Positions 1 through 64,000 of a stretch of 64,000 bases of DNA are shown here, piece after piece; position 1 is the stretch's first letter; each line of letters starts with the position of its first letter. The notes below the pieces were generated by a model. The model saw only the letters and a list, made by a program, of their open reading frames with translations, was not told where the DNA came from and ran no database searches. Source of the stretch: Mesobacillus subterraneus (GTDB lineage Bacteria; Bacillota; Bacilli; Bacillales; Cytobacillaceae); assembly GCF_020524355.2 (NCBI RefSeq), contig NZ_CP129019.1, positions 4,190,001 to 4,254,000 of the forward strand. The letters run 5' to 3'. The position numbers were made by a program, and so were the translations under genes.

Positions 1-339
1 GTGAAAATCAACACGCATCGGATTTTCCTGCAAAAAATCTCCTATATCCTTTAATGGTTCTTTTAACGCGCGCATATACTTCCAGTCTGATAGCTCTTCA
101 TGATTGGCAAGAGGAATCAACCTCGAGCTCAGCCGAAAAAAATGAATATCGTTTGCTTTACTATGCCTTAATAGGCGCAGGCAGTTTTCAAGATTGGAGG
201 TTGCGATTCTCTCCAGCTTATTAATGGACGCATCCCTATCTTTGATTCCCTGGAATTGTTTGAAAGTCATTGTCTGTGACGGCGAAGCATTCTTCAATTC
301 CTCGCTCATCGCCACATAACCAAGCCTGACAATCGTCAT
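1..339 (-). CDS. uvsE: UV DNA damage endonuclease UvsE (N-terminal part, runs off the window)
   Basis: The first 113 codons are present, starting MTIVRLGYVAMSEEL; the rest lies beyond position 1. The start LGYVAMS, followed by SPSQTMTF, NLENCLRLLRHSKANDI and FRLSSRLIPLANHEEL, is typical of the UVDE family: TIM-barrel, metal-dependent endonucleases that nick DNA 5' of UV photoproducts in an alternative excision repair pathway. The ATG at 339 is preceded by a good AGAGGTGG ribosome binding site. The gene lies downstream of cshA on the same strand but is separated from it by 540 bp that contain a terminator and two repeat features, so it is probably its own transcription unit. Family assignment is from remembered sequence patterns; the catalytic C-terminal part is not visible. 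Confidence 0.85.
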   Translation of the reverse strand, partial: MTIVRLGYVAMSEELKNASPSQTMTFKQFQGIKDRDASINKLERIATSNLENCLRLLRHSKANDIHFFRLSSRLIPLANHEELSDWKYMRALKEPLKDIGDFLQENPMRVDFH

Positions 340-421
340 ATTAGCCACCTCTCGTTTTTATAGGTAGTATGCCCAGGTTTGGTCGATGTTGGACTGGTAA
401 AATTAATGCTTAGAAGGGGTT

Positions 422-526
422 GGTCGATATATTTCGGAATGTGATCGAATTATTTCGAAAAGTAGTCGAATTATCTTGGAATGGGGTCAAATTATTTCGA
501 AAAGCGGTCGAATTATCCCAAATAAC
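422..526. repeat. Five-unit 21-bp tandem repeat (locus R1)
   Basis: The motif GTCGAATTATTTCGAAAAG recurs with its TC at 424, 445, 466, 487 and 508, an exact 21-bp period. The best units contain a near-perfect palindrome, TCGAA-N4-TTCGA. Substitutions occur between units but no indels. A related GGTCGAT copy lies at 381. The array sits upstream of uvsE and reads through no gene. Confidence 0.8.
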
Positions 527-661
527 AGCTGAATATTTACCATTTAGTCAATGTGAAGCCGCTATGACAGCTAAATTTAGTGATTCTGGATGAAAATGAT
601 TCATTTGAATCCTTAATGCATGTAAGAAGTTCAGCTTTCCGTAAAAAATTCCAGAACAAGA

Positions 662-773
662 AGCGCAAGCGCCTCGTTCAGCCCCGACAAGCGATGGAGG
701 GCCGACCAGTGAAGTCGTTCTTTGACTTCACCTGAGCGGACCGAAGCGACTTGAGGGGCTAGGCGCTGGAGCT
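662..773. repeat. Dispersed structured repeat element, copy A
   Basis: This 112-bp segment is about 90% identical to 18684-18796. It is bounded by complementary AGCGCC and GGCGCT, has an inner AGCCCC/GGGGCT pair and a central hairpin GTGAAGTC...GACTTCAC. A diverged relative is at 32612-32721. It is intergenic and has no reading frame of note. It resembles the abundant intergenic repeats of Bacillaceae chromosomes (recalled, not searched). Confidence 0.75.
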
Positions 774-834
774 GGATTATGAAAACCCGTATAGTTATCC
801 ACATTAAAATTTACTTTATAATTTCCTAGTGAAT

Positions 835-868
835 AAAAAAAACCCGGTTTAGTTAACTAAACCGAGTT
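835..868 (-). terminator. Rho-independent terminator of cshA
   Basis: On the minus strand an AAACTCGGTTTAGTT/AACTAAACCGGGTTT stem is followed by a T-run, 14 bp beyond the cshA stop codon. Confidence 0.85.
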
Positions 869-881
869 TGTGGTGTTTATT

Positions 882-2369
882 TTAGCGTGATGATCTTGAT
901 TTGTAGCTGCCGCCTTCTCTGCTGCCGCCACCGCCGCCGCCTGTGCGTTTCGTTCCAGAACGTGGCTTGTAAGGCTTTTTATTGCGTCCATCGCTGCCTC
1001 TGTTATCGTATCTTCTGCGGTCTCCTTGAGGTTTCTTGTCTCTTCTGTTTGGAAGAGGCTTTTCCTCAGTAAGCTTAACAGGAGTTGTATCAGGCTCTTT
1101 AGTCAGCATTTTCAATACTGACGCAACGACTGTTTGAGCATCATGGTTTTTCAATAGCTCATCTGCTGCCTGACGGTAGTATTGAAGATTATTTGACTCG
1201 ATTGTTTGTGTAATCTTGTCAACAACTGCTCTTTGCTGGCCTTCAAGAGCTTGATCCAATGTTGGAGCAGTCATTTTCTCCATGCGGCGTTTCGTTGTTT
1301 TTTCCACTACATGAAGGTATGAAGTCTCTCTGTGTGTAACAAACGTGATCGCCATACCCTCTTTACCTGCACGGCCAGTACGTCCGATACGGTGTACATA
1401 GCTTTCAGGGTCTTGTGGGATATCGAAGTTGTAAACGTGAGTTACACCGGAAATGTCAAGTCCACGAGCTGCCACGTCTGTCGCAACTAGCACGTCGATT
1501 GAACCTTCCTTGAATTTTCTAAGGACTGACATACGTTTCGCCTGCGTAAGGTCACCGTGGATACCTTCTGCAGTGTAGCCGCGCAGGTTCAATGCTTCAG
1601 CAAGCTCATCAACACGGCGCTTCGTGCGTCCAAAGATGATGACCAATTCCGGAGATTGGATGTCAAGAAGTCGTGTAAGAACATCGAACTTGTTCTTTTC
1701 CTGTACTTCTACATAGTATTGCTCGATCAAAGGAACTGTCATTTCCTTCGCTTTGACCCGAACGACTTCCGGATCCTTCATGAAGCGCTCAGCAATCTTG
1801 CGGATTGGTCCTGGCATTGTTGCCGAGAACAATAATGTCTGGCGTTCGCTAGGGATTTTTGCAAGGATTGATTCGATATCTTCGATGAAGCCCATGTTCA
1901 GCATTTCATCTGCTTCGTCAAGGATTACAGTTTCGACACTATCAAGACGGATTGTCTTTCTGTTAATGTGGTCAAGCAGTCGTCCTGGCGTTCCGACGAT
2001 GATGTGAGGCCCTTTTTTCAATGCGCGGATCTGGCGGTTGATATCCTGGCCACCATAAATCGCAAGGACGCCTACTCTCTTGCCAGCACCGATTTTATAT
2101 AATTCCTCAGAAACCTGGATTGCCAATTCACGAGTTGGCGCAATGATGATTCCCTGGATGTTATGGTTTTCTTTCTTGATTTTTTCCACTAGAGGAATAC
2201 CGAAAGCAGCAGTCTTACCGGTACCTGTCTGCGCCTGGCCAATCACGTCTTTGTTCAGAAGGCTGATTGGAATCGTCTCTGCCTGAATTGGAGTTGCTTC
2301 CTCAAAACCCATATTCTTTACAGCTTTTAATGTTGCGGGGCTAATGCCCATGTCTTGGAACATTGTCAA
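882..2369 (-). CDS. cshA: DEAD-box ATP-dependent RNA helicase CshA
   Basis: The 495-residue protein is a DEAD-box RNA helicase that unwinds structured RNA in ribosome assembly and mRNA turnover; in Bacillus CshA associates with the degradosome. Motifs appear in order: Q motif GFEEATPIQ (about 21-29), Walker A AQTGTGKT (46-53), PTRELA, DEAD in [10 protein letters not shown] (about 150), SAT in LLFSATMP, and the helicase C-terminal motif [10 protein letters not shown]. From about residue 440 the tail is basic and Arg/Gly-rich, as expected for RNA contact. The TTG at 2369 is preferred over the ATG at 2363 because GGAG lies about 11 nt upstream and the resulting MTMFQD start matches the family. 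The gene is downstream of ddl-murF, as in B. subtilis, but has its own terminator. Confidence 0.95.
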
Positions 2370-2696
2370 CTTTGCTCATTCTCCTTTATGTTCACATTTA
2401 TCCCGCATCGGTTAACAACCGATGCTTCGTTATTTAAGTGGCTGTTTAAGGATCCAAACCATTTCTGATTCTGGTTAGTTTATCGTACCTTTACGGCAAA
2501 ATAGGTGTAAGCACCTTGTGTTTTAAGCAGGGCTGAATCAGCAGTTACAACATGCTGAAGCACAGAACCTGAAATATTAGCAAAAAAAGACATTCTCCAA
2601 CACGGGAGTATGTCCGCTTTAAGGATTTTCTCAGTTAGACACTCAATATTCATCATACCATCTTTAGGAAGGAAAAGCAATTTTTGAGGAATTACT

Positions 2697-3407
2697 TCAG
2701 CTTCCAATTCCTTCTCTCGGTTTGGAGTTCAAAAAGTCATATACCTCGTTAAATAAGTGTTCTTTCTCATCGCAATGACAGATCAGATGTTTGGAGTTCT
2801 TATAAAAAATCAGCCGTTTTTCTTCAGCGCCAATATTTTCATATAAGTAATGGGCGCTTTTCGGGGGAACGATGCCGTCACTCTCGCCTTGCGCGATCAA
2901 TGTAGGCACTTTTACGTCGTTGAGAATAGGCTTGATTTTGCTCACAAGCCTGCGAAACTGCAAGGTAGCGGTCATAGGTGTTTCTTTGATTTTTTTTGAA
3001 TAACGCTTAAATAGCTCATTTTCTTTTAACTTCCCTTTTACCGTGTCCTTCATCATTTCTTTGATGTCAGAAGCAAGCTGTTTAGGATTTACATAGTAAG
3101 CAGCTGCACTGAGCAGGACAAGCTTGTCTACCGGATAATTCGAAGCGAGGTAGCTCGCAATCAGCCCACCCATCGAAAATCCGACAACATATACGGTATC
3201 ACACTCTTGCAATAGCGCTTTCAGTTCATTTTCGGCATGGTCAAGCCAATCATTATGCTTGATTCCCTTCAATCTGAGCTCATCGCCATGGCCAGGCAGG
3301 GTAGGAACTACAATTTTCCAGTCAGTCCTATTGTTCAACGATTGGGAAAGTGGTTCCACTTCGAACGGTGACCCGGTAAAACCATGTATTAACAGACAAC
3401 CTATCAT
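2697..3407 (-). CDS. Alpha/beta-hydrolase, carboxylesterase-like
   Basis: A protein of about 236 residues of the alpha/beta-hydrolase fold, similar to the small carboxylesterases of Geobacillus/Bacillus (Est30 type). Visible are the oxyanion region LLIHGFTGSP at the N-terminus, the nucleophile elbow GFSMGG (catalytic Ser), the acid in GESDGIVPP and the catalytic His in NSKHLICHC. It has no signal peptide, so it is cytoplasmic. The ATG at 3407 is preferred to the TTG at 3413 because GGGTGA lies at suitable spacing. It sits alone between murF and cshA, after the murF terminator. The substrate cannot be told from the sequence; a monoacylglycerol lipase-like role is possible. Confidence 0.85.
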   Translation of the reverse strand: MIGCLLIHGFTGSPFEVEPLSQSLNNRTDWKIVVPTLPGHGDELRLKGIKHNDWLDHAENELKALLQECDTVYVVGFSMGGLIASYLASNYPVDKLVLLSAAAYYVNPKQLASDIKEMMKDTVKGKLKENELFKRYSKKIKETPMTATLQFRRLVSKIKPILNDVKVPTLIAQGESDGIVPPKSAHYLYENIGAEEKRLIFYKNSKHLICHCDEKEHLFNEVYDFLNSKPREGIGS

Positions 3408-3512
3408 AACCAATCACCCATTAGTTTTTCTCGTATTTAATCTTTCCCCATTTTAAATCATTTAACCCGAATTTTCATCGATATATCCTTTTGTAATCAT
3501 ACTGTTAAATAC

Positions 3513-3544
3513 AACAAGATGCCCTGTTAGGCAGGACATCTTGT
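3513..3544 (-). terminator. Terminator after murF
   Basis: The stem ACAAGATG(T)CCTG / CAGG(G)CATCTTGT lies directly downstream of the murF stop on the minus strand and is followed by TTGTATTT. Confidence 0.75.
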
Positions 3545-3555
3545 GTTGTCGGCTT

Positions 3556-4936
3556 TTATTGCTGCAAGGCATGGACGACTTCTTCTAGCGCCATGCCGCG
3601 TGATCCTTTCACAAGGACGATTGTATCGCCTGTTACGTATTTCTTCAGTTCATTGCTCAGCTGCTTTTTATCCTGGAAGGAGAATGCTCTTTCGCCGCCT
3701 AGTACTTCTTTCGCACCTCTGGCGATGGCTTCGCTGAGCTTGCCGTAGGTAAATACATAATCAATCTTACCGGTATCAACGGAAGAACCCACCTTATAAT
3801 GATACTCTTCCTCCAGAGGCCCTAGCTCGAGCATGTCACCGAGCACTAGGATTTTGCGATTATAGCCTGACAGATTGGCAACCAGGTCGATTGCCGCCTT
3901 CATGGATGTCGGACTCGCATTGTAGGCATCGTTAATGATTTTTTCTCCCTGAGCTCCTTCAGAAAGCTCCATTCTCATATTCGTCAGCTTCAGGTTCGCC
4001 AAGCCACCATTCATTTTTTCAAAAGGAACGCCCAAGAACTCTGCTGCAAGCATCGCTGCCAGCGCGTTCAGGATATTATGGTTGCCCAGTACCGGCAGAT
4101 AGAAGATTTCTTCACCGGCGTTGGTTTTAAATTTGCTCCCATTTTCGACCGACTCGATGCTGACCGGATAAAGGTCATTATCCTTACTTGCCCCAAACGT
4201 TTTCAGCTGACCATTCCCTGTATAGTCCTGCAGCCTCTCCTTTAGTAGGGGCTCGTCTCCATGGAATATAATCAGCCCATTCTCCTGAAGACCTTCGATG
4301 ATTTCAAGCTTCGCATCAGCAATACCTTCCCTTGAACCGAGGTCTAACAGATGGGATTCACCGATATTCGTGATGATTACAGCATCCGGCCGGCCCATTT
4401 TTGTTAAAAATTCAATCTCACCTTTGCTGCTCATGCCCATTTCAAGCACGGCAACCTCAGTATCTTCACGCAAGCGAAGGAGCGTCAGCGGAAGACCCAA
4501 ATGATTATTGAAATTCCCTTCAGTCTTTTGCACCTTGTATTTTTGTGCCAGCAGATTAGCCGTCATGTCCTTCGTCGTCGTTTTTCCATTGCTGCCGGTT
4601 ATACCGACAACCTTGATATCCAGCGAGTTGCGGTAGCTTCTTGCCAGCTCCTGCAAAGCAGTTGTCGTATCTTCGACAATGATGATTGGCAAATCCTCAG
4701 GAGGGTTCGGGACATCTTTTTGCCATAATGCAGCAGAAGCTCCGCCGTTCTTGATGACATCAGCGACAAAGTTATGTCCATCTGTCCGTTCCCCTTTAAA
4801 AGGAACAAACAAATTTCCTGCTTCAATTTTTCGAGTGTCGATTGAAACCCCCCTTGACGGTTACATCAGCAAATTTGCTGACATCATTCAATCCACCGGC
4901 CATTTGGGCGATTTGCTTTAAGGATTTTTGGATCAT
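3556..4936 (-). CDS. murF: UDP-MurNAc-tripeptide--D-Ala-D-Ala ligase MurF, broken by one +1 frameshift
   Basis: MurF adds D-Ala-D-Ala to UDP-MurNAc-tripeptide, the last cytoplasmic step of peptidoglycan precursor synthesis, using the dipeptide made by the neighbouring ddl. The uninterrupted frame (3556-4812) carries the Mur-ligase ATP loop VGITGSNGKTTT, the central domain (TEGNFNNHLG...) and the C-terminal domain (LGDMLELG), but lacks the first 40 or so residues. Those are found in another frame: ATG at 4936, behind GGGAGGAATTCTAT, encodes MIQKSLKQIAQMAGG and joins at the run of six C (six G in the mRNA) at 4848-4853. Removing one base restores a 459-residue protein with VKGVSIDTRKIEAGNLFVPF at the join, the normal family length. 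As murF is essential and the break is in a homopolymer, I read it as sequence error. Confidence 0.93.
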
Positions 4937-4957
4937 ATAGAATTCCTCCCATGAAAA

Positions 4958-4986
4958 GAGAGAGCACGGCCTTTGCCGTGTCTCCC
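4958..4986 (-). terminator. Weak terminator between ddl and murF
   Basis: On the minus strand GAGACACGGC-AAAG-GCCGTGCTCTC is followed by TCTTTTC. It lies just after ddl and before the murF ribosome binding site, so ddl and murF may be only partly cotranscribed. Confidence 0.6.
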
Positions 4987-5001
4987 TGGTTGATTTATAG
5001 G

Positions 5002-6084
5002 TTAAAAAGTATATTTAATCTTCTGCTTTTCAGCGTGGCGCTCTATTCCTAGGTTCACCAGCTTTTCAATTAACTGCGGATATTCAACGCCGGTATGCTT
5101 CCACAATAGCGGGAACATGCTGAATGGCGTGAAACCTGGCATTGTGTTGACTTCATTGATCAAAAGCTGGCCATCCTTCGTGAGGAAAAAGTCGGCGCGA
5201 ACAAGGCCTGAGCAATCCAGCGCCTTGAAAGCAGTGATTGCCATTTCTTTTAAATCAGCATATTGCTGATCAGTGATTTCAGCAGGAATGATCATCGCTG
5301 TATCGCCATCTTCATACTTCGCTTTGTAATCATAAAAATCCTTCTTAGGGACAATTTCCCCAACTACGGAGCATTCAGGTTCATCGTTACCCAGTACGCC
5401 GATTTCGATTTCACGGGCGATGACACCCTGTTCGATGATAATTTTCCGGTCGAACTGGAAGGCCTCTTGGAACGCTTCTTCAAGCTCCTTCTTGTTGGAA
5501 GCCTTGCTGATCCCTACGCTGGATCCAAGGTTTGCAGGCTTTACGAAGCATGGATAGCCCAATCTTTCTTCAACTTGACCGTATACTTTTTCACTGCCCT
5601 TTTCCCATTCGCTTCTTAAAGCGGACACATAGTCCACTTGAGGCAGTCCCGCCTGTGCAAAAACATTTTTCATGACGATCTTATCCATGCCTGCAGCTGA
5701 AGCAAGGACACCATTGCCAACGTAAGGAAGGTTCAATAATTCAAGCAAGCCTTGTACCGTTCCATCCTCACCGTTCGGTCCGTGAAGTAATGGGAAGATG
5801 ACATCAAGAGTCTGGCTGGATTCTGCACCGCCCGCCTGGAATAATGCCGGTGTAAATGAAGGAGTCGGCAGGTTCGAATGATTGGAGAACTCAAGCGCCT
5901 TAACATTCTCTGCAGGTGCATCCAATTGAGGACCCTTGACCCACTCTCCTTCCTCCGTTATGTATATAGGATAAATCTCGAATTTTTCAAAATCCAATGC
6001 TTTTGTCACAGCTAATGCTGTCTGCATCGATACTTTATGTTCAGCCGATTTGCCGCCGTACAGCAGCCCGATTCTTGTCTTCAT
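5002..6084 (-). CDS. ddl: D-alanine--D-alanine ligase
   Basis: This 360-residue ATP-grasp ligase joins two D-Ala molecules for the MurF reaction. The N-terminal domain starts [16 protein letters not shown] and contains [19 protein letters not shown]. The ATP-grasp part includes [18 protein letters not shown] and EIEIGVLG, and the C-terminal metal and substrate site is [27 protein letters not shown]. The length is normal for the family. The ATG at 6084 follows a strong GGAGGT site. It is the promoter-proximal gene of the ddl-murF pair; upstream lies a 520-bp AT-rich gap with repeat R2. Confidence 0.96.
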
Positions 6085-6390
6085 AAAAATAGACCTCCAA
6101 TAAAATTCAATCCGTTTATTATTTTACCACTTTATTTTTTAATTAAGGAATTGTTATCAATATTTAATATTTGCTCTCCAGCTATACTATTTCCTGTTTC
6201 ACCAGCATGAAACCTATACAGCAGTTAAAAGATGAGGTAGATGTATGTTTCCAGAGACCATAATCGGGTAAAAACCCAATTTTACCGCCTAAATTACCAT
6301 ATGAGTTGATTGATCATTCTGTGAATGGCCAGGGTGACCTAAAGATGGAAACCGGGATTTGCTGATTTTCAATTGGAAAAAATCTTTTTT

Positions 6391-6510
6391 TCCATTTCGC
6401 TATAAAACTCTCGTTTTCGCTATAATAATTAGATTTTCGCTATAAAATCGATTTTTTCGCTATTAAAATGTATTTTTCGCTATTAAAATGTATTTTTCGC
6501 TATAAAACCA
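6391..6510. repeat. Six-unit 20-bp tandem repeat (locus R2)
   Basis: TTTTCGCTATAAAA recurs with its CGC at 6398, 6418, 6438, 6458, 6478 and 6498, an exact 20-bp period. The best unit is palindromic, GATTTT-N6-AAAATC. It lies in the gap between the usp stop and the ddl start. No gene is visible in the rest of 6085-6573. Confidence 0.85.
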
Positions 6511-6573
6511 TAATTCGGCAGTCATGACTAGACGTTTGGCATCCAGTTGCGGAGAAAAAAACTTTGCAAAATA

Positions 6574-6601
6574 AGAAAAACGCTCAGGATTCCCTGAGCG
6601 C
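6574..6601 (-). terminator. Terminator of the universal stress protein gene
   Basis: The stem CGCTCAGG-GAAT-CCTGAGCG followed by TTTTTC on the minus strand lies just beyond the stop at 6605. Confidence 0.9.
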
Positions 6602-6604
6602 AGC

Positions 6605-7024
6605 TTATTTAACGATTAAAACCGGTACTTTTACCCGTTTTGCCACTTTGTGACTGACGCTGCCAAGTACCATTTCCTGGAGGCCGTTCAAACCCCGGCT
6701 TCCAACGATGACGACATCAAATTGATTTTTGTTGGCATAGTCGACAATTGCCGGTCCTGGTTCACCTAATAATTTTTCAAACCTGAAGTTCAAGTTCTCT
6801 TCTTCAAGCATGTTTGTTACCGGCTGGAGCCTGATTTTTCTTTTTTCCTCGACTACTGTCCGGTCTGCATTGTGAAGGACATCTTCCTTGGAAGTTTGAC
6901 CATCGACAACATAAACAACTGTTATTTCACTATCACTGCTGAGCTTTGCCAATTCTACCGCTTTTTTCGCCGCGCGCACTGAATGGTCTGAACCATCAGA
7001 GGCTAACAAGATACTTTTAAACAT
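6605..7024 (-). CDS. Universal stress protein, UspA family
   Basis: A single-domain Usp protein of 139 residues. It starts FKSILLASDGSDHSVRAAKKAVELA, the usual first strand and helix, and carries the ATP-binding signature VGSRGLNGLQEMVLGSVSHKV near the C-terminus (G-2x-G-9x-G-S pattern), suggesting an ATP-binding type. Usp proteins are cytoplasmic stress or energy-state proteins whose exact roles are usually unknown. It lies 90 bp downstream of a SulP transporter gene on the same strand but behind that gene's terminator. SulP and Usp genes are often neighbours in Bacillaceae, so a link to anion transport is possible but only inferred. Confidence 0.92.
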   Translation of the reverse strand: MFKSILLASDGSDHSVRAAKKAVELAKLSSDSEITVVYVVDGQTSKEDVLHNADRTVVEEKRKIRLQPVTNMLEEENLNFRFEKLLGEPGPAIVDYANKNQFDVVIVGSRGLNGLQEMVLGSVSHKVAKRVKVPVLIVK

Positions 7025-7061
7025 GCCATTCCTCCCGAATTTATTTCATTATCTTATATAT

Positions 7062-7094
7062 AAAGAAAGCACGCTGATTCGTCAACGTGCTTTC
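7062..7094 (-). terminator. Terminator of the SulP gene
   Basis: GAAAGCACG...CGTGCTTTC with a TTTAT tail on the minus strand, between the SulP stop and the usp start. Confidence 0.8.
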
Positions 7095-7113
7095 CAAGGA
7101 TATATTTTACGTT

Positions 7114-8586
7114 TTAATGTCCGGACAGCTTGGCACCTTCCTGTTTGTGAACGGCTAGCTTGTCAATTAAGTGGGAGCTTGGTTCATTTAGACCGTGCAA
7201 GCGGACCAATGTTCCATTCTCTCTTAATTTAATGACGATTTTATCGATTGCAGCAACGGCTGAGTCATCCCAAACATGGGCATGTGTCAGGTCAATCACG
7301 ACTTCTTTGGCCGATTCTTTCAAGTCGAAGGATTCAACCAAGTCCGTTACTGAAGCGAAGAATACTTGTCCAGTAACGAAATACGTACGGCGACTCATTG
7401 CTACATCCAATGTTGATGTGACTTTCACCTTTGAGATTTTCGCTACGAAGAATATCGCGCTCAAGATGATTCCGGCAAATACACCTTTTGATAGGTCATG
7501 TGTGAAAACTGTTGTTACCGTTGTGACAACCATGACAATTGAATCTGTAAGAGGAGCCTTTGCCATGCCTTTGATTGATGACCAATCAAATGTTCCAATC
7601 GATACCATGATCATGACACCTACCAGGGCAGCCATTGGTATTTGGACAACAATATTACCTAATACAATAATCAGGAACATCAAGAAAGTACCTGCGACAA
7701 GAGCAGACAATCTGCCTCGGCCGCCAGATTTAACGTTAATGACGGACTGGCCAATCATTGCACAGCCTGCCATACCGCCAAATAATCCTGCAACGATATT
7801 CGCAATTCCCTGACCGCGGCTTTCTCTATTTTTATCACTAGAAGTATCTGTCATATCATCGACGATAGAAGCGGTCAGCAATGATTCAAGCAAGCCGACA
7901 ATCGCCAAAGCCAATGAGTAAGGGAAAATAATTTTTAGCGTTTCAAGGGTAAAAGGTACATTAGGAATCAAGAATGTCGGCAATGCTGAAGTCAGATTCC
8001 CCATATCGCCAACTGTTCTTACATCACTCTTTGTCATAAGAGCTAACACCGTAATGACGATAATCGCCACAAGCGGGGACGGAACAGCCTTAGTAATACG
8101 CGGGAAGAGATAAATGATCGCAAGAGCACCTGCTACCATTGCATACATCACCCATGTTGCGTCTACAAACTGCTCTAGCTGCGCCATGAAAATCAAAATT
8201 GCAAGTGCGTTAACGAAGCCAATCATAACGGAACGCGGAATGAACTTCATGAACCTCGCTAATTTAAACACACCAAACAGAATCTGCAGGAGACCTGTCA
8301 AAATCGTAGCTGCCATTAAATATTGCAAACCATGGTCAGCAACAAGCGTCACCATCAACAGCGCCATCGCACCGGTCGCTGCTGAAATCATGCCAGGACG
8401 GCTGCCGACAATCGCGATTGTCACAGCAATAGCGAATGAGGCGTAAAGTCCTACCATCGGGTCAACGCCAGCAATAATCGAAAAGGCGATCGCTTCAGGA
8501 ATCAAAGCAAGCGCTACGACGATTCCAGCAAGGATATCTCCTTTAACGTTGCCAAACCATTGTTCTTTAATTGTAGTAGTATTCAA
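7114..8586 (-). CDS. SulP-family anion transporter with STAS domain
   Basis: A membrane transporter of 490 residues of the SulP/SLC26 family (sulfate, bicarbonate or related anions). The N-terminus has the family motif [25 protein letters not shown], followed by about ten hydrophobic segments with a conserved [25 protein letters not shown] region. The last 110 residues are cytoplasmic and STAS-like ([24 protein letters not shown]). I choose the TTG at 8586 ([12 protein letters not shown]) because AAGGGGTG precedes it; the longer frame to 8688 has no ribosome site and an unlikely leader. The substrate cannot be read from sequence; with an adjacent Usp gene a bicarbonate transporter role is possible. 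Confidence 0.92.
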
Positions 8587-8854
8587 GTAAACACCCCTTA
8601 ATAGTTTTTGTGGCTTCCTACTCTCAAGCAAGCCGGGTCCGATAAAAACAGGATTTATCATAACATATTTATAAAAACTAGCAACCATTATTGTAAGCGC
8701 TATATTTTACGATTTTCTTTAAATATCGACTTATATCTCCATTTTTCGTATGTGTACAATAAAAACCTTTAAATGTAAAATCTCCATGCTGACTCTGCTT
8801 CTTGCAAGCTATAGAAAGGACAATTTTGTTATGATGGTTTGGGGGGGTTTTGAC

Positions 8855-10129
8855 ATGAAGACATCAGGTTCATCCGCACCATTCAAGACAAATTATTATT
8901 ACGGCTGGGTCATCGTTTTCATCGCTGGCCTGGGAGTGTTCTTTTCAGGTCCAGGACAAACATACTCGGTGTCGGTATTTATCGATTCTTACATAAAAGA
9001 TTTCGGCTGGAGCCGCTCGCATGTATCCGCCGTTTATTCACTTGCGACCCTTGCCGCTGCGGTTTGCATGTTCTTTGTCGGCCGCTTCGTAGATAAGTGG
9101 GGACAAAGAAAAATGTCTGTTATCGTTGGAATCGGGCTGGCACTAGCAAGCTTCTGGAACAGTATGGTCGTTAATACCGCGATGCTGTTCATCGGCTTTT
9201 TCCTGATCAGGGTACTCGGTCAGGGTTCGATGAGCCTGATTCCAAACACATTAGTTCCACAGTGGTTCATAATGAAGCGCGGAAAGGCAATGAGCCTGAT
9301 GGCCATTGGAGGATTTGCCAGCTCAGCGGCACTGCCGCCTTTGAATGCATGGTTAGTCGCTACCTGGGGCTGGAGTTTTTCTTGGAAGGTTTGGGGAGTT
9401 CTGCTTCTCGTCATTTATGTTCCGCTGGTCTATTTTTTAATTAGGAACAAACCCGAGGATATCGGCGAATATCCAGATGGCGTTAAGCCTGATTGGACAA
9501 ACGATCCCGCTGACCCAAACAGACCCCTCCAACCTTTTGAAGAGGTGAACTGGACGGTCCAGGAAGCAGTCAAAACACGTGCATACTGGCTTTTGCTGTT
9601 TTGTGTGGGAATTCCTTCCCTCGTCAACACGGGGTTGACTTTCCACTTAATCTCTATTTTTAAAACAAATGGGATTTCTCCTGCAATTGCCGCACTTGTG
9701 TTAAGTTTGATGGCTTTAATCGGTTTTCCGGTCACTCTGATTGCTGGACCATTACTTGATCGTGTAAAAGTGCAATACGTGCTCGCAGGAATTTTTGCAG
9801 GTGAGATCATTTTCATACTCGTGCTGCTGGCAGCTGATCAAACATCAATCGCGATTGCCTTCGGCGTATTATGGGGAATTAGCGGAGGATTTGAAAGGAT
9901 TACCTTGAACTACGTCTGGCCGAGCTTTTTCGGACGAAAATCGCTTGGAAGCATCAAAGGATCCGCAATGACCGTCACCGTTCTTGGATCCGCATTGGGG
10001 CCATTGCCATTCGGGCTTGCCTACGATTATTTCGGCGGGTATGAGGAAATTCTGTTGATGTCCATTGCGCTGCCGCTTTTGGGAATGACTGCTGCACTCC
10101 TTGCCAAGAAACCAGTGAAGGAGTTTTAG
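8855..10129 (+). CDS. MFS transporter, oxalate/formate antiporter-like
   Basis: A protein of 424 residues with about 12 hydrophobic segments. The first part, YYGWVIVFIAGLGVFFSGPGQTYSVSVFID, and the A-motif-like GRFVDKWGQRKMS between helices 2 and 3 identify the major facilitator superfamily, closest to the monocarboxylate/oxalate-formate group. A soluble loop (about residues 195-235, NKPEDIGEYPDG) separates the two halves. The ATG at 8855 is chosen because a run of seven G lies seven bases upstream; the frame is open further upstream but without another good site. It is the only plus-strand gene in the first 16 kb and stands alone, so its substrate is unknown. Confidence 0.85.
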   Translation: MKTSGSSAPFKTNYYYGWVIVFIAGLGVFFSGPGQTYSVSVFIDSYIKDFGWSRSHVSAVYSLATLAAAVCMFFVGRFVDKWGQRKMSVIVGIGLALASFWNSMVVNTAMLFIGFFLIRVLGQGSMSLIPNTLVPQWFIMKRGKAMSLMAIGGFASSAALPPLNAWLVATWGWSFSWKVWGVLLLVIYVPLVYFLIRNKPEDIGEYPDGVKPDWTNDPADPNRPLQPFEEVNWTVQEAVKTRAYWLLLFCVGIPSLVNTGLTFHLISIFKTNGISPAIAALVLSLMALIGFPVTLIAGPLLDRVKVQYVLAGIFAGEIIFILVLLAADQTSIAIAFGVLWGISGGFERITLNYVWPSFFGRKSLGSIKGSAMTVTVLGSALGPLPFGLAYDYFGGYEEILLMSIALPLLGMTAALLAKKPVKEF

Positions 10130-10235
10130 TGATACCAATAAATTGGTTGATGCGTTTCGCAGTTAATTGCAACGGATATAAACGCAGGTTCTAGCTTCTT
10201 ACTAAAATCACGGAACTCTCGGTTCAGGAGCACAT

Positions 10236-11171
10236 GTTAGCCTCACTTGTTACCGAAATTACCGCTCCTTCCCTTTTTCGGGCACATGGAGGCCTCTCTT
10301 GTTACCGAAATCACTGCTCCTTCCCTTTTTCGGGCACATGGCGGCCTCTCTTGTTACCGAAATTACTGCTCCTTCCCTTTTTCGGGCACATGGCGGCCTT
10401 ACTTGTTACCGAAATTACCGCTCCTTCCCTTTTTCGGGCACATGTTAGCCTCACTTGTTACCGAAATTACTGCTCCTTCCCTTTTTCGGGCACATGTTAG
10501 CCTCACTTGTTACCGAAATCACTGCTCCTTCCCTTTTTCGGGCACATGGCGGCCTCACTTGTTACCGAATTTACCGTTCCTTCCGGTTTTCGAGCACATG
10601 GCGGCCTCACTTGTTACCGAAATTACCGCTCCTTCCCTTTTTCGGGCACATGTTAGCCTCACTTGTTACCGAAATTACCGCTCCTTCCCTTTTTCGGGCA
10701 CATGGCGGCCTCACTTGTTACCGAAATTACCGCTCCTTACGGTTTTCGGGCACATGGCGGCCTCACTTGTTACCGAAATCACTGCTCCTTACCTTTTTCG
10801 GGCACATGTCGGCCTCACTTGTTACCGAAATTACCGCTCCTTACGGTTTTCGGGCACATGGCGGCCTCACTTGTTACCGAAATCACTGCTCCTTCCCTTT
10901 TTCGGGCACATGGCGGCCTCACTTGTTACCGAAATTACCGTTCCTTACGGTTTTCGGGCACATGGCGGCCTCACTTGTTACCGAAATTACCGTTCCTTAC
11001 GGTTTTCGGGCACATGGCGGCCTCACTTGTTACCGAAATCACTGCTCCTTCCCTTTTTCGGGCACATGGCGGCCTCACTTGTTACCGAAATCACTGCTCC
11101 TTCCCTTTTTCGGGCACATGGCGGCCTCACTTGTTACCGAAATTACCGTTCCTTCCGGTTTTCGGGCACAT
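10236..11171. repeat. Eighteen-copy 52-bp tandem array (locus R3)
   Basis: Eighteen consecutive units of exactly 52 bp, with no indel, fill the space between two convergent genes. Each unit contains GGCGGCC or GTTAGCC, then CTTGTTACCGAAA, a variable middle (TTACCG or TCACTG) and CCTTTTTCGGGCACAT or CGGTTTTCGGGCACAT. CGAAA and TTTCG form inverted arms 17 bp apart, with 25 bp to the next unit. Variants are shuffled between units. A degenerate half unit precedes it (10211-10235). All three plus frames stay open because 52 is not a multiple of three; this is not a protein gene. Confidence 0.95.
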
Positions 11172-11225
11172 ATTAGCCTTAATCGCCATTGTACTTCCAA
11201 CTTCCCCTTATATACTTATCCAAAT

Positions 11226-11266
11226 AAAAGGTCCTGCAGCTCAGTGAACTGCAGGACCTTTTTTTC
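11226..11266. terminator. Bidirectional terminator between the repeat array and the VOC gene
   Basis: A perfect 10-bp stem GGTCCTGCAG/CTGCAGGACC with a T-run on the plus side and a TTTTATTTG tail on the minus side. Confidence 0.92.
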
Positions 11267-11648
11267 ACCCAATCGGCGTACAGATTTCTATGTAGTGTCC
11301 ATCCGGGTCGGCTGCATAGGCGACAACCTGACCCCATGGTTTTTCGTTTGGCTCGAGCAGGATTGGGATTCCAGCGGCTCGCAGTGTTTCAACTGCGCCC
11401 GGGACATCCTCTGTTACAAACCCGAGCTCGAAGGTTTGTTCATTCCTTAGGCCATCCGGGATTGGGAGTGTCGTAATTTCACGGCCGCTTTCTCTTGTGT
11501 TCATCGACAGAACGGTATTGCCTGTTTCGTATTCGATGTAGGTTCCAAACTCATTACGAAGTTTCAGACCAAGCAGCTCTCCGTAAAAATGCTTTGTTTT
11601 TTCCAGGTCGGATACATATAGAATGACATAGCCCATTTTCATTTCCAT
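11265..11648 (-). CDS. VOC-family (glyoxalase/bleomycin resistance-type) protein
   Basis: A single-domain VOC protein of 127 residues. It has the typical start MGYVILYVSDLEKTKHFYGELLGLKLRNEFG, a centre EITTLPIPDGLRNEQTFELGFVTEDV, and the ending GQVVAYAADPDGHYIEICTP, where the final Glu is a usual metal ligand. The fold serves many metal-dependent enzymes and binding proteins, so the reaction is not known. The ATG at 11648 is preferred over the upstream GTG/ATG because AGAGGTGAT lies at the right distance. It stands between the cobalamin operon (same strand, upstream) and the terminator, and could be its last gene, though nothing ties it to B12. Confidence 0.85.
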   Translation of the reverse strand: MEMKMGYVILYVSDLEKTKHFYGELLGLKLRNEFGTYIEYETGNTVLSMNTRESGREITTLPIPDGLRNEQTFELGFVTEDVPGAVETLRAAGIPILLEPNEKPWGQVVAYAADPDGHYIEICTPIG

Positions 11649-11696
11649 TCTCATCACCTCTTATGAATACATTCGAGATGAAGTGGATTGTTTCCT

Positions 11697-13143
11697 TCAT
11701 AGATGCTTAAATGTGCTTTTGCTTGTTCTATAGTTCAGAATTGCTTGCTTCGTGCAGGTGGAAATCCCCTCGCTGATCAGCTTTCCGAGTGGTGTTGCGG
11801 TGCCTGCATACGAAGTTGTTCGGCCCTGCTGGGTTGCGGCGATGCAAATGCTGTCCGTAGATATGCCAGTTGACTGGCCAGCACTACCAGATCCACTCCC
11901 CTCCAGCTCATGCAAGACGCTTATTTTCGCCTCTGCCGCGGTCAGTGCGCTCTGGATAAAAGCCTCCTCGGAAATCCTGCCATTAATGAACAGCCATGTA
12001 TTGATATTCCTCGGTCTGTCACGTTGAGTATTCCCGGCCGAGACAATGATGAAAATGGAAAGGCCGTCACCTTCAAACAGTTGGTATGATGCGGTCTCTG
12101 CCGGAACAGCTGTCATCATCCCCACTGTCTCGCTTGGCAGGAAGCCGTTATCCTCCAGATATTCTGCCATTTCCGCCTTATGGTCGCTGCAGTCATATTC
12201 CATTGGTACAACTCGGTGTACGAACGAACTGTGCCAGCCAATCCCGGCACCAGTGATTCCCGAAGACATCGTCCTCAATGTCACTGGAGACTGGAGGACG
12301 ATCCGGTCTCGCCCTACATCCAGAAGCCTGCTGTCTATTGTAAGATTGGCTTCATGTACCCCGTCATCTTCTGGCAACAACAGCAATTGCGGCCTGGCAA
12401 TTTCCGGATGCGGATGGTTTTTAATCTGGGTTTTATAGACTCTTTTAATCCTTTCTTCTTTTAAAACCTCTACAGGAGAGTCAACTATCAAGACTTCACC
12501 ATTTTCCATTAACATTAGCCTGTCACAATATAAAGAAGCCAGATTCAAGTCATGAAAAATCGAGACGACCGTCAACTCCTCTTCCACCGCCCACTTTTTC
12601 AGCAAATCGAGCAGTTCCTTTTGAAAGCTGAGATCAAGATGGTTCGTCGGCTCATCGAGCAGGAGGATTCTGGGCTGTTGAGCCAATGCTTGCGCGAGAA
12701 ATACCCGCTGCTTTTCACCGCCGGACAATTCTACGATCGATTTATCCTGAAAGTGAGTTATCCCTGTCTGTTCCATCACCTTCTCGACAACCTGTTCATC
12801 CTCGGCTCGCCAGCTATTGAACCAGCCTTTCTGGTGTGCATAGCGCCCAAGTGATACAGTTTCTTTTACCGAATAAGGAAAGGCCTGTTCACCGTGCTGA
12901 GGCAGGACCGCCATCATCCTTGCAAGCTGCTTTGGTGAGTATTGTGTCAACGGACGTCCATCCACATCGATTGAACCTTCTCTGAAATCCAGAGCTCGGC
13001 TGATCATTTTTAAAAGGGTTGTTTTGCCGCTGCCATTGGGCCCAAGAATTCCAAACAACTCCCCCCTTGCAGACCTCGAAGGAAATTCCCTTTAACACCT
13101 CTCCGCCTGCATATCCGCCTGTCAAACTCTTCACTGTAATCAT
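11697..13143 (-). CDS. btuD: Cobalamin/cobamide ABC transporter ATPase fused to CbiZ amidohydrolase; one frameshift
   Basis: Residues 1 to about 250 are an ABC ATPase of the FecE/BtuD type: Walker A LGPNGSGKTT, Q-loop, signature LSGGEKQRVFLAQAL and Walker B ILLLDEPTNHLD. After a linker, about 260-480 is a CbiZ domain (TMSSGITGAGIGWHSSFVHR, IIVSAGNTQRDRP, NTWLFING), an adenosylcobinamide amidohydrolase that removes the aminopropanol or nucleotide-loop side for cobamide salvage. The fusion occurs in other Bacillaceae (YvrA-type). The frame is interrupted at a run of six C at 13061-13066; dropping one base joins MITVKSLTGGYAGG...EVCKG to ELFGILGPNGSGK and gives 481 residues. The start ATGA overlaps the btuC stop, implying translational coupling. 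The indel is probably a sequencing error. Confidence 0.9.
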
Positions 13144-14202
13144 CGGCCAGCACTTCTTTCCTTACGACTTCTCATTAAAATCAATGCAAAAACCGGAGCA
13201 CCGATCAAGGCTGTGATCACGCCAATCGGTAATTCTGATGGCGCGATGATTGTCCTCGATACAAGATCGGCAAGAATCAGAAAGCCGGCGCCGATCAGCA
13301 CAGATAACGGCAGCAAATGACGATGGTCCGGTCCCCAGACTGTCCTTGTCAGATGCGGGATGACGAGACCGACAAAGCCTATTGTCCCAGAGACCGCAAC
13401 CGCTGAGCCTGTTAAAAGAGAACCAGACAATAAGATCAGCAGCTTGCGGCGCTCGACATTGACACCCATGTGCTGCGCCCGTTCCTCACCGAAGGACATT
13501 GCATTTAACTCCCTGGTATTTGCAAGCAAAATCAGCAATCCAATAATAAAAAAAGGGAAAATAATATTGATGTATTCCCAGCCTCTCATCGACACGCTGC
13601 CAAGCAGCCAGCCTATGATTTGCCGCAGCTCCTCTCCAGATAAGGCAATCATCAATGAAATGAATGACCCAAGAAATGAACTTAGAATGATTCCAGTCAG
13701 AATAATCGTCTCAACCCTGAGCAGTCTGTCGACTCTCCGGGCAAAAAATAGCACAAACAACACGGTTGCGAATGCGAACAAAATGCTCAGCACCGGCAAC
13801 GTGAATGCCCCAACCAGCGGCATTGAGATCCCAAAAAACAGCGTGATGACCGCACCGATGGAGGCCCCTGATGAAATCCCCAGGGTATATGGATCTGCCA
13901 ACGGGTTACGGAGCAGTCCCTGGAATGCCGCACCGGCAATGGCAAGGGACGCACCGACTAGCCCTGCCAGCAAAACACGCGGCAGCCTGATATCCATGAC
14001 AATACTAGCATGCATCGGATCGATTCCCTGTCCCTGGTAGCGGAAAATCTCAGCACCAATGATTTTAATAATAGCGGGGTACAGGGATGGAAACCGTTCC
14101 GATTGATATGCCTAGCAGCATGGAAATGATTAAAAACGTTGCCGTGATCAGATAGGCTATTGCTTTACTATTTAAAAATGTCTGGATAAATGGCTTTTGC
14201 AA
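13140..14202 (-). CDS. btuC: Cobalamin ABC transporter permease (FecCD family); one frameshift
   Basis: A FecCD/BtuC permease with about ten membrane segments. It carries the family region RLPRVLLAGLVGASLAIAGAAFQGLLRNPLADPYTLGISSGASIGA and the coupling region GTIGFVGLVIPHLTRTVWGPDHRHLLPLS, which contacts the ATPase. The uninterrupted frame begins only at MHASIVMD (14015) and lacks the first helix. That helix (AIAYLITATFLIISMLLGIS) is in another frame upstream, and deleting one base of the GGGG at 14076-14079 restores a 353-residue protein. The TTG at 14202, inside the end of btuF and about 9 nt after AAGGAG, is the likely start. It works with BtuF (binding protein) and BtuD under the cobalamin riboswitch. 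Confidence 0.88.
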
Positions 14203-15121
14203 GCTCCTCTGCTCCTTCAGCGAGCCTTGGGCCAGAACGGGTTACGAGGTCAGAGTGGACATCGAATACCTGCTGGTCCTTGACTGCTTTTACATTATTC
14301 CAGCCTGGTCTCGCGAGAACCTGTTCGATTGGCTTGTCTGTATAATATCCATAGGTTGTCACAATCACATCGGGATTACGCTCGACGATTGCTTCAGGGT
14401 CAACTTTCGGCCAGCCATCCAGATCTCCGGCAGCGTTCTTCGCACCAATCAACTCAAGCATTTCATTGATAAAAGTGTTTTTGCCGGCAGTGTAGATTTC
14501 CGGCGCAGGCGAGACTTCTACAAAGACCGTTTTTTGCTCTTCCGGCTTGATTGCTTCAGCTTTCTTTTTCAATTCTGCAAAACTGTTATTCATCTTTTCT
14601 ACAAGCTGATCGGCTTTTTCTGTCTCGCCAATGGCCTTGCCAATCATCTCGATCGATACAAATACTTCTTCAAATGACTGTGCGTCATTCACAACGACAA
14701 CAGCAATTCCCGCATCCTTTAGCTGCTGAAGACCTTCTTTTACAGTGTCCGCAGTTGAACCAGGAGCAAGGACAAGGTCTGGCTTCAGAGAAATCATTTT
14801 TTCAATATTGAATTCCATGCCGCCGATTTTTTCCTTTGACATTGCATCCTCAGGATAATTATCGAAATCAGTGACGCCTACAATCGCCTCTCCGCTCTCA
14901 AGTGCGTATACAATTTCCGTATTGCTCGGAATCAGGGAAATGATTCTTTCAGGCTTTTCTTCTATGACCACTTCTTCATCAAGCGCATCTTTTACCGTGA
15001 CAGGGAATCCTGTTTTCTGCTCCTGCGCGGTTTTTTCGTTTTCCTTCTTTTCAGGCTGTGCTTCTGTACCGCAGCCAGCCAAGATCATGGCTGTCATCAA
15101 CAATAATAATAATTTTTTCAT
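14168..15121 (-). CDS. btuF: Cobalamin-binding lipoprotein BtuF
   Basis: A periplasmic-binding-protein class III lipoprotein of 317 residues that delivers cobamides to the BtuCD transporter outside the membrane. The signal MKKLLLLLMTAMILAGC has a clear lipobox (LAGC), followed by a charged linker EAQPEKKENEKTAQEQ. The binding fold begins VTVKDALDEEVVIEEKPERIISLIPSNTEIVYAL and includes VGVTDFDNYP, LAPGSTADTVK and a C-terminal GPRLAEGAEELAKAIYPDIF. The ATG at 15121 follows GGAGGAGAAGCAA; the TTG at 15136 is inside that ribosome site. First gene of the btuF-btuC-btuD operon, preceded by a B12 riboswitch and terminator, which makes cobalamin the likely ligand rather than ferric siderophore. Confidence 0.93.
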   Translation of the reverse strand: MKKLLLLLMTAMILAGCGTEAQPEKKENEKTAQEQKTGFPVTVKDALDEEVVIEEKPERIISLIPSNTEIVYALESGEAIVGVTDFDNYPEDAMSKEKIGGMEFNIEKMISLKPDLVLAPGSTADTVKEGLQQLKDAGIAVVVVNDAQSFEEVFVSIEMIGKAIGETEKADQLVEKMNNSFAELKKKAEAIKPEEQKTVFVEVSPAPEIYTAGKNTFINEMLELIGAKNAAGDLDGWPKVDPEAIVERNPDVIVTTYGYYTDKPIEQVLARPGWNNVKAVKDQQVFDVHSDLVTRSGPRLAEGAEELAKAIYPDIFK

Positions 15122-15205
15122 TTGCTTCTCCTCCAATTTTTCGGTTAGCTTCGTCTAATCAGGCTGTTAAATACCAGCATTTCGACTTCAACAAAGCTAT
15201 AAATA

Positions 15206-15240
15206 CTAAAAAAACATCTCCACCTGAAGGGGAGATGTCC
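15206..15240 (-). terminator. Terminator in the riboswitch expression platform
   Basis: The stem ACATCTCC/GGAGATGT followed by seven T on the minus strand lies between the cobalamin aptamer and btuF, so B12 binding probably controls premature termination. Confidence 0.88.
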
Positions 15241-15284
15241 GAGTAAGCAAATGTTTTTATCCTCATAAAAGACATAGAGCCTGT

Positions 15285-15490
15285 CGGCACCTCCCTATCC
15301 TCGTAGGTTTGCTGGTGCAATGGACAGGCAGGTCTCCTGGCTCATGGTCAATGCTCGCTGCGCCTTCCCATACGTTTGTACAGTGGCATAATGCAGCTTG
15401 CTCCCATTTACAGTGGCGGGACCGCGTTGGATTTTCACCAACTTCCCTATTAAGTCTTGTTTAAAAAGACACCTGTTCATTTCGATATGT
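15285..15490 (-). ncRNA. Cobalamin riboswitch (aptamer)
   Basis: On the minus strand the conserved blocks follow in order: GGGAAGTTGGTGAAAATCC, GCGGTCCCGCCACTGTAA, GTATGGGAAGGCGCAG and the B12 box GAGCCAGGAGACCTGCC. This is the known adenosylcobalamin aptamer architecture. It stands upstream of btuF and explains the control of the transporter operon. Ends are approximate. Confidence 0.95.
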
Positions 15491-15558
15491 AATTTTCCGC
15501 TAAACCCCATTATACACGATTTGCCAGAAATTGCTCCAAAAATTTTGCTTTTCCGACT

Positions 15559-16335
15559 TTATTGGGCAAGCAGACTCCACTCTTTTACTTTTTTATCAAA
15601 AACTAGCCTGCCGTCAGGATTACTGCGGCTTGCTTCTTTATATTCATCATGCATGTCATCCATATTGGCAAAATCTCCGATGATCCAAATCGGTATTTCA
15701 ATTCTGCTGCGGTTTTGCTGGATGTTTTTGAGCGAAAAAACCGCCCCTTCCTTCATCGCAGGCGTCAATGATTTCAGGATTTCCTTGCTGATAGCTGGGT
15801 AGGACTTCTTTTTCCTGATTCCCAGCAATGTTTTTTCTGGTTTCATTTCACCTAGCTTTCCGGACAGGACCGTACCGAGCATCCGGAAAAAATCATTAAA
15901 GTTGCGGTAGTATATTTTGTTGAACCAGCCATCCTCATGGGAAAGAAAAACAAAGCGATTATTGAGCTGGTTATAAAATGGCTGCTTCAAATGGTGCTTG
16001 ATATGGCCTAGATAAAGAAGCTCGGCAATCTCCTGGACCGTCAGCACATTCAGCGCTTCCACTTCCTCAAAATCGATCCAGCAAAAATCACCGTATGCAT
16101 GGACATTTGCGGCGACCAACTTTTCAACGCTGTCTTCAGGTACAAATTCAAATAAGGTATGTCTATTGAACTCACCATCCTCATAACGATGCTTCAGCAG
16201 CAGCAGATGGTTAAGCGAATCAGACAGTGACCTTGCAAATTCATGAAATTCCATACCATGCGAGAGCACGTACTGGTCCCGCTCGTTCAAATGGACATAT
16301 AGTATATCCCTGCTATAAGGATGGTTCTTTTTCAA
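15559..16335 (-). CDS. Conserved hypothetical protein, about 258 residues
   Basis: I do not recognise a named family. The protein is soluble with no signal peptide or membrane segment. It begins KKNHPYSRDILYVHLNERDQYVLSHGMEF and ends RLVFDKKVKEWSLLAQ, with an Arg/Lys-rich centre (IRKKKSYPAIS). The TTG at 16335 is preferred because GGGAGGT lies nine bases upstream; the longer frame to 16398 has no ribosome site. Composition and codon use look like the neighbours, so it is a real chromosomal gene. It sits alone between the cobalamin riboswitch and a divergent RodA-type gene. Its role is unknown. Confidence 0.75.
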   Translation of the reverse strand: MKKNHPYSRDILYVHLNERDQYVLSHGMEFHEFARSLSDSLNHLLLLKHRYEDGEFNRHTLFEFVPEDSVEKLVAANVHAYGDFCWIDFEEVEALNVLTVQEIAELLYLGHIKHHLKQPFYNQLNNRFVFLSHEDGWFNKIYYRNFNDFFRMLGTVLSGKLGEMKPEKTLLGIRKKKSYPAISKEILKSLTPAMKEGAVFSLKNIQQNRSRIEIPIWIIGDFANMDDMHDEYKEASRSNPDGRLVFDKKVKEWSLLAQ

Positions 16336-16632
16336 AAAGCACGACCTCCCGAAAATTCTCAGCTGCATGATGGCCAGCGACACTCTGACTCCGTACAAAT
16401 ATCACTTCTTCCATTCTAACAAAAACCCATGAAAATATCTTATTCTGACTCTTCAAAAACATAAATATTATCGTACGAACACGTTTAAGAATCCCTATTA
16501 CAAAAGAAACTATTCTCCCATTTCATTCGTCTATTACTTGAGTAGGAATATGTTACCTGATAAGGGATTGTAAGGATAATTCAACTCTGCTAGCATAATA
16601 TTGTAAAAACGGATGGAGACAGGGTGTAGCAA

Positions 16633-17820
16633 ATGGAAAAGCCTATTAAAAAAATCGATCGATTTGATTGGACGTTGACGCTCCTTTTATTGTTGTTCTT
16701 TTTGACTAGCTGCTTCGCGATTTACAGCGCACAGAGAACAGGGCAATATTTTGGACAGAACTTTTTATATAAACAAATCTTTTGGTACGTAGTTGGGTCA
16801 GGGATCATTGCGGTTGTAATGATGTTCGACAGTGAACAATACCGGAAGCTCAGCTGGTATTTGTATGGCTTCGGAGTCTTCCTGCTCGTCTTCCTTTTTT
16901 TCGCTCCTGCAAGCATAGCCGAAGAAAGGAATGGCGCAAAAAGCTGGTTTTTCATCGAGCCCTTCGGTTCCATCCAACCTTCAGAATTCATGAAAGTCTT
17001 TCTGATTCTTGCGCTTAGCAGCACGATCTATACTCACCATAAAAAGCATACAAGAAAGACACTCCAGACTGACTTCCTGCTTTTCATCAAGCTTGGTTTC
17101 ATAACCGGTTTGCCACTCGGAATGATCATGCTGCAGCCTGACCTGGGAACCTCTCTCGTCGTCCTTGCGATTTTCACCGGTATCATCCTTGTATCAGGTA
17201 TCACGTGGAAGATCATCCTGCCTCTTTATGGCGGAGGTGCGGCATTAGGAGCAGGCATATTGTATCTCGTGATTTGGAAGCCGGAGATCCTGAAAGAATA
17301 CCTGGGTGTAAAAACGTATCAGTTTGGGCGCATTTATGCGTGGCTTGACCCTGAGAGCTATCCTGAATATGGCTACCATCTGCAGAAATCCCTCAGTGCC
17401 ATTGGTTCTGGTATGCTGACCGGGAAAGGCCTGAATGGCAGTGAAGTCTATATTCCTGAAAGCCATACGGACTTCATCTTCAGTGTGATCGGCGAGGAAT
17501 TCGGCTTTGCGGGCGGCAGCTTTGTCATCAGCCTGTATTTCCTGTTAATCTATCATTTGACAAAAACCGCACTGGATACGAATGATCCATTCAATACCTA
17601 TATTAGTGCGGGTGTCATCAGCATGATCACCTTCCACGTTTTTCAGAATATCGGGATGACGATCCAGCTGCTTCCGATTACCGGTATCCCGCTCCCATTC
17701 ATCAGTTATGGAGGCAGTTCGCTTATGGGCAATATGCTCGCAATTGGATTGATTTACGGGATCCGGTTCCATCATAAAACGTATATGTTCGCCTCCAAAG
17801 ACAGGAGTTTTGATATATGA
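16633..17820 (+). CDS. FtsW/RodA/SpoVE-family (SEDS) peptidoglycan glycosyltransferase
   Basis: A polytopic membrane protein of 395 residues. Family marks are GAKSWFFIEPFGSIQPSEFMKVF (conserved SEDS motif around residue 100-120), MLQPDLGTSLV, the extracellular-loop Asp region TDFIFSVIGEEFGFAGG and LPFISYGGSSLMGNM near the C-terminus. SEDS proteins polymerise lipid II into glycan strands together with a class B PBP. It resembles RodA-like accessory paralogues of Bacillus more than FtsW, but I cannot tell elongation from sporulation use. The ATG at 16633 lies after GGAGACAGGG. It overlaps the next gene by 4 bp (ATGA), so the two are cotranslated. Confidence 0.9.
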   Translation: MEKPIKKIDRFDWTLTLLLLLFFLTSCFAIYSAQRTGQYFGQNFLYKQIFWYVVGSGIIAVVMMFDSEQYRKLSWYLYGFGVFLLVFLFFAPASIAEERNGAKSWFFIEPFGSIQPSEFMKVFLILALSSTIYTHHKKHTRKTLQTDFLLFIKLGFITGLPLGMIMLQPDLGTSLVVLAIFTGIILVSGITWKIILPLYGGGAALGAGILYLVIWKPEILKEYLGVKTYQFGRIYAWLDPESYPEYGYHLQKSLSAIGSGMLTGKGLNGSEVYIPESHTDFIFSVIGEEFGFAGGSFVISLYFLLIYHLTKTALDTNDPFNTYISAGVISMITFHVFQNIGMTIQLLPITGIPLPFISYGGSSLMGNMLAIGLIYGIRFHHKTYMFASKDRSFDI

Positions 17821-18674
17821 AGCTAGTAAGCCATTACCGCGAGAATGAGGTATTGAGGGATAGCTTTTTCCAGCTTGCCACTGATATTTTCGGGCTTGAT
17901 TTTAAAAGCTGGAACGAACACGGATATTGGGGCAAGGAATACATCCCGTTCTCCTTTGCAGACGGCGACAAGATTATTGCCAATGTATCGGTCAACGAGC
18001 TCGATTTTATTATCGATGAAAAAAACTATAAAGCTCTTCAGATCGGCACCGTCATGACCCATCCGGATTATCGGAGCAGGGGGCTGTCAGCAAGTCTGAT
18101 GAACCATGTTTTGGAAGTGTATCAGGGAAAGTATGATTTTATGTACCTGTTCGCAAATGATAGTGTGCTCGACTTTTATCCTAAGTTCGGTTTTATAGAA
18201 GTTGAAGAATATCAGTTTACAGCCAAGGGATTTCCCGCCCCGGAAGGATCTGAATACAGGAAACTTGAGCTGGCAGATGATCTGGACCTCATTGAAAAAA
18301 TCGTGAATGGCAGAGTGCCGGTTTCAAAGACCTTTTCGACTGCGAATTCGTCCGGGATTACGATGTACCACATCCTGAATGTTTTTCCTGAACATCTCTA
18401 CTATCATATAGAAAAAGGCGCTATTGTTATTTTCACCAGGGAAAATAACATGATTCAACTATATGATGTTATCAGCTCTTCTCCAATTAGAATAAATGAT
18501 TTAATCACCTGCTTCGGGTCCCTTGTTGAAATTCAATTTCACTTCACACCTGATGATCATGACCACCAATATCAACGAGCACCTTTCAAAAGAGAAGGAG
18601 CATTATTCGTGAAAAAGAGACCTGGGATGGAGCTTCCTAAGTTCTTTAAGCATCCAATTACCTCTGAGGCATAA
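17817..18674 (+). CDS. GNAT-family N-acetyltransferase
   Basis: A protein of 285 residues with the GNAT core in its first half: ALQIGTVMTHPDYRSRGLSASLMNHVLE contains the acetyl-CoA pyrophosphate loop (R-S-R-G-L-S/A pattern), followed by YLFANDSVLDFYPKFGFIEVEEYQF. The second half looks like a degenerate second GNAT-like or sterol-carrier-type domain found in multi-domain acetyltransferases. It is cytoplasmic. Its start overlaps the end of the SEDS gene by four bases; this coupling suggests cotranscription but not a common reaction. The substrate is unknown. Confidence 0.82.
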   Translation: MKLVSHYRENEVLRDSFFQLATDIFGLDFKSWNEHGYWGKEYIPFSFADGDKIIANVSVNELDFIIDEKNYKALQIGTVMTHPDYRSRGLSASLMNHVLEVYQGKYDFMYLFANDSVLDFYPKFGFIEVEEYQFTAKGFPAPEGSEYRKLELADDLDLIEKIVNGRVPVSKTFSTANSSGITMYHILNVFPEHLYYHIEKGAIVIFTRENNMIQLYDVISSSPIRINDLITCFGSLVEIQFHFTPDDHDHQYQRAPFKREGALFVKKRPGMELPKFFKHPITSEA

Positions 18675-18683
18675 ACATAAGAA

Positions 18684-18796
18684 AAGCACAAGCGCCTTGG
18701 TCAGCCCCGACAAGCGCTGGAGGGCCGATCAGTGAAGTCGCTCTTTGACTTCACCTGAGCGGATCGAAGCGACTCGAGGTGCTAGGCGCTGGAGCT
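18684..18796. repeat. Dispersed structured repeat element, copy B
   Basis: About 90% identical to copy A at 662-773, in the same orientation. It has the outer AGCGCC/GGCGCT pair and the central hairpin GTGAAGTC/GACTTCAC. It lies between convergent genes where no other terminator is visible, so it may serve as one. Confidence 0.78.
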
Positions 18797-18820
18797 AGAT
18801 ACTAATCTAAGTGAAAAAAT

Positions 18821-19675
18821 TTATACTTTTTTCATTACCCTGGTTTTAAGTGTTGATTTTACAAAAAAATACACGATGAAAATACCCATGATCCAAAGGC
18901 CCATTTTATTCAAGTCAAACAGCTTTAGAACTGCTCCTGCGAGCGTGACAAGATATAGAATACCTAGCATTTGGTTCATTTCCCTGTTTTCAAAATATCC
19001 AGTCATTCTTGCGCCGAAATGGGAGCCAAACAGCGTACCGGCAACCAGCATCAGGCCTATGAAATAATCGATATCCGTGTTGATCGCATAGGAGATAAAC
19101 CCTACTGAGACGATCAACAATACAGCAAAAAGACTCGTTCCGACAGCCTTTTTCGGATTGAAGCCCAGCGATGTAATGATAAGCGGAACGATGATGAACC
19201 CCCCGCCAACTCCAAGTGTTGCCGAAACAAAACCGCCGACAAAGCCAACAGCCAATAGCTTTGGCATCGAAAAAGAAGTTAGGGCAGTGTTCCCATCGTC
19301 TGTCTTCTTGCCCTGACGAATCATTTTTATCGCAAAAAATAACAGCAGTATGATATAGAGGAACGGAATGACGACGTCGTCCCACCCTCGTGCCTCAAGA
19401 CTATATACAAGCGGCCTTGCCAGCTGTGTCGCGACAATACCACTTGCTCCCATGATCAGGCCCTCTTTCCAGAGGATATTCTTCAGACGGATATGAGCTG
19501 TAATTCCCGAAATGGATGTACCCACTGTGAAAAACAAGCTTGTCGTGATTGCCTCAAGCGGCGAAAAGCCGATCAACAGTAAAATGGGCGTCAGGATAAA
19601 GCCCCCGCCCACACCGAAAAATCCAGAGAGGACGCTGATCAAGCCGCCCAGCAGCAAATAGATTATATATTCCAT
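18821..19675 (-). CDS. TSUP (TauE/SafE) family membrane transporter
   Basis: A protein of 284 residues with about eight membrane segments. The two family repeats are visible: LLLGGLISVLSGFFGVGGGFILTPILLL at the N-terminus and VGFVGGFVSATLGVGGGFIIVPLII in the middle, each with the GVGGG signature. The family moves sulfite, sulfoacetate or related organosulfur anions, but specificity cannot be assigned. The ATG at 19675 is chosen because AGAGGGAG lies upstream; a longer start at 19705 would put that site inside the gene. It is monocistronic and convergent with the GNAT gene. Confidence 0.88.
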   Translation of the reverse strand: MEYIIYLLLGGLISVLSGFFGVGGGFILTPILLLIGFSPLEAITTSLFFTVGTSISGITAHIRLKNILWKEGLIMGASGIVATQLARPLVYSLEARGWDDVVIPFLYIILLLFFAIKMIRQGKKTDDGNTALTSFSMPKLLAVGFVGGFVSATLGVGGGFIIVPLIITSLGFNPKKAVGTSLFAVLLIVSVGFISYAINTDIDYFIGLMLVAGTLFGSHFGARMTGYFENREMNQMLGILYLVTLAGAVLKLFDLNKMGLWIMGIFIVYFFVKSTLKTRVMKKV

Positions 19676-19885
19676 AGGCAACTCCCTCTTTTTATTGAGT
19701 TCCATTATACATTACCACTTTTATCCTTTAAATAAATCAACGCAGTCTCTTTATTAATCTCCGGCCAGTGAAATGGGATCTTCTCATTGCTGAAATAGTT
19801 GGCTCTAGCAGAATTAAACATGGTATACTTTTTATTAGGCTCTTTTTGCGGCCTTCCTATAACAACTTAAAGGAGATACTGTTTC

Positions 19886-20464
19886 ATGTCTGAATGGATA
19901 CATGCGTTTGAAGAATGGCTGCTTGAATTTGGTTCGTGGGGACTATTCTTCGTGTCTTTCCTGGAATCTTCCTTTTTCCCGATTCCGCCTGATGTCTTGA
20001 TGATACCAATGGGAATCGCGAACCCTGACCGGGCATTGTGGTACGCATTCATCACAACAGCCGGATCTGTACTTGGAGCATTGCTGGGCTGGTACATCGG
20101 TAAAAAAGTTGGCCGTCCAATTCTGCGTTATTTTATAAAAGAAGAAAAAATTGCCCTAGTTGAAGGTTACTTTGAAAAGTACGGAGCGATGGCGATTTTA
20201 ATAGCTGGATTCACTCCAATTCCATACAAAGTGTTCACGATTTTTTCCGGAATCTCCAATGTGAAGATTCCAACACTAATCATCTGGTCCATCATTGGAC
20301 GAGGCCTGCGCTTCTTCCTGGAAGCAGCGATCATCGTTGCTCTTGGTGACAAAGCAATGCCATTCATCGAAGAAAACTTCGCGATGCTCACGATTATTTT
20401 AGGTGTCGTCGTGATTGTCGGATACCTGATTTACGCATATTTAAAAAGATCAAAGAAAGCATAA
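19886..20464 (+). CDS. DedA/VTT-family membrane protein
   Basis: A protein of 192 residues of the DedA (SNARE-associated/VTT) family. It starts with a helix and the re-entrant region LESSFFPIPPDVLMIPMG, then GSVLGALLGWYIGKKVGRPIL, the second re-entrant AGFTPIPYKVFTIFSGISN and a C-terminal helix. DedA proteins take part in lipid-carrier and phospholipid translocation and membrane potential homeostasis. This one is of the YqaA-like subtype by its PIPPD motif. The ATG at 19886 follows AAAGGAGATACTGTTTC. A strong terminator follows; the gene is alone. Confidence 0.88.
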   Translation: MSEWIHAFEEWLLEFGSWGLFFVSFLESSFFPIPPDVLMIPMGIANPDRALWYAFITTAGSVLGALLGWYIGKKVGRPILRYFIKEEKIALVEGYFEKYGAMAILIAGFTPIPYKVFTIFSGISNVKIPTLIIWSIIGRGLRFFLEAAIIVALGDKAMPFIEENFAMLTIILGVVVIVGYLIYAYLKRSKKA

Positions 20465-20487
20465 CCGGGCGATTGCCCGGTTTTTTA
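20463..20487 (+). terminator. Terminator of the DedA gene
   Basis: AACCGGGC-GATT-GCCCGGTT followed by TTTT directly after the stop codon. Confidence 0.93.
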
Positions 20488-20763
20488 TTGTTTAACGACC
20501 CTCCTAATCATTCCATATACATCCCATTAAAGACATCATAAAGTCCCAAGCAATAATCCCTCTGCTCTCTCTTTATATCGATCAATTAAAAACACATTAA
20601 CCTCTGAAAGCAATGTTGCCTGCATTGTTTACATAGACAACAATTGGGTAGATTAAAGTATGCTTGCTAGCTAGCTAAGGACTTTTTTCACAGGTATAAG
20701 CTTTGCTAGTTCTTGTTCTTATCTATACGCATCCAGAGCTCGCTTTGAAAGTCCAATTAAAAT
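20488..20763. other. Intergenic gap upstream of the channel gene
   Basis: No gene is seen. The only structure noted is an imperfect inverted repeat TTGTTTACATAGACAACAA at about 20625-20643, which could be an operator or part of the promoter of the following gene. Confidence 0.4.
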
Positions 20764-20777
20764 AAGGAGTGAGAAGT

Positions 20778-22588
20778 TTGAACAATTATTTTTATAATGG
20801 CTGGGACAGCATTCTTGGCAAGCTGCCAAATATGCTGATCGCGCTCGCAGTCCTTCTTGTCGGGTGGCTTGTCGCAAAATTAATCGAAAAAGCAGTTTAT
20901 AAGGGGCTGCAGAAAACGAGCCTTGATAACAAGCTTTTTTCAAACGTAAATAATAAAAAGTACTCAGCGGAAAAGATCATCAGCAAGATTGTCTATATTT
21001 TAATTCTAGTATTTGTCTTCATCATGTTCCTGAATATCTTAGATTTATATGTTTTGACGGAGCCGCTCGTCGGAATGTTCTCAACGATTGCCGCAGCGAT
21101 CCCGAACATACTGAAAGCAGGTTTGATTCTGTTATTTGCCTGGTTGATTGCATCAGGGCTGAAGTTCCTGATCCAAAAAGGCGGCAAGACGCTCGGTGTC
21201 CATGAAAAACTGAGCAAGTACAAGCTAACGGACGATAACCAGCAGACTACAAACGCAGTTGACACGGTTGCAAACATCGTCTTCTATCTTGTGTTGCTAA
21301 TGGCGTTGCCGGCCGTATTATCCGCACTGAACCTGCATGGCGTTTCACAGCCTTTCGAAAACATGATCGAGGGAATCCTTTCTTTCATTCCTAAATTATT
21401 TGCAGCAGCGCTGATTCTTTTAGTCGGTTATTTTGTTGCTAAAATCGTCCGTGATATCCTGACGAACTTTTTACAAAGCATTGGCACTGAAAAATTAGTT
21501 CAGCGATTTGGGATTTCCCGGTTATTTGAAGGCACTAGCCTTTCACGAGTGATCGGCACAATTGCTTTCGTATTGATTTTGATTCCGACGGTCATCGCTG
21601 CTCTTGAGCGCCTTGATGTCGAAGGAATATCTGAACCAGCCATCGCGATGCTGAACGATATCCTGACGATGATTCCAAATATCGTTGTGGTACCATCATC
21701 CTTGTCATGATTGGCTTATGGCTTGGAAAGTGGCTGAAGAAATTCACAACCGATTTATTAAGAAGAATTGGCTTTGACTCTTATTTTAAAGGAGTAATGG
21801 TAGGCGGGGCAGCAAAGCGTCCTAACTCATTAAGCTTGTCAGAAGTTGTCGGCTATATCGTCCAGGTCATTGTTGTCCTGCTATTTGTAGCTGAAGCATT
21901 GAATGTAGTGAATCTTGATTTCTTCGTCGACCTGGCACGAGGCGTAATTGCTTATTTGCCTAATGTGATTGCGGCAATTGTTATCCTTGGTGGCCTGTGG
22001 CTCGCCGGCCTTGCAAAGAAAGTTCTCAGCAGTATCCTGCAAGGAGACTCTTCCAATGTGCTCGCAACTGTCGCAAAATATGCGATTATCACAATTGCTG
22101 TCTTCATGGCCCTAGACCAGCTTGGAGTAGCACCAGCAATCGTGAACGCAGCAGCATTCATCCTGACACTTGGCGGACTGGCGCTTGCGTTCGGACTGGC
22201 ATTTGGTCTTGGCGGCAAGAACTTCGCGTCGAAATACCTGGCTAAGTTCGATGATAAAATCGAAAAAACCAGCATTGACCATGAAGCAGTCCAGCAGCAG
22301 AAAATGAAAAAGAACAACCCAGTCAACCCGAACCATGCAACACAACCAAACCTGAACAATCTGAACCAGAATCCAAACCCTGGTACTGGACCAGATGTAA
22401 ACAATAAGTACGAGAATCCTGGTACTGGACCAGACTTAAACAATAAGTACCAGAATCCTGGTACTGGACCAGACTTAAACAATAAGTATCAGAATCCTGG
22501 TACTGGACCCAAATTGAACAACCGGAACCAGAATGGTAACAATAACCCTATGGATCCTCATAATGATAACAACCCTATGAATCCTTAG
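20778..22588 (+). CDS. Mechanosensitive channel-like protein with repeated TM-helix domains; one frameshift
   Basis: The reconstructed protein is about 603 residues. It contains repeated conserved membrane-helix units (KLPNMLIALAVLLVGWLVAKLIEK, IPNILKAGLILLFAWLIASGLK, IPKLFAAALILLVGYFVAKIVRD and so on, each P-N/K-...-G-W/Y), the arrangement of small-conductance channel-like proteins. The C-terminal hydrophilic tail has four 13-residue repeats (NPGTGPDLNNKYQ). The frame breaks at 21689-21690, where GTTGTGGTACC reads into a stop; adding one G gives NIVVGTIILVMIGLWLGKW and joins both parts. The start is the TTG at 20778, eight bases after AAGGAG; a GTG at 20769 overlaps that site. No canonical MscS beta domain is obvious, so channel activity is inferred. 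Confidence 0.85.
22382..22537 (+). repeat. Four 39-bp in-frame repeats in the channel gene tail
   Basis: GGTACTGGACC starts at 22382, 22421, 22460 and 22499, a 39-bp period that encodes NPGTGPDxNNKYx. The Gly/Pro/Asn-rich tail is probably disordered and could vary in copy number between strains. Confidence 0.85.
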
Positions 22589-22596
22589 AAAACAAA

Positions 22597-22634
22597 ACAC
22601 AGCTGCCAATTAAATCACGGCAGCTGTGTTTTTA
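22597..22634 (+). terminator. Terminator of the channel gene
   Basis: ACACAGCTGCC and GGCAGCTGTGT form an 11-bp stem followed by TTTTTAT. Confidence 0.92.
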
Positions 22635-22639
22635 TGTAT

Positions 22640-22840
22640 TCAACTAAAATTATCAATGAAAAAAATGACGAGAAACACGATGAAGGCATAAAAACTAAGA
22701 TGCAGAATCACAGTAGTGAAAAAATCCTTCAATCTATCAAATGAAAAAGGTTCACTCTTCCTTGTCCTCGCTCTCATAGCCAGCCTGTCCCCCTCTAGTA
22801 AAACTATCCAATCAGTCCATTTTTTTCTTTTAATAATCAT
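22640..22840 (-). CDS. Small membrane protein, hypothetical
   Basis: An open frame of 66 codons ends in a clear hydrophobic segment (VILHLSFYAFIVFLVIFFIDNF) after a basic stretch (RARTRKSEPFSF), the pattern of a small single-span membrane protein. The ATG at 22840 has no good ribosome site; the internal ATG at 22777 lies after AGAGGGGGACAGG and would give 45 residues. I do not recognise the family. It faces the channel gene terminator on one side and aldolase on the other. Confidence 0.5.
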   Translation of the reverse strand: MIIKRKKWTDWIVLLEGDRLAMRARTRKSEPFSFDRLKDFFTTVILHLSFYAFIVFLVIFFIDNFS

Positions 22841-22952
22841 AGCATAATCTAGTGACTTTGTGATTCACTTTTATGAAATATAGCTGAAAGGTTGAATTGG
22901 CAGAGGTATTACTATTATGTATCATACTTCTACTGTATAAGGCTATCCAAAA

Positions 22953-22978
22953 GAAAAAACCCTCTAATAAAGGGGGTC
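22953..22978 (-). terminator. Terminator after the aldolase gene
   Basis: ACCCCCT-N7-AGGGT followed by TTTTTTC on the minus strand overlaps the aldolase stop codon. Confidence 0.75.
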
Positions 22979-23618
22979 ATCTCTGACCATAACTTTCAAA
23001 TTCTTTGGACAGGCGTGCCATTTCTTCTTCGCTAAGCTCTGTTGGCTCACCAATCGCTTTCGCCTGATAATAAATCTGAGCACTGAATTCAATTTCCTCA
23101 GCGACCGTAAATGCTGTTTCGATGTTATGGGCGCCGGCAATCATACCGTGGTTCGCCAACAGCACGGCTCTTCTATCCACCATTCCTTCAAAAGCTTTTT
23201 CCGCCAGCTCCTTCGTTCCAAATGTTGCATAGGGAGCGCATCTGACATTCGGACCTGCAAACGCCACTAAATAGGTGATCGGCGGAATATCCCAACCCAG
23301 TGTCGCTATCGTTTTTGCATATGGCGAATGGGTATGGACCAGTGCGTTTAAATCCTCGCGACGCTGGTAAAAAATCAAATGCATATCAAGCTCACTCGAC
23401 GGCTTCCTCGTGCCATTGACAATTTCGCCATTCAAATTTATGATGACCACATCATCAGGCTTCGTTTCGTAATAGTCAATCCCGCTTGGACTGATGGCAA
23501 CCAGCTGCTGATCTCGATTGTAAATGCTGATATTTCCACCCGTCCCTTTCGTCAGGCCGTTTGTCATGATTTTCTTTCCGTATTCTACGACTTTCATCCG
23601 TTCTTCCAGAAGCAACAT
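22977..23618 (-). CDS. Class II aldolase (FucA/Ald2/DrdA-like)
   Basis: A zinc-dependent class II aldolase/adducin-fold enzyme of 213 residues. It has the phosphate loop LTKGTGGNISIY, the SPSGIDYYETKPDDVV strand, the catalytic Glu in RKPSSELDMHLIFY, the zinc histidines in VHTHSPYAKT and the third histidine in LANHGMIAGA. Such enzymes cleave fuculose-1-phosphate or, next to MtnK/MtnA-like genes, 5-methylthioribulose-1-phosphate or 5-deoxyribulose-1-phosphate to DHAP and an aldehyde. It lies 44 bp downstream of the MtnK-like kinase on the same strand, so the second pair of activities is more likely than fucose use. The ATG at 23618 follows AGAGAGG. No mtnA-type isomerase gene is next to it. Confidence 0.87.
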   Translation of the reverse strand: MLLLEERMKVVEYGKKIMTNGLTKGTGGNISIYNRDQQLVAISPSGIDYYETKPDDVVIINLNGEIVNGTRKPSSELDMHLIFYQRREDLNALVHTHSPYAKTIATLGWDIPPITYLVAFAGPNVRCAPYATFGTKELAEKAFEGMVDRRAVLLANHGMIAGAHNIETAFTVAEEIEFSAQIYYQAKAIGEPTELSEEEMARLSKEFESYGQR

Positions 23619-23662
23619 ATGATGCGCCTCTCTTTCTCAAAAATCTCGATGGGAACGTCCTA

Positions 23663-24883
23663 TTATCGCATATTATGTATTGAAGCTGAATCCTTTAATA
23701 CTTTTAGAAATTGATCGCCCGTTTTACAGCTGCCTGATTCCAAGATGAACTGCTTCGCTGCAGACAGACAAATCCGCTCTGCCGCCACTCGTTGCTCGTC
23801 CTCTGCAATTGTCGTCAGATCCTTAACCTTCGCCAACCCGGCAATACGACGAATCATCTCCATGCCAGTGACCGATGCCGTATCCTGAAGAACAGTATCA
23901 AGATACCAGCGGTCGAAGCCATGCTCCTTCGCCATGATATCAGTGACATTTTCCTTCCAGCTTGCCAGGAATTTTTCGACAAAGAGATCAACCATATCAC
24001 TAATCGTTTCCTCAAGCCAGGAAACAAATTTCTCATCAACATTTGTTACATATGCACGTGACCACGCGAACATCAGGTTCGCAACCACATTGCCAACGTC
24101 ATAGCCCATCGGTCCGTAAAACGCGAATTCAGGATCGATCACTTTTGTAGAATCTTCTTTTACAAAAACTGAACCCGAATGCAAATCACCATGCACAAGG
24201 GCCTGAGCATTTGTCATGAAAGCAAACTTCAGTTTCGCTGCTTCAAAGCGCAATTTTTCATCACGATATATATTCTTTTCTATCCATTCTTTGTTAGCCC
24301 GAAACAGCTCATTTCGATTGTTATGATCAGTGAAAGGTTCAGAGTATACTAGGTCCTCAGAAATTTCGCATAATTCAGGGTTGATATAATCCTGGACAAG
24401 TGCCTTCTTCGCTTTATGCTCCATGACCACATCAGAAGTGAGCAGCAGCGTATTGACCATGAAAGTTGTCAGGTCATCCGCAAGCTTCGGAAAAATACGT
24501 CCTTCATTAAGCGCAGTACGCAGAATCGTGTGATCAGACAGATCCTCCATCACACAGCAGTTCATGACTTTATCAAACAGGTACACATCCGGTACCAATC
24601 CTGGCGCCAGCTCACCCTCAAGCTTAAGAACATTAGATTCAATCCGGATCCGATTGGTAGAAAGCTTGAACTCATCGGAAATTCTCGCAGTATCACCTGC
24701 CTGTTTAACAATCACTGACTTTCCTGATTGCTCATCAATCACCCGGAAAACATAATTCAAATTGCCATCCCCAATTTCTGTACAACTCAATTCAACATCT
24801 TTATCAAAGAAATCGGTCTTTTCTTTCACATACGAACCGACCTCATCAACATTCATCAAAAAATAAGTATTAAAATCCGCCAT
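23663..24883 (-). CDS. mtnK: S-methyl-5-thioribose kinase (MtnK/DrdB-like)
   Basis: A kinase of 406 residues with the choline/aminoglycoside-kinase fold. Seen are the N-terminal lobe ([28 protein letters not shown]), the hinge [14 protein letters not shown], the catalytic loop [14 protein letters not shown] (HGD) and the metal site [19 protein letters not shown] (DPE in place of DFG), all typical of MtnK. It phosphorylates 5-methylthioribose from S-adenosylmethionine turnover. It heads a two-gene unit with the aldolase, which suggests the DHAP-type shunt or 5-deoxyribose disposal rather than the full methionine salvage cycle. The ATG at 24883 follows AGGAAGGGGAAG. I see no SAM riboswitch upstream. 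Confidence 0.88.
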
Positions 24884-25048
24884 GGAGCACTTCCCCTTCC
24901 TGTCAAAATAATTATAAAAATCTTTTAAAAATTATTATAACTTAAGATTGTATTTCGACGCACTAAAAATTACATCCAAACTCGAAAAGCGGAGGAGACG
25001 GCGGAACCCCCGAAGTTAATTAATGAGTCCTTCATCTTTCAATCAATA

Positions 25049-25079
25049 AAAAAAGAAGACTGCTATCAGTCTCCTCTGT
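25049..25079 (-). terminator. Terminator of the sensor kinase gene
   Basis: On the minus strand AGGAGACTG-ATAG-CAGTCTTCT followed by seven T. Confidence 0.85.
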
Positions 25080-25101
25080 TATTTAAGATTCCGTTTTCTG
25101 G

Positions 25102-25168
25102 CTTCCGTGTGTCCGATAGCCCCCTCCTATTGGACACTTTTTCCCGCTTCCGCCTTCCGTTTGTCCCA
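25102..25168. repeat. Single copy plus partial second copy of a 52-bp unit (locus R8)
   Basis: CTTCCGT...TGTCC occurs at 25102 and again at 25154. TGTCC (25110-25114), a 17-bp gap and GGACA (25132-25136) form inverted arms, and the next TGTCC starts at 25162, exactly 52 bp on. This is the same 5-17-5-25 spacing as R3 and R5, with unrelated bases. Confidence 0.6.
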
Positions 25169-25197
25169 TACAGATCTTCTACAAGGTCTGTATTCTA

Positions 25198-26434
25198 TCA
25201 CTCACAGGGAAGGAGAATCGTAAATGTCGTTCCTTTTCCTTCTACACTGTCGACATTGATTCGGCCTCTCATTCTTTGGATAATATCAAAGGAGATCATC
25301 ATCCCGAGACCTGTTCCTTTTTCCTTAGTAGAGTAATAAGGATGACCAAGTCTCCCGAGCTGCTCTTTATTCATGCCGACGCCTTCATCCCGGAACTGGA
25401 TTCTCACATTATTTTTGTCGACCTTGGCGATGATGTAGATGCTTCCTCCAGAAGGCATAGCTTCTATTCCATTTTTTAAAATATTGATGAAAACTTGTCT
25501 GATTTCATGAGCATCACCTTTGATGCATAGGTTCTTATCGATGGCCCCCACTAATTCTGTACTAGCGAGATGCGAGTATGATCTCATGAAGTCAATCGTT
25601 TCTTTTAAAAGTTCGCTCAGGTCAATTTTCGCCATGCTTCCTGTATTTGGTTTTGCCAGCGAAAGGAAATTATCAATGATTGTCTGGGTACGATCAAGCT
25701 CTTGGAGGGATATCGTGATGAAGAGGTTTTGGTTATCATTTAAATTTCTTTCTCCCTGAAGAACCTGCATGAAGCCTCTGATTGTTGTCATTGGATTTCG
25801 GATTTCATGGGCTACCGAAGCTGCGAGCTGGCTGATTGCTGAAAACTTCTCAGCCTTGTGAAGCTCATGCATCAATTTAAGCTGCAAGTTGGTCATCTCA
25901 ATGATGTATATGGTGACCGAAAGCGCAACGAAGGAGACGATTGAAAAGACCAGCAAATACAGATATTCCTCAGCTTTGCCAGCGTTGACCATCGCTGCAA
26001 GCCTTGTCGTCGTAATCAGGCCGTACACCAATAGCCCGAGCGCTATTTTTTTGTTAACAGTTGTTTTCATATATAATTTTTCAATCGAAAAAAATAAAAT
26101 CAATATGACAAGATAATTGACGGCCGTGACGGGGAGTTTATCTATCTCAACGAAGCCTTGCAATAATAACAGGACAGCCACTAGTAAAAAGCTATCAGTC
26201 CTGCTTAGATAGAAAAAGGCAACGAAGACTGGAATCAGCTTTAAGTCGAATTCCCAGGCCACCATGAAATCGTACTGGTAAAGCCATCGTCATCAATAGC
26301 GCTGCTAAAATTGCCACTTTAAAGACTTGTTTTTTATATACCGAACGCTTCTGCATCCATAGAAAGTTATACATGAAGCCCAGCGATAATATAATTGAAA
26401 AATGCAGGATCAAATCTTTTATAAACTCTATCAT
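25198..26434 (-). CDS. Membrane sensor histidine kinase, KinB-like, one frameshift
   Basis: Reconstructed, this is a 411-residue kinase. The first ~170 residues form membrane helices of the 5TMR-LYT type (MYNFLWMQKRSVYKKQ, FDLKLIPVFVAFFYL, LVFSIVSFVALSVTIYIIE). The phospho-acceptor H box is AASVAHEIRNPMTTIRGFMQ (about residue 205-225), then the N box NILKNGIEAMPSGG, the G1 box FRDEGVGMN and the G2 box TKEKGTGLGM. It probably feeds the sporulation phosphorelay; no response regulator gene is adjacent. The first 60 residues (ATG at 26434 after CTGGGGG) are in another frame; removing one C at 26253-26255 joins ALPVRFHGGL to EFDLKLIP. The indel is likely a sequence error. Confidence 0.88.
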
Positions 26435-26673
26435 TGTATCCCCCAGGGTTCTTCAAAATATGAATTTACACCTACACAATTATTATCTACTCTCCATACA
26501 GATACTTCAATGAAAAATTCTGATATTTTAATAAAATCTCATAAATTTGACTATTTAAAGACTTTACAACGAAGTTTTGAAATGTAACACCCTGAACTCA
26601 GGTTTTTGGGAGGGAATGAAAGAGGAGGGGCGCAAATAACCAATAAAGTTTATAATCCGAAAAACTTTTTTTA

Positions 26674-26757
26674 CAGTGTCTGTCAAACTTATGCTATAAT
26701 AAGAACAACCATTGCTTTACCGCATTAAACCCCACTCAACCGGAGTGGGGTTTTTTT
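26674..26757 (+). ncRNA. Candidate small RNA: promoter plus terminator with no gene between
   Basis: A TATAAT at 26695-26700 with upstream TTTACA-like sequence is followed within about 30 bp by a strong plus-strand terminator, AACCCCACTC-AACC-GGAGTGGGGTT plus a T-run (26727-26757). The predicted transcript is about 50 nt, starting near 26707, with no start codon and ribosome site. It lies between two minus-strand genes. Confidence 0.4.
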
Positions 26758-26774
26758 ATGTTTTTACTTCAAAA

Positions 26775-26812
26775 TAAAAAAACAAGCCCTGATTACTCAG
26801 AGCTTGTTTGTA
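26775..26812 (-). terminator. Terminator of cspD
   Basis: ACAAGCTCTGA-GTAA-TCAGGGCTTGT followed by TTTTTTT on the minus strand, 16 bp past the stop. Confidence 0.9.
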
Positions 26813-26827
26813 TGGGCTAATCCGTTA

Positions 26828-27028
26828 TTATAGTTTTGTAACGTTAGCTGCTTGTGGTCCACGAGCGCCTTGCTCAACGTCGAAAGAAACTTCTTGGCCT
26901 TCTTCAAGAGTCTTGAAGCCTTCGCCTTGGATAGCTGAGAAGTGTACGAATACGTCTTCTCCACCTTCACGTTCGATGAATCCGAAACCTTTTTCTGCGT
27001 TAAACCATTTTACTTTACCGTTTTCCAT
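26828..27028 (-). CDS. cspD: Cold-shock protein (CspA/CspD family)
   Basis: A 66-residue single cold-shock domain: [20 protein letters not shown] with RNP1 [11 protein letters not shown]2 DVFVHFSAI, and the ending [10 protein letters not shown]. These proteins bind single-stranded RNA/DNA and act as RNA chaperones in cold and stationary phase. The ATG at 27028 with GGGAGG upstream is the real start; an upstream in-frame codon only adds the untranslated leader. The long 5' leader (27029 to about 27180) is common for cold-shock genes. The paralogue name (cspB, cspC or cspD) is a guess from similarity. Confidence 0.92.
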
Positions 27029-27300
27029 TTTTGTTGCCTCCCTAGTGTGATATCCACACAATTTGTTACTATTCTTGTCTCAGTGATATCCAGGCGAATC
27101 AAGCAGTGCATGTTCTTTCCTTGCATACCGAACAAAAATAATTCTTCCTAAGAATAACAGAATTGATAGGATAGTGCAAGCATTTAGGAATTTTCCAAAA
27201 ACAGGATTTTATAAATAATCATGCAAAAGCCCATAATGGATTAATAAAAGTGAATCAAAAAATGTGGTATAATTAAGAGAACATGAAAGGGCGTGGCTAA

Positions 27301-27474
27301 TTGAAAAGCGCAAGCAACCTTTATAAAACAGGTCAATCGGTCAATATCAAAGAAACCGGCGAAACAGTGACAATCATGAAATCCCAATACGTGAAAAACA
27401 TGAAAAGATATTCATACACTGTTAAAGAATACCCAAGCACATTTTACTTTGAGGAAGAACTAGAAAGAAATTAA
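27301..27474 (+). CDS. Small conserved protein, 57 residues
   Basis: Starts at a TTG (SASNLYKTGQSVNIKE) after AAAGGGCG and ends FYFEEELERN. It is hydrophilic with a pattern of short strands (TVTIMKSQYVKNMKRYSYTV), like a small SH3-like or KOW-type beta barrel. Upstream is a TATAAT (27268-27273) and downstream a terminator, so it forms a complete monocistronic unit. I recall similar short proteins in other Bacillus genomes but not a name or function. Confidence 0.7.
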   Translation: MKSASNLYKTGQSVNIKETGETVTIMKSQYVKNMKRYSYTVKEYPSTFYFEEELERN

Positions 27475-27485
27475 TGCATCACGAA

Positions 27486-27519
27486 CAAAAAGCGTGCCAC
27501 AGCTGAGCACGTTTTTTGT
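27486..27519 (+). terminator. Terminator of the 57-residue protein gene
   Basis: AAAGCGTGC...GCACGTTTTTTG directly after the stop codon. Confidence 0.85.
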
Positions 27520-27850
27520 TTTTATTTTACCTTTTGCGGCCTAAAGCTATTAATTTACCTCTTGCGGCCCTATTATTTTCCTAACTGACCATAATCTCTG
27601 AACGTTCCCATCGAAAAGTTAAGATCCCTGCTATCACTGTGTCTCCTTACCCAGTCCACGTTAGTCTAATATCAGCGAATTCTCCAAACCCATCCTATCT
27701 GACTACTTTTTACCTATCAAACCCCGTTTTCACACTTTTAAACTCAATCATTTTTACTTATTTCGATGCTCGAAATTTGTCTGAAAAATAGGCATCATAC
27801 TCTATTAATTATTTTTTAAAGATTCAGTAATATTTATAGTGAATCTAGTT
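27520..27850. other. Intergenic gap before the M14 peptidase
   Basis: No gene is seen. TTTACCTTTTGCGGCC at 27526 has a near copy TTTACCTCTTGCGGCC 28 bp further on (27554). The rest is AT-rich and probably holds the promoter of the peptidase gene. Confidence 0.4.
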
Positions 27851-27869
27851 TTATAGGAGGAATGACGAT

Positions 27870-28934
27870 ATGACATTGAAAAAGAAGGTTCTTTCCGTTT
27901 CTTTATCAAGCATGATGGCACTTGGAGCCGTAACTGCGGTGGCATTGCCGGCAGGCGCTGTTGGAAATGGGCCGAGTACCGGTCATGGATCCATCCAAAC
28001 ATCGATTTTGCATACATATGAAAGTTTAGTAGATTACCTTAAGACGCAAGATGCCAAGCAGGAGGCAATGGAGCTAGAAGTGATTGGCCAGACTGTCAAA
28101 GGCCGTGATATTCACATGGCGAAGTATATTTCCAACCCGGATAATCCAACCATCCTGTTTCTAACTCAGCAGCACGGGAACGAACAGCTGACAACAGAGG
28201 GTGCACTTGATTTCATCAAACACTTAGGCACAGGTAAAACAAGTGGTGTTCTTAAAAATGTTAACATTCTTGTAATTCCAATGCTGAATGCGGACGGGGC
28301 GATGGGTGATGTCGACTTCTCGCTTGATGACTATTTAGCAGATGGCGATCGCCACCTGACTCGTTACAATGCGAACGAGGTTGACCTTAACCGTGAGCAT
28401 GACAAAGATACTAGCGAGATGGAACCAGAGGCACGTGCGCTTCATGAGAATGTTTTTGCTAAATATGATATTGATTACATGATTGACCTTCATCATCAGG
28501 GCACGCTCAGTGAAACAGAGGGTGAACTCGTTTCGGGCTCGATTCTTTATCCTACGAATGAAAATGTGAAACCTGATGTGCTTGAAGGCTCCAAGAAGCT
28601 TGGGGCAGTTGTTTATAATGCCCTCGAGGATACTGGCTGGGGTCATATCGGCAAATACCGCGGCGGTACCGGTGAAAACATTGGCCGCAACGGAGCTGCC
28701 GTCCGCTATGACATCTCGACTCTGTTATTTGAAATGCGAGGCATGTCCGATCATTATATCGAATCTTACGCTTTGGGACAAAAAAGCAATGGCTATCTGA
28801 TCAAACAGACTATAACCACATTGGATGCGACCGTCAGAGCGATTGCTGATGACTCGATCGAAACAATGGATACTAGCTTTTGGGATACGCTGCCTTATCA
28901 GACAAACAGGCAGAGCGAAGAAGCAGACGAATAA
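27870..28934 (+). CDS. Secreted M14-family zinc carboxypeptidase
   Basis: A protein of 354 residues with a signal peptide (KKKVLSVSLSSMMALGAVTA, cleavage near ALPAGA). The zinc ligands are seen as H and E in TQQHGNEQLTTEG and the third H in MIDLHHQGTLS; the catalytic Glu is probably in LLFEMRG near the C-terminus. NRE-like DLNREHDKD gives the substrate Arg/Asn region. M14 enzymes remove C-terminal residues from peptides, or cut cell-wall gamma-D-Glu bonds. A secreted peptide-digesting role is likely. The ATG at 27870 follows AGGAGG at nine bases. It is monocistronic with its own terminator. Confidence 0.9.
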   Translation: MTLKKKVLSVSLSSMMALGAVTAVALPAGAVGNGPSTGHGSIQTSILHTYESLVDYLKTQDAKQEAMELEVIGQTVKGRDIHMAKYISNPDNPTILFLTQQHGNEQLTTEGALDFIKHLGTGKTSGVLKNVNILVIPMLNADGAMGDVDFSLDDYLADGDRHLTRYNANEVDLNREHDKDTSEMEPEARALHENVFAKYDIDYMIDLHHQGTLSETEGELVSGSILYPTNENVKPDVLEGSKKLGAVVYNALEDTGWGHIGKYRGGTGENIGRNGAAVRYDISTLLFEMRGMSDHYIESYALGQKSNGYLIKQTITTLDATVRAIADDSIETMDTSFWDTLPYQTNRQSEEADE

Positions 28935-28939
28935 TCTTT

Positions 28940-28980
28940 TTACAGTGTGATCCTCTTGAGGGATCACACTGTTTTATTTT
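28940..28980 (+). terminator. Terminator of the M14 peptidase
   Basis: ACAGTGTGATCC-TCTTGA-GGATCACACTGT followed by TTTATTTTT. Confidence 0.92.
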
Positions 28981-29061
28981 TCATTGTAAATTTCGCCATA
29001 GAATGTCTACTGGATTTCGGACCTTTTTTACATAAGAATATAAATTGAAAAGATGTGGATT

Positions 29062-29969
29062 ATGATTCTAAAACACCGCACAGAGTCAGATGAATTGAAA
29101 ATCACGAATTTCCTGGAACCACGAATGAACTTCTCTGAAAAAGAAAAACAAAGACATTATAGCCTGAGGAAAGGCTACGAAGGCGAGGTCCGATATGATG
29201 CCTGGATGACGGGGCTCGAAATTGAAAATCTAACTTTAAATGATTTACTTTTCGAGATGGGCGGTCCCTTTACCAAATTGATTCTACTGTCATCATGCAG
29301 GATTCCATTTATTTCAAATGTAAAGCATTACGAAGGTGACTACTATTACGAAGTGCGAGCATCTTAAAAGAGTCAACGGAAACGAAGTCAAGGATCCTCT
29401 GATACAGCTAAAACGAGGTAGTTCCCTGCTTCGGCAACTACTCAGCAGCCTCGGCTTTACACTACCAATCAAAGCACTCCTTATTTTTACAAACCTTGAA
29501 TTCGCCTTATTTCAGGCACCCAGGGATGCACCCATCATTCTCCCCACCCAGTTAAACCGTTTCCTAAAAAACTTGAACAACAAGCAATCCAAATTGACCA
29601 ACCTGCATTATAAAATAACGGAAAAACTACTATCTCTCCATATAACTAAATCCCCTTATCAGCGAATGCCATCCTATGCGTATGAACAACTACAGAAAGG
29701 GATCATCTGTCCCACTTGCCATAGTTTTATCGACGCCGGCAACGTCTCAAAAAATATATATAAATTGCGCATGCGGTTCACATGAAGAAATTGAAACAGC
29801 ACTCATGAGGAGTATCAGCGAAATAAAACTATTATTTCCTGATAGGAGGATTACTACTAACCTCATTTATGAGTGGAGTAATGAGCATATACCTAAACGG
29901 ACAATTAGGAGGGTACTGAATAAAAACCTCGAGTTAACTGGCCATGCACAATGGTCCTACTTTAAGTAA
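29062..29969 (+). pseudogene. NERD-domain protein gene with about four frameshifts
   Basis: Three overlapping frames make one NERD (nuclease-related) protein: GYEGEVRYDAWM, then an out-of-frame QIDSTVIMQDSIYF, then VKHYEGDYYYE, CEHLKRVNGNEVKDPLIQLKRGSSLLRQLL, PTQLNRFLKNLN, ICPTCHSF, CACGSHEEIE and IKLLFPDRRITTN to the end. Breaks fall near 29265, 29325, 29350 and 29755. The last is in a six-A run. The zinc-ribbon cysteines near the C-terminus are intact. Four breaks in 900 bp are more than in any other gene here, so either true decay or a cluster of sequence errors is possible. The ATG at 29062 has a weak ribosome site. Confidence 0.75.
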
Positions 29970-30023
29970 ATAAGGCTAATTGTCTCAGATTTTAATTTTT
30001 TCACTAAGAAGTTTATTTGTCCC

Positions 30024-30272
30024 GTCATCCACCTTTAGGTTGGATGGCGCTTTTTTTGGATTCGATTCTTTTTGGGTCTCAATCGCCTGTGTGGATGGCC
30101 CTTTTGTTGGGATTTGCTCCTTTTCGTGTCTCCATCGACCCAATGGATGGCGCTTTTTTTCGGGATTCGCTTCTTTTTGGGTCTACGACTCTATGGATGA
30201 CGTTTTATTCACCGAGGACTCCTTTTCGTGTCTCCATCCCCTCTATGGATGCGGATTTTTTCGAGATTCGTA
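30024..30272. repeat. Five-unit, 50-52-bp repeat of terminator-like hairpins (locus R4)
   Basis: TGGATG starts at 30041, 30092, 30144, 30194 and 30246 (spacing 51, 52, 50, 52). Units 1, 3 and 5 have an upstream inverted arm (CATCCA-N9-TGGATG, CCAT-N7-ATGG) and most are followed by a short GC stretch and a T-run. On the plus strand each intact unit looks like a Rho-independent terminator. It lies between the NERD gene and the convergent glmS. Confidence 0.8.
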
Positions 30273-30290
30273 CTTTCGTGCTCAATACAA

Positions 30291-30330
30291 AACAAAAACC
30301 CAGCCAGCATCAAATGCTGACTGGGTTCCA
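30291..30330 (-). terminator. Terminator of glmS
   Basis: GGAACCCAG(T)CAGCAT-TTG-ATGCTG(G)CTGGGTT followed by TTTG on the minus strand, nine bases from the stop codon. Confidence 0.9.
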
Positions 30331-30338
30331 ATACCTAT

Positions 30339-32141
30339 TTATTCAACCGTAACAGATTTAGCCAGGTTACGTGGCTTATCAACGTCACAGTCGCGGTGCA
30401 GCGCTGCGTAGTATGAGATCAACTGCAGCGGGATTACTGAGATAAGAGGTGTTAATAGGCTGTGCACTTCTGGGATGACGAAGCGGTCTTCGTCTGTTTC
30501 CAGTCCACTCATGGAAATGATGCACGGGTTTGCTCCGCGGGCAGCGACTTCTTTAACGTTTCCACGGATGCTCAGGTTTACAAATCCTTGTGTTGCAAGA
30601 GCGATTACTGGTGTGCCTTCTTCGATCAAAGCAATTGTTCCATGCTTCAGTTCTCCGCCGGCAAAGCCTTCAGCCTGGATGTACGAAATTTCTTTAAGCT
30701 TCAACGCGCCTTCAAGTCCTACGTAGAAGTCGATTCCGCGTCCGATGAAGAATGCGTTTCTTGTCACAGTCAGGTATTCACGCGCGATGCTTTCGAATTC
30801 CTCTTTGTCATCACAAAGAGCTTCCATAGCTGTCGCCACGATTCCCAGTTCCTGTACAAGATCAAAGTCTACTTCGTGGCTGATTCCGCGAGCTGTTACT
30901 TCCGCTAAAATTGCCAGGACCGCAAGCTGTGCAGTATATGCTTTTGTTGAAGCAACCGCAATTTCCGGCCCAGCATGAAGAAGAAGTGTGTAATCTGCTT
31001 CACGGGAAAGCGTTGAACCAGGTACATTCGTAATCGTCAATGCTTTATAGCCCATTTCCTTCACCTGAACAAGAACCTGGCGACTGTCCGCAGTTTCTCC
31101 GCTCTGGGAAATGAAGATGAACAATGGCTTTTCAGATAGTAGCGGCATGTTGTAGCCGAACTCACTTGAGATATGGACTTCAACAGGAATCTTCGCCAAT
31201 TTTTCGATGAACTGCTTGCCGACAAGTCCTGCATGATAGGAAGTACCCGCAGCAATGATGTAAATGCGGTCTGCATCTTTCATCGCCTTAACGATGTCAG
31301 AGTCGATTTCAAGTGCGCCTTCGCCATCCTGATAGTTCTGGATGATTTTACGCATCACAAGCGGCTGCTCGTCGATTTCCTTGAGCATATAGTGCGGGTA
31401 TGTTCCCTTTTCAATGTCGCTTGCATCAAGCTCTGCAGTGTAAGGAGCGCGTGAAACTACTTCTCCTTCAAGGTTCTTGATTGTCACTTCATCTTTCGTG
31501 ACAATGACCATTTCCTTGTCCATCAGTTCAACATATTGGTTTGTTACCTGGATCATTGCCATTGCGTCACTGGCAACAACATTGAAGCCATCGCCAAGGC
31601 CGACAAGAAGAGGACTCTTGTTTTTCGCCACAAAAATTGTGTCTTCATTTTGCTCATCTATAAGGGCAAGTGCGTATGAACCATGTAAAAGTGTCAGCGT
31701 CTTACGGAACGCTTCTTCTAAGCTCAGACCTTCTTTTACGAACAGTTCGATTAACTGGACGATAATTTCAGTATCTGTTTCACTTTTCAATTCAACATAC
31801 TGCAAGTACTGGCGCTTCAATAGATCGTAGTTTTCGATTACACCATTGTGGACAAGAGTCAGTCTGCCTGTTGAGCTCTGGTGAGGGTGAGCGTTCACCT
31901 TACTTGGAGGACCGTGAGTCGCCCAGCGAGTATGGCTAATACCAGCATTCGCCATGACACCGTTGTCCACTGCATTGCGAAGATCCGCAATGCGTCCTTT
32001 TTCCTTGAAAACGTGAACTCCCTTTTCGTTCATGACCGCGATCCCCGCAGAGTCATACCCTCTATACTCAAGCTTTTCCAGACCTTTTAATAAAATCTCT
32101 TTCGAGTCGTTATTTCCGATATATCCAACGATTCCACACAT
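30339..32141 (-). CDS. glmS: Glucosamine-6-phosphate synthase (glutamine-hydrolysing)
   Basis: A 600-residue enzyme that makes glucosamine-6-phosphate from fructose-6-phosphate and glutamine, the entry to peptidoglycan amino sugars. The N-terminal Ntn glutaminase begins with the catalytic Cys2 ([13 protein letters not shown]) and has [13 protein letters not shown] [12 protein letters not shown]. Two SIS domains follow ([32 protein letters not shown]), and the end [15 protein letters not shown] is the conserved tail. The length is typical. A glmS ribozyme and a stem-loop lie upstream and the SD is CAGGAGG. GlmM, the next enzyme, is encoded upstream on the same strand, so both steps are in one locus. 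Confidence 0.97.
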
Positions 32142-32165
32142 AACTTCTTTTCCTCCTGTACGACA

Positions 32166-32204
32166 GGGGGCAAGAAGCCTCTTATATAGGGGCAGCTTGC
32201 CCCC
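32166..32204 (-). promoter_or_regulatory. Stem-loop between the glmS ribozyme and the glmS ribosome site
   Basis: A 9-bp stem GGGGGCAAG/CTTGCCCCC with a 21-nt loop stands seven to eight bases upstream of CAGGAGG. It is not part of the ribozyme core and could stabilise the cleaved mRNA or affect translation. Confidence 0.55.
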
Positions 32205-32251
32205 TTATCTCATATAATTGGTCCTGAGGTCAGACTTTAAATATCCAATCC

Positions 32252-32420
32252 CTCGTTAGTTTTAGCATCCCCATCTCTTTGTGCATTAAGTTGCCTTAAT
32301 GTTTTAAAGATGGAATTCGCGGCTGTGCATTCAGCCGGGAGGCATCCGCCGAAACTTCGATAAACCTCCACCTCGTCAACTAATCCACACTTACGGTCAA
32401 GAATTAGTCCTGGCGCTTTA
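32252..32420 (-). ncRNA. glmS ribozyme/riboswitch
   Basis: The minus strand carries AGCGCCAGGACTAATT, GTTGACGAGGTGGAGG, TTATCGAAGTTTCGGCG and GATGCCTCCCGGCTG in the order of the glmS self-cleaving RNA, followed by the pairing arm ATTAAGGCAACTTAATGC. Cleavage is expected just 5' of GCGCC near 32417. Glucosamine-6-phosphate promotes cleavage and lowers glmS expression. Ends are approximate. Confidence 0.95.
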
Positions 32421-32611
32421 ATTTTCCATTGATCTACCTCTGCCCACCTTTCGATAACATCGTTTTTTAAGGCTTACTACATTAACAGCCTCATTTACAA
32501 AAACAGGATAATCATACATGATACACATGCATTCGTCAATAGAAAACAAAGGAAAACAGCCTTCCCGTACAATTACCCTTTATATTCTGGCTAAAACTTC
32601 CCTTCACAAGA

Positions 32612-32721
32612 AAAACGCACCTCCTTGGTCAGTCCTGACAAACGCTTCCCGCCGATAACGCCACGCCCTGTGGCTGGCGGGTCTAGCACATCGTGTGCCT
32701 CAGAGGGCGGGCGCTGGAGCT
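32612..32721. repeat. Dispersed repeat element, diverged copy C
   Basis: The ends (ACGCACCTCCTTGGTCAG and GGGCGGGCGCTGGAGCTT) match copies A and B, but the centre differs: CCCGCC...GGCGGG and GCACATCGTGTGC hairpins replace the GTGAAGTC hairpin. It lies between glmM and the glmS ribozyme. Confidence 0.6.
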
Positions 32722-32765
32722 TTACACTTCTCTATGTGAAGAACAATAAACTTTCTCTATAAATA

Positions 32766-32814
32766 AATATGCATAAGGGCTCTTGTATGTTCCGAAGCCC
32801 TTATGCATATGACT
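32766..32814 (-). terminator. Stem-loop after glmM, likely terminator
   Basis: ATGCATAAGGGCT...AGCCCTTATGCAT forms a 13-bp stem just past the glmM stop; the tail is ATTTATTT and not a pure T-run. Confidence 0.65.
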
Positions 32815-32819
32815 GATTG

Positions 32820-34169
32820 CTATTCTTTTAATCCCATTTCTTCTTCAACTACCACAGCAATTCTTCTTACATATTCTTCACAAAGCTCTGCCGTTGCTGC
32901 TTCTGCCATGACACGTACCAATGGCTCCGTGCCCGATGGACGAACAAGGATGCGGCCATTGCCGTTCATTTCCGCCTCAACCTGTTCAATCACAGCTTTT
33001 ACCTTTTCATTATCTGTTACATGATGCTTATCAGTCACCCGGATATTCACGAGGACCTGAGGGTATTTCTTCATTTCTCCAGCCAGTTCAGAAAGCGGCT
33101 TGTTCGTAGCGTTCATGATATTGGCTAGCTGAAGACCTGTTAGCAAGCCGTCACCTGTTGTGTTGTAATCAAGGAAGATGATATGCCCTGACTGCTCTCC
33201 GCCAAGGTTGTAACCATTCTTCTTCATTTCTTCAACTACATAGCGGTCGCCAACCGCAGTCTGAACACTTTGGACCCCGTGCTCTTCCAGGCCTTTGTAA
33301 AAACCAAGGTTGCTCATTACGGTAGAAACAACTGTACCCTGCTTCAGCTGGCCTCTTTCCTTCAAGAACTTGCCGCAAATGTACATGATTTGGTCGCCAT
33401 CAACGATGTTCCCCTTTTCATCAATCGCAATCAGGCGGTCGCCATCTCCATCAAACGCAAGCCCAAGATCTGCACCCTTTTCTTTAACGAATGCTGCAAG
33501 TGCTTCAGGATGAGTTGATCCAACACCATCATTGATATTCAACCCGTTAGGCGATGCGCCCATTGTGGAAGTATCCGCATCAAGGTCAGCGAACAAGTGC
33601 GTTGCCAATGAGGAGGTTGCTCCATGTGCACAGTCAAGCGCGATATGCAGCCCCGTGAACTCTTCATCTATAGATTGCTTTAGATACTGAAGGTACTTTT
33701 GTCCGCCTTCAAAGTAATCATTCACCTGGCCAAGATTAGCTCCTACAGGACGAGGAAGCTGATCCACTTCCAAATCCATCAATTGCTCGATTTCATTCTC
33801 TTGATCATCAGATAGCTTATATCCGTCCGGGCCAAAGAATTTGATGCCATTATCCGCAACTGGATTGTGAGAGGCAGAAATCATGACTCCAGCCTGCGCG
33901 CCAAGGGCCTTTGTCAAATACGATACCCCTGGAGTGGAGATGACGCCGAGCCTCATGACTTCCGCTCCAATCGATAATAGACCGGCAACTAGTGCTCCTT
34001 CAAGCATATGTCCAGAAATACGAGTGTCCCTTCCAATTAAAACTTTAGGGCGATCATGTTCCTTTGTAAGGACATAGCCTCCAAAGCGGCCAAGCTTAAA
34101 GGCTAATTCTGGTGTTAATTCGCTGTTCGCAACACCACGTACTCCATCTGTACCGAAATATTTACCCAT
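32820..34169 (-). CDS. glmM: Phosphoglucosamine mutase
   Basis: A protein of 449 residues that converts glucosamine-6-phosphate to glucosamine-1-phosphate for UDP-GlcNAc. It starts [14 protein letters not shown], has the phosphoserine loop [20 protein letters not shown], the metal loop [11 protein letters not shown], the sugar-specificity loop [10 protein letters not shown] and the phosphate-binding [12 protein letters not shown] near the C-terminus. All hallmark residues are present. It follows cdaA and cdaR; in Bacillus CdaA, CdaR and GlmM form a complex in which GlmM restrains c-di-AMP synthesis. Confidence 0.97.
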
Positions 34170-34206
34170 TCTTAAAATCTCTCCTTGTATGAAAAATTGC
34201 AGTCAA

Positions 34207-35438
34207 TTACGCATCTTTTTTCGCAACCGATATACTGGCTTTTTCTTTAGCCAATTTCCACGTTATGTTTTGAGGTGCTGTCACCTTCATGTCGACTTCA
34301 TGATTTCCTTCACCCAGTTCCGACACATCGATCAGAATCTTAAAATCATCAGATGACAGGGATGAAACAATTTCACTGGCCCAGAAATGGTTAGAATCGT
34401 CTGACCGTTTTCAGGATCAAGGAAATCGACTTCATACCCCTCATCTATCCCACCGATATCTATAGGGACATTGGAGATCCTTTTTTCGGAAGCCTTTGTA
34501 ACTTTCAAGGCCACTTTTACCGTTTCAGGTGATATCTTGACAATTCCTTCACCAATGATTACTGGGAGAGTGATCTCCGTATCCTCGTCAACCTTACTAA
34601 CATCCACTTCTACCCTGACATTATCAAATTTCTCGAGAACGCTTGGGTCAGCAATAATCTCCGCTTCCTTCGTTTCCAACGTTATTGAATCGATTGTGAC
34701 TCCACTTGGAGGAGTCCCTTTCCGTACAATATTAATAGGTACCATCTTACTTGAGCTTTTAATCGGAATGGTTACCTCGACAACTTGAGGGTCCACGATG
34801 ACATTAAGCTTGTTCATATCTTTATCCAGAGCAAGCACGCTTGCTTCTCTTGTGATTGTTTCTGATATCTTTCCTGATGAATTGACAGTAGCTTTGACAA
34901 AGGTGATTTTATCAACTACATCTTTAGCCCCTGTAATTTTGACTTTATTAGGCTTGACCGCTGGCTTCTCAGCTAGATAGCCTTCCTCAACTATATTACC
35001 GCTGAACTCAGCCTCCACCTTGAATTCTTTCGTTACCTTCTCCTGGATGGAAACATTCGCATAACCAGGTTCAATAGTAACGGTCAGGCGATCCGAGACA
35101 TCTTTAATCGTAATTGGGACTCGCTGATTTCCGAGTTCCGCATCTGTCAAATCTACGAACACTTCGAAATTCCTTAGAGTTTTCGCCTGCTGAACAAGGT
35201 TTTTCGGTCCCTGCAGCGTGATTGAAACAGTTTCAGGAACACCAGATACTACCAGGGTGTCTGTATCATAAATCCTTTTTACTGGCACTTCTTCAATCGT
35301 CTCCACCTTTTCATCTGAAGGCACATTCACATCACTAGGCTTATCTGGATCGTTTTTAGGTACAGACCCAAAGAGCAGGACGGCAAGAACCAGGGCAACT
35401 ACTTTTATGAACCAGGGATTATCCATCCATTTATCCAT
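34207..35438 (-). CDS. cdaR: CdaR (YbbR), regulator of CdaA; one frameshift near the C-terminus
   Basis: A protein of about 410 residues with one N-terminal membrane anchor (WFIKVVALVLAVLLFGSV) and repeated extracytoplasmic YbbR domains (PVKRIYDTDTLVVSGVPETVSITLQGP and similar). It controls the diadenylate cyclase CdaA. The uninterrupted frame ends with an unrelated tail at 34332; the family ending (SEIVSSLSSDDFKILIDVSE, LGEGNHEVDMKVTAPQNITW, up to VAKKDA) is in the next frame. Adding one base within 34377-34383 (GGCCC) restores it, with a stop at 34207. It is shorter than B. subtilis CdaR (483 residues), consistent with one domain fewer. The start overlaps the end of cdaA by eight bases. Confidence 0.88.
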
Positions 35439-36259
35439 TTTTCTTCCCCCTCCAATTCCAGCGGGTAGAAGCGGCCTGCTTGATTCTTGATGGAGAAATC
35501 AGCTCGGCTGTGAGCAGTTCCCTTAGCGTTTCCCCGCTCAAATCACGGTAAAGTTCGCCATTCCGGGTAACTGATAACATTCCCTGTCTCCTCAGAAACA
35601 ACGATCGTGATACTGTCTGTGACTTCACTGATTCCCAGTGCAGCCCTGTGCCGTGTACCCAGCTCCTTCGAAATGAACGGACTTTCCGACAGCGGCAAAT
35701 AACAGGCAGCCGCTGCTACGATGTTTTTCTGTATGACTACAGCTCCATCATGAAGCGGTGTATTCGGTATAAAAAGATTAATCAACAGTTCAGAAGAGAT
35801 TCTGGATTGAAGCTGTATTCCTGTTTCTATGTAATCACTCATTCCTGTTTCTCTTTCAATTGAGATCAATGCTCCGATTCGGCGCTTAGCCATATAATCG
35901 GTTGCCTTGATAATGGCCTCCACCATCTTCTCTTCATCTTCCTCTTCCTGCAGCCCTGATCTGGCAAATAGCCGTCCTCTGCCGAGCTGTTCGAGTGCCC
36001 GCCGCAATTCGGGCTGGAAGATGATGATAATGACCAAGAATCCCCAGGTCAGTACTTGTTCCATCATCCAGCTAAGAGTATTCAATCCGAAGTAATCACT
36101 GACAAACTTTACGATCAGGATGACAAAGATTCCTTTTAAAAGCTGGACAGCCTTTGTCCCTCGAATTATCGCAATCAGCTTATAAATGACGAACCAAACC
36201 AGGAGAATGTCAACAATATAAGCTAGATATTCCAAAAAATCGAAATCCGCAAACGACAT
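35431..36259 (-). CDS. cdaA: Diadenylate cyclase CdaA; one frameshift
   Basis: The membrane-bound c-di-AMP synthase. Three hydrophobic segments (DILLVWFVIYKLIAI, LLKGIFVILIVKF, VLTWGFLVIIIIFQPELRRALEQLG) precede the DAC domain: ISIERETGMSDYI, LHDGAVVIQ (DGA) and LGTRHRAALGISEVTDS (RHR), both active-site motifs. The intact frame ends early at 35543 after EETGNVISYPEW; the family ending LSVTRNGELYRDL...STRWNWRGKKNG is in another frame. Removing one C from CCC at 35582-35584 gives a 275-residue protein of usual size. The ATG at 36259 follows CTGGAGGAAGTGCA. In most Firmicutes c-di-AMP is essential, so the break is likely a sequence error. Confidence 0.92.
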
Positions 36260-36524
36260 TGCACTTCCTCCAGTTGTTTAGTAAGACTCTTTCAGAAAAG
36301 CCGCTAACCTTCCTGAAAGTTCAATCAGCCTTGTAGTAGAGCTTTTTTCGTTAAAATGACGAAAAAAGCCAGACGTAAAAAAAGCGGAAGATGACCAATG
36401 CACTTCAGCCTATAAACCAAGATAACTTTCTTATTATAACACAAGCACTGTTTAAATTAATAATGATGTCATTTGTAGAAACCTTGTCTATTTACCCTCA
36501 TTCACCCTTTTTAAAAGAGACTCT

Positions 36525-36560
36525 TAAAAAACAGCCATTCCTACTGGAATGACTGTTCCT
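36525..36560 (-). terminator. Terminator after rsiW
   Basis: AACAGTCATTCC-AGTA-GGAATGGCTGTT then TTTTAAG on the minus strand overlaps the last codons of rsiW, separating the sigma factor pair from cdaA. Confidence 0.85.
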
Positions 36561-37192
36561 TTTCCTCATTTTCAAAAAGGTCTGCCGTGCTTTTAGCCGT
36601 CTTCTTTATATGGTACCAAATCCACTCGAATATCTCATTGACTTCATTTATTTCACCAGTGACGTTACCAGCTGAAGCTAGATATTTCTCACCATTGATC
36701 AACTCACCGTTAATCACTGTGACATTCCCCTGGACCTCACCCTCGATTTTGACCTTGCCATTTCTGACAACGACATCTCCCTTGACAACTTCTCCTTCAG
36801 GGACAATAACTGTATCATTTTCGACAATCAGATTAGGCTGTTTCGATACAGAAAACTGGTGTTCTTGATTCCAGGTCGAAAAGATGCTCCCTGTCATCAG
36901 CGCCAGGAAAAGCGAGGCAGCTGTTAAAACCGGATGACTCCTGAACCAACGCTGGATTTCCGTTTTTCTTTTCTCTCGGCAGGCCAGACATTACCTTTGA
37001 AGTAAAATCATCTGGTGCCTGGATGTGAGAGGTGCTCTGAACAAGAGCGATGGCTTTATTCAGCTCCCTGAAATATTCCTGGCAATCTGAACAGCTTTGC
37101 AGGTGTTCTCTTAAAATCTTTTCATGTTCTTCAGAGATTTCTTCATCTAGATATTCATGCATATAATCAATAATTTGTTCCGAGCATTTCAT
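36541..37192 (-). CDS. rsiW: Anti-sigma-W factor RsiW; one frameshift
   Basis: The N-terminal zinc anti-sigma domain is in one frame (KCSEQIIDYMHEYLDEEISEEHEKILREHLQSCSDCQEYF: H-x3-C-x2-C pattern) and the transmembrane and extracytoplasmic part in another (LTAASLFLALMTGSIFSTW, then KGDVVVRNGKVKIEGEVQGNVT). One extra A in a five-A run (T at 36963-36967) separates them; correction joins GLPREKK to TEIQRWFRSHPVL and gives 216 residues. RsiW holds SigW inactive at the membrane until proteases (PrsW, RasP) cut it under envelope stress. It follows sigW by 16 bp, the known arrangement. Confidence 0.92.
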
Positions 37193-37208
37193 ATTCTTTC
37201 ACCTCACC

Positions 37209-37772
37209 TTATACGTGTCGCAACTGTTGCCTTAAGGCTTCTCTTCCTCGATGGATTCTCGTCTTCACTGTGCCAAGAGGCAAATCCAGTATTTCACTGA
37301 TCTCATTCAGGCTGAGTTCTTCAATATACTTTAATACGATGACCGACCTGTATTTATCGGGTAGTTTTGAAATTTCTTTTTGAATCGCATCCTGCAATTC
37401 GATACTTTCAACCTCATCCTCTGGCAAACGCGTTTCAGATGGGACCTGAGAGTACATGGTTAGGCCCTCTGTTCCGGGCACTTCCGCATCCAGAAAGTAA
37501 TCTGGTTTCTTTTTGCGAATCCGGTCAATACATAGATTTGTGGCAATTCTATAAAGCCATGTTGAAAACTTCAAGTTTTGATTGAAGCTGTTGATATTGA
37601 TATATGCACGGATAAAAGCTTCTTGTGAAATATCCTCTGCCTCATGCCGATTCCCAAGCATACGGTAGCAAAGCTGGAACACCTTGTCCTTGTATACCTC
37701 AACAATCTCTCCATAGGCATTCTGGTCTCCCTTGATTACCTGTTTTATTCTGTGTTTTACAATTGTCTCCAT
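37209..37772 (-). CDS. sigW: ECF RNA polymerase sigma factor SigW
   Basis: An ECF sigma factor of 187 residues, the same length as B. subtilis SigW. Region 2 is QLCYRMLGNRHEAEDISQEAFIRAY (-10 recognition) with FSTWLYRIATNLCIDRIRKKK, and region 4 is LPDKYRSVIVLKYIEELSLNEISEILDLPLGTVKTRIHRGR (-35 recognition helix). It directs envelope-stress genes, activated by antibiotics, alkaline shock or detergents. The ATG at 37772 follows GGAGGTAAAATA. A match to the SigW promoter lies just upstream, so it is autoregulated. It is cotranscribed with rsiW. Confidence 0.96.
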   Translation of the reverse strand: METIVKHRIKQVIKGDQNAYGEIVEVYKDKVFQLCYRMLGNRHEAEDISQEAFIRAYININSFNQNLKFSTWLYRIATNLCIDRIRKKKPDYFLDAEVPGTEGLTMYSQVPSETRLPEDEVESIELQDAIQKEISKLPDKYRSVIVLKYIEELSLNEISEILDLPLGTVKTRIHRGREALRQQLRHV

Positions 37773-37807
37773 TATTTTACCTCCGCGCTTCATGCGGCTA
37801 ATCGATA

Positions 37808-37834
37808 TACGAATCGATTCCGTAAAAGGTTTCG
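37808..37834 (-). promoter_or_regulatory. Autoregulatory SigW promoter
   Basis: On the minus strand CGAAACCTTT-N13-CGTATA lies 36 bp upstream of sigW. It matches the known consensus TGAAAC-N16/17-CGTA except for the first base. Confidence 0.85.
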
Positions 37835-38020
37835 TTTTTTTTTATAAAAACTTTATTTATGTATGTAATTGACAAAATCATCTACTAACTGACTTATTTT
37901 TGCAAAAAAAGTCTAAAAAACACGATAAGTTAATATTAACAAATTACTACCAGTTTGGTTTAAAAAGTTTTGGCTGGGGTATAAATGAACTATATTTTAT
38001 TGAAGGCGAGGAAACAATTA

Positions 38021-38191
38021 ATGTGTGCAGAAACGTTGTTGAAGGATATTGAGAATTGCCGTAAAGAGATGGTTGAATTAGCTGCAAAAACCTCGCTGTC
38101 AAATCAACGGGTTGTCGACATCAGTACTAAACTCGACCATTTACTAAATAAATATTATCACTTATCATCCAAAAATTCATTTCTATATTAA
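38021..38191 (+). CDS. Spo0E-family aspartyl-phosphate phosphatase-like peptide
   Basis: A 56-residue protein of the Spo0E/YnzD type: two helices with CAETLLKDIENCRKEMVELAAK and the signature SLSNQRVVDISTKLDHLLNKYY. Spo0E proteins dephosphorylate Spo0A~P and delay sporulation. The ATG at 38021 follows GGCGAGGAAACAATTA; an alternative start at 37985 would add 12 residues and also has a possible site (TGGGGT). It stands between sigW and rocF and reads in the opposite direction, so it is an independent unit. Confidence 0.78.
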   Translation: MCAETLLKDIENCRKEMVELAAKTSLSNQRVVDISTKLDHLLNKYYHLSSKNSFLY

Positions 38192-38199
38192 TAATAAGA

Positions 38200-38242
38200 G
38201 AGCAGCAGCCAGACATTTGGCCGCTGCTCCCTATTTTTTATC
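38200..38242. terminator. Terminator between the Spo0E-like gene and rocF
   Basis: GAGCAGC(A)GCCA-GACATT-TGGC(C)GCTGCTC is followed by TATTTTTTATC on the plus strand; on the minus strand the tail TCTTATTATTA is poorer. Confidence 0.8.
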
Positions 38243-38276
38243 ACTACTATGAGCCTATTCTAAAACTGCCGGAGCA

Positions 38277-39173
38277 TTACAAAAGTTTCTCTCCAAATAA
38301 AGAACCCATCAACGCTACTGCTGCGACAGCTGTCTTATTCTTTTCATCAAGTATAGGATTTACTTCGACGAATTCAGCTGAAGTGATGATTTTTGCCTCA
38401 GCCAGCATCTCCATTGCCAGATGGCTCTCACGGTAACTGATCCCTCCGATTACCGGGGTACCGACGCCAGGAGCATCTGTTGGGTCCAGCCCATCCAAAT
38501 CAAGTGAAAGATGGACGCCATCTGTCTTATCTTTCAGGTAATTGACTGTTTCCTCAATGACCGTGGCCATTCCGAGACGATCGATCTCGTGCATTGTAAA
38601 CACTTTAATGCCCATTTCCTTGATTAGGTCCTTCTCCCCCTCATCCAATGAACGTGCCCCGATGATGACTATGTTTTCCGGTTTTACCTTTGGTGAAAAT
38701 CCACCTAATTGAGTTAACATTTCATGTCCCAACCCAAGGCTGGCAGCAAGCGGCATTCCGTGGATGTTCCCAGATGGTGAAGTATCTGCTGTATTCAGGT
38801 CACCATGTGCATCATACCAAATCACACCCAGATTTTTATAGTGCTTAGATACACCAGTCAAAGTGCCAATCGCAATACTGTGGTCTCCTCCTAATACAAG
38901 TGGGAATGATCCAGAATCAATAATCCTGTCTACCTCATCAGCAAGCAAAGCATTTTTCTCTGCTACAAGCTCCAGATTGCGAAGATTGCTGTTAGGATCA
39001 ATCTTTACCTCTGGTCTTCCAACGGCTATATCTCCCAAATCCTCTATCTCATCAAATAACACTCTCAATCGTTCATTTATTCCAGCATAACGGATCGCAC
39101 TTGGGCCCATGTCGACTCCCCTTCTCATCTGCCCCAAATCCATCGGCATGCCAATAATCGAAAGTTTCTTCAT
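38277..39173 (-). CDS. rocF: Arginase
   Basis: A 298-residue enzyme that hydrolyses arginine to ornithine and urea. The binuclear manganese site is complete: LVLGGDHSIAIGT, WYDAHGDLNT (D-x-H-x-D), and SLDLDGLDPTDAPGVGTP with the catalytic/substrate region SGNIHGMPLAASLG. The N-terminus SIIGMPMDLGQMRRGVDMGPSAIR and C-terminus EVNPILDEKNKTAVAAVALMGSLFG are standard. The ATG at 39173 follows AGGGGGAGAAATAT. A cre-like site is 38 bp upstream, suggesting carbon catabolite control; no AhrC box was identified by eye. Confidence 0.96.
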   Translation of the reverse strand: MKKLSIIGMPMDLGQMRRGVDMGPSAIRYAGINERLRVLFDEIEDLGDIAVGRPEVKIDPNSNLRNLELVAEKNALLADEVDRIIDSGSFPLVLGGDHSIAIGTLTGVSKHYKNLGVIWYDAHGDLNTADTSPSGNIHGMPLAASLGLGHEMLTQLGGFSPKVKPENIVIIGARSLDEGEKDLIKEMGIKVFTMHEIDRLGMATVIEETVNYLKDKTDGVHLSLDLDGLDPTDAPGVGTPVIGGISYRESHLAMEMLAEAKIITSAEFVEVNPILDEKNKTAVAAVALMGSLFGEKLL

Positions 39174-39211
39174 ATATTTCTCCCCCTTGCTTTCTCTTAT
39201 CTACACTCTAT

Positions 39212-39225
39212 TTTAAACGCTTTCA
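39212..39225 (-). promoter_or_regulatory. Predicted cre (CcpA) site upstream of rocF
   Basis: TGAAAGCGTTTAAA on the minus strand fits the cre consensus TGWAANCGNTNWCA at 13 of 14 positions. It lies 38 bp upstream of the start codon. Confidence 0.5.
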
Positions 39226-39407
39226 TTCAAATGACTCAACCGGACAGTTTCATGAATATATATACGGTTTGGAATTCAGCGAATTTACGGACTGATTTAA
39301 GGGATTCATACCACCAACTCGTTAGAGAGTGTGAACATTCTTGGTGAAGAAATACGGCAGCCCCCACCCTTCGATCTGCACTTTCTTGTCAGGTTGGGGC
39401 TCCTCAG

Positions 39408-40031
39408 CCTGAAACCTGTCACAATAACTGCTTTTTCTTGACAGCTTTGAGTTCCGATACCTGAAACCTGTCATAATAAGTGCTTTTTCTTGACAACTTT
39501 GGGCTCCTCAGCCTGAAACCTGTCATAATAACTGCCTTTTCTTGACAACTTTGAGCTCCGCAGCCTGAAACCTGTCATAATAACTGCCTTTTCTTGACAA
39601 CTTTGAGCTCCGCAGCCTGAAACCTGTCATAATAACTGCCTTTTCTTGACAACTTTGAGCTCCTCAGCCTGAAACCTGTCATAATAACTGCAATTTCTTG
39701 ACAGCTTAGGGCTCCGCAGCCTGAAACCTGTCACAATAACTGCTTTTTCTTGACAGCTTTGAGTTCCGATACCTGAAACCTGTCATAATAACTGCCTTTT
39801 CTTGACAACTTTGGGCTCCTCAGCCTGAAACCTGTCATAATAACTGCCTTTTCTTGACAACTTTGAGCTCCGCAGCCTGTAACCTGTCATAATAACTGCA
39901 ATTTCTTGACAGCTTAGGTCTCCGCATCCTGAGACCTGTCACAATAACTGCTTTTTCTTGACAGCTTTGAGCTCCATTAGCTGAAACCCGTCACAATTAC
40001 ACTGGCTTCTTGACAACTCTAGCCCTTTCTC
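39408..40031. repeat. Twelve-copy 52-bp tandem array (locus R5)
   Basis: Units starting CCTGAAACCTGTCA begin every 52 bp from 39408 to 39980 without an indel. Each has CCTGTCA, then ATAATAACTG, then CTTGACAAC or CTTGACAGC, ending GCTCCGCAG or GTTCCGATA. TGTCA (unit positions 10-14) and TGACA (32-36) are inverted arms 17 bp apart, and the linker is 25 bp. A degenerate half unit precedes it (39381-39407). It fills the space between rocF and the rRNA/tRNA operon terminator. Confidence 0.95.
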
Positions 40032-40116
40032 CTGCTACGCTGTCTGAACACTGTCCCATTACTGATATCCCTGATATAGAAGGGCAATAATCCACCAAAC
40101 TGTTTGGAGGGAAATA

Positions 40117-40156
40117 ATAAAAAAAGCCATAAACCCGGTTGGATTTATGGCTGAAA
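40117..40156 (-). terminator. Terminator of the rRNA-tRNA operon
   Basis: AGCCATAAA-TCCAACCGGG-TTTATGGCT followed by TTTTTTATT on the minus strand just past tRNA-Ala. Confidence 0.92.
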
Positions 40157-40175
40157 TGGTATTTATGTAGTGTGA

Positions 40176-40251
40176 TGGTGGAGCCTAGCGGGATCGAACC
40201 GCTGACCTCCTGCGTGCAAGGCAGGCGCTCTCCCAGCTGAGCTAAGGACCC
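40176..40251 (-). tRNA. tRNA-Ala (UGC), with an acceptor-stem mismatch
   Basis: Cloverleaf with anticodon TGC and encoded CCA. The acceptor starts GGGTCCT and pairs with AGGCTCC, leaving T4 opposite C69; the usual Bacillus sequence is GGGGCCT. Position 4 is base 40248. Confidence 0.92.
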
Positions 40252-40254
40252 AAT

Positions 40255-40329
40255 TGGAGCGGAAGACGGGATTCGAACCCGCGACCCCAACCTTGGCAAG
40301 GTTGTATTCTACCACTGAACTACTTCCGC
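40255..40329 (-). tRNA. tRNA-Gly (GCC)
   Basis: Starts GCGGAAGTAGTTCAGTGG, anticodon loop TTGCCAA, ends CTTCCGCTCCA with encoded CCA. Confidence 0.96.
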
Positions 40330-40401
40330 ATGATTTTATTATAATAGATAAAACCCCTAAAAATAAAGGATTAAGTTCATTCTTAGGGGTCTTAACATGA
40401 G

Positions 40402-40474
40402 TGAGCCATGAAGGACTCGAACCTTCGACCCTCTGATTAAAAGTCAGATGCTCTACCGACTGAGCTAATGGCTC
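40402..40474 (-). tRNA. tRNA-Lys (UUU)
   Basis: Starts GAGCCATTAGCTCAGTCGG, anticodon TTT in CTTTTAA, ends ATGGCTCA. CCA is not encoded. Confidence 0.96.
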
Positions 40475-40597
40475 AAATTTAAAGTGGGACAAAGATTGCC
40501 TCCACCCATTTATATTCCCTGTCGCATCTGATGCTCAAAAGACCTTCGGTCTTTCTCGCAGATTGCCAGGGAGGAAACTCAATGCAGCGAGCAATCT

Positions 40598-40622
40598 GCT
40601 CTACCGACTGAGCTAATGGCTC
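40598..40622 (-). pseudogene. Truncated duplicate of the tRNA-Lys 5' half
   Basis: Twenty-five bases identical to the first 25 of tRNA-Lys (GAGCCATTAGCTCAGTCGG through AGAGC) are not followed by an anticodon arm. Instead CAGATTGC pairs with GCAATCTG downstream, then a GACCGAAGGTC hairpin. It lies between tRNA-Gln and the intact tRNA-Lys. Confidence 0.85.
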
Positions 40623-40627
40623 GTTAA

Positions 40628-40702
40628 TGGCTGGGCTAGCTGGATTCGAACCAACGCATGTCGCAGTCAAAGTGCGATGCCTTACCGCTTGGCTATAGCC
40701 CA
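40628..40702 (-). tRNA. tRNA-Gln (UUG)
   Basis: Starts TGGGCTATAGCCAAGCGG, anticodon loop CTTTGAC, ends TAGCCCAGCCA with encoded CCA. Confidence 0.96.
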
Positions 40703-40757
40703 ATGAAAAAAATAAAAAGGACATTAATAGCTTGTCCAATTTTAATATGTATTAAAA

Positions 40758-40842
40758 TGGTGGAGGGGGACGGATTCGAACCGCCGAACCCGGAGGGAGC
40801 GGATTTACAGTCCGCCGCGTTTAGCCACTTCGCTACCCCTCC
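40758..40842 (-). tRNA. tRNA-Tyr (GUA)
   Basis: A class II tRNA of 85 bases with a long variable arm; anticodon GTA in CTGTAAA; ends CCCCTCCACCA. Confidence 0.96.
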
Positions 40843-40936
40843 ACATATAAGTGCTTCTGTACCTAGTTAGATGCTCAAATTCCCTTCGGGATTTTTCGCA
40901 TGCTTCCGCTGAAGTTATTCAAGGAAGAAAGAAGCA

Positions 40937-41012
<76 letters not shown>

Positions 41013-41051
41013 ATGTTAATGAAGATTAATTTCATCAGGTAAAAAAAATCA

Positions 41052-41127
41052 TGGTGGAGGATGACGGGATCGAACCGCCGACCCTCTGCTTGTAAGGCAG
41101 ATGCTCTCCCAGCTGAGCTAATCCTCC
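41052..41127 (-). tRNA. tRNA-Val (UAC)
   Basis: Starts GGAGGATTAGCTCAGCTGG, anticodon TAC in CTTACAA, ends ATCCTCCACCA. Confidence 0.96.
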
Positions 41128-41172
41128 ATTATTAAATTCCCTGATGTTTTTATCACTGGTGTGAAAAAATCT

Positions 41173-41247
41173 TGGTGACCCCTACGGGATTCGAACCCGT
41201 GTTACCGCCGTGAAAGGGCGGTGTCTTAACCGCTTGACCAAGGGGCC
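41173..41247 (-). tRNA. tRNA-Glu (UUC)
   Basis: Starts GGCCCCTTGGTCAAGCGG, anticodon TTC in CTTTCAC, ends GGGGTCACCA. Confidence 0.96.
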
Positions 41248-41264
41248 ATTAATAATATTTTCAG

Positions 41265-41337
41265 AGCTTCCAAGCGGGCTCGAACCGCTGACCTCTTCCT
41301 TACCATGGAAGTGCTCTACCTGCTGAGCTATGGAAGC
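41265..41337 (-). tRNA. tRNA-Thr (GGU)
   Basis: Starts GCTTCCATAGCTCAGCAGG, anticodon GGT in ATGGTAA, ends TTGGAAGCT. CCA is not encoded. With the UGU isoacceptor it gives two threonine tRNAs in one cluster. Confidence 0.94.
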
Positions 41338-41379
41338 ATTTTGCTGCCAGCTCAAATGACTTTTGTCATTTAGAGATAA

Positions 41380-41454
41380 TGGCTCCGCAGGTAGGATTCG
41401 AACCTACGACCGCTCGGTTAACAGCCGAGTGCTCTACCACTGAGCTACTGCGGA
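41380..41454 (-). tRNA. tRNA-Asn (GUU)
   Basis: Starts TCCGCAGTAGCTCAGTGG, anticodon GTT in CTGTTAA, ends CTGCGGAGCCA. First tRNA after the 5S gene. Confidence 0.96.
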
Positions 41455-41534
41455 ATAATGGTAATTTTACATAACTCTTGCAGAAGATTCGGCTGCCTCA
41501 TCTTAGAAGTGATCCAAGATGAAAAAGCATCATC

Positions 41535-41651
<117 letters not shown>

Positions 41652-41728
41652 TATTTGGTTTGAGGTTTTATTCCCTCAAAACTAGATAATGTGTAAGAAG
41701 AATTCAAGAAAAACGAGTCATCTAATTT

Positions 41729-46432
<4,704 letters not shown>

Positions 46433-46577
46433 AGAGTATGAGTTTAGCTCATAATTTAAAACGTTGGCTAGTGATCAACTATATAATAGAAGTCACTATA
46501 AATATTGTTTGTTGACGCTTGTTTGTTTAGTTTTCAAAGAACAATCTATTGTCCGGCCGCTCAGAAGCGACTTTCAT

Positions 46578-46606
46578 AATATAACATGTGAGTAACTTGA
46601 TGTCAA
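46578..46606 (-). promoter_or_regulatory. rRNA promoter P2
   Basis: TTGACA-N17-TATATT on the minus strand, about 150 bp upstream of 16S. Confidence 0.9.
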
Positions 46607-46672
46607 CCACATTTTTTATTATTTTCTGCTGATTTCCCCGTGTTATCGAGTGGCTCAGCAGCGACGTTTATT

Positions 46673-46701
46673 AATATAACAGGATAATTTATTTCCGTCA
46701 A
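46673..46701 (-). promoter_or_regulatory. rRNA promoter P1
   Basis: TTGACG-N17-TATATT on the minus strand, 95 bp upstream of P2, giving the tandem arrangement usual for Bacillus rrn operons. Confidence 0.88.
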
Positions 46702-46733
46702 TAAAAATCACGAAAAATTTTTCTAATTGAGTG

Positions 46734-46961
46734 TTAACCTTTATATATACTCTTCTTCGCTGGCATATACTTAAGACATTCTTTTGGAGATGCTACTCTT
46801 TTAAAGAGCGAAAACAGTATTTGATATCTCTCTTTCATCGACCTTTTTACTACATGATCAATACGATCATCCTTCAAATCGAAGAGGATTTCATCCATTT
46901 CCCTTTTAATTAAGTATTCTAGCTCTTTCAGTTCCTTTTCATTGATCAGAACACCAAGCAT
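46734..46961 (-). CDS. Small conserved hypothetical protein, 75 residues
   Basis: A mostly helical, charged protein: LGVLINEKELKELEYLIKREMDEILFDLKDDRIDHVVKRSMKERYQILFSLFKRVA. The ATG at 46961 follows CAGGAGTGTATGT; a longer start has no support. I recall similar short proteins in other Bacillus genomes upstream of rRNA operons, but no function. It stands just upstream of the rRNA promoter P1 on the same strand, so it may share transcription into the rRNA leader. Confidence 0.75.
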   Translation of the reverse strand: MLGVLINEKELKELEYLIKREMDEILFDLKDDRIDHVVKRSMKERYQILFSLFKRVASPKECLKYMPAKKSIYKG

Positions 46962-47106
46962 ACATACACTCCTGTTCATTTTCACATAGTGATTGTAGTG
47001 TTGTCTTTTTTTTGGATTTTTATAATCTGATTTTTTATTATCATATCTTTTTGACTTGCGGAATAAAAATGAGACAAGGAGTGCATTGGACGAGGTGGTG
47101 AGAAAA

Positions 47107-47859
47107 ATGAATTTCTTTTATGTTATGAATGCTAAGTCGATTAAAACAGCTTTTGTCATCGTGATAGCAGCCTTTTTTACAGCTTGGTTCTTTTACATGG
47201 AAAACATGGTACAACTCCCTGCTTTTTCAGCAAAAGACGGTCCTAAAGCCATTTATAAAAGCGAAAAGGATTTAGCTTTGACCTTTAATATTGGCTGGGG
47301 CGATGAAAAAGCGGAACCGATTCTTGACGTTTTAAAGAAAGAGAAAGCAGGAGCTGTCACCTTTTTCTTGTCAGGATCCTGGGCGGAAAGACATCCTGAC
47401 CTGGTGAACCGGATGGTGAAAGATGGGTATGAAATTGGCATGCTTGGATATGAGTATAAGGATTATACCGATTTAGAGGAAGATAAAATCAGGCGTGATA
47501 TCCTGAAAGCTCAGGAGGCTTTTAAAAAGCTTAATGTGAAGAATATCGAGCTGCTGCGAGCCCCTACAGGTCATTTTGACCAACGCACCTTAAAAATTGC
47601 CGAGCGGCTCGGGATTACAGTGGTCCACTGGAGTTTGGATACAAAGGATTGGACCAATCCTGGCACTGAGGTCATTGCCAAGAATGCTTCAAAGGCAAAG
47701 AAGGGTGATATCCTATTGATGCATGCTTCTGATTCAGCGAAACAAACAGCGGAAGCACTGCCTCTGGTGTTAAAGGATATCAGGTCAAAGAATCTGAAGA
47801 TGGTCACAGTTTCAGAAATGATCGCCAATGGTGACTCTAAATCAACTGAAATAAAATAA
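47107..47859 (+). CDS. pdaB: Sporulation polysaccharide deacetylase-like protein PdaB
   Basis: A protein of 250 residues with an N-terminal membrane anchor (TAFVIVIAAFFTAWFFYM) and a NodB-type deacetylase domain (ATFFLSGSWAERHPDLV-like AVTFFLSGSW, RAPTGHFDQRTL, VVHWSLDTKDW, DILLMHAS). The first motif reads TFNIGWGDEKAEP where canonical enzymes have TFDDGP, so a metal-binding Asp is not conserved; other PdaB proteins also deviate here. It is needed late in sporulation to maintain spore peptidoglycan. The ATG at 47107 follows GAGGTGGTGAG. It faces kbaA, as in B. subtilis (ybaN-kbaA). Confidence 0.9.
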   Translation: MNFFYVMNAKSIKTAFVIVIAAFFTAWFFYMENMVQLPAFSAKDGPKAIYKSEKDLALTFNIGWGDEKAEPILDVLKKEKAGAVTFFLSGSWAERHPDLVNRMVKDGYEIGMLGYEYKDYTDLEEDKIRRDILKAQEAFKKLNVKNIELLRAPTGHFDQRTLKIAERLGITVVHWSLDTKDWTNPGTEVIAKNASKAKKGDILLMHASDSAKQTAEALPLVLKDIRSKNLKMVTVSEMIANGDSKSTEIK

Positions 47860-47889
47860 CCGTCCAACTATGCGTTGGACGGTTTTTTT
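47858..47889. terminator. Bidirectional terminator between pdaB and kbaA
   Basis: AACCGTCCAAC-TATGC-GTTGGACGGTT with eight T on the plus side and TTTATT on the minus side. Confidence 0.92.
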
Positions 47890-48539
47890 TGTGCTTTTTC
47901 ATTCGCTTTTGGTTTAGCCTTTTTTTCGAGAGCTTTGCGCTCTTCCAATGATTTCTGGTTAAGCTTATGCAATACCAGCAGCTGGTAGGCATTACATGCC
48001 AACAATGGAAATAGCATGAGATAAAGCCAGCTGTGCTCGTTCACTCGAAGTACCGGCACCCATTCGATCACTGTTACGACCACCATGAAGAACAATGCTG
48101 GAATAAATGCTTCGTTATTTGTTTGTTTAACTTTCATGAACGCCACAGTCAACCCAGCGACCAGGACGATTGCCGCGAGGACTATATAAGACATGATGCT
48201 CTCGCCGCTTTCCGCAAATACGTCATAACGCAGATAGACGAGGTCAAACAATACAAAGACTATCAACAGGACCTGTACGGCATTCCATAAAGATTTGAAA
48301 ATTCCAAGACCAAAACGATGGACGGTTAAATAAGCAAAGAAACCCATTTGGCTAAGAATACTAAATATAAGACCCACACCCATTAGCCATACTAAAATTG
48401 AAAGGAACTCTAGAATGTTGAAATCACTTAACAGCTGCTGGAATTCATTCCAGCGGACAATAAAACCAACCACAGCAGTTGTCACTGCTCCTACAACCAG
48501 CGTGGTGAGAAATAAGTGTACCCAATTACGGCTTGTCAC
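47868..48539 (-). CDS. kbaA: KinB-signalling activator KbaA
   Basis: A membrane protein of 223 residues with six or so helices (WVHLFLTTLVVGAVTTAVVGFIV; FLSILVWLMGVGLIFSILSQMGFFAYL; FLLIVFVLFDLVYLRYDVF and others) and a charged tail (EERKALEKKAKPKANEKAQKK). KbaA supports the KinB branch of the sporulation phosphorelay. The likely start is the GTG at 48539 after GGGGGAAAAAATC; a TTG 15 bases upstream overlaps that site. Position next to pdaB and gerD matches the B. subtilis order. Confidence 0.9.
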   Translation of the reverse strand: MTSRNWVHLFLTTLVVGAVTTAVVGFIVRWNEFQQLLSDFNILEFLSILVWLMGVGLIFSILSQMGFFAYLTVHRFGLGIFKSLWNAVQVLLIVFVLFDLVYLRYDVFAESGESIMSYIVLAAIVLVAGLTVAFMKVKQTNNEAFIPALFFMVVVTVIEWVPVLRVNEHSWLYLMLFPLLACNAYQLLVLHKLNQKSLEERKALEKKAKPKANEKAQKKPSNA

Positions 48540-48686
48540 GATTTTTTCCCCCAAAAGAAAATTAAACTTACCTTATGATTGTACCAATGCGGGTTTGAAA
48601 AATCTAGGTGTCGTTATTCGTGTATAACAATTTGTTATTTTACTCATCCTAAAATTAGGGCTGTTTATGTGAAAGGGGAATGGAAG

Positions 48687-49319
48687 ATGAAAAAGATTAT
48701 AAAATTTATACTCCCTGCAACCTTTTTACTTTTAGCTGCCGGCTGTGCTTCTCCAGCCCAGTCAGCAGGGGAAGTCGATTATGAAGAAACAAAGAAAATG
48801 GTTGTCGACATCCTGAAGACTGACGATGGAAAAAAAGCGATTCAGGAAGTCATGGGTGACGATGGCATGAAGGAAAAGTTAATAATGGACCAGCCGGTCG
48901 TAATTGATACAGTCGAAAAGACAATGACCTCCGAAAAAGGCATGGAGTTTTGGAAAAAATCCTTCGAGGATCCAAAGTTCGCTGAGAGCGTCGCAAAAAG
49001 CATGAAGAAGGAAAATGAAAAACTGTTGAAGGACCTCATGAAAGATCCTGAGTACAAGGGCATGATGATTGAAGTCATGAAGGATCCTGAACTTGAAAAG
49101 GAATTAACTAACGTCCTTAAAAGCAAAGAATACCGTGAACATTTACAAAAGGTCATGACAGAAACCTTTGAGAGCCCATTATTCAAAGCGAAGCTGCAGG
49201 CATTGATCGTAAAAGCCGCTGAGGACATGCCAACCCAAAAGTCTGAAGGCGGTTCTGAGGAAGGCGGCGGTGGTTCCGGCGGCGGCAATGAAGAAGGCGG
49301 TGGCTCTGGAGGTCAATAA
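48687..49319 (+). CDS. gerD: Spore germination lipoprotein GerD
   Basis: A lipoprotein of 210 residues: signal KKIIKFILPATFLLLAAGC with lipobox LAAGC, then the helical GerD core (YEETKKMVVDILKTDDGKKAIQEVM, FWKKSFEDPKFAESVAKSMK, EYREHLQKVMTETFESPLF) and a Gly/Ser/Glu-rich tail (about 25 residues). GerD clusters nutrient germinant receptors in the inner spore membrane. The ATG at 48687 follows GAAAGGGGAATGG; the longer frame upstream is not coding. Confidence 0.93.
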   Translation: MKKIIKFILPATFLLLAAGCASPAQSAGEVDYEETKKMVVDILKTDDGKKAIQEVMGDDGMKEKLIMDQPVVIDTVEKTMTSEKGMEFWKKSFEDPKFAESVAKSMKKENEKLLKDLMKDPEYKGMMIEVMKDPELEKELTNVLKSKEYREHLQKVMTETFESPLFKAKLQALIVKAAEDMPTQKSEGGSEEGGGGSGGGNEEGGGSGGQ

Positions 49320-49379
49320 TGATAATGATTGCATTAGTCTTTGATCAGCCCCGGCAACTGTTTAGCTGAATAGAAAGTA

Positions 49380-49414
49380 AATGAGCCTCTCCTGCAATCG
49401 GAGAGGCTCTATTT
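49380..49414. terminator. Terminator between gerD and mrp
   Basis: GAGCCTCTCC-TGCAATC-GGAGAGGCTC forms a 10-bp stem; TATTTATT follows on the plus strand and ATTTACTTTC on the minus strand. Confidence 0.8.
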
Positions 49415-49415
49415 A

Positions 49416-50471
49416 TTACTTTCCAAGCATTTGGACAACTTGCTGGGCAATATTTGTGTATAGTGCGCCAATCTTATCGTCTTCCTGATAAATGGATGGT
49501 GCAAAGTCTTCTTCATTCCATGTTGGCTGTCCTAATGGCAGTTTGCCTAACAGCTGAGTATTAAGCTCGTCAGCCAGCTTTTCACCGCCGCCTTGTCCAA
49601 AGACATATTCTTTTTCCTCAGTCAGCTTACTTTCAAAGTAAGACATGTTTTCAATGACACCGAGGATTTCATGATCTGTACGAAGAGCCATCGCACCTGC
49701 ACGCGCAGCAACGAATGCCGCTGTCGGATGCGGAGTGGTGACGATGATTTCTTTACATGATGGCAGCATGGTGTGTACATCCAGAGCCACATCCCCTGTT
49801 CCAGGAGGCAAGTCTAACAGAAGATAATCAAGTTCTCCCCACTCGACCTCATTGAAGAAGCTGTTCAGCATTTTGCCAAGCATTGGTCCGCGCCAGATGA
49901 TCGGTGCATTATCCTCCACAAAGAATCCCATAGAGATGACCTTTACTCCGTGTCTTTCAACCGGAATGATGCTTTCTCCTCTTACGACAGGACGCTTTGT
50001 GATGCCCATCATATCAGGAACACTGAAACCGTAGATGTCAGCATCAACAAGTCCTACTTTTTTCCCTAAACGAGCTAGTGAGACAGCAAGGTTAACAGAA
50101 ACAGTAGATTTACCTACTCCTCCTTTTCCGCTTGCAATCGCGATGAATGTTGTTTGGCTATTTGGAGACAGCAAGCCTTCCTCTTCTTCAGGAGCCGCTG
50201 TCTGGAATTTTGATAGAACTTCGGCAGGCAATTCAAAGAAACGCAATCCTACAGATGCCGCTCCAGCGCTTTTTAAAATATTGACAATTTCCGTTTGCAG
50301 CTGCAGTTGTTCTGCAGTACCAGTTTTTGCGATACCAATTTTAACGCTTACATGGTTCTTCTCTTCTTTAATCTTGATCTCTTCAATTGCATTTATCTCT
50401 TCGAGTGTTTTATGTAAAAATGGTTCCTTAAGGTCTTTTAAACTTTCGCGTACCTTAGCTTCAGTTAACAT
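49416..50471 (-). CDS. salA: Mrp/SalA P-loop ATPase
   Basis: A 351-residue Mrp/NBP35-family ATPase. An N-terminal MIP18/DUF59-like domain (about 1-90) precedes the P-loop part: deviant Walker A ASGKGGVGKSTVSVNLA, switch region VDADIYGFSVPDMMG, LLLDLPPGTGDVALDV, and a C-terminal EDDKIGALYTNIA. Such proteins are tied to Fe-S cluster handling; in B. subtilis SalA represses scoC and thereby affects degradative enzymes. The usual CxxC of Mrp is not evident. The ATG at 50471 follows GAAGGTG. It lies between gerD and cwlD as in B. subtilis. Confidence 0.92.
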   Translation of the reverse strand: MLTEAKVRESLKDLKEPFLHKTLEEINAIEEIKIKEEKNHVSVKIGIAKTGTAEQLQLQTEIVNILKSAGAASVGLRFFELPAEVLSKFQTAAPEEEEGLLSPNSQTTFIAIASGKGGVGKSTVSVNLAVSLARLGKKVGLVDADIYGFSVPDMMGITKRPVVRGESIIPVERHGVKVISMGFFVEDNAPIIWRGPMLGKMLNSFFNEVEWGELDYLLLDLPPGTGDVALDVHTMLPSCKEIIVTTPHPTAAFVAARAGAMALRTDHEILGVIENMSYFESKLTEEKEYVFGQGGGEKLADELNTQLLGKLPLGQPTWNEEDFAPSIYQEDDKIGALYTNIAQQVVQMLGK

Positions 50472-50576
50472 AATGACACCTTCCTCTGTAAAAATTTATC
50501 TCCATGGACAGTATAACATATTGATAAAACTCCTAAGTGTTAAACCTATCACACATTTCTCGAAGATATTTTTTCC

Positions 50577-50612
50577 ATAAAGAAAAGAAGGATCCAGGAC
50601 CCTTCTTTATTT
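50577..50612 (-). terminator. Terminator of cwlD
   Basis: AAGAAGGGTCC-TGGATCC-TTCTT with TTCTTT on the minus strand, overlapping the last codons of cwlD. Confidence 0.75.
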
Positions 50613-51323
50613 TTCCCAAAATTTCTGTTCGTCTGTAAAGTATCTTAGCATGCCTTCATAAATTGAGGCTGCAACTTTTTCCTGATAAGCCTCATTTTTT
50701 AGGTTTTCAGCTTCCTGCGGATTGGATAAGAACCCTATCTCGACCAGTACCCCAGGTTTATTTGTATGCTTCAATAAATAGATACTGTTCGCAGCCTTTG
50801 CATCGCGATCAGTGTTTTCCAGATTGCGGCGCATTTCATCCTGGATAAGTTTCGCTGCTCGTTTGTTCTCTTTATAATTCGTAGAGTAGAATGTTTGCGC
50901 CCCTTTCCATTTGGAGGATGGGATCGCGTTCAAGTGTATCGTTGCAAAAAAATCTGCTTCAGAATCATTTATCAAATCCAGCCGCCTTTTTAAGTCCTGC
51001 ACCTTCCGCTTGCTGTAGCCTTTGAGTCCTTTATCCGCGAGGTCGACATCTGTCTCACGGGTCATGACAACAAGGGCACCCTGTTGTTGCAGGTAATCCC
51101 GTAATTTCAAGGTAACGTTAAGCGCGATATCTTTTTCAAAGGGTTCCTCTTCTCCTGCCCCCGGGTCGACCCCTCCATGTCCTGGGTCTAAATAAATGAT
51201 TTTTCCTGAAAGCGGCAGGTTCCAGGATTCCCAGGAGTCATGTTCAGTAAAATCATACTGCAATATAAGGAACAGCACAGCAAGGCCGGCTGCAAATAAT
51301 CCTATCTTGAGTTTCTTCATCAT
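50607..51323 (-). CDS. cwlD: N-acetylmuramoyl-L-alanine amidase CwlD
   Basis: A 238-residue zinc amidase with an N-terminal signal anchor (LKIGLFAAGLAVLFLILQY) and an amidase_3 domain: IYLDPGHGGVDPGA (zinc His), EKDIALNVTLKLRDYLQQQG (zinc Glu), FATIHLNA (second His) and GVLVEIGFLSNPQEAENL (catalytic Glu). CwlD removes peptide side chains from spore cortex peptidoglycan, with PdaA, to form muramic lactam needed for germination. The length is typical (237 in B. subtilis). It is followed by the salA gene on the same strand. Confidence 0.95.
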   Translation of the reverse strand: MMKKLKIGLFAAGLAVLFLILQYDFTEHDSWESWNLPLSGKIIYLDPGHGGVDPGAGEEEPFEKDIALNVTLKLRDYLQQQGALVVMTRETDVDLADKGLKGYSKRKVQDLKRRLDLINDSEADFFATIHLNAIPSSKWKGAQTFYSTNYKENKRAAKLIQDEMRRNLENTDRDAKAANSIYLLKHTNKPGVLVEIGFLSNPQEAENLKNEAYQEKVAASIYEGMLRYFTDEQKFWEK

Positions 51324-51394
51324 GTTCTAAACCATCCTTCCAGCTAGTCCTGATAATAAACTATATGGGACAGGTCAATGGTTTAGAACTTTTG

Positions 51395-51838
51395 CTAATG
51401 CAGCCTCATTTTATATTTCTTTTCACCCTTCATGAACCCTTCTCTCCACCAGCTGTCAACATACTGTTCGCACAAGTAATAAAGCTCTTCTGACCCTACT
51501 CCTTCTTCACCCTTCCCCCAAAAAAGGAAAAAGTTATATAAGGTGTCTATCAAATGCCGCTCTTCTTTTTCACAGCGGGGCTTAACCCCCTCTATCGATT
51601 CACCGAAATATCCAAAACGGCTGAACTTTGCACCGAGTAAATAGGCTTCAATCGCTACATCATAACAAGCTTCTTCGATTCCTGAATTCATGATGAGATT
51701 CGAGGTCAGCCTTGATGAGCCAAAATATTGTTTCACCCTGGCTTGCAGGATGTTGATTGATAATTCACGGAGCATGGACCGCTCGTATTTCACTTGTTGT
51801 TGTTTTCTTTTATCTATAAATGTCGTTACGACGTTCAA
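51395..51838 (-). CDS. ybaK: YbaK-family protein (DUF2521)
   Basis: A protein of 147 residues, the same as B. subtilis YbaK. It starts NVVTTFIDKRKQQQVKYERSMLRELS and has a helical body with a conserved end, YVDSWWREGFMKGEKKYKMRLH. Function unknown. The TTG at 51838 follows AGGGGTGAGATTACT; the longer frame to 51892 contains that ribosome site. It is upstream of cwlD on the same strand, as in B. subtilis. Confidence 0.85.
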   Translation of the reverse strand: MNVVTTFIDKRKQQQVKYERSMLRELSINILQARVKQYFGSSRLTSNLIMNSGIEEACYDVAIEAYLLGAKFSRFGYFGESIEGVKPRCEKEERHLIDTLYNFFLFWGKGEEGVGSEELYYLCEQYVDSWWREGFMKGEKKYKMRLH

Positions 51839-52096
51839 AGTAATCTCACCCCTTACAAAGTAGTGTTCAACCTTCGTAAGGGAGTAATGCAATTTTGACC
51901 GACGATTCCTTTTCCAGTTTTCTCAAACGTTTACTGAATAAAATTCACGCCTTGTTATTAGGATGAAATGCCCAAGTATGGATATCTGCTTCTAGTAAAT
52001 ACCCTACTATCGGTCCTGTTCAATAATAGTCAGAATTGTTAGACTTATTATTACAACTAGAACTAGCTTCAATTTTATCTCTAAGGAGGGAAAGAA

Positions 52097-53062
52097 ATGG
52101 AGCATTGTGTTCGCGTTATTCCTTATACCCTGATTGATGAAGCTGACGAAATCAAAGAGGTGCCAAAAGGTGTTGAGTTGATTCAGGCACCCAAGCTTTG
52201 GAACGAAACGAAAGGAATGGGAATGAAGGTTGCTGTTTTGGATACTGGCTGTGAAATTACACATCCTGATTTAAAGGACAGAATTATTGGCGGAAGGAAT
52301 TTTACCGATGACGACCGCAGCAACCCGGATCTTTATACTGATTATAATGGCCACGGTACACATGTGGCAGGAACGATTGCTGCCCAGGAAAATGGGGCCG
52401 GCGTTATCGGCGTTGCACCCGAGGCTGGGCTGCTGATTGTAAAAGTGTTGAACAAGGCTGGTTCAGGCAAATATGACTGGATTATCAAAGGTATTCATTA
52501 TGCCATTGAGCAGGAAGTGGACATTATCTCCATGTCGCTGGGTGGACCAGCGGATGTTCCTGAATTGCATGAGGCGATACAAGCTGCGGTTAAAAAGAAC
52601 ATCCTTGTCGTATGTGCCGCTGGCAATGAGGGAGATGGCGACGATTCTACCAATGAATTTGCCTACCCTGGTGCTTATAACGAAGTCATCAGTGTGGGAG
52701 CAATAAATCTTGACAGAGGTTCATCCGATTTTACCAACTCAAATAATGAAATTGATCTCGTGGCTCCGGGTGAGCGGATCACCTCAACCTACTTGAATGG
52801 AAAATATGCGACCTTGAGCGGTACTTCAATGGCAGCTCCTCACGTATCCGGTGCCCTGGCACTGATTAAAACATATGCAATAGCCCATTTTGAGAGAGAT
52901 CTGACAGAACCTGAATTGTATGCGCAGCTGGTCAAACGGACTGTGCCGCTCGGCAATTCGCCTAAGCTTGAAGGCAATGGCCTCGTTTATCTGACTGTTC
53001 TGGATCATCTAGCTGAAATCTTTGACCAAAGCTTTAAAACGATGGTCATGGATGCGATATGA
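52097..53062 (+). CDS. Intracellular subtilisin (S8 serine protease)
   Basis: A 321-residue subtilase without a signal peptide. The N-terminal CVRVIPYTLIDEADEIKEVPKGVELI carries an IPY motif like the LIPY propeptide of Bacillus intracellular subtilisins, which blocks the active site until cut. The triad is Asp in VAVLDTGC, His in NGHGTHVAGTIAA and Ser in LSGTSMAAPHVSG; SLGG and AAGNEGDGD bind substrate. It degrades cytoplasmic proteins in late growth and sporulation. The ATG at 52097 follows AAGGAGGGAAAGAA. It overlaps the next gene by four bases (ATGA). Confidence 0.94.
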   Translation: MEHCVRVIPYTLIDEADEIKEVPKGVELIQAPKLWNETKGMGMKVAVLDTGCEITHPDLKDRIIGGRNFTDDDRSNPDLYTDYNGHGTHVAGTIAAQENGAGVIGVAPEAGLLIVKVLNKAGSGKYDWIIKGIHYAIEQEVDIISMSLGGPADVPELHEAIQAAVKKNILVVCAAGNEGDGDDSTNEFAYPGAYNEVISVGAINLDRGSSDFTNSNNEIDLVAPGERITSTYLNGKYATLSGTSMAAPHVSGALALIKTYAIAHFERDLTEPELYAQLVKRTVPLGNSPKLEGNGLVYLTVLDHLAEIFDQSFKTMVMDAI

Positions 53063-53832
53063 TTCTTTCGGCCAGTGAGGCTTACATTTATAACATAGAG
53101 AATAAAACGTATTATGATGCAGACCTGGACGGTGGATTACGCGATACGTATTACTGTGATATTGCTTTTACAACGGAAGAACTTCATTCCCTGCTGGTCA
53201 GGACTCATTCCTCCCATTTAAGGTATTCGCCGCATGAGTATGTTTATCCGTGGGTGGATTTGCAGGAAAACCTTCAGTTGAAGAGTCTGTACTCTGGACA
53301 GGACTTAGACCCGGTGGAGGTGATTGAAGAGGATTTGCGACTCATCAAAACTTTAAGTGAAGGAGGATTTACAGCGTATACCGAAGTTCTTTTCAATACA
53401 GAACATGTTGTGCCACAATCTTGGTTTGATGGCGATGAGCCAATGCGAGGCGATCTCCATCACTTGTTCGCTTGTGAGCCTGGATGCAATAGCATGAGGA
53501 GCAATCTTCCGTATCATGATTTTCAGTCTTACGATCCCGGTTTTGCTCTTTCAGGAATCAGGACAGGCTGCGGCATGGTGGAAGCAGGGAAATTCGAACC
53601 CGAGTATGGGAAAGGAATTGTCGCGAGAGCGGTGTTTTATTTCACTGTGAGATATATGAATGTTATCAAGCTCGGTTCTCAGATGGACTTTAAGCTTCTG
53701 ATTAACTGGCATCATGAATATCCTGTTTCGCTATACGAAAAGCATCGGAATGCAGCAATCCAAGAACTACAGGGGAATCGAAACCCATTCATTGATTTTC
53801 CGGATTTAGCTGGGGAGATGCTTGACTTGTAA
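53059..53832 (+). CDS. Endonuclease I-family nuclease
   Basis: A protein of 257 residues with the His-Me finger endonuclease I core NTEHVVPQSWFDGDEPMRGDLHHLFACEPGCNSMRSNLPY; the first His of EHVVPQ is the general base and the Asn of CNSMRSN a metal ligand. The family (EndA, Bacillus YurI) cuts DNA/RNA non-specifically. Unlike most members it has no visible signal peptide, and it is translationally coupled to an intracellular subtilisin, so it probably acts in the cytoplasm or after lysis. Confidence 0.85.
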   Translation: MILSASEAYIYNIENKTYYDADLDGGLRDTYYCDIAFTTEELHSLLVRTHSSHLRYSPHEYVYPWVDLQENLQLKSLYSGQDLDPVEVIEEDLRLIKTLSEGGFTAYTEVLFNTEHVVPQSWFDGDEPMRGDLHHLFACEPGCNSMRSNLPYHDFQSYDPGFALSGIRTGCGMVEAGKFEPEYGKGIVARAVFYFTVRYMNVIKLGSQMDFKLLINWHHEYPVSLYEKHRNAAIQELQGNRNPFIDFPDLAGEMLDL

Positions 53833-53835
53833 AAG

Positions 53836-54632
53836 AAAAACCGCCTGAAAGCATGTGCTAAACCGTTCCGTTTTGAGGTGCATATGTCGAAAATGGCACA
53901 GTAAATGGCGTGGGAATAGTCCACGTCATTTTTTCCTATTGTGCCAGCATTTATAAGCCATTTCATTACAAGTTAGCACCTGCAAAATGATATTAAATGC
54001 CATTGACAATGTTTGTTTACACTGTCAATTTTATGACCAGTTCGGAAGTCAATTTAAGGGGTGCATTCTATCAACATTACATTCATGTATAGCCAGTATA
54101 AGGATGAACATGGAATTTCACTTTATTTTTTTCTTCAACGAACGGAGCAGTTAGCGGAAGATGGATTTTTTCTAAAACAAGGAAAGACTTACACTTAATT
54201 GAGTAACAAACAATCCTAGAAATAAGCGGAGAATATCCGGTTAAACTATATGTATAGCTCGGTAAGGGGTAAATAAGCGGAGGTTTTCCGGTTAAGCAAG
54301 TGCGAATGCCAATTTTTTATGTTTTTCAAGAAAATAGACGGAAATCTTCCGTCTATTTAAGCTGTTTTCCATGCCATTTTTTAAATAAGGGAAGTTTCTC
54401 CGCTTATTTATCAGCCACTGGTGACCACCTCACCAGGGTCCGTTCTTTTTGGTGTGGAATAAACAGGTGCTTTGTTGAATAAGAACCATTATATTTCGGA
54501 TCCGAAAATACATTAAATTAGAAAAATGGCGTGTCAAAACTGAAGTCAGTTTACACGCCATTTATTGTCATTTAAAAGACATGCACCCTAAAACAGAACG
54601 GTTTAAGCATGTGCTTAGGCGGTTTTTCTTCT
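53836..54632. mobile_element. Candidate non-autonomous inverted-repeat element or degraded insertion sequence
   Basis: About 100 bp at 53836-53936 recur as an imperfect inverted copy at 54522-54632: AAAAACCGCC, GCATGTGCT, AAACCGTTC, GTTTT, GTGCAT and TAAATGGCGTG match in order. Each end also has a TGGCGTG...CACGCCA-type hairpin. The interior has no transposase, only a remnant frame (about 54080-54198) and repeat R6. No clear target duplication is seen. It follows the endonuclease gene directly. Confidence 0.5.
54221..54412. repeat. Four palindromic sites about 51 bp apart (locus R6)
   Basis: AATAAGCGGA-type sites start at 54221, 54272, 54333 and 54384 (spacing 51, 61, 51). Sites 1 and 2 read CGGAGAATATCCGG and CGGAGGTTTTCCGG. 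Site 3 is a perfect palindrome of 12-bp arms (AAATAGACGGAA, 3-bp loop). Site 4 has 7-bp outer arms (AAATAAG/CTTATTT). It lies inside the candidate element. Confidence 0.7.
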
Positions 54633-54814
54633 TGTATGAGGATTATATTGATAACACCTCTCTTTTTACCCTTTTTCACTCCATTCTCACATTTTTAGGT
54701 ATTGCAGGCTTTCATCACGCTGGTACAGCAACTACCTCCAATATGATTTTCCTTTAATTTAAAGTGGACAAAAGGGCAAGCTAAACCTGAATACAGATGA
54801 AGGGATGGATATCT

Positions 54815-55501
54815 ATGTCTATGGAATGGTTCGATCGTGTCGTTGGAGAGTTGCAGGATCATCTAGAGTCTATTTGTGAAAAGTATGATCAAGAAGGCCA
54901 AATGGCGATTGAAAGAGGCTCGAAGCATCCAAGGATTCAGTTCTTTGTGGATTACGCTGATGGCGAAAGAGACTATTTCTATATATTATATTTTGATCCG
55001 CATAACGACGAATTCTATACAGAAACCATTGATGAAGATTTGGAGCAGCCGGCGCGTGTCATTCTTTCAGATATTGATGATATTGTCGACGCGGTTCACG
55101 AAGGTTTTCATGATTACATAAATGATGATGAGGACGACCTCAATGTCGTTTATGCAACAGAAGATGATGACACGCTATATTATGAAGATGAAGGAATCGA
55201 TGATGAGCTATATGTGGCTGAGTTTATAGACGATGACGATATTTTTGAAGAAATCAATGTTGAGTGGGAGACACCTGAGGTCACAGCATTTTTAAAAGAG
55301 GATGAAGTTGAGGTTACTTATCAGTTCGGTCTGGTTGAGGAGACGGGTGACGGAGTTCTTCGCCGCATTAACAGGATATGGACCGAGGATGATGAAATGA
55401 TTAAAGACGAAACTAATTTTATTTTCACCAAAGAAGAAGCTCCAACCATCATCGCAATGATTGCAAGCAACATGAATTCGATGCAGGGATATAATGATTA
55501 A
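54815..55501 (+). CDS. Acidic hypothetical protein
   Basis: A protein of 228 residues that is extremely rich in Asp and Glu (for example YINDDEDDLNVVYATEDDD and FIDDDDIFEEINVEWE). It has no signal peptide or membrane segment. It begins SMEWFDRVVGELQDHLESICEKY. The ATG at 54815 follows AAGGGATGG; a start 18 bases upstream would overlap it. I do not recognise the family; the ordered pattern of strands and helices suggests a folded acidic protein. It is monocistronic with its own terminator. Confidence 0.78.
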   Translation: MSMEWFDRVVGELQDHLESICEKYDQEGQMAIERGSKHPRIQFFVDYADGERDYFYILYFDPHNDEFYTETIDEDLEQPARVILSDIDDIVDAVHEGFHDYINDDEDDLNVVYATEDDDTLYYEDEGIDDELYVAEFIDDDDIFEEINVEWETPEVTAFLKEDEVEVTYQFGLVEETGDGVLRRINRIWTEDDEMIKDETNFIFTKEEAPTIIAMIASNMNSMQGYND

Positions 55502-55508
55502 ACTACTG

Positions 55509-55544
55509 AGTCGGGGGCATAGAATGATGCCTCCGCTTTTTTAG
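55509..55544 (+). terminator. Terminator of the acidic protein gene
   Basis: CGGGGGCAT-AGAATG-ATGCCTCCG followed by CTTTTTT. Confidence 0.88.
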
Positions 55545-55711
55545 GGTTTCGTTCAATTTGTTGCTTTTCATCCATGTCATGAGTAGATTTAGGAATTTAT
55601 TATTAAAATTACTCTTAAAAATTATGCTCCGACTTTACTTTCGCTTTGAATGGAATAAAATTTGCGATGTACACACCAATCAACGCCTGTATTTTTAAGT
55701 TTGGAAGTTTT

Positions 55712-55812
55712 TATTGGCGATTTTCACAACTATATTGGTGATTTTCGGATTTTATTGGCGATAATCATCTACATATTAGCGAAAATCAGTTTTTATTGGC
55801 GACTTGGAAATT
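55712..55812. repeat. Five-unit 20-21-bp repeat (locus R7)
   Basis: ATTGGCGA-type motifs start at 55713, 55734, 55754, 55775 and 55795 (spacing 21, 20, 21, 20). Between them ATTTTC and GAAAAT segments alternate. It lies between two convergent genes. The rest of 55545-55710 shows no gene. Confidence 0.75.
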
Positions 55813-55856
55813 CCGGGCGTTTTTTTTTTCAGTTTTCAAAAACAAGAATCTGCATA

Positions 55857-55893
55857 AAAAAGACCCCCAACCCAAAATGGTTGAGAGCCTTTC
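55857..55893 (-). terminator. Terminator of rpsI
   Basis: GGCTCTCAACC-ATTTT-GGGTTGGGGGTC followed by TTTTTT on the minus strand, 15 bp after the stop; the stem has mismatches. Confidence 0.7.
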
Positions 55894-55907
55894 GGAAGCG
55901 CCAAAAA

Positions 55908-56300
55908 TTAACGCTTTGAGAACTGAGGTGCACGACGAGCGCCTTTAAGACCGTATTTCTTACGTTCTTTCATACGAGCGTCACGAGTCAGTAAGCCAGC
56001 ACGCTTAAGTGTTGGACGGAATTCTGGGTCAGCTTGAAGCAATGCACGAGCGATACCGTGACGGATTGCGCCAGCCTGGCCAGTGTATCCACCGCCATTT
56101 ACATTAACGTGGATATCGTAGCTTCCTACAGTTTCAGTAGCAACAAGCGGCTGCTTAACTACTTCACGTAGAGCTGCGAATGGGATATAGTCTTCGATTT
56201 CACGATCATTGATTGTAATTTTTCCAGTGCCTGGTACTAAACGAACTCGCGCAACGGAGCTCTTACGACGACCGGTACCGATATATTGAACCTGTGCCAA
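55908..56300 (-). CDS. rpsI: 30S ribosomal protein S9
   Basis: A 130-residue S9: [23 protein letters not shown] at the start, [19 protein letters not shown] in the middle and the C-terminal tail [18 protein letters not shown] that reaches into the P-site. It lies 19 bp after rplM, in the conserved rplM-rpsI pair. The start follows GAGGAGGTAATTA. Confidence 0.98.
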
Positions 56301-56319
56301 GTTAATTACCTCCTCTTAA

Positions 56320-56757
56320 TTATCCGCGAAGTTCGTAAACTTCAGGTTGTTGTGCTTGATGTGGATGCTCGTTACCAGCATATACATGAAGCTTTTTAAA
56401 CATTTGGCGTCCAAGAGAGTTCTTTGGAAGCATGCCTTTGATTGCAAGTTCAAGCATCTTTTCAGCGTAGTTCGTACGCATTTCAAGAGCTGTTCTTTGC
56501 TTCAATCCACCTGGGTGCATTGTGTGGCGGTAGTAGATTTTGTCAGTCAGTTTCTTACCAGTAAGTTCGATCTGAGAAGCGTTGATGATGATTACGTGAT
56601 CACCAGTGTCAACATGTGGTGTGAAAGTTGGTTTATGTTTACCACGTAGAATAGCTGCAACTTCAGTTGAAAGGCGACCAAGAGTCTTGCCTGCAGCGTC
56701 AACTACGTACCATTTACGCTCGATATTGTTGGCATTTGCCATAAACGTTGTACGCAT
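56320..56757 (-). CDS. rplM: 50S ribosomal protein L13
   Basis: A 145-residue L13 beginning [22 protein letters not shown] with [18 protein letters not shown] and the ending [21 protein letters not shown]. The start at 56757 follows TAGGAGGGAAACTC. Preceded by its own promoter and an L13-type leader, hence autoregulated. Followed by rpsI. Confidence 0.98.
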
Positions 56758-56866
56758 GAGTTTCCCTCCTAAATAGTCAAAAAAAAATCAAGTTCATTTT
56801 GGTATATTTTCAAACACGATAAAGCTCTTCCGGGGCTGATCGTGGGTTTAAAATACATACATATGA
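56758..56866 (-). ncRNA. L13 ribosomal protein leader (autoregulatory), probable
   Basis: Between promoter and rplM the transcript folds with CACGATCAGCCCCGGAAGAGC...ATCGTG arms, close to the L13 leader known from Bacillus, followed by a T-rich segment and the ribosome site. Identification is by memory of the family and position. Confidence 0.65.
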
Positions 56867-56867
56867 T

Positions 56868-56896
56868 ATCTTAACCTGTGGTTGAGAGATTGTCAA
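56868..56896 (-). promoter_or_regulatory. Promoter of rplM-rpsI
   Basis: TTGACA-N17-TAAGAT on the minus strand, 111 bp upstream of rplM. Confidence 0.85.
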
Positions 56897-56931
56897 CACC
56901 AGGATTAGTTGTCATATCATTTTTTTAAAAT

Positions 56932-57696
56932 TTATTTTCGAATTGCTAACTCTTTTTCGTTATAAAAGACCTTCCACAAGTACAGTCCATGTCCAGGGGC
57001 AGTCTTGCCCGCCCTGGTACGGTCCATGTCCTCAAGCAGCTGCAGCATGCTGTTTGGTGCTCTCCTGCCTGCCCCGACCTCCAGTAATGTCCCAACCAGG
57101 ATTCTTACCATATTGTACAGAAAGCCATCACCGACAAACCTTAATACCAGCAGACCGTTCTCCTCGTAAAAATCGATTTCCTTCAAGGTTCTTACCCTGT
57201 CCTCTACTTCTGTTCTGGCTGAGCAAAAACTAGTGAAGTCATGTGTCCCTAACAACTGTTTGCTAGCTTCTCTCATTGCCTCAAGATCGAGTTCATACTG
57301 GAATTGGTAAGCATAGTTGCGCTGGAAAGGGTTCCGATGCTTTGACAGCAGCAAGAAATAACGGTACTCCTTGCCGACGGCATCAAAGCGTGCATGGAAA
57401 TCGGATTCCGCTATATCTACTGAAAGAACGGCAATTTCATCAGGTAATAATGAATTAAGCGCTTTTAGCCACCTGGCAGGCTCAATTTCAAGCGTTGTGT
57501 CAAAATGGATGACCTGACCGCGGGCATGGACTCCTGCGTCTGTACGGCCTGACGCATTGACCCTGATGCTTGTACCCTTGTTCAGCCTTTCAAGGGTCTT
57601 TTCCAGCTCACCCTGGACAGTCCTTTTTCCTGGCTGAACCTGGTAGCCAGAAAAACCTGTGCCATCGTATGAAATTGTGCATTTGATTCGCGGCAT
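56932..57696 (-). CDS. truA: tRNA pseudouridine synthase A
   Basis: A 254-residue TruA that makes pseudouridines at positions 38-40 of tRNA anticodon stems. The catalytic Asp is in [18 protein letters not shown]; other marks are [19 protein letters not shown] at the start, [15 protein letters not shown], and [20 protein letters not shown]. It is the last gene of the ecfA1-ecfA2-ecfT-truA run, five bases after ecfT, as in most Bacilli. Confidence 0.97.
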
Positions 57697-57701
57697 AGTG
57701 A

Positions 57702-58499
57702 TTACCCTCTTAAAACGAATAATAGAACCGTGACAGTAGCCAGGAATAAAATCATCATAGTATCCGGCATACCCCAGTTCAGCTGGCGGTATTTCGTGCG
57801 TCCTTCGCCGCCCTTGTAGCCTCTTGCTTCCATTGCGACCGCCAGTTCCTCCGCCCGCTTGAACGAACTGATGAACAAGGGAATCAGCAATGGAACAATC
57901 GCTTTGATTCGGTCTTTGATCGGACCGCTGTTATACTCTACTCCCCTGGCCGTTTGAGCCTTCATGATTTTGTCTGTTTCCTGCATGAGCGTCGGAATGA
58001 ATCTAAGCGAAATCGACATCATCAACGCCAGCTCATGGACGGGGAATTTAAATTTCTTCAAAGGATTCAGCAATGTCTCCAGTCCATCAGTGATTTCGAT
58101 TGGCGTAGTAGTCAGGGTCAATAGTGACGTGATCAAAATCAGCAGCAGGAACCTCAATGAAATGAAGATACCTTGCCTGAGACCTTCTTCATATATTTGC
58201 AGCCATCCCAACTCGAAGATGACATCGCCTTCTTTTGTCATGAAGATATGGAGCAGGAACGTGAAAATCACCAGAAAAAATACTGGCTTGAGCCCGCCAT
58301 ATAAAAACCTAAGCGGGATCCTCGAGAGTCCGACCATAATAAGCGTATAAGCAGCTAACACTCCGTACGTCATCACATTGTTCGCGATAAATACGACTAT
58401 CACGAAAAGGAATACGATGATCAGCTTGGAACGCGGGTCCATCCGATGAAGGATAGAGTCTCCAGGCACATAACGACCAAAAATCATTTTCTCCATCAT
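57702..58499 (-). CDS. ecfT: ECF transporter transmembrane subunit EcfT
   Basis: A 265-residue membrane protein that couples the two ATPases to exchangeable vitamin-binding S components. Helices such as [22 protein letters not shown] and two coupling motifs with Ala-Arg-Gly (AQTARGVEY and AMEARGYKG) are present, as required for ATPase contact. It overlaps ecfA2 by four bases; an internal ATG at 58487 ([10 protein letters not shown]) after GATGGAGAAA is an alternative start. Confidence 0.95.
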
Positions 58500-59365
58500 T
58501 TTGGAACGCCCCCTTCCAGAAACTCTGCCACCATTTCGGCGAGTTCATCCTCGGAAAGGCTGATTTTGCTAAACTTAGTATTGAAGGCTTCTTCGATCCT
58601 CAACTGCAAGCCAACTACTTCCGGTACATCCAGCCCCAATTCCATCAAAGCCTTGGGATTTGAGAAAATCTGTTCAGGCGTGCCTTTTGTAAAAACTTTT
58701 CCATGGTGCATGACAACGATATCATCCGCATAGCGGGCAGCATCTTCCATACTGTGGGTAACAAGAACAGTAGATAAATTTCTTTTTTTATGAAGGGAAT
58801 AAAATAAGTCCATGATTTCTTTCCGTCCTCGTGGATCCAAACCTGCAGTTGGCTCGTCCAATACGATGACCTCCGGCTCCATTGCCAGAACTCCGGCAAT
58901 GGCTACACGGCGCATTTGTCCGCCTGAAAGATCGAACGGTGATTTTTCAAGGATTTCTTCGGGTAAACCGACCAGGTTGATTGCGGCTTTTGCCCGTGAC
59001 TTCGCTTCTTTCTCCGTAACGCCAAAATTCATCGGACCAAACATGATATCCTTTTCGACAGTTTCCTCGAATAACTGATGTTCCGGGAACTGAAAGACAA
59101 TCCCCACCTTCTGGCGGACACCCTTCAAGTTCTTCTCTTTCCGTCCAGCCTTGATTTCCCTGCTGCCGATCAGAACAGAGCCTTTTGTCGGCTTCAAAAG
59201 AGCATTCAAGTGCTGCAGCACAGTTGACTTGCCTGATCCTGTATGACCAATAATGGCCAGGTACGTTCCTGAAGGTACATCGATCGATACATCTGAAATC
59301 GCGAGACGCTCGAATGGGGAATCAGCCTGGTAACGATATTCTACATTTTTGAGTGAGATGTCCAT
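58496..59365 (-). CDS. ecfA2: ECF transporter ATPase EcfA2
   Basis: A 289-residue ABC ATPase: Walker [11 protein letters not shown]-loop [12 protein letters not shown], signature [13 protein letters not shown] and Walker [13 protein letters not shown], with the ECF-specific C-terminal extension. It pairs with EcfA1 and EcfT to drive uptake of vitamins and transition metals through S components encoded elsewhere. The start overlaps the end of ecfA1 by 25 bases. Confidence 0.96.
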
Positions 59366-60180
59366 AATTCCGTCACCAGCTCTTCTTCTGTCAAATATGA
59401 TTTCGTAAGTTCAATTCCTTTTTCACGCATGATTTTGCTCATTTTTACAGGGAAGGGAATATCCAGACCCAGATTAATCAGCTCTTCATCCATTTCAAAA
59501 ATTTCCTCGGGAGTTCCTTCACGGTATAGCTCCCCTTTGTTCATGACGATGATCCTGTCCGCTTTTGCTGCTTCTTCAAGGTCATGGGTGATTGATACGA
59601 CCGTTATGTTTTCACGATCCTTCAACTCACGGATCGTTTTGATTACCTCTGCACGGCCTCTTGGGTCAAGCATGGATGTTGCTTCATCCAATATAATGAT
59701 CGACGGCTGCAGTGCCAGCACACCAGCAATGGCAACGCGCTGTTTTTGGCCGCCAGACAGATGGTGCGGCTCTTGATTTAGAAAGGTTCCCATATTGACT
59801 TTATCAAGTGAAGTCTGCACGCGCTCTACCATTGTTTCTCTAGGTATACCGTGATTTTCCAGACCAAAAGCCACATCATCCCGAACCGTTGTTCCTACAA
59901 ACTGGTTATCAGGATTTTGAAAAACCATTCCTACATTTTCTCTTACATCCCATACTGTATCCTCTGACAAAGTGACTTCGCAAACCTCAATCGAACCTTG
60001 CTGCGGAAATTGAAGGCCATTCAATAGTTTTGCAAGTGTGGATTTGCCAGAACCGTTATGCCCGACAATCGCCAGCCATTCTCCTTCAAAAATATCAAAA
60101 CTGATGTCTTTTAATGCGGGAGTCTGCTGCCCTTCATAACTGAAAGATACATTTTCTATTCTAACTAAGGGTTTATTCAT
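59341..60180 (-). CDS. ecfA1: ECF transporter ATPase EcfA1
   Basis: A 279-residue ABC ATPase: Walker [14 protein letters not shown]-loop [11 protein letters not shown], signature [13 protein letters not shown] and Walker [13 protein letters not shown]. The N-terminus [21 protein letters not shown] is family-typical. The ATG at 60180 follows AGGAGGGCGGAG. It is the first gene of the ECF-truA operon and is separated from rplQ by a 420-bp structured region. Confidence 0.96.
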
Positions 60181-60254
60181 CTCCGCCCTCCTCTCAACTC
60201 TTCTTAACTGGCTCTTCTCTTTGTATTTACTTTTTTATAATATAAAAATTCGTT

Positions 60255-60535
60255 GCATATAAAAAAAAGCCTGCACCTCTCCCCAGGCGGAAGCGATCCG
60301 CAAACTGCAGGTCCTATTAGGACCGGGGGGAGAAGTACATGAGCTAGACGAGACAGGCAGAACAGCTCCGATTATCAATAGATGAAGCAACTATCGATAA
60401 CCGATTCAGGAGAGTCCTGAAGTAACCGGCCGATGGGGCCAGTGAACTCTTCTTTCCCAATGGCCTGCGCATCATAACGCTCGTTTTTGGCTTGTGCTGC
60501 TTTTTTAGTTTTAAAAGAAATTGACCCTATATAGC
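60255..60535 (-). ncRNA. Structured leader/ncRNA candidate between rplQ and ecfA1, ending in a terminator
   Basis: No gene is present. On the minus strand hairpins follow in series: TTCAGGA-CTC-TCCTGAA, TTATCGATAG...CTATTGATAA, GGTCCTAATAGGACC, and finally CCTGCA-...GCGGA-TCGCT-TCCGC...-TGCAGG with eight T (about 60258-60310), a likely terminator before ecfA1. This fits a transcription attenuator or an independent RNA. No known riboswitch consensus is recognised. Confidence 0.5.
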
Positions 60536-60539
60536 AAAA

Positions 60540-60588
60540 AAAGGGGATGAAACAAGTTTGTATAAACTGTCCATCGCCCTTGTTTGAG
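60540..60588 (-). terminator. Terminator of the ribosomal protein operon after rplQ
   Basis: GGGCGATGG...TCATCCCC followed by TTTTTTTG on the minus strand, with a long loop holding an inner stem (CAGTTTATACAAACTTG). Confidence 0.75.
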
Positions 60589-60602
60589 TGTTTAATGGGG
60601 TA

Positions 60603-60989
<387 letters not shown>

Positions 60990-61044
60990 TCATAAGCCGG
61001 CAGTATTAGTACTGACAGCAAAATGCCTAGTTAATCTGCATTAA

Positions 61045-61989
61045 CTAGTCATCTTTGCGTAAGCCTAAGCCTAGCTCTTCTAGTTTTGCTTTTACTTCTT
61101 CTAGTGATTTTCTGCCTAGGTTGCGAACCTTCATCATATCTTCCTCTGTCTTGTGAGCAAGCTCCTGGACAGTGTTGATACCGGCACGCTTTAAGCAGTT
61201 ATATGAACGAACAGAAAGATCGAGTTCCTCAATTGTCATTTCCAGAACTTTTTCTTTTTGGTCTTCTTCTTTCTCTACCATGATCTCAGCATTTTGAGCT
61301 TCATCAGTCAAGCCGACAAAAATGTTCAAGTGCTCAGTCAGGATTTTAGAACCTAGTGCAATTGCTTCCTTAGGACCTGTGCTGCCATCTGTCCATACGT
61401 CAAATACCAGCTTGTCATAGTTCGTCATTTGCCCTACGCGAGTGTTTTCTACTTGATAAGATACGCGTGAAACCGGTGTATAGATTGAGTCGATAGGAAT
61501 GACACCGATCGGCTGGTCTTCCCGCTTATTTTGGTCAGCAGGATTGTATCCGCGGCCTCTTCTTGCAGTCAGGCGCATACGCAATGAACCTTTGCTAGAA
61601 AGAGTAGCGATATGAAGATCCGGATTAAGGATTTCAACATCACTATCATGCGTGATTGCAGCTGCAGTCACTGGACCCTCGCCCTGTAAATCGATTTCAA
61701 GTGTCTTCTCTTCATCAGAGTAGATTTTCAACGCTAATTTCTTAACGTTTAGAATGATTGATGTTACATCTTCTACGACGCCTTCAATTGTTGAGAACTC
61801 ATGAAGTACTCCATCGATTTGAATCGATGTGACAGCTGCACCTGGGAGTGAGGATAATAGGATACGACGTAAGGAGTTACCCAAAGTTGTACCATATCCA
61901 CGCTCAAGCGGTTCTACGACAAACTTGCCGTACTTGGCATCATCGCTGATCTCAACCGTTTCGATTTTTGGTTTTTCTATTTCGATCAT
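61045..61989 (-). CDS. rpoA: RNA polymerase alpha subunit
   Basis: A 314-residue alpha subunit. The N-terminal dimerisation domain begins [46 protein letters not shown] (key region GNSLRR); after a linker ([13 protein letters not shown]) the C-terminal domain [23 protein letters not shown] to [19 protein letters not shown] binds UP elements and activators. The ATG at 61989 follows GGAGGGTATATTTG. Expressed with ribosomal genes on both sides. Confidence 0.98.
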
Positions 61990-62165
61990 CAAATATACCC
62001 TCCTTCAAAACGTCGAAACCCCGGCAGGTTCTTTACCTTACCGAAATTCCCCCATGTATACGTTCCCGTTTGTGCACAACAACTGGATTAAAGATTTCTG
62101 TATACCTAGAAAATATTTGTATCATATCCCATTATAGACAGGACTACAAATTCTATACAGAAAAA

Positions 62166-62555
<390 letters not shown>

Positions 62556-62579
62556 TTAAATGTTACCCTCCTTTACGGA

Positions 62580-62945
62580 TTATTTTTTCTTGTTAGCTAC
62601 AGTCTTACGTGGGCCTTTACGAGTACGTGCGTTGTTCTTCGTGTTTTGACCGCGAACAGGCAAGCCACGACGATGACGCAAGCCACGATATGAACCAATC
62701 TCCATTAGACGCTTGATGTTTAATGAGATTTCACGGCGAAGGTCACCTTCAACCTTTAACTTGTCAATGATATCACGGATTTTGTTAAGTTCTTCTTCAG
62801 TAAGATCGCGAACACGAGTGTCTTCAGTAACACCAGCTTCAGCTAGAACCTTCTCAGCAGTTGGTCTGCCGATTCCGTAAATGTATGTTAAAGCAATAAC
62901 TACACGCTTTTCACGTGGAATATCTACACCAGCAATACGTGCCAT
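62580..62945 (-). CDS. rpsM: 30S ribosomal protein S13
   Basis: A 121-residue S13: [79 protein letters not shown]. Its helix-hairpin-helix and basic tail contact 16S head and 23S bridge B1a. Confidence 0.98.
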
Positions 62946-62968
62946 CTAGATGCGCACCTCCTTTAAAA

Positions 62969-63109
<141 letters not shown>

Positions 63110-63116
63110 TCACGGT

Positions 63117-63335
63117 TTATTTAAAGCGGTAAGTAATTCTTCCGCGAGTCAAATCATATGGAGAAAGCTCAACTGTTACTTTATCTCCAGGCAGGATCCG
63201 AATGAAGTGCATTCTGATTTTGCCGGAAACATGAGCCAACACTGTATGACCATTCTCTAATTCTACCTTAAACATTGCATTAGGCAAAGTTTCTAATACT
63301 GTGCCTTCAATTTCAATTACATCATCTTTCGCCAT
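63117..63335 (-). CDS. infA: Translation initiation factor IF-1
   Basis: A 72-residue S1-domain protein: [71 protein letters not shown] (reported in parts: start [10 protein letters not shown], end GRITYRFK). It binds the 30S A-site during initiation. The start follows AAGGGAGACCAGTTT. In B. subtilis a small KOW-type gene (ybzG) lies between map and infA; here the 226-bp gap has none. Confidence 0.97.
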
Positions 63336-63451
63336 AAACTGGTCTCCCTTCTTTATTCAAATCGTATTAAATCAAATACTCCGCGTTGACGGAATGTAGC
63401 TTCCTATTTGTGACACGTTCTAAGCAGCAAGTAATTGAGAATATCATTGAG

Positions 63452-63480
63452 AAAAACTCAACCTTATGATTATAACATAA
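63452..63480 (-). promoter_or_regulatory. Extended -10 promoter upstream of infA, probable
   Basis: TGTTATAAT on the minus strand (TATAAT at 63469-63474) is an extended -10 element; no good -35 box is seen. It would let infA and the genes after it be transcribed independently of map. Confidence 0.5.
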
Positions 63481-63561
63481 AGCTGGCATCCCGTCCGCAT
63501 AGAAATCACATTTCCGCCTATTTAAAGACTAAAAACAGATCCAGACGGTCAATCACTGTAA

Positions 63562-64000
63562 TCAGACTTTGGTTAAAATCTCATAACCAGTCTCTGTGAT
63601 TGCGATTGTATGCTCAAAATGGGCACACATTTTACCGTCAACCGTTACAACAGTCCAATCATCGGCTAACGTATTAACATAGCGGCTTCCTGCATTCACC
63701 ATCGGTTCTATGCATAGAACCATACCAGGCTTCAGCCTAGGTCCTCTGTTAGGAGGTCCGTAATGAGGAATTTGCGGGTCCTCATGCAATTCTTGCCCAA
63801 TTCCATGGCCGACATACTCACGAACAATAGAAAAGCCTTCTGATTCCACATACGTTTGAATCGCATGGGAGATGTTCGAAAGACGTTCCCCTGGCTTGGC
63901 TTCTTTCAAGCCTGTGAACAACGACTCTTCAGTCACGTCCAATAGACGCTGGGCTTGCTCATCAATCTTTCCTACCGGGTAAGTCCATGCAGAGTCCCCG
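63562..64000 (-). CDS. map: Methionine aminopeptidase, type I (C-terminal part, runs off the window)
   Basis: The frame is open to the window end ([22 protein letters not shown]). Visible metal-ligand segments are [19 protein letters not shown] (His), [13 protein letters not shown] (Glu) and [18 protein letters not shown] (Glu), so this is a catalytic type I enzyme that removes N-terminal formyl-free Met from new proteins. The N-terminal third with the first Asp ligands lies outside. It precedes infA, as in Bacillus. Confidence 0.95.

Follow-up and report, generated by a model that had tools for sequence, protein, structure and literature searches.

The genome of Mesobacillus subterraneus carries tandem arrays of 52-bp units, each unit holding two inverted, related, non-identical half-sites. 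These arrays combine a common inner geometry, spacers of fixed length but free sequence, half-sites conserved together with their mismatches, an orientation that follows replication, and persistence at one orthologous site. On this basis we lean towards the view that they are helically phased, polar lattices of paired putative protein-binding half-sites on double-stranded DNA.

Layout of the 52-bp arrays

The window, meaning the whole analysed stretch of 64,000 nucleotides, contains the following features.

421-516, 6395-6507 and 55709-55802: arrays of the 20-21-nt class, found by TRF
10240..11171, minus strand (purine-rich, leading strand): R3 array, family F1, about 18 units; TRF period 52, 17.9 copies, 92% matches
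10254..10305: single R3 unit; arm CGAAA 10254-10258, loop of 17 at 10259-10275, arm TTTCG 10276-10280, linker of 25 at 10281-10305; next arm at 10306
25110..25166: R8, single unit TGTCC-N17-GGACA-N25-TGTCC, read from the sequence; next TGTCC at 25162
30016..30240, end approximate: fourth 52-bp array, family F9 (GGATGG...); TRF 30041-30184, 2.8 copies; lag-52 scan 30016-30168
38277..39173, minus strand: arginase gene, the anchor next to R5; TIGR01229 rocF_arginase, 350 bits, cut-off 227.6
39399..40018, minus strand (leading): R5 array, family F2, about 12 units; TRF period 52, 11.9 copies
39417..39468: single R5 unit; TGTCA 39417-39421, loop of 17 at 39422-39438, TGACA 39439-39443, linker of 25 at 39444-39468; next arm at 39469

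The sequence-only reading of this DNA had assigned to R3, R5 and R8 a common layout of 5-bp arm, 17-bp loop, 5-bp arm and 25-bp linker, which we find again in 17, 11 and 1 exact arm pairs (17.9 and 11.9 TRF copies for the two long arrays). In R3, CGAAA-N17-TTTCG occurs from 10254 to 11138 in 52-bp steps, one of them double because a unit has an altered arm; in R5, TGTCA-N17-TGACA occurs in 52-bp steps from 39417 to 39937. The ends of both arrays appear decayed by eye. On the leading strand, the F1 signature is ACATGTGCC-CGAAA-N17-TTTCG-GTAACA, with the R3 variant CCATGTGCC, and that of F2 is AAAGC-TGTCA-AGAAA...AATTG-TGACA-GGTTT, with AAAGT and ATTATGACA in the R5 consensus. Arms similar to those of R8 are present in L057, a two-copy array at 1.786 Mb. 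The sequence-only reading named these three loci and omitted the F9 array, in which decayed further units can be seen by eye. The F9 array, with relatives at 2.174 and 0.7255 Mb, has no 17/25 arms; in the related arrays L047 and L048 the 5-bp arms stand at 7/35, so the layout is not universal among 52-bp arrays. The arrays are non-coding: 52 is not divisible by three and they are located between long ORFs. Mechanical ORFs cross R3 in three frames, as any stop-free 52-bp repeat would show, and we did not count them as genes.

Among the arrays sampled in this genome (44 with TRF period 52, one with 53, up to 25 copies), 35 of 45 consensi combine a gap of 17 with perfect 5-bp arms, against a mean of 1.6 and a maximum of 5 over 200 shuffles. 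The 45 arrays are not independent and fall into about ten sequence families; taking one representative of each (n=10), gap 17 is included in eight, the others having 19 (L067) and 7 (F9). The idea of one geometry common to different sequences is supported. When the gap was left open between 7 and 27 in 116 stretches of named genomes, all 84 matches in loci with multiple-of-52 spacing had gap 17, and 103 matches in the remaining loci were scattered over 20 gap lengths. Periods of 52 bp are common in this genome and its relatives; the outcome that would have spoken against the earlier proposal, rare periods or scattered spacings, did not occur. Relatives poor in F2 have five period-52/53 arrays in 20 stretches, four from other families and one F2-like (L273), and general array loss in them is thereby rejected. 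One of these relatives, G008, shows no 52-bp array in five stretches of 20 kb, so the arrays may be dispensable. Published consensus repeats of other Bacillus species have perfect arms at gap 17 in 7/27 cases (shuffle mean 0.47) and at gap 15 in 9/27; 20/27 have no perfect 17-gap arms, and in 8/27 no gap length yields a perfect 5-bp dyad.

Within F1 and F2, exact-arm units have a loop of 17 in 343/347 cases and a linker of 25 in 335/347 (F1: 98/99 and 94/95; F2: 245/248 and 241/252). The F2 linker exceptions are of length 24 (8 units) and 26 (3 units) and, together with the one 53-bp array, mean that the length constraint is not absolute. Mismatch between arrays amounts to 0.64 across the loop of F1; in F2 it is about 0.5-0.8 for the central parts of loop and linker. 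The constraint on spacing proposed earlier is supported. Selection on shape rather than on one binding sequence is not: in each large family about 11-15 bp of each half-site are conserved in sequence and only the spacer middles vary freely. Nor is it correct that the three loci have no sequence in common, since R5 and R8 both have TGTC...GACA, a motif seen again among the published repeats of B. coagulans, B. litoralis, B. thermoamylovorans and B. alkalitelluris.

The conserved half-sites include positions that do not pair across the dyad. At F1 position h15, C/T is found in 141/146 units; among 275 F2 units, h5 is A/A in 261, h8 is A/G in 197 and A/A in 58, and h15 is G/G in 220. A further F2 position, h7, is G/T in 200/275 and pairable in RNA. 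The period of 52 bp is five helical turns at 10.4 bp and the arm-to-arm distance about two, as had been proposed. Placed by hand, the half-site centres are separated by about 22 and 30 bp in F2; in F1 the two distances are about 31 and 21. Being near two and three turns, these distances would make all half-sites face roughly one side.

Orientation with replication and persistence at the arginase site

Family signatures match the replication strand, with the chromosome arm assigned by GC skew, in 32 of 34 arrays of this genome (F1 11/11, that is R3 and ten more among the arrays examined; F2 21/23). The polarity is independent of neighbouring-gene direction: all seven arrays with both neighbours against replication still follow replication. 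It connects the arrays to replication and not to the genes beside them. As a control, a 21-bp family from this genome is not replication-oriented (4/8). Three arrays run against replication: for L043 and L027b this is seen in signature and in purine content, for L047 in family and in purine content. Local inversion was rejected as their cause, as the flanks carry the skew of their chromosome arm.

Polarity was tested within one genus, where all listed units in the complete relatives agree with the replication strand. For the F2 half-site, G009 has 98 forward matches, all below 2.21 Mb, and 46 reverse ones, of which two are listed at 2.745 Mb and the others lie beyond by list order; G011 has 16 forward and 9 reverse. 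For F1, agreement is 49/49 in five relatives. As for B. coagulans, a pattern search that covered 150 genomes from the order gave three single matches and reached no array of that species. Strand-biased birth of arrays could also produce polarity without function.

The R5 array persists at an orthologous site. A 52-bp array was found by TRF upstream of arginase in 15/21 genomes of the genus, this one counted, with a loop of 17 in 90/92 and copy number ranging from about 2 to 16; a turnover so rapid that no sites are shared is rejected for R5. A sixteenth genome (G017) has motif units there on a contig that ends about 0.3 kb upstream. No array was seen at this site in G002, G008, G010, G015 and G019; for G008 and G010 the sequence stops about 0.5 kb upstream.

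A putative protein lattice and its alternatives

We suggest that the arrays are docking sites of a putative DNA-organising protein; phased protein contact, one of the options of the sequence-only reading, is supported as a candidate. Such a protein, probably oligomerising, would bind along the array, and the left/right asymmetry of the unit would give the protein-DNA complex a direction, which would serve replication-linked chromosome organisation or segregation. Different sequence families may belong to paralogous or co-evolving putative proteins. Tentatively, and with more doubt than conviction, we extend this to arrays as chromosome-wide direction signs: polar phased protein lattices, fork-oriented on both arms and read by a putative Bacillaceae DNA-architecture or segregation protein, with spacing selected and half-sites diversified into many specificities.

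Both the polarity and the constancy of the period would also be expected if amplification itself, selfish or neutral and linked to replication, had a built-in step of 52 nt, by slippage or template switching on single-stranded lagging-strand DNA. One period across many sequence families, a copy number varying from about 2 to 16 at a single orthologous site and the decayed look of array ends fit such a process. Pure slippage, however, does not predict half-sites conserved between arrays with unconserved spacer middles, loop and linker are fixed individually and not merely as a sum, and the 21-bp family is non-polar. One candidate family of enzymes, Y1_Tnp (PF01797, IS200/RAYT type), gave no match in this genome at E 0.001, in a search that was positive in 5/14 control genomes, and spread by HUH transposase was rejected as the source of polarity. 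We consider such a ruler unlikely.

Transcription of the arrays into chains of hairpins, acting as small RNAs or protein sponges, is one of two ideas from Subirana and Messeguer. The 52-nt arrays of B. coagulans are indeed present in RNA-seq (PMC8625621), the arms are able to pair, F2 h7 is mostly G/T, and plus-strand folds have z -3.6 for R8 and z -2.9 for R3; for the other four folds z is -0.7 to -2.0. Regularly spaced RNA hairpins had been proposed in the earlier reading as well, and R8 and its family F3 pair well. In F1 and F2, by contrast, pairing is not conserved along the whole stem (F1 h15; F2 h5, h8, h15), and these conserved non-pairing positions argue against hairpins. Orientation, moreover, tracks replication and not flanking genes in the seven discriminating arrays, window arrays have no Rfam match at gathering score, and it is not obvious why an RNA should require its linker to be fixed at 25 nt. 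We regard function as RNA as quite improbable. A further alternative is that the arrays are operators of ordinary transcription factors that were multiplied in intergenic DNA and serve as decoys or local regulators with no chromosome-level role. The dyad half-sites resemble operators and F1 has CGAA as in the PurR box, but the PurR spacing is absent, the presence of about ten families in a single genome, with as many as 25 copies in an array, speaks against it, and by crude gene calls only 3/45 arrays lie between divergent genes against 12/45 between convergent ones; this we hold to be very improbable.

Returning to the proposed lattice, its half-sites are concrete baits for a protein search, and the polarity makes the question of what the arrays do accessible to direct tests. 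A lattice protein, if there is one, would add a new level to the way chromosomes are organised in many Firmicutes.

Relation to known repeats and motifs

BIME/REP arrays of enterobacteria are intergenic tandem units of alternating inverted half-elements, and the present arrays resemble them in this respect. REPs, however, are compact palindromes linked to RAYT (Y1_Tnp) genes and are not known to have a fixed 52-bp period, whereas here the period is fixed and PF01797 found no match in the genome. KOPS/SRS and Chi are polar chromosome motifs, strand-biased with replication as our arrays are. Both SRS and Chi were rejected: the SRS GAGAAGGG is absent from the 45 arrays, and AGCGG, with 36 leading and 0 lagging occurrences, exceeds the mean of 5-mers of the same composition (21.6) but stays below four others, GGAGC (75), GCGGA, CGGAG and GAGGC.

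The PurR PurBox of B. subtilis (PMC8789054) consists of 14-bp boxes that have CGAA at their centre and are separated by a spacer of 16-17 bp, and its pairs are, like F1, inverted CGAA half-sites at fixed distance. By our own arithmetic on that description, the CGAA-TTCG distance is about 26-27 bp, against 19 (loop) or 25 (linker) in F1; PurR boxes were rejected on this spacing, and the comparison concerns F1, just one family of several.

The arrays belong with the 52-nt tandem repeats of constant size and variable sequence published for Bacillus and other Firmicutes by Subirana and Messeguer (IJMS 2021, PMC8161180), listed there for B. selenatarsenatis and as common to B. boroniphilus and B. 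subterraneus; the statement that no named element has such properties must be withdrawn to this extent. That class has a period of 51-53, is non-coding, comprises many unrelated families per genome, contains short characteristic sequences, often with their reverse in one repeat, and has a companion 20-21-nt class. Here we find the same period range, about ten same-size families among 45 arrays, a non-coding location and 20-21-nt companions, detected by TRF in the window and in stretches sampled elsewhere. PMC8161180 reports array conservation between strains as only partial and states that 52-nt repeats have no sequence conservation, yet TGTC...GACA recurs across species in its Table 1. Its text has no fixed 17/25 spacers, shared dyad axis, conserved mismatches or replication polarity. 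In the literature consulted we found no report of the dyad geometry or the polarity beyond the named papers; J Bacteriol 2020 (Subirana and Messeguer) may contain part of this. The shared inner geometry and replication polarity of the 52-bp arrays look new, and through them an oddity already in print, repeats of constant size whose sequence is free, acquires an anatomy as well as a direction.

Spacing and sequence of the 52-bp arrays

The chromosome to which the window belongs comprises 4.79 Mb in one contig. Repeats and neighbouring features in the window are:

10240-11171: R3, 52-bp repeat locus of sequence family F1, flanked by a convergent pair of ORFs with top NCBIfam matches, both under curated cut-offs, to an MFS transporter and to a glyoxalase-type protein
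25110-25166: R8, 52-bp repeat locus
30016-30240: fourth 52-bp array, 3´ of a 600-aa ORF which follows the glmS ribozyme
39399-40018: R5, 52-bp repeat locus of family F2, between a tRNA cluster and the arginase gene
421-517, 6395-6507, 55709-55802: tandem arrays with a period of 20-21 bp, or two helical turns; companion class of the 52-bp arrays
15310-15491, minus strand: cobalamin riboswitch
26778-27159, minus strand: cspA-like thermoregulator match
32259-32428, minus strand: glmS ribozyme
22364-22534: 39-bp tandem repeat within ORF 21707-22588

The last of these probably encodes an amino-acid repeat, because its period is a multiple of three.

The sequence-only reading had claimed one layout for R3, R5 and R8, namely a 5-bp arm, a 17-bp loop, the inverted arm and a 25-bp linker. 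Sequence inspection, TRF and arm-pair search find it in all three; the array at 30016-30240 is without their arms (TRF, lag-52 scan, consensus comparison). The observation now extends to 45 arrays of the genome, the window's three included, as well as to relatives and published consensi. Using R3, R5 and the array at 30016-30240 as queries, DNA searches of this genome gave 37 further loci, as we grouped the hits, and TRF on 36 fetched stretches returned 35 arrays of period 52, with none in three stretches (L039, L045, L046). Twenty more 20-kb stretches, chosen away from known loci, held 7 additional arrays of period 52 or 53, mostly of other sequence families. Arrays of 20-21 bp occurred in 4 of these 20; the remaining periods were scattered, coding and non-coding sequence being pooled.

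Perfect 5-bp inverted arms at gap 17 are present in 35 of the 45 consensi (shuffle mean 1.6, maximum 5), but these include related arrays and are not independent, so that the family count weighs more. Eight of ten families include gap 17 (F1, F2, F3, F5, L051, L062, L027a and L057/R8); the exceptions are L067 (19) and F9 (7). What sets L051 apart from F1 is the inner arm, and the change is matched on both arms.

Arms of array families with gap 17
F1: CGAAA
F2: TGTCA
F3: TGTCC; 10-bp arm, 7-base centre
F5: TTGTCCGAA
L051: CGGTT
L062: TACCCTTAT; period 53 bp

Spacers of fixed length with free middles are among the strongest new facts, and they bear out the proposed constraint on spacing. Aligned by arms, the F2 leading-strand unit reads AAAGC-TGTCA-AGAAA, about 7 free bases, AATTG-TGACA-GGTTT and about 15 free bases (220 units from 18 arrays having at least 3 exact units). 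The F1 unit reads ACATGTGCC-CGAAA, at most 17 free bases, TTTCG-GTAACA and about 11 free bases (94 units, 9 arrays). Comparing arrays at the free positions gives mismatches in roughly 40 to 80% of cases, where unrelated bases of even composition would give 75%. Counted from exact arms, with broken-arm units left out, the loop is 17 in 98/99 (F1), 245/248 (F2) and 24/24 (F3) cases, and the linker 25 in 94/95, 241/252 and 26/27. In a scan of named genomes with the gap open from 7 to 27, all 84 listed matches at loci where matches recur at multiples of 52 had gap 17. The 103 other listed matches, mostly from unrelated taxa by the titles given for 80 of 116 stretches, were scattered across 20 gap lengths, and 7 of these matches had gap 17.

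Orientation and persistence

Polarity with replication is likewise among the strongest new facts. By the sign of GC skew, the terminus is placed near 1.85-1.9 Mb and the origin in the interval from 4.38-4.40 Mb, where skew is -0.110, to 4.46 Mb, where it is +0.065. The family signature lies on the replication strand in 11/11 F1 and 21/23 F2 arrays, L044, whose arms are nearly symmetric, being scored by majority (12 signature hits vs 1). The leading strand is purine-rich in 17/17 arrays on one chromosome arm and 25/28 on the other, although genome skew already predicts part of this purine bias. Seven arrays follow replication even though both neighbours, by crude long-ORF calls, run against it (L013, L030, L032, L034, L042 and L044 by signature, L067 by purine content). 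A control 21-bp family of the same genome, CAACTGGTATTA, is not polar (8 loci, 4 each way). Three arrays oppose replication (L043, L047 and L027b, at 2.08, 2.17 and 2.87 Mb), and they are real exceptions, since their flanks carry the skew of their own chromosome arm. Two of the three are no more than about 0.3 Mb away from the terminus.

In relatives the origin was inferred from arginase position and not from skew: G009, G011, G016 and G019 carry the gene on the plus strand, some 0.18 Mb into the contig, and G018 carries it at 4.64 Mb. F1 half-sites are consistently oriented in 49/49 cases (five relatives). F2 half-sites in G011 number 16 forward below 2.33 Mb and 9 reverse above 4.07 Mb. In G009 the 98 forward ones all fall below 2.21 Mb; of the 46 reverse ones, the two among the matches listed lie at 2.745 Mb, and the other 44 should lie beyond, because match order runs by position.

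At the arginase site, array position and direction last while copy number changes. TRF finds a 52-bp array upstream of the gene in 15 of 21 genus genomes, our own included, and G017 has units there at a contig end. F2 units run as in the window, except for one reverse motif hit in G007; at this site the loop is 17 in 90/92 and the linker 25 in 97/104.

Possible readings: protein lattice, hairpins or amplification

The arrays could work as RNA hairpins, a reading that retains some room for the TGTCC family. RNA folding is modest on both strands: the other strand has z of -2.9 (R3), -1.8 (R5) and -3.6 (R8), the leading side -0.7, -2.0 and -2.0, respectively. F2 position h7 of the dyad is G/T in 200/275 units, pairable in RNA. 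However, when units are tracked by phase, beyond those with exact arms, F1 and F2 keep positions that do not pair: F1 h15 is C/T in 141/146 units, F2 h5 A/A in 261/275 and F2 h15 G/G in 220/275, and F2 h8 is non-pairing in 98%. Such conserved positions count against hairpins, because selection for pairing should purge them, whereas selection on two related yet distinct half-sites would keep them.

Phased protein contact, proposed earlier, is upheld as a candidate by half-sites conserved at non-pairing positions too. We lean, somewhat better than evenly, towards arrays being a polar, phased lattice of a putative DNA-binding protein. The main rival, that they reflect a strand-biased amplification ruler, we consider rather unlikely. 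The PurR box spacing with which F1 was compared is taken from PMC8789054.

Distribution and the published 52-nt class

With its gap open, the F2 arm pair gives 233 matches in our genome vs 8 for the reversed pattern, and 8 to 286 in 20 genus relatives vs 2 to 21 in 20 genomes outside the genus; it is a matter of genus. Among the matches listed, the records with F2-pattern 52-bp arrays include Mesobacillus selenatarsenatis, M. boroniphilus, Cytobacillus oceanisediminis and several titled Bacillus sp. A record titled Chryseobacterium sp. ISL-80 has F2 units at 52-bp spacing and is probably a mislabelled or contaminated assembly. Ten 20-kb stretches from ten genus relatives held 5 more arrays of the class. 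Twenty stretches from relatives picked mostly for their scarcity of F2 hits held a further 5, of which one is F2-like. Five stretches of G008 held no 52-bp array; long arrays of 40 and 42 bp (15 and 22 copies) occur there (L266, 1487-2100 and 3612-4523). Similar 34-bp tandem repeats (CTCGAG...AGCTGCGGCTCC) at two places of our genome (L048 4535-4638, L061 16953-17022) are another repeated element.

The class is not undescribed, as had been supposed. Subirana and Messeguer described repeats of 52 and of 20-21 nt whose size is constant while their sequence varies (PMC8161180). According to that paper, PMC8625621 and PMC6749651, the 52-nt repeats occur in about 30% of Bacillus species studied (176 genomes), contain short sequences, often with their reverse, inside one repeat, and were suggested to have an RNA or nucleoid-protein role. 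Within the literature covered, which J Bacteriol 2020 lies outside, we found nothing further on such arrays or their orientation. Among the 27 consensi of other species in Table 1 of PMC8161180, part of them mutually related, perfect arms stand at gap 17 in 7 (shuffle mean 0.47) and at 15 in 9, and 8 have perfect 5-bp arms at no gap. The supposed absence of sequence conservation was mistaken too: F1 and F2 half-sites are conserved, and a core TCATAAGGGT(G/C)ATGA lies inside the 52-bp unit in L060 (16043-16299), B. coagulans 8_52_18 and B. litoralis 42_52_9, so that the 52-nt class has some sequence conservation across species.
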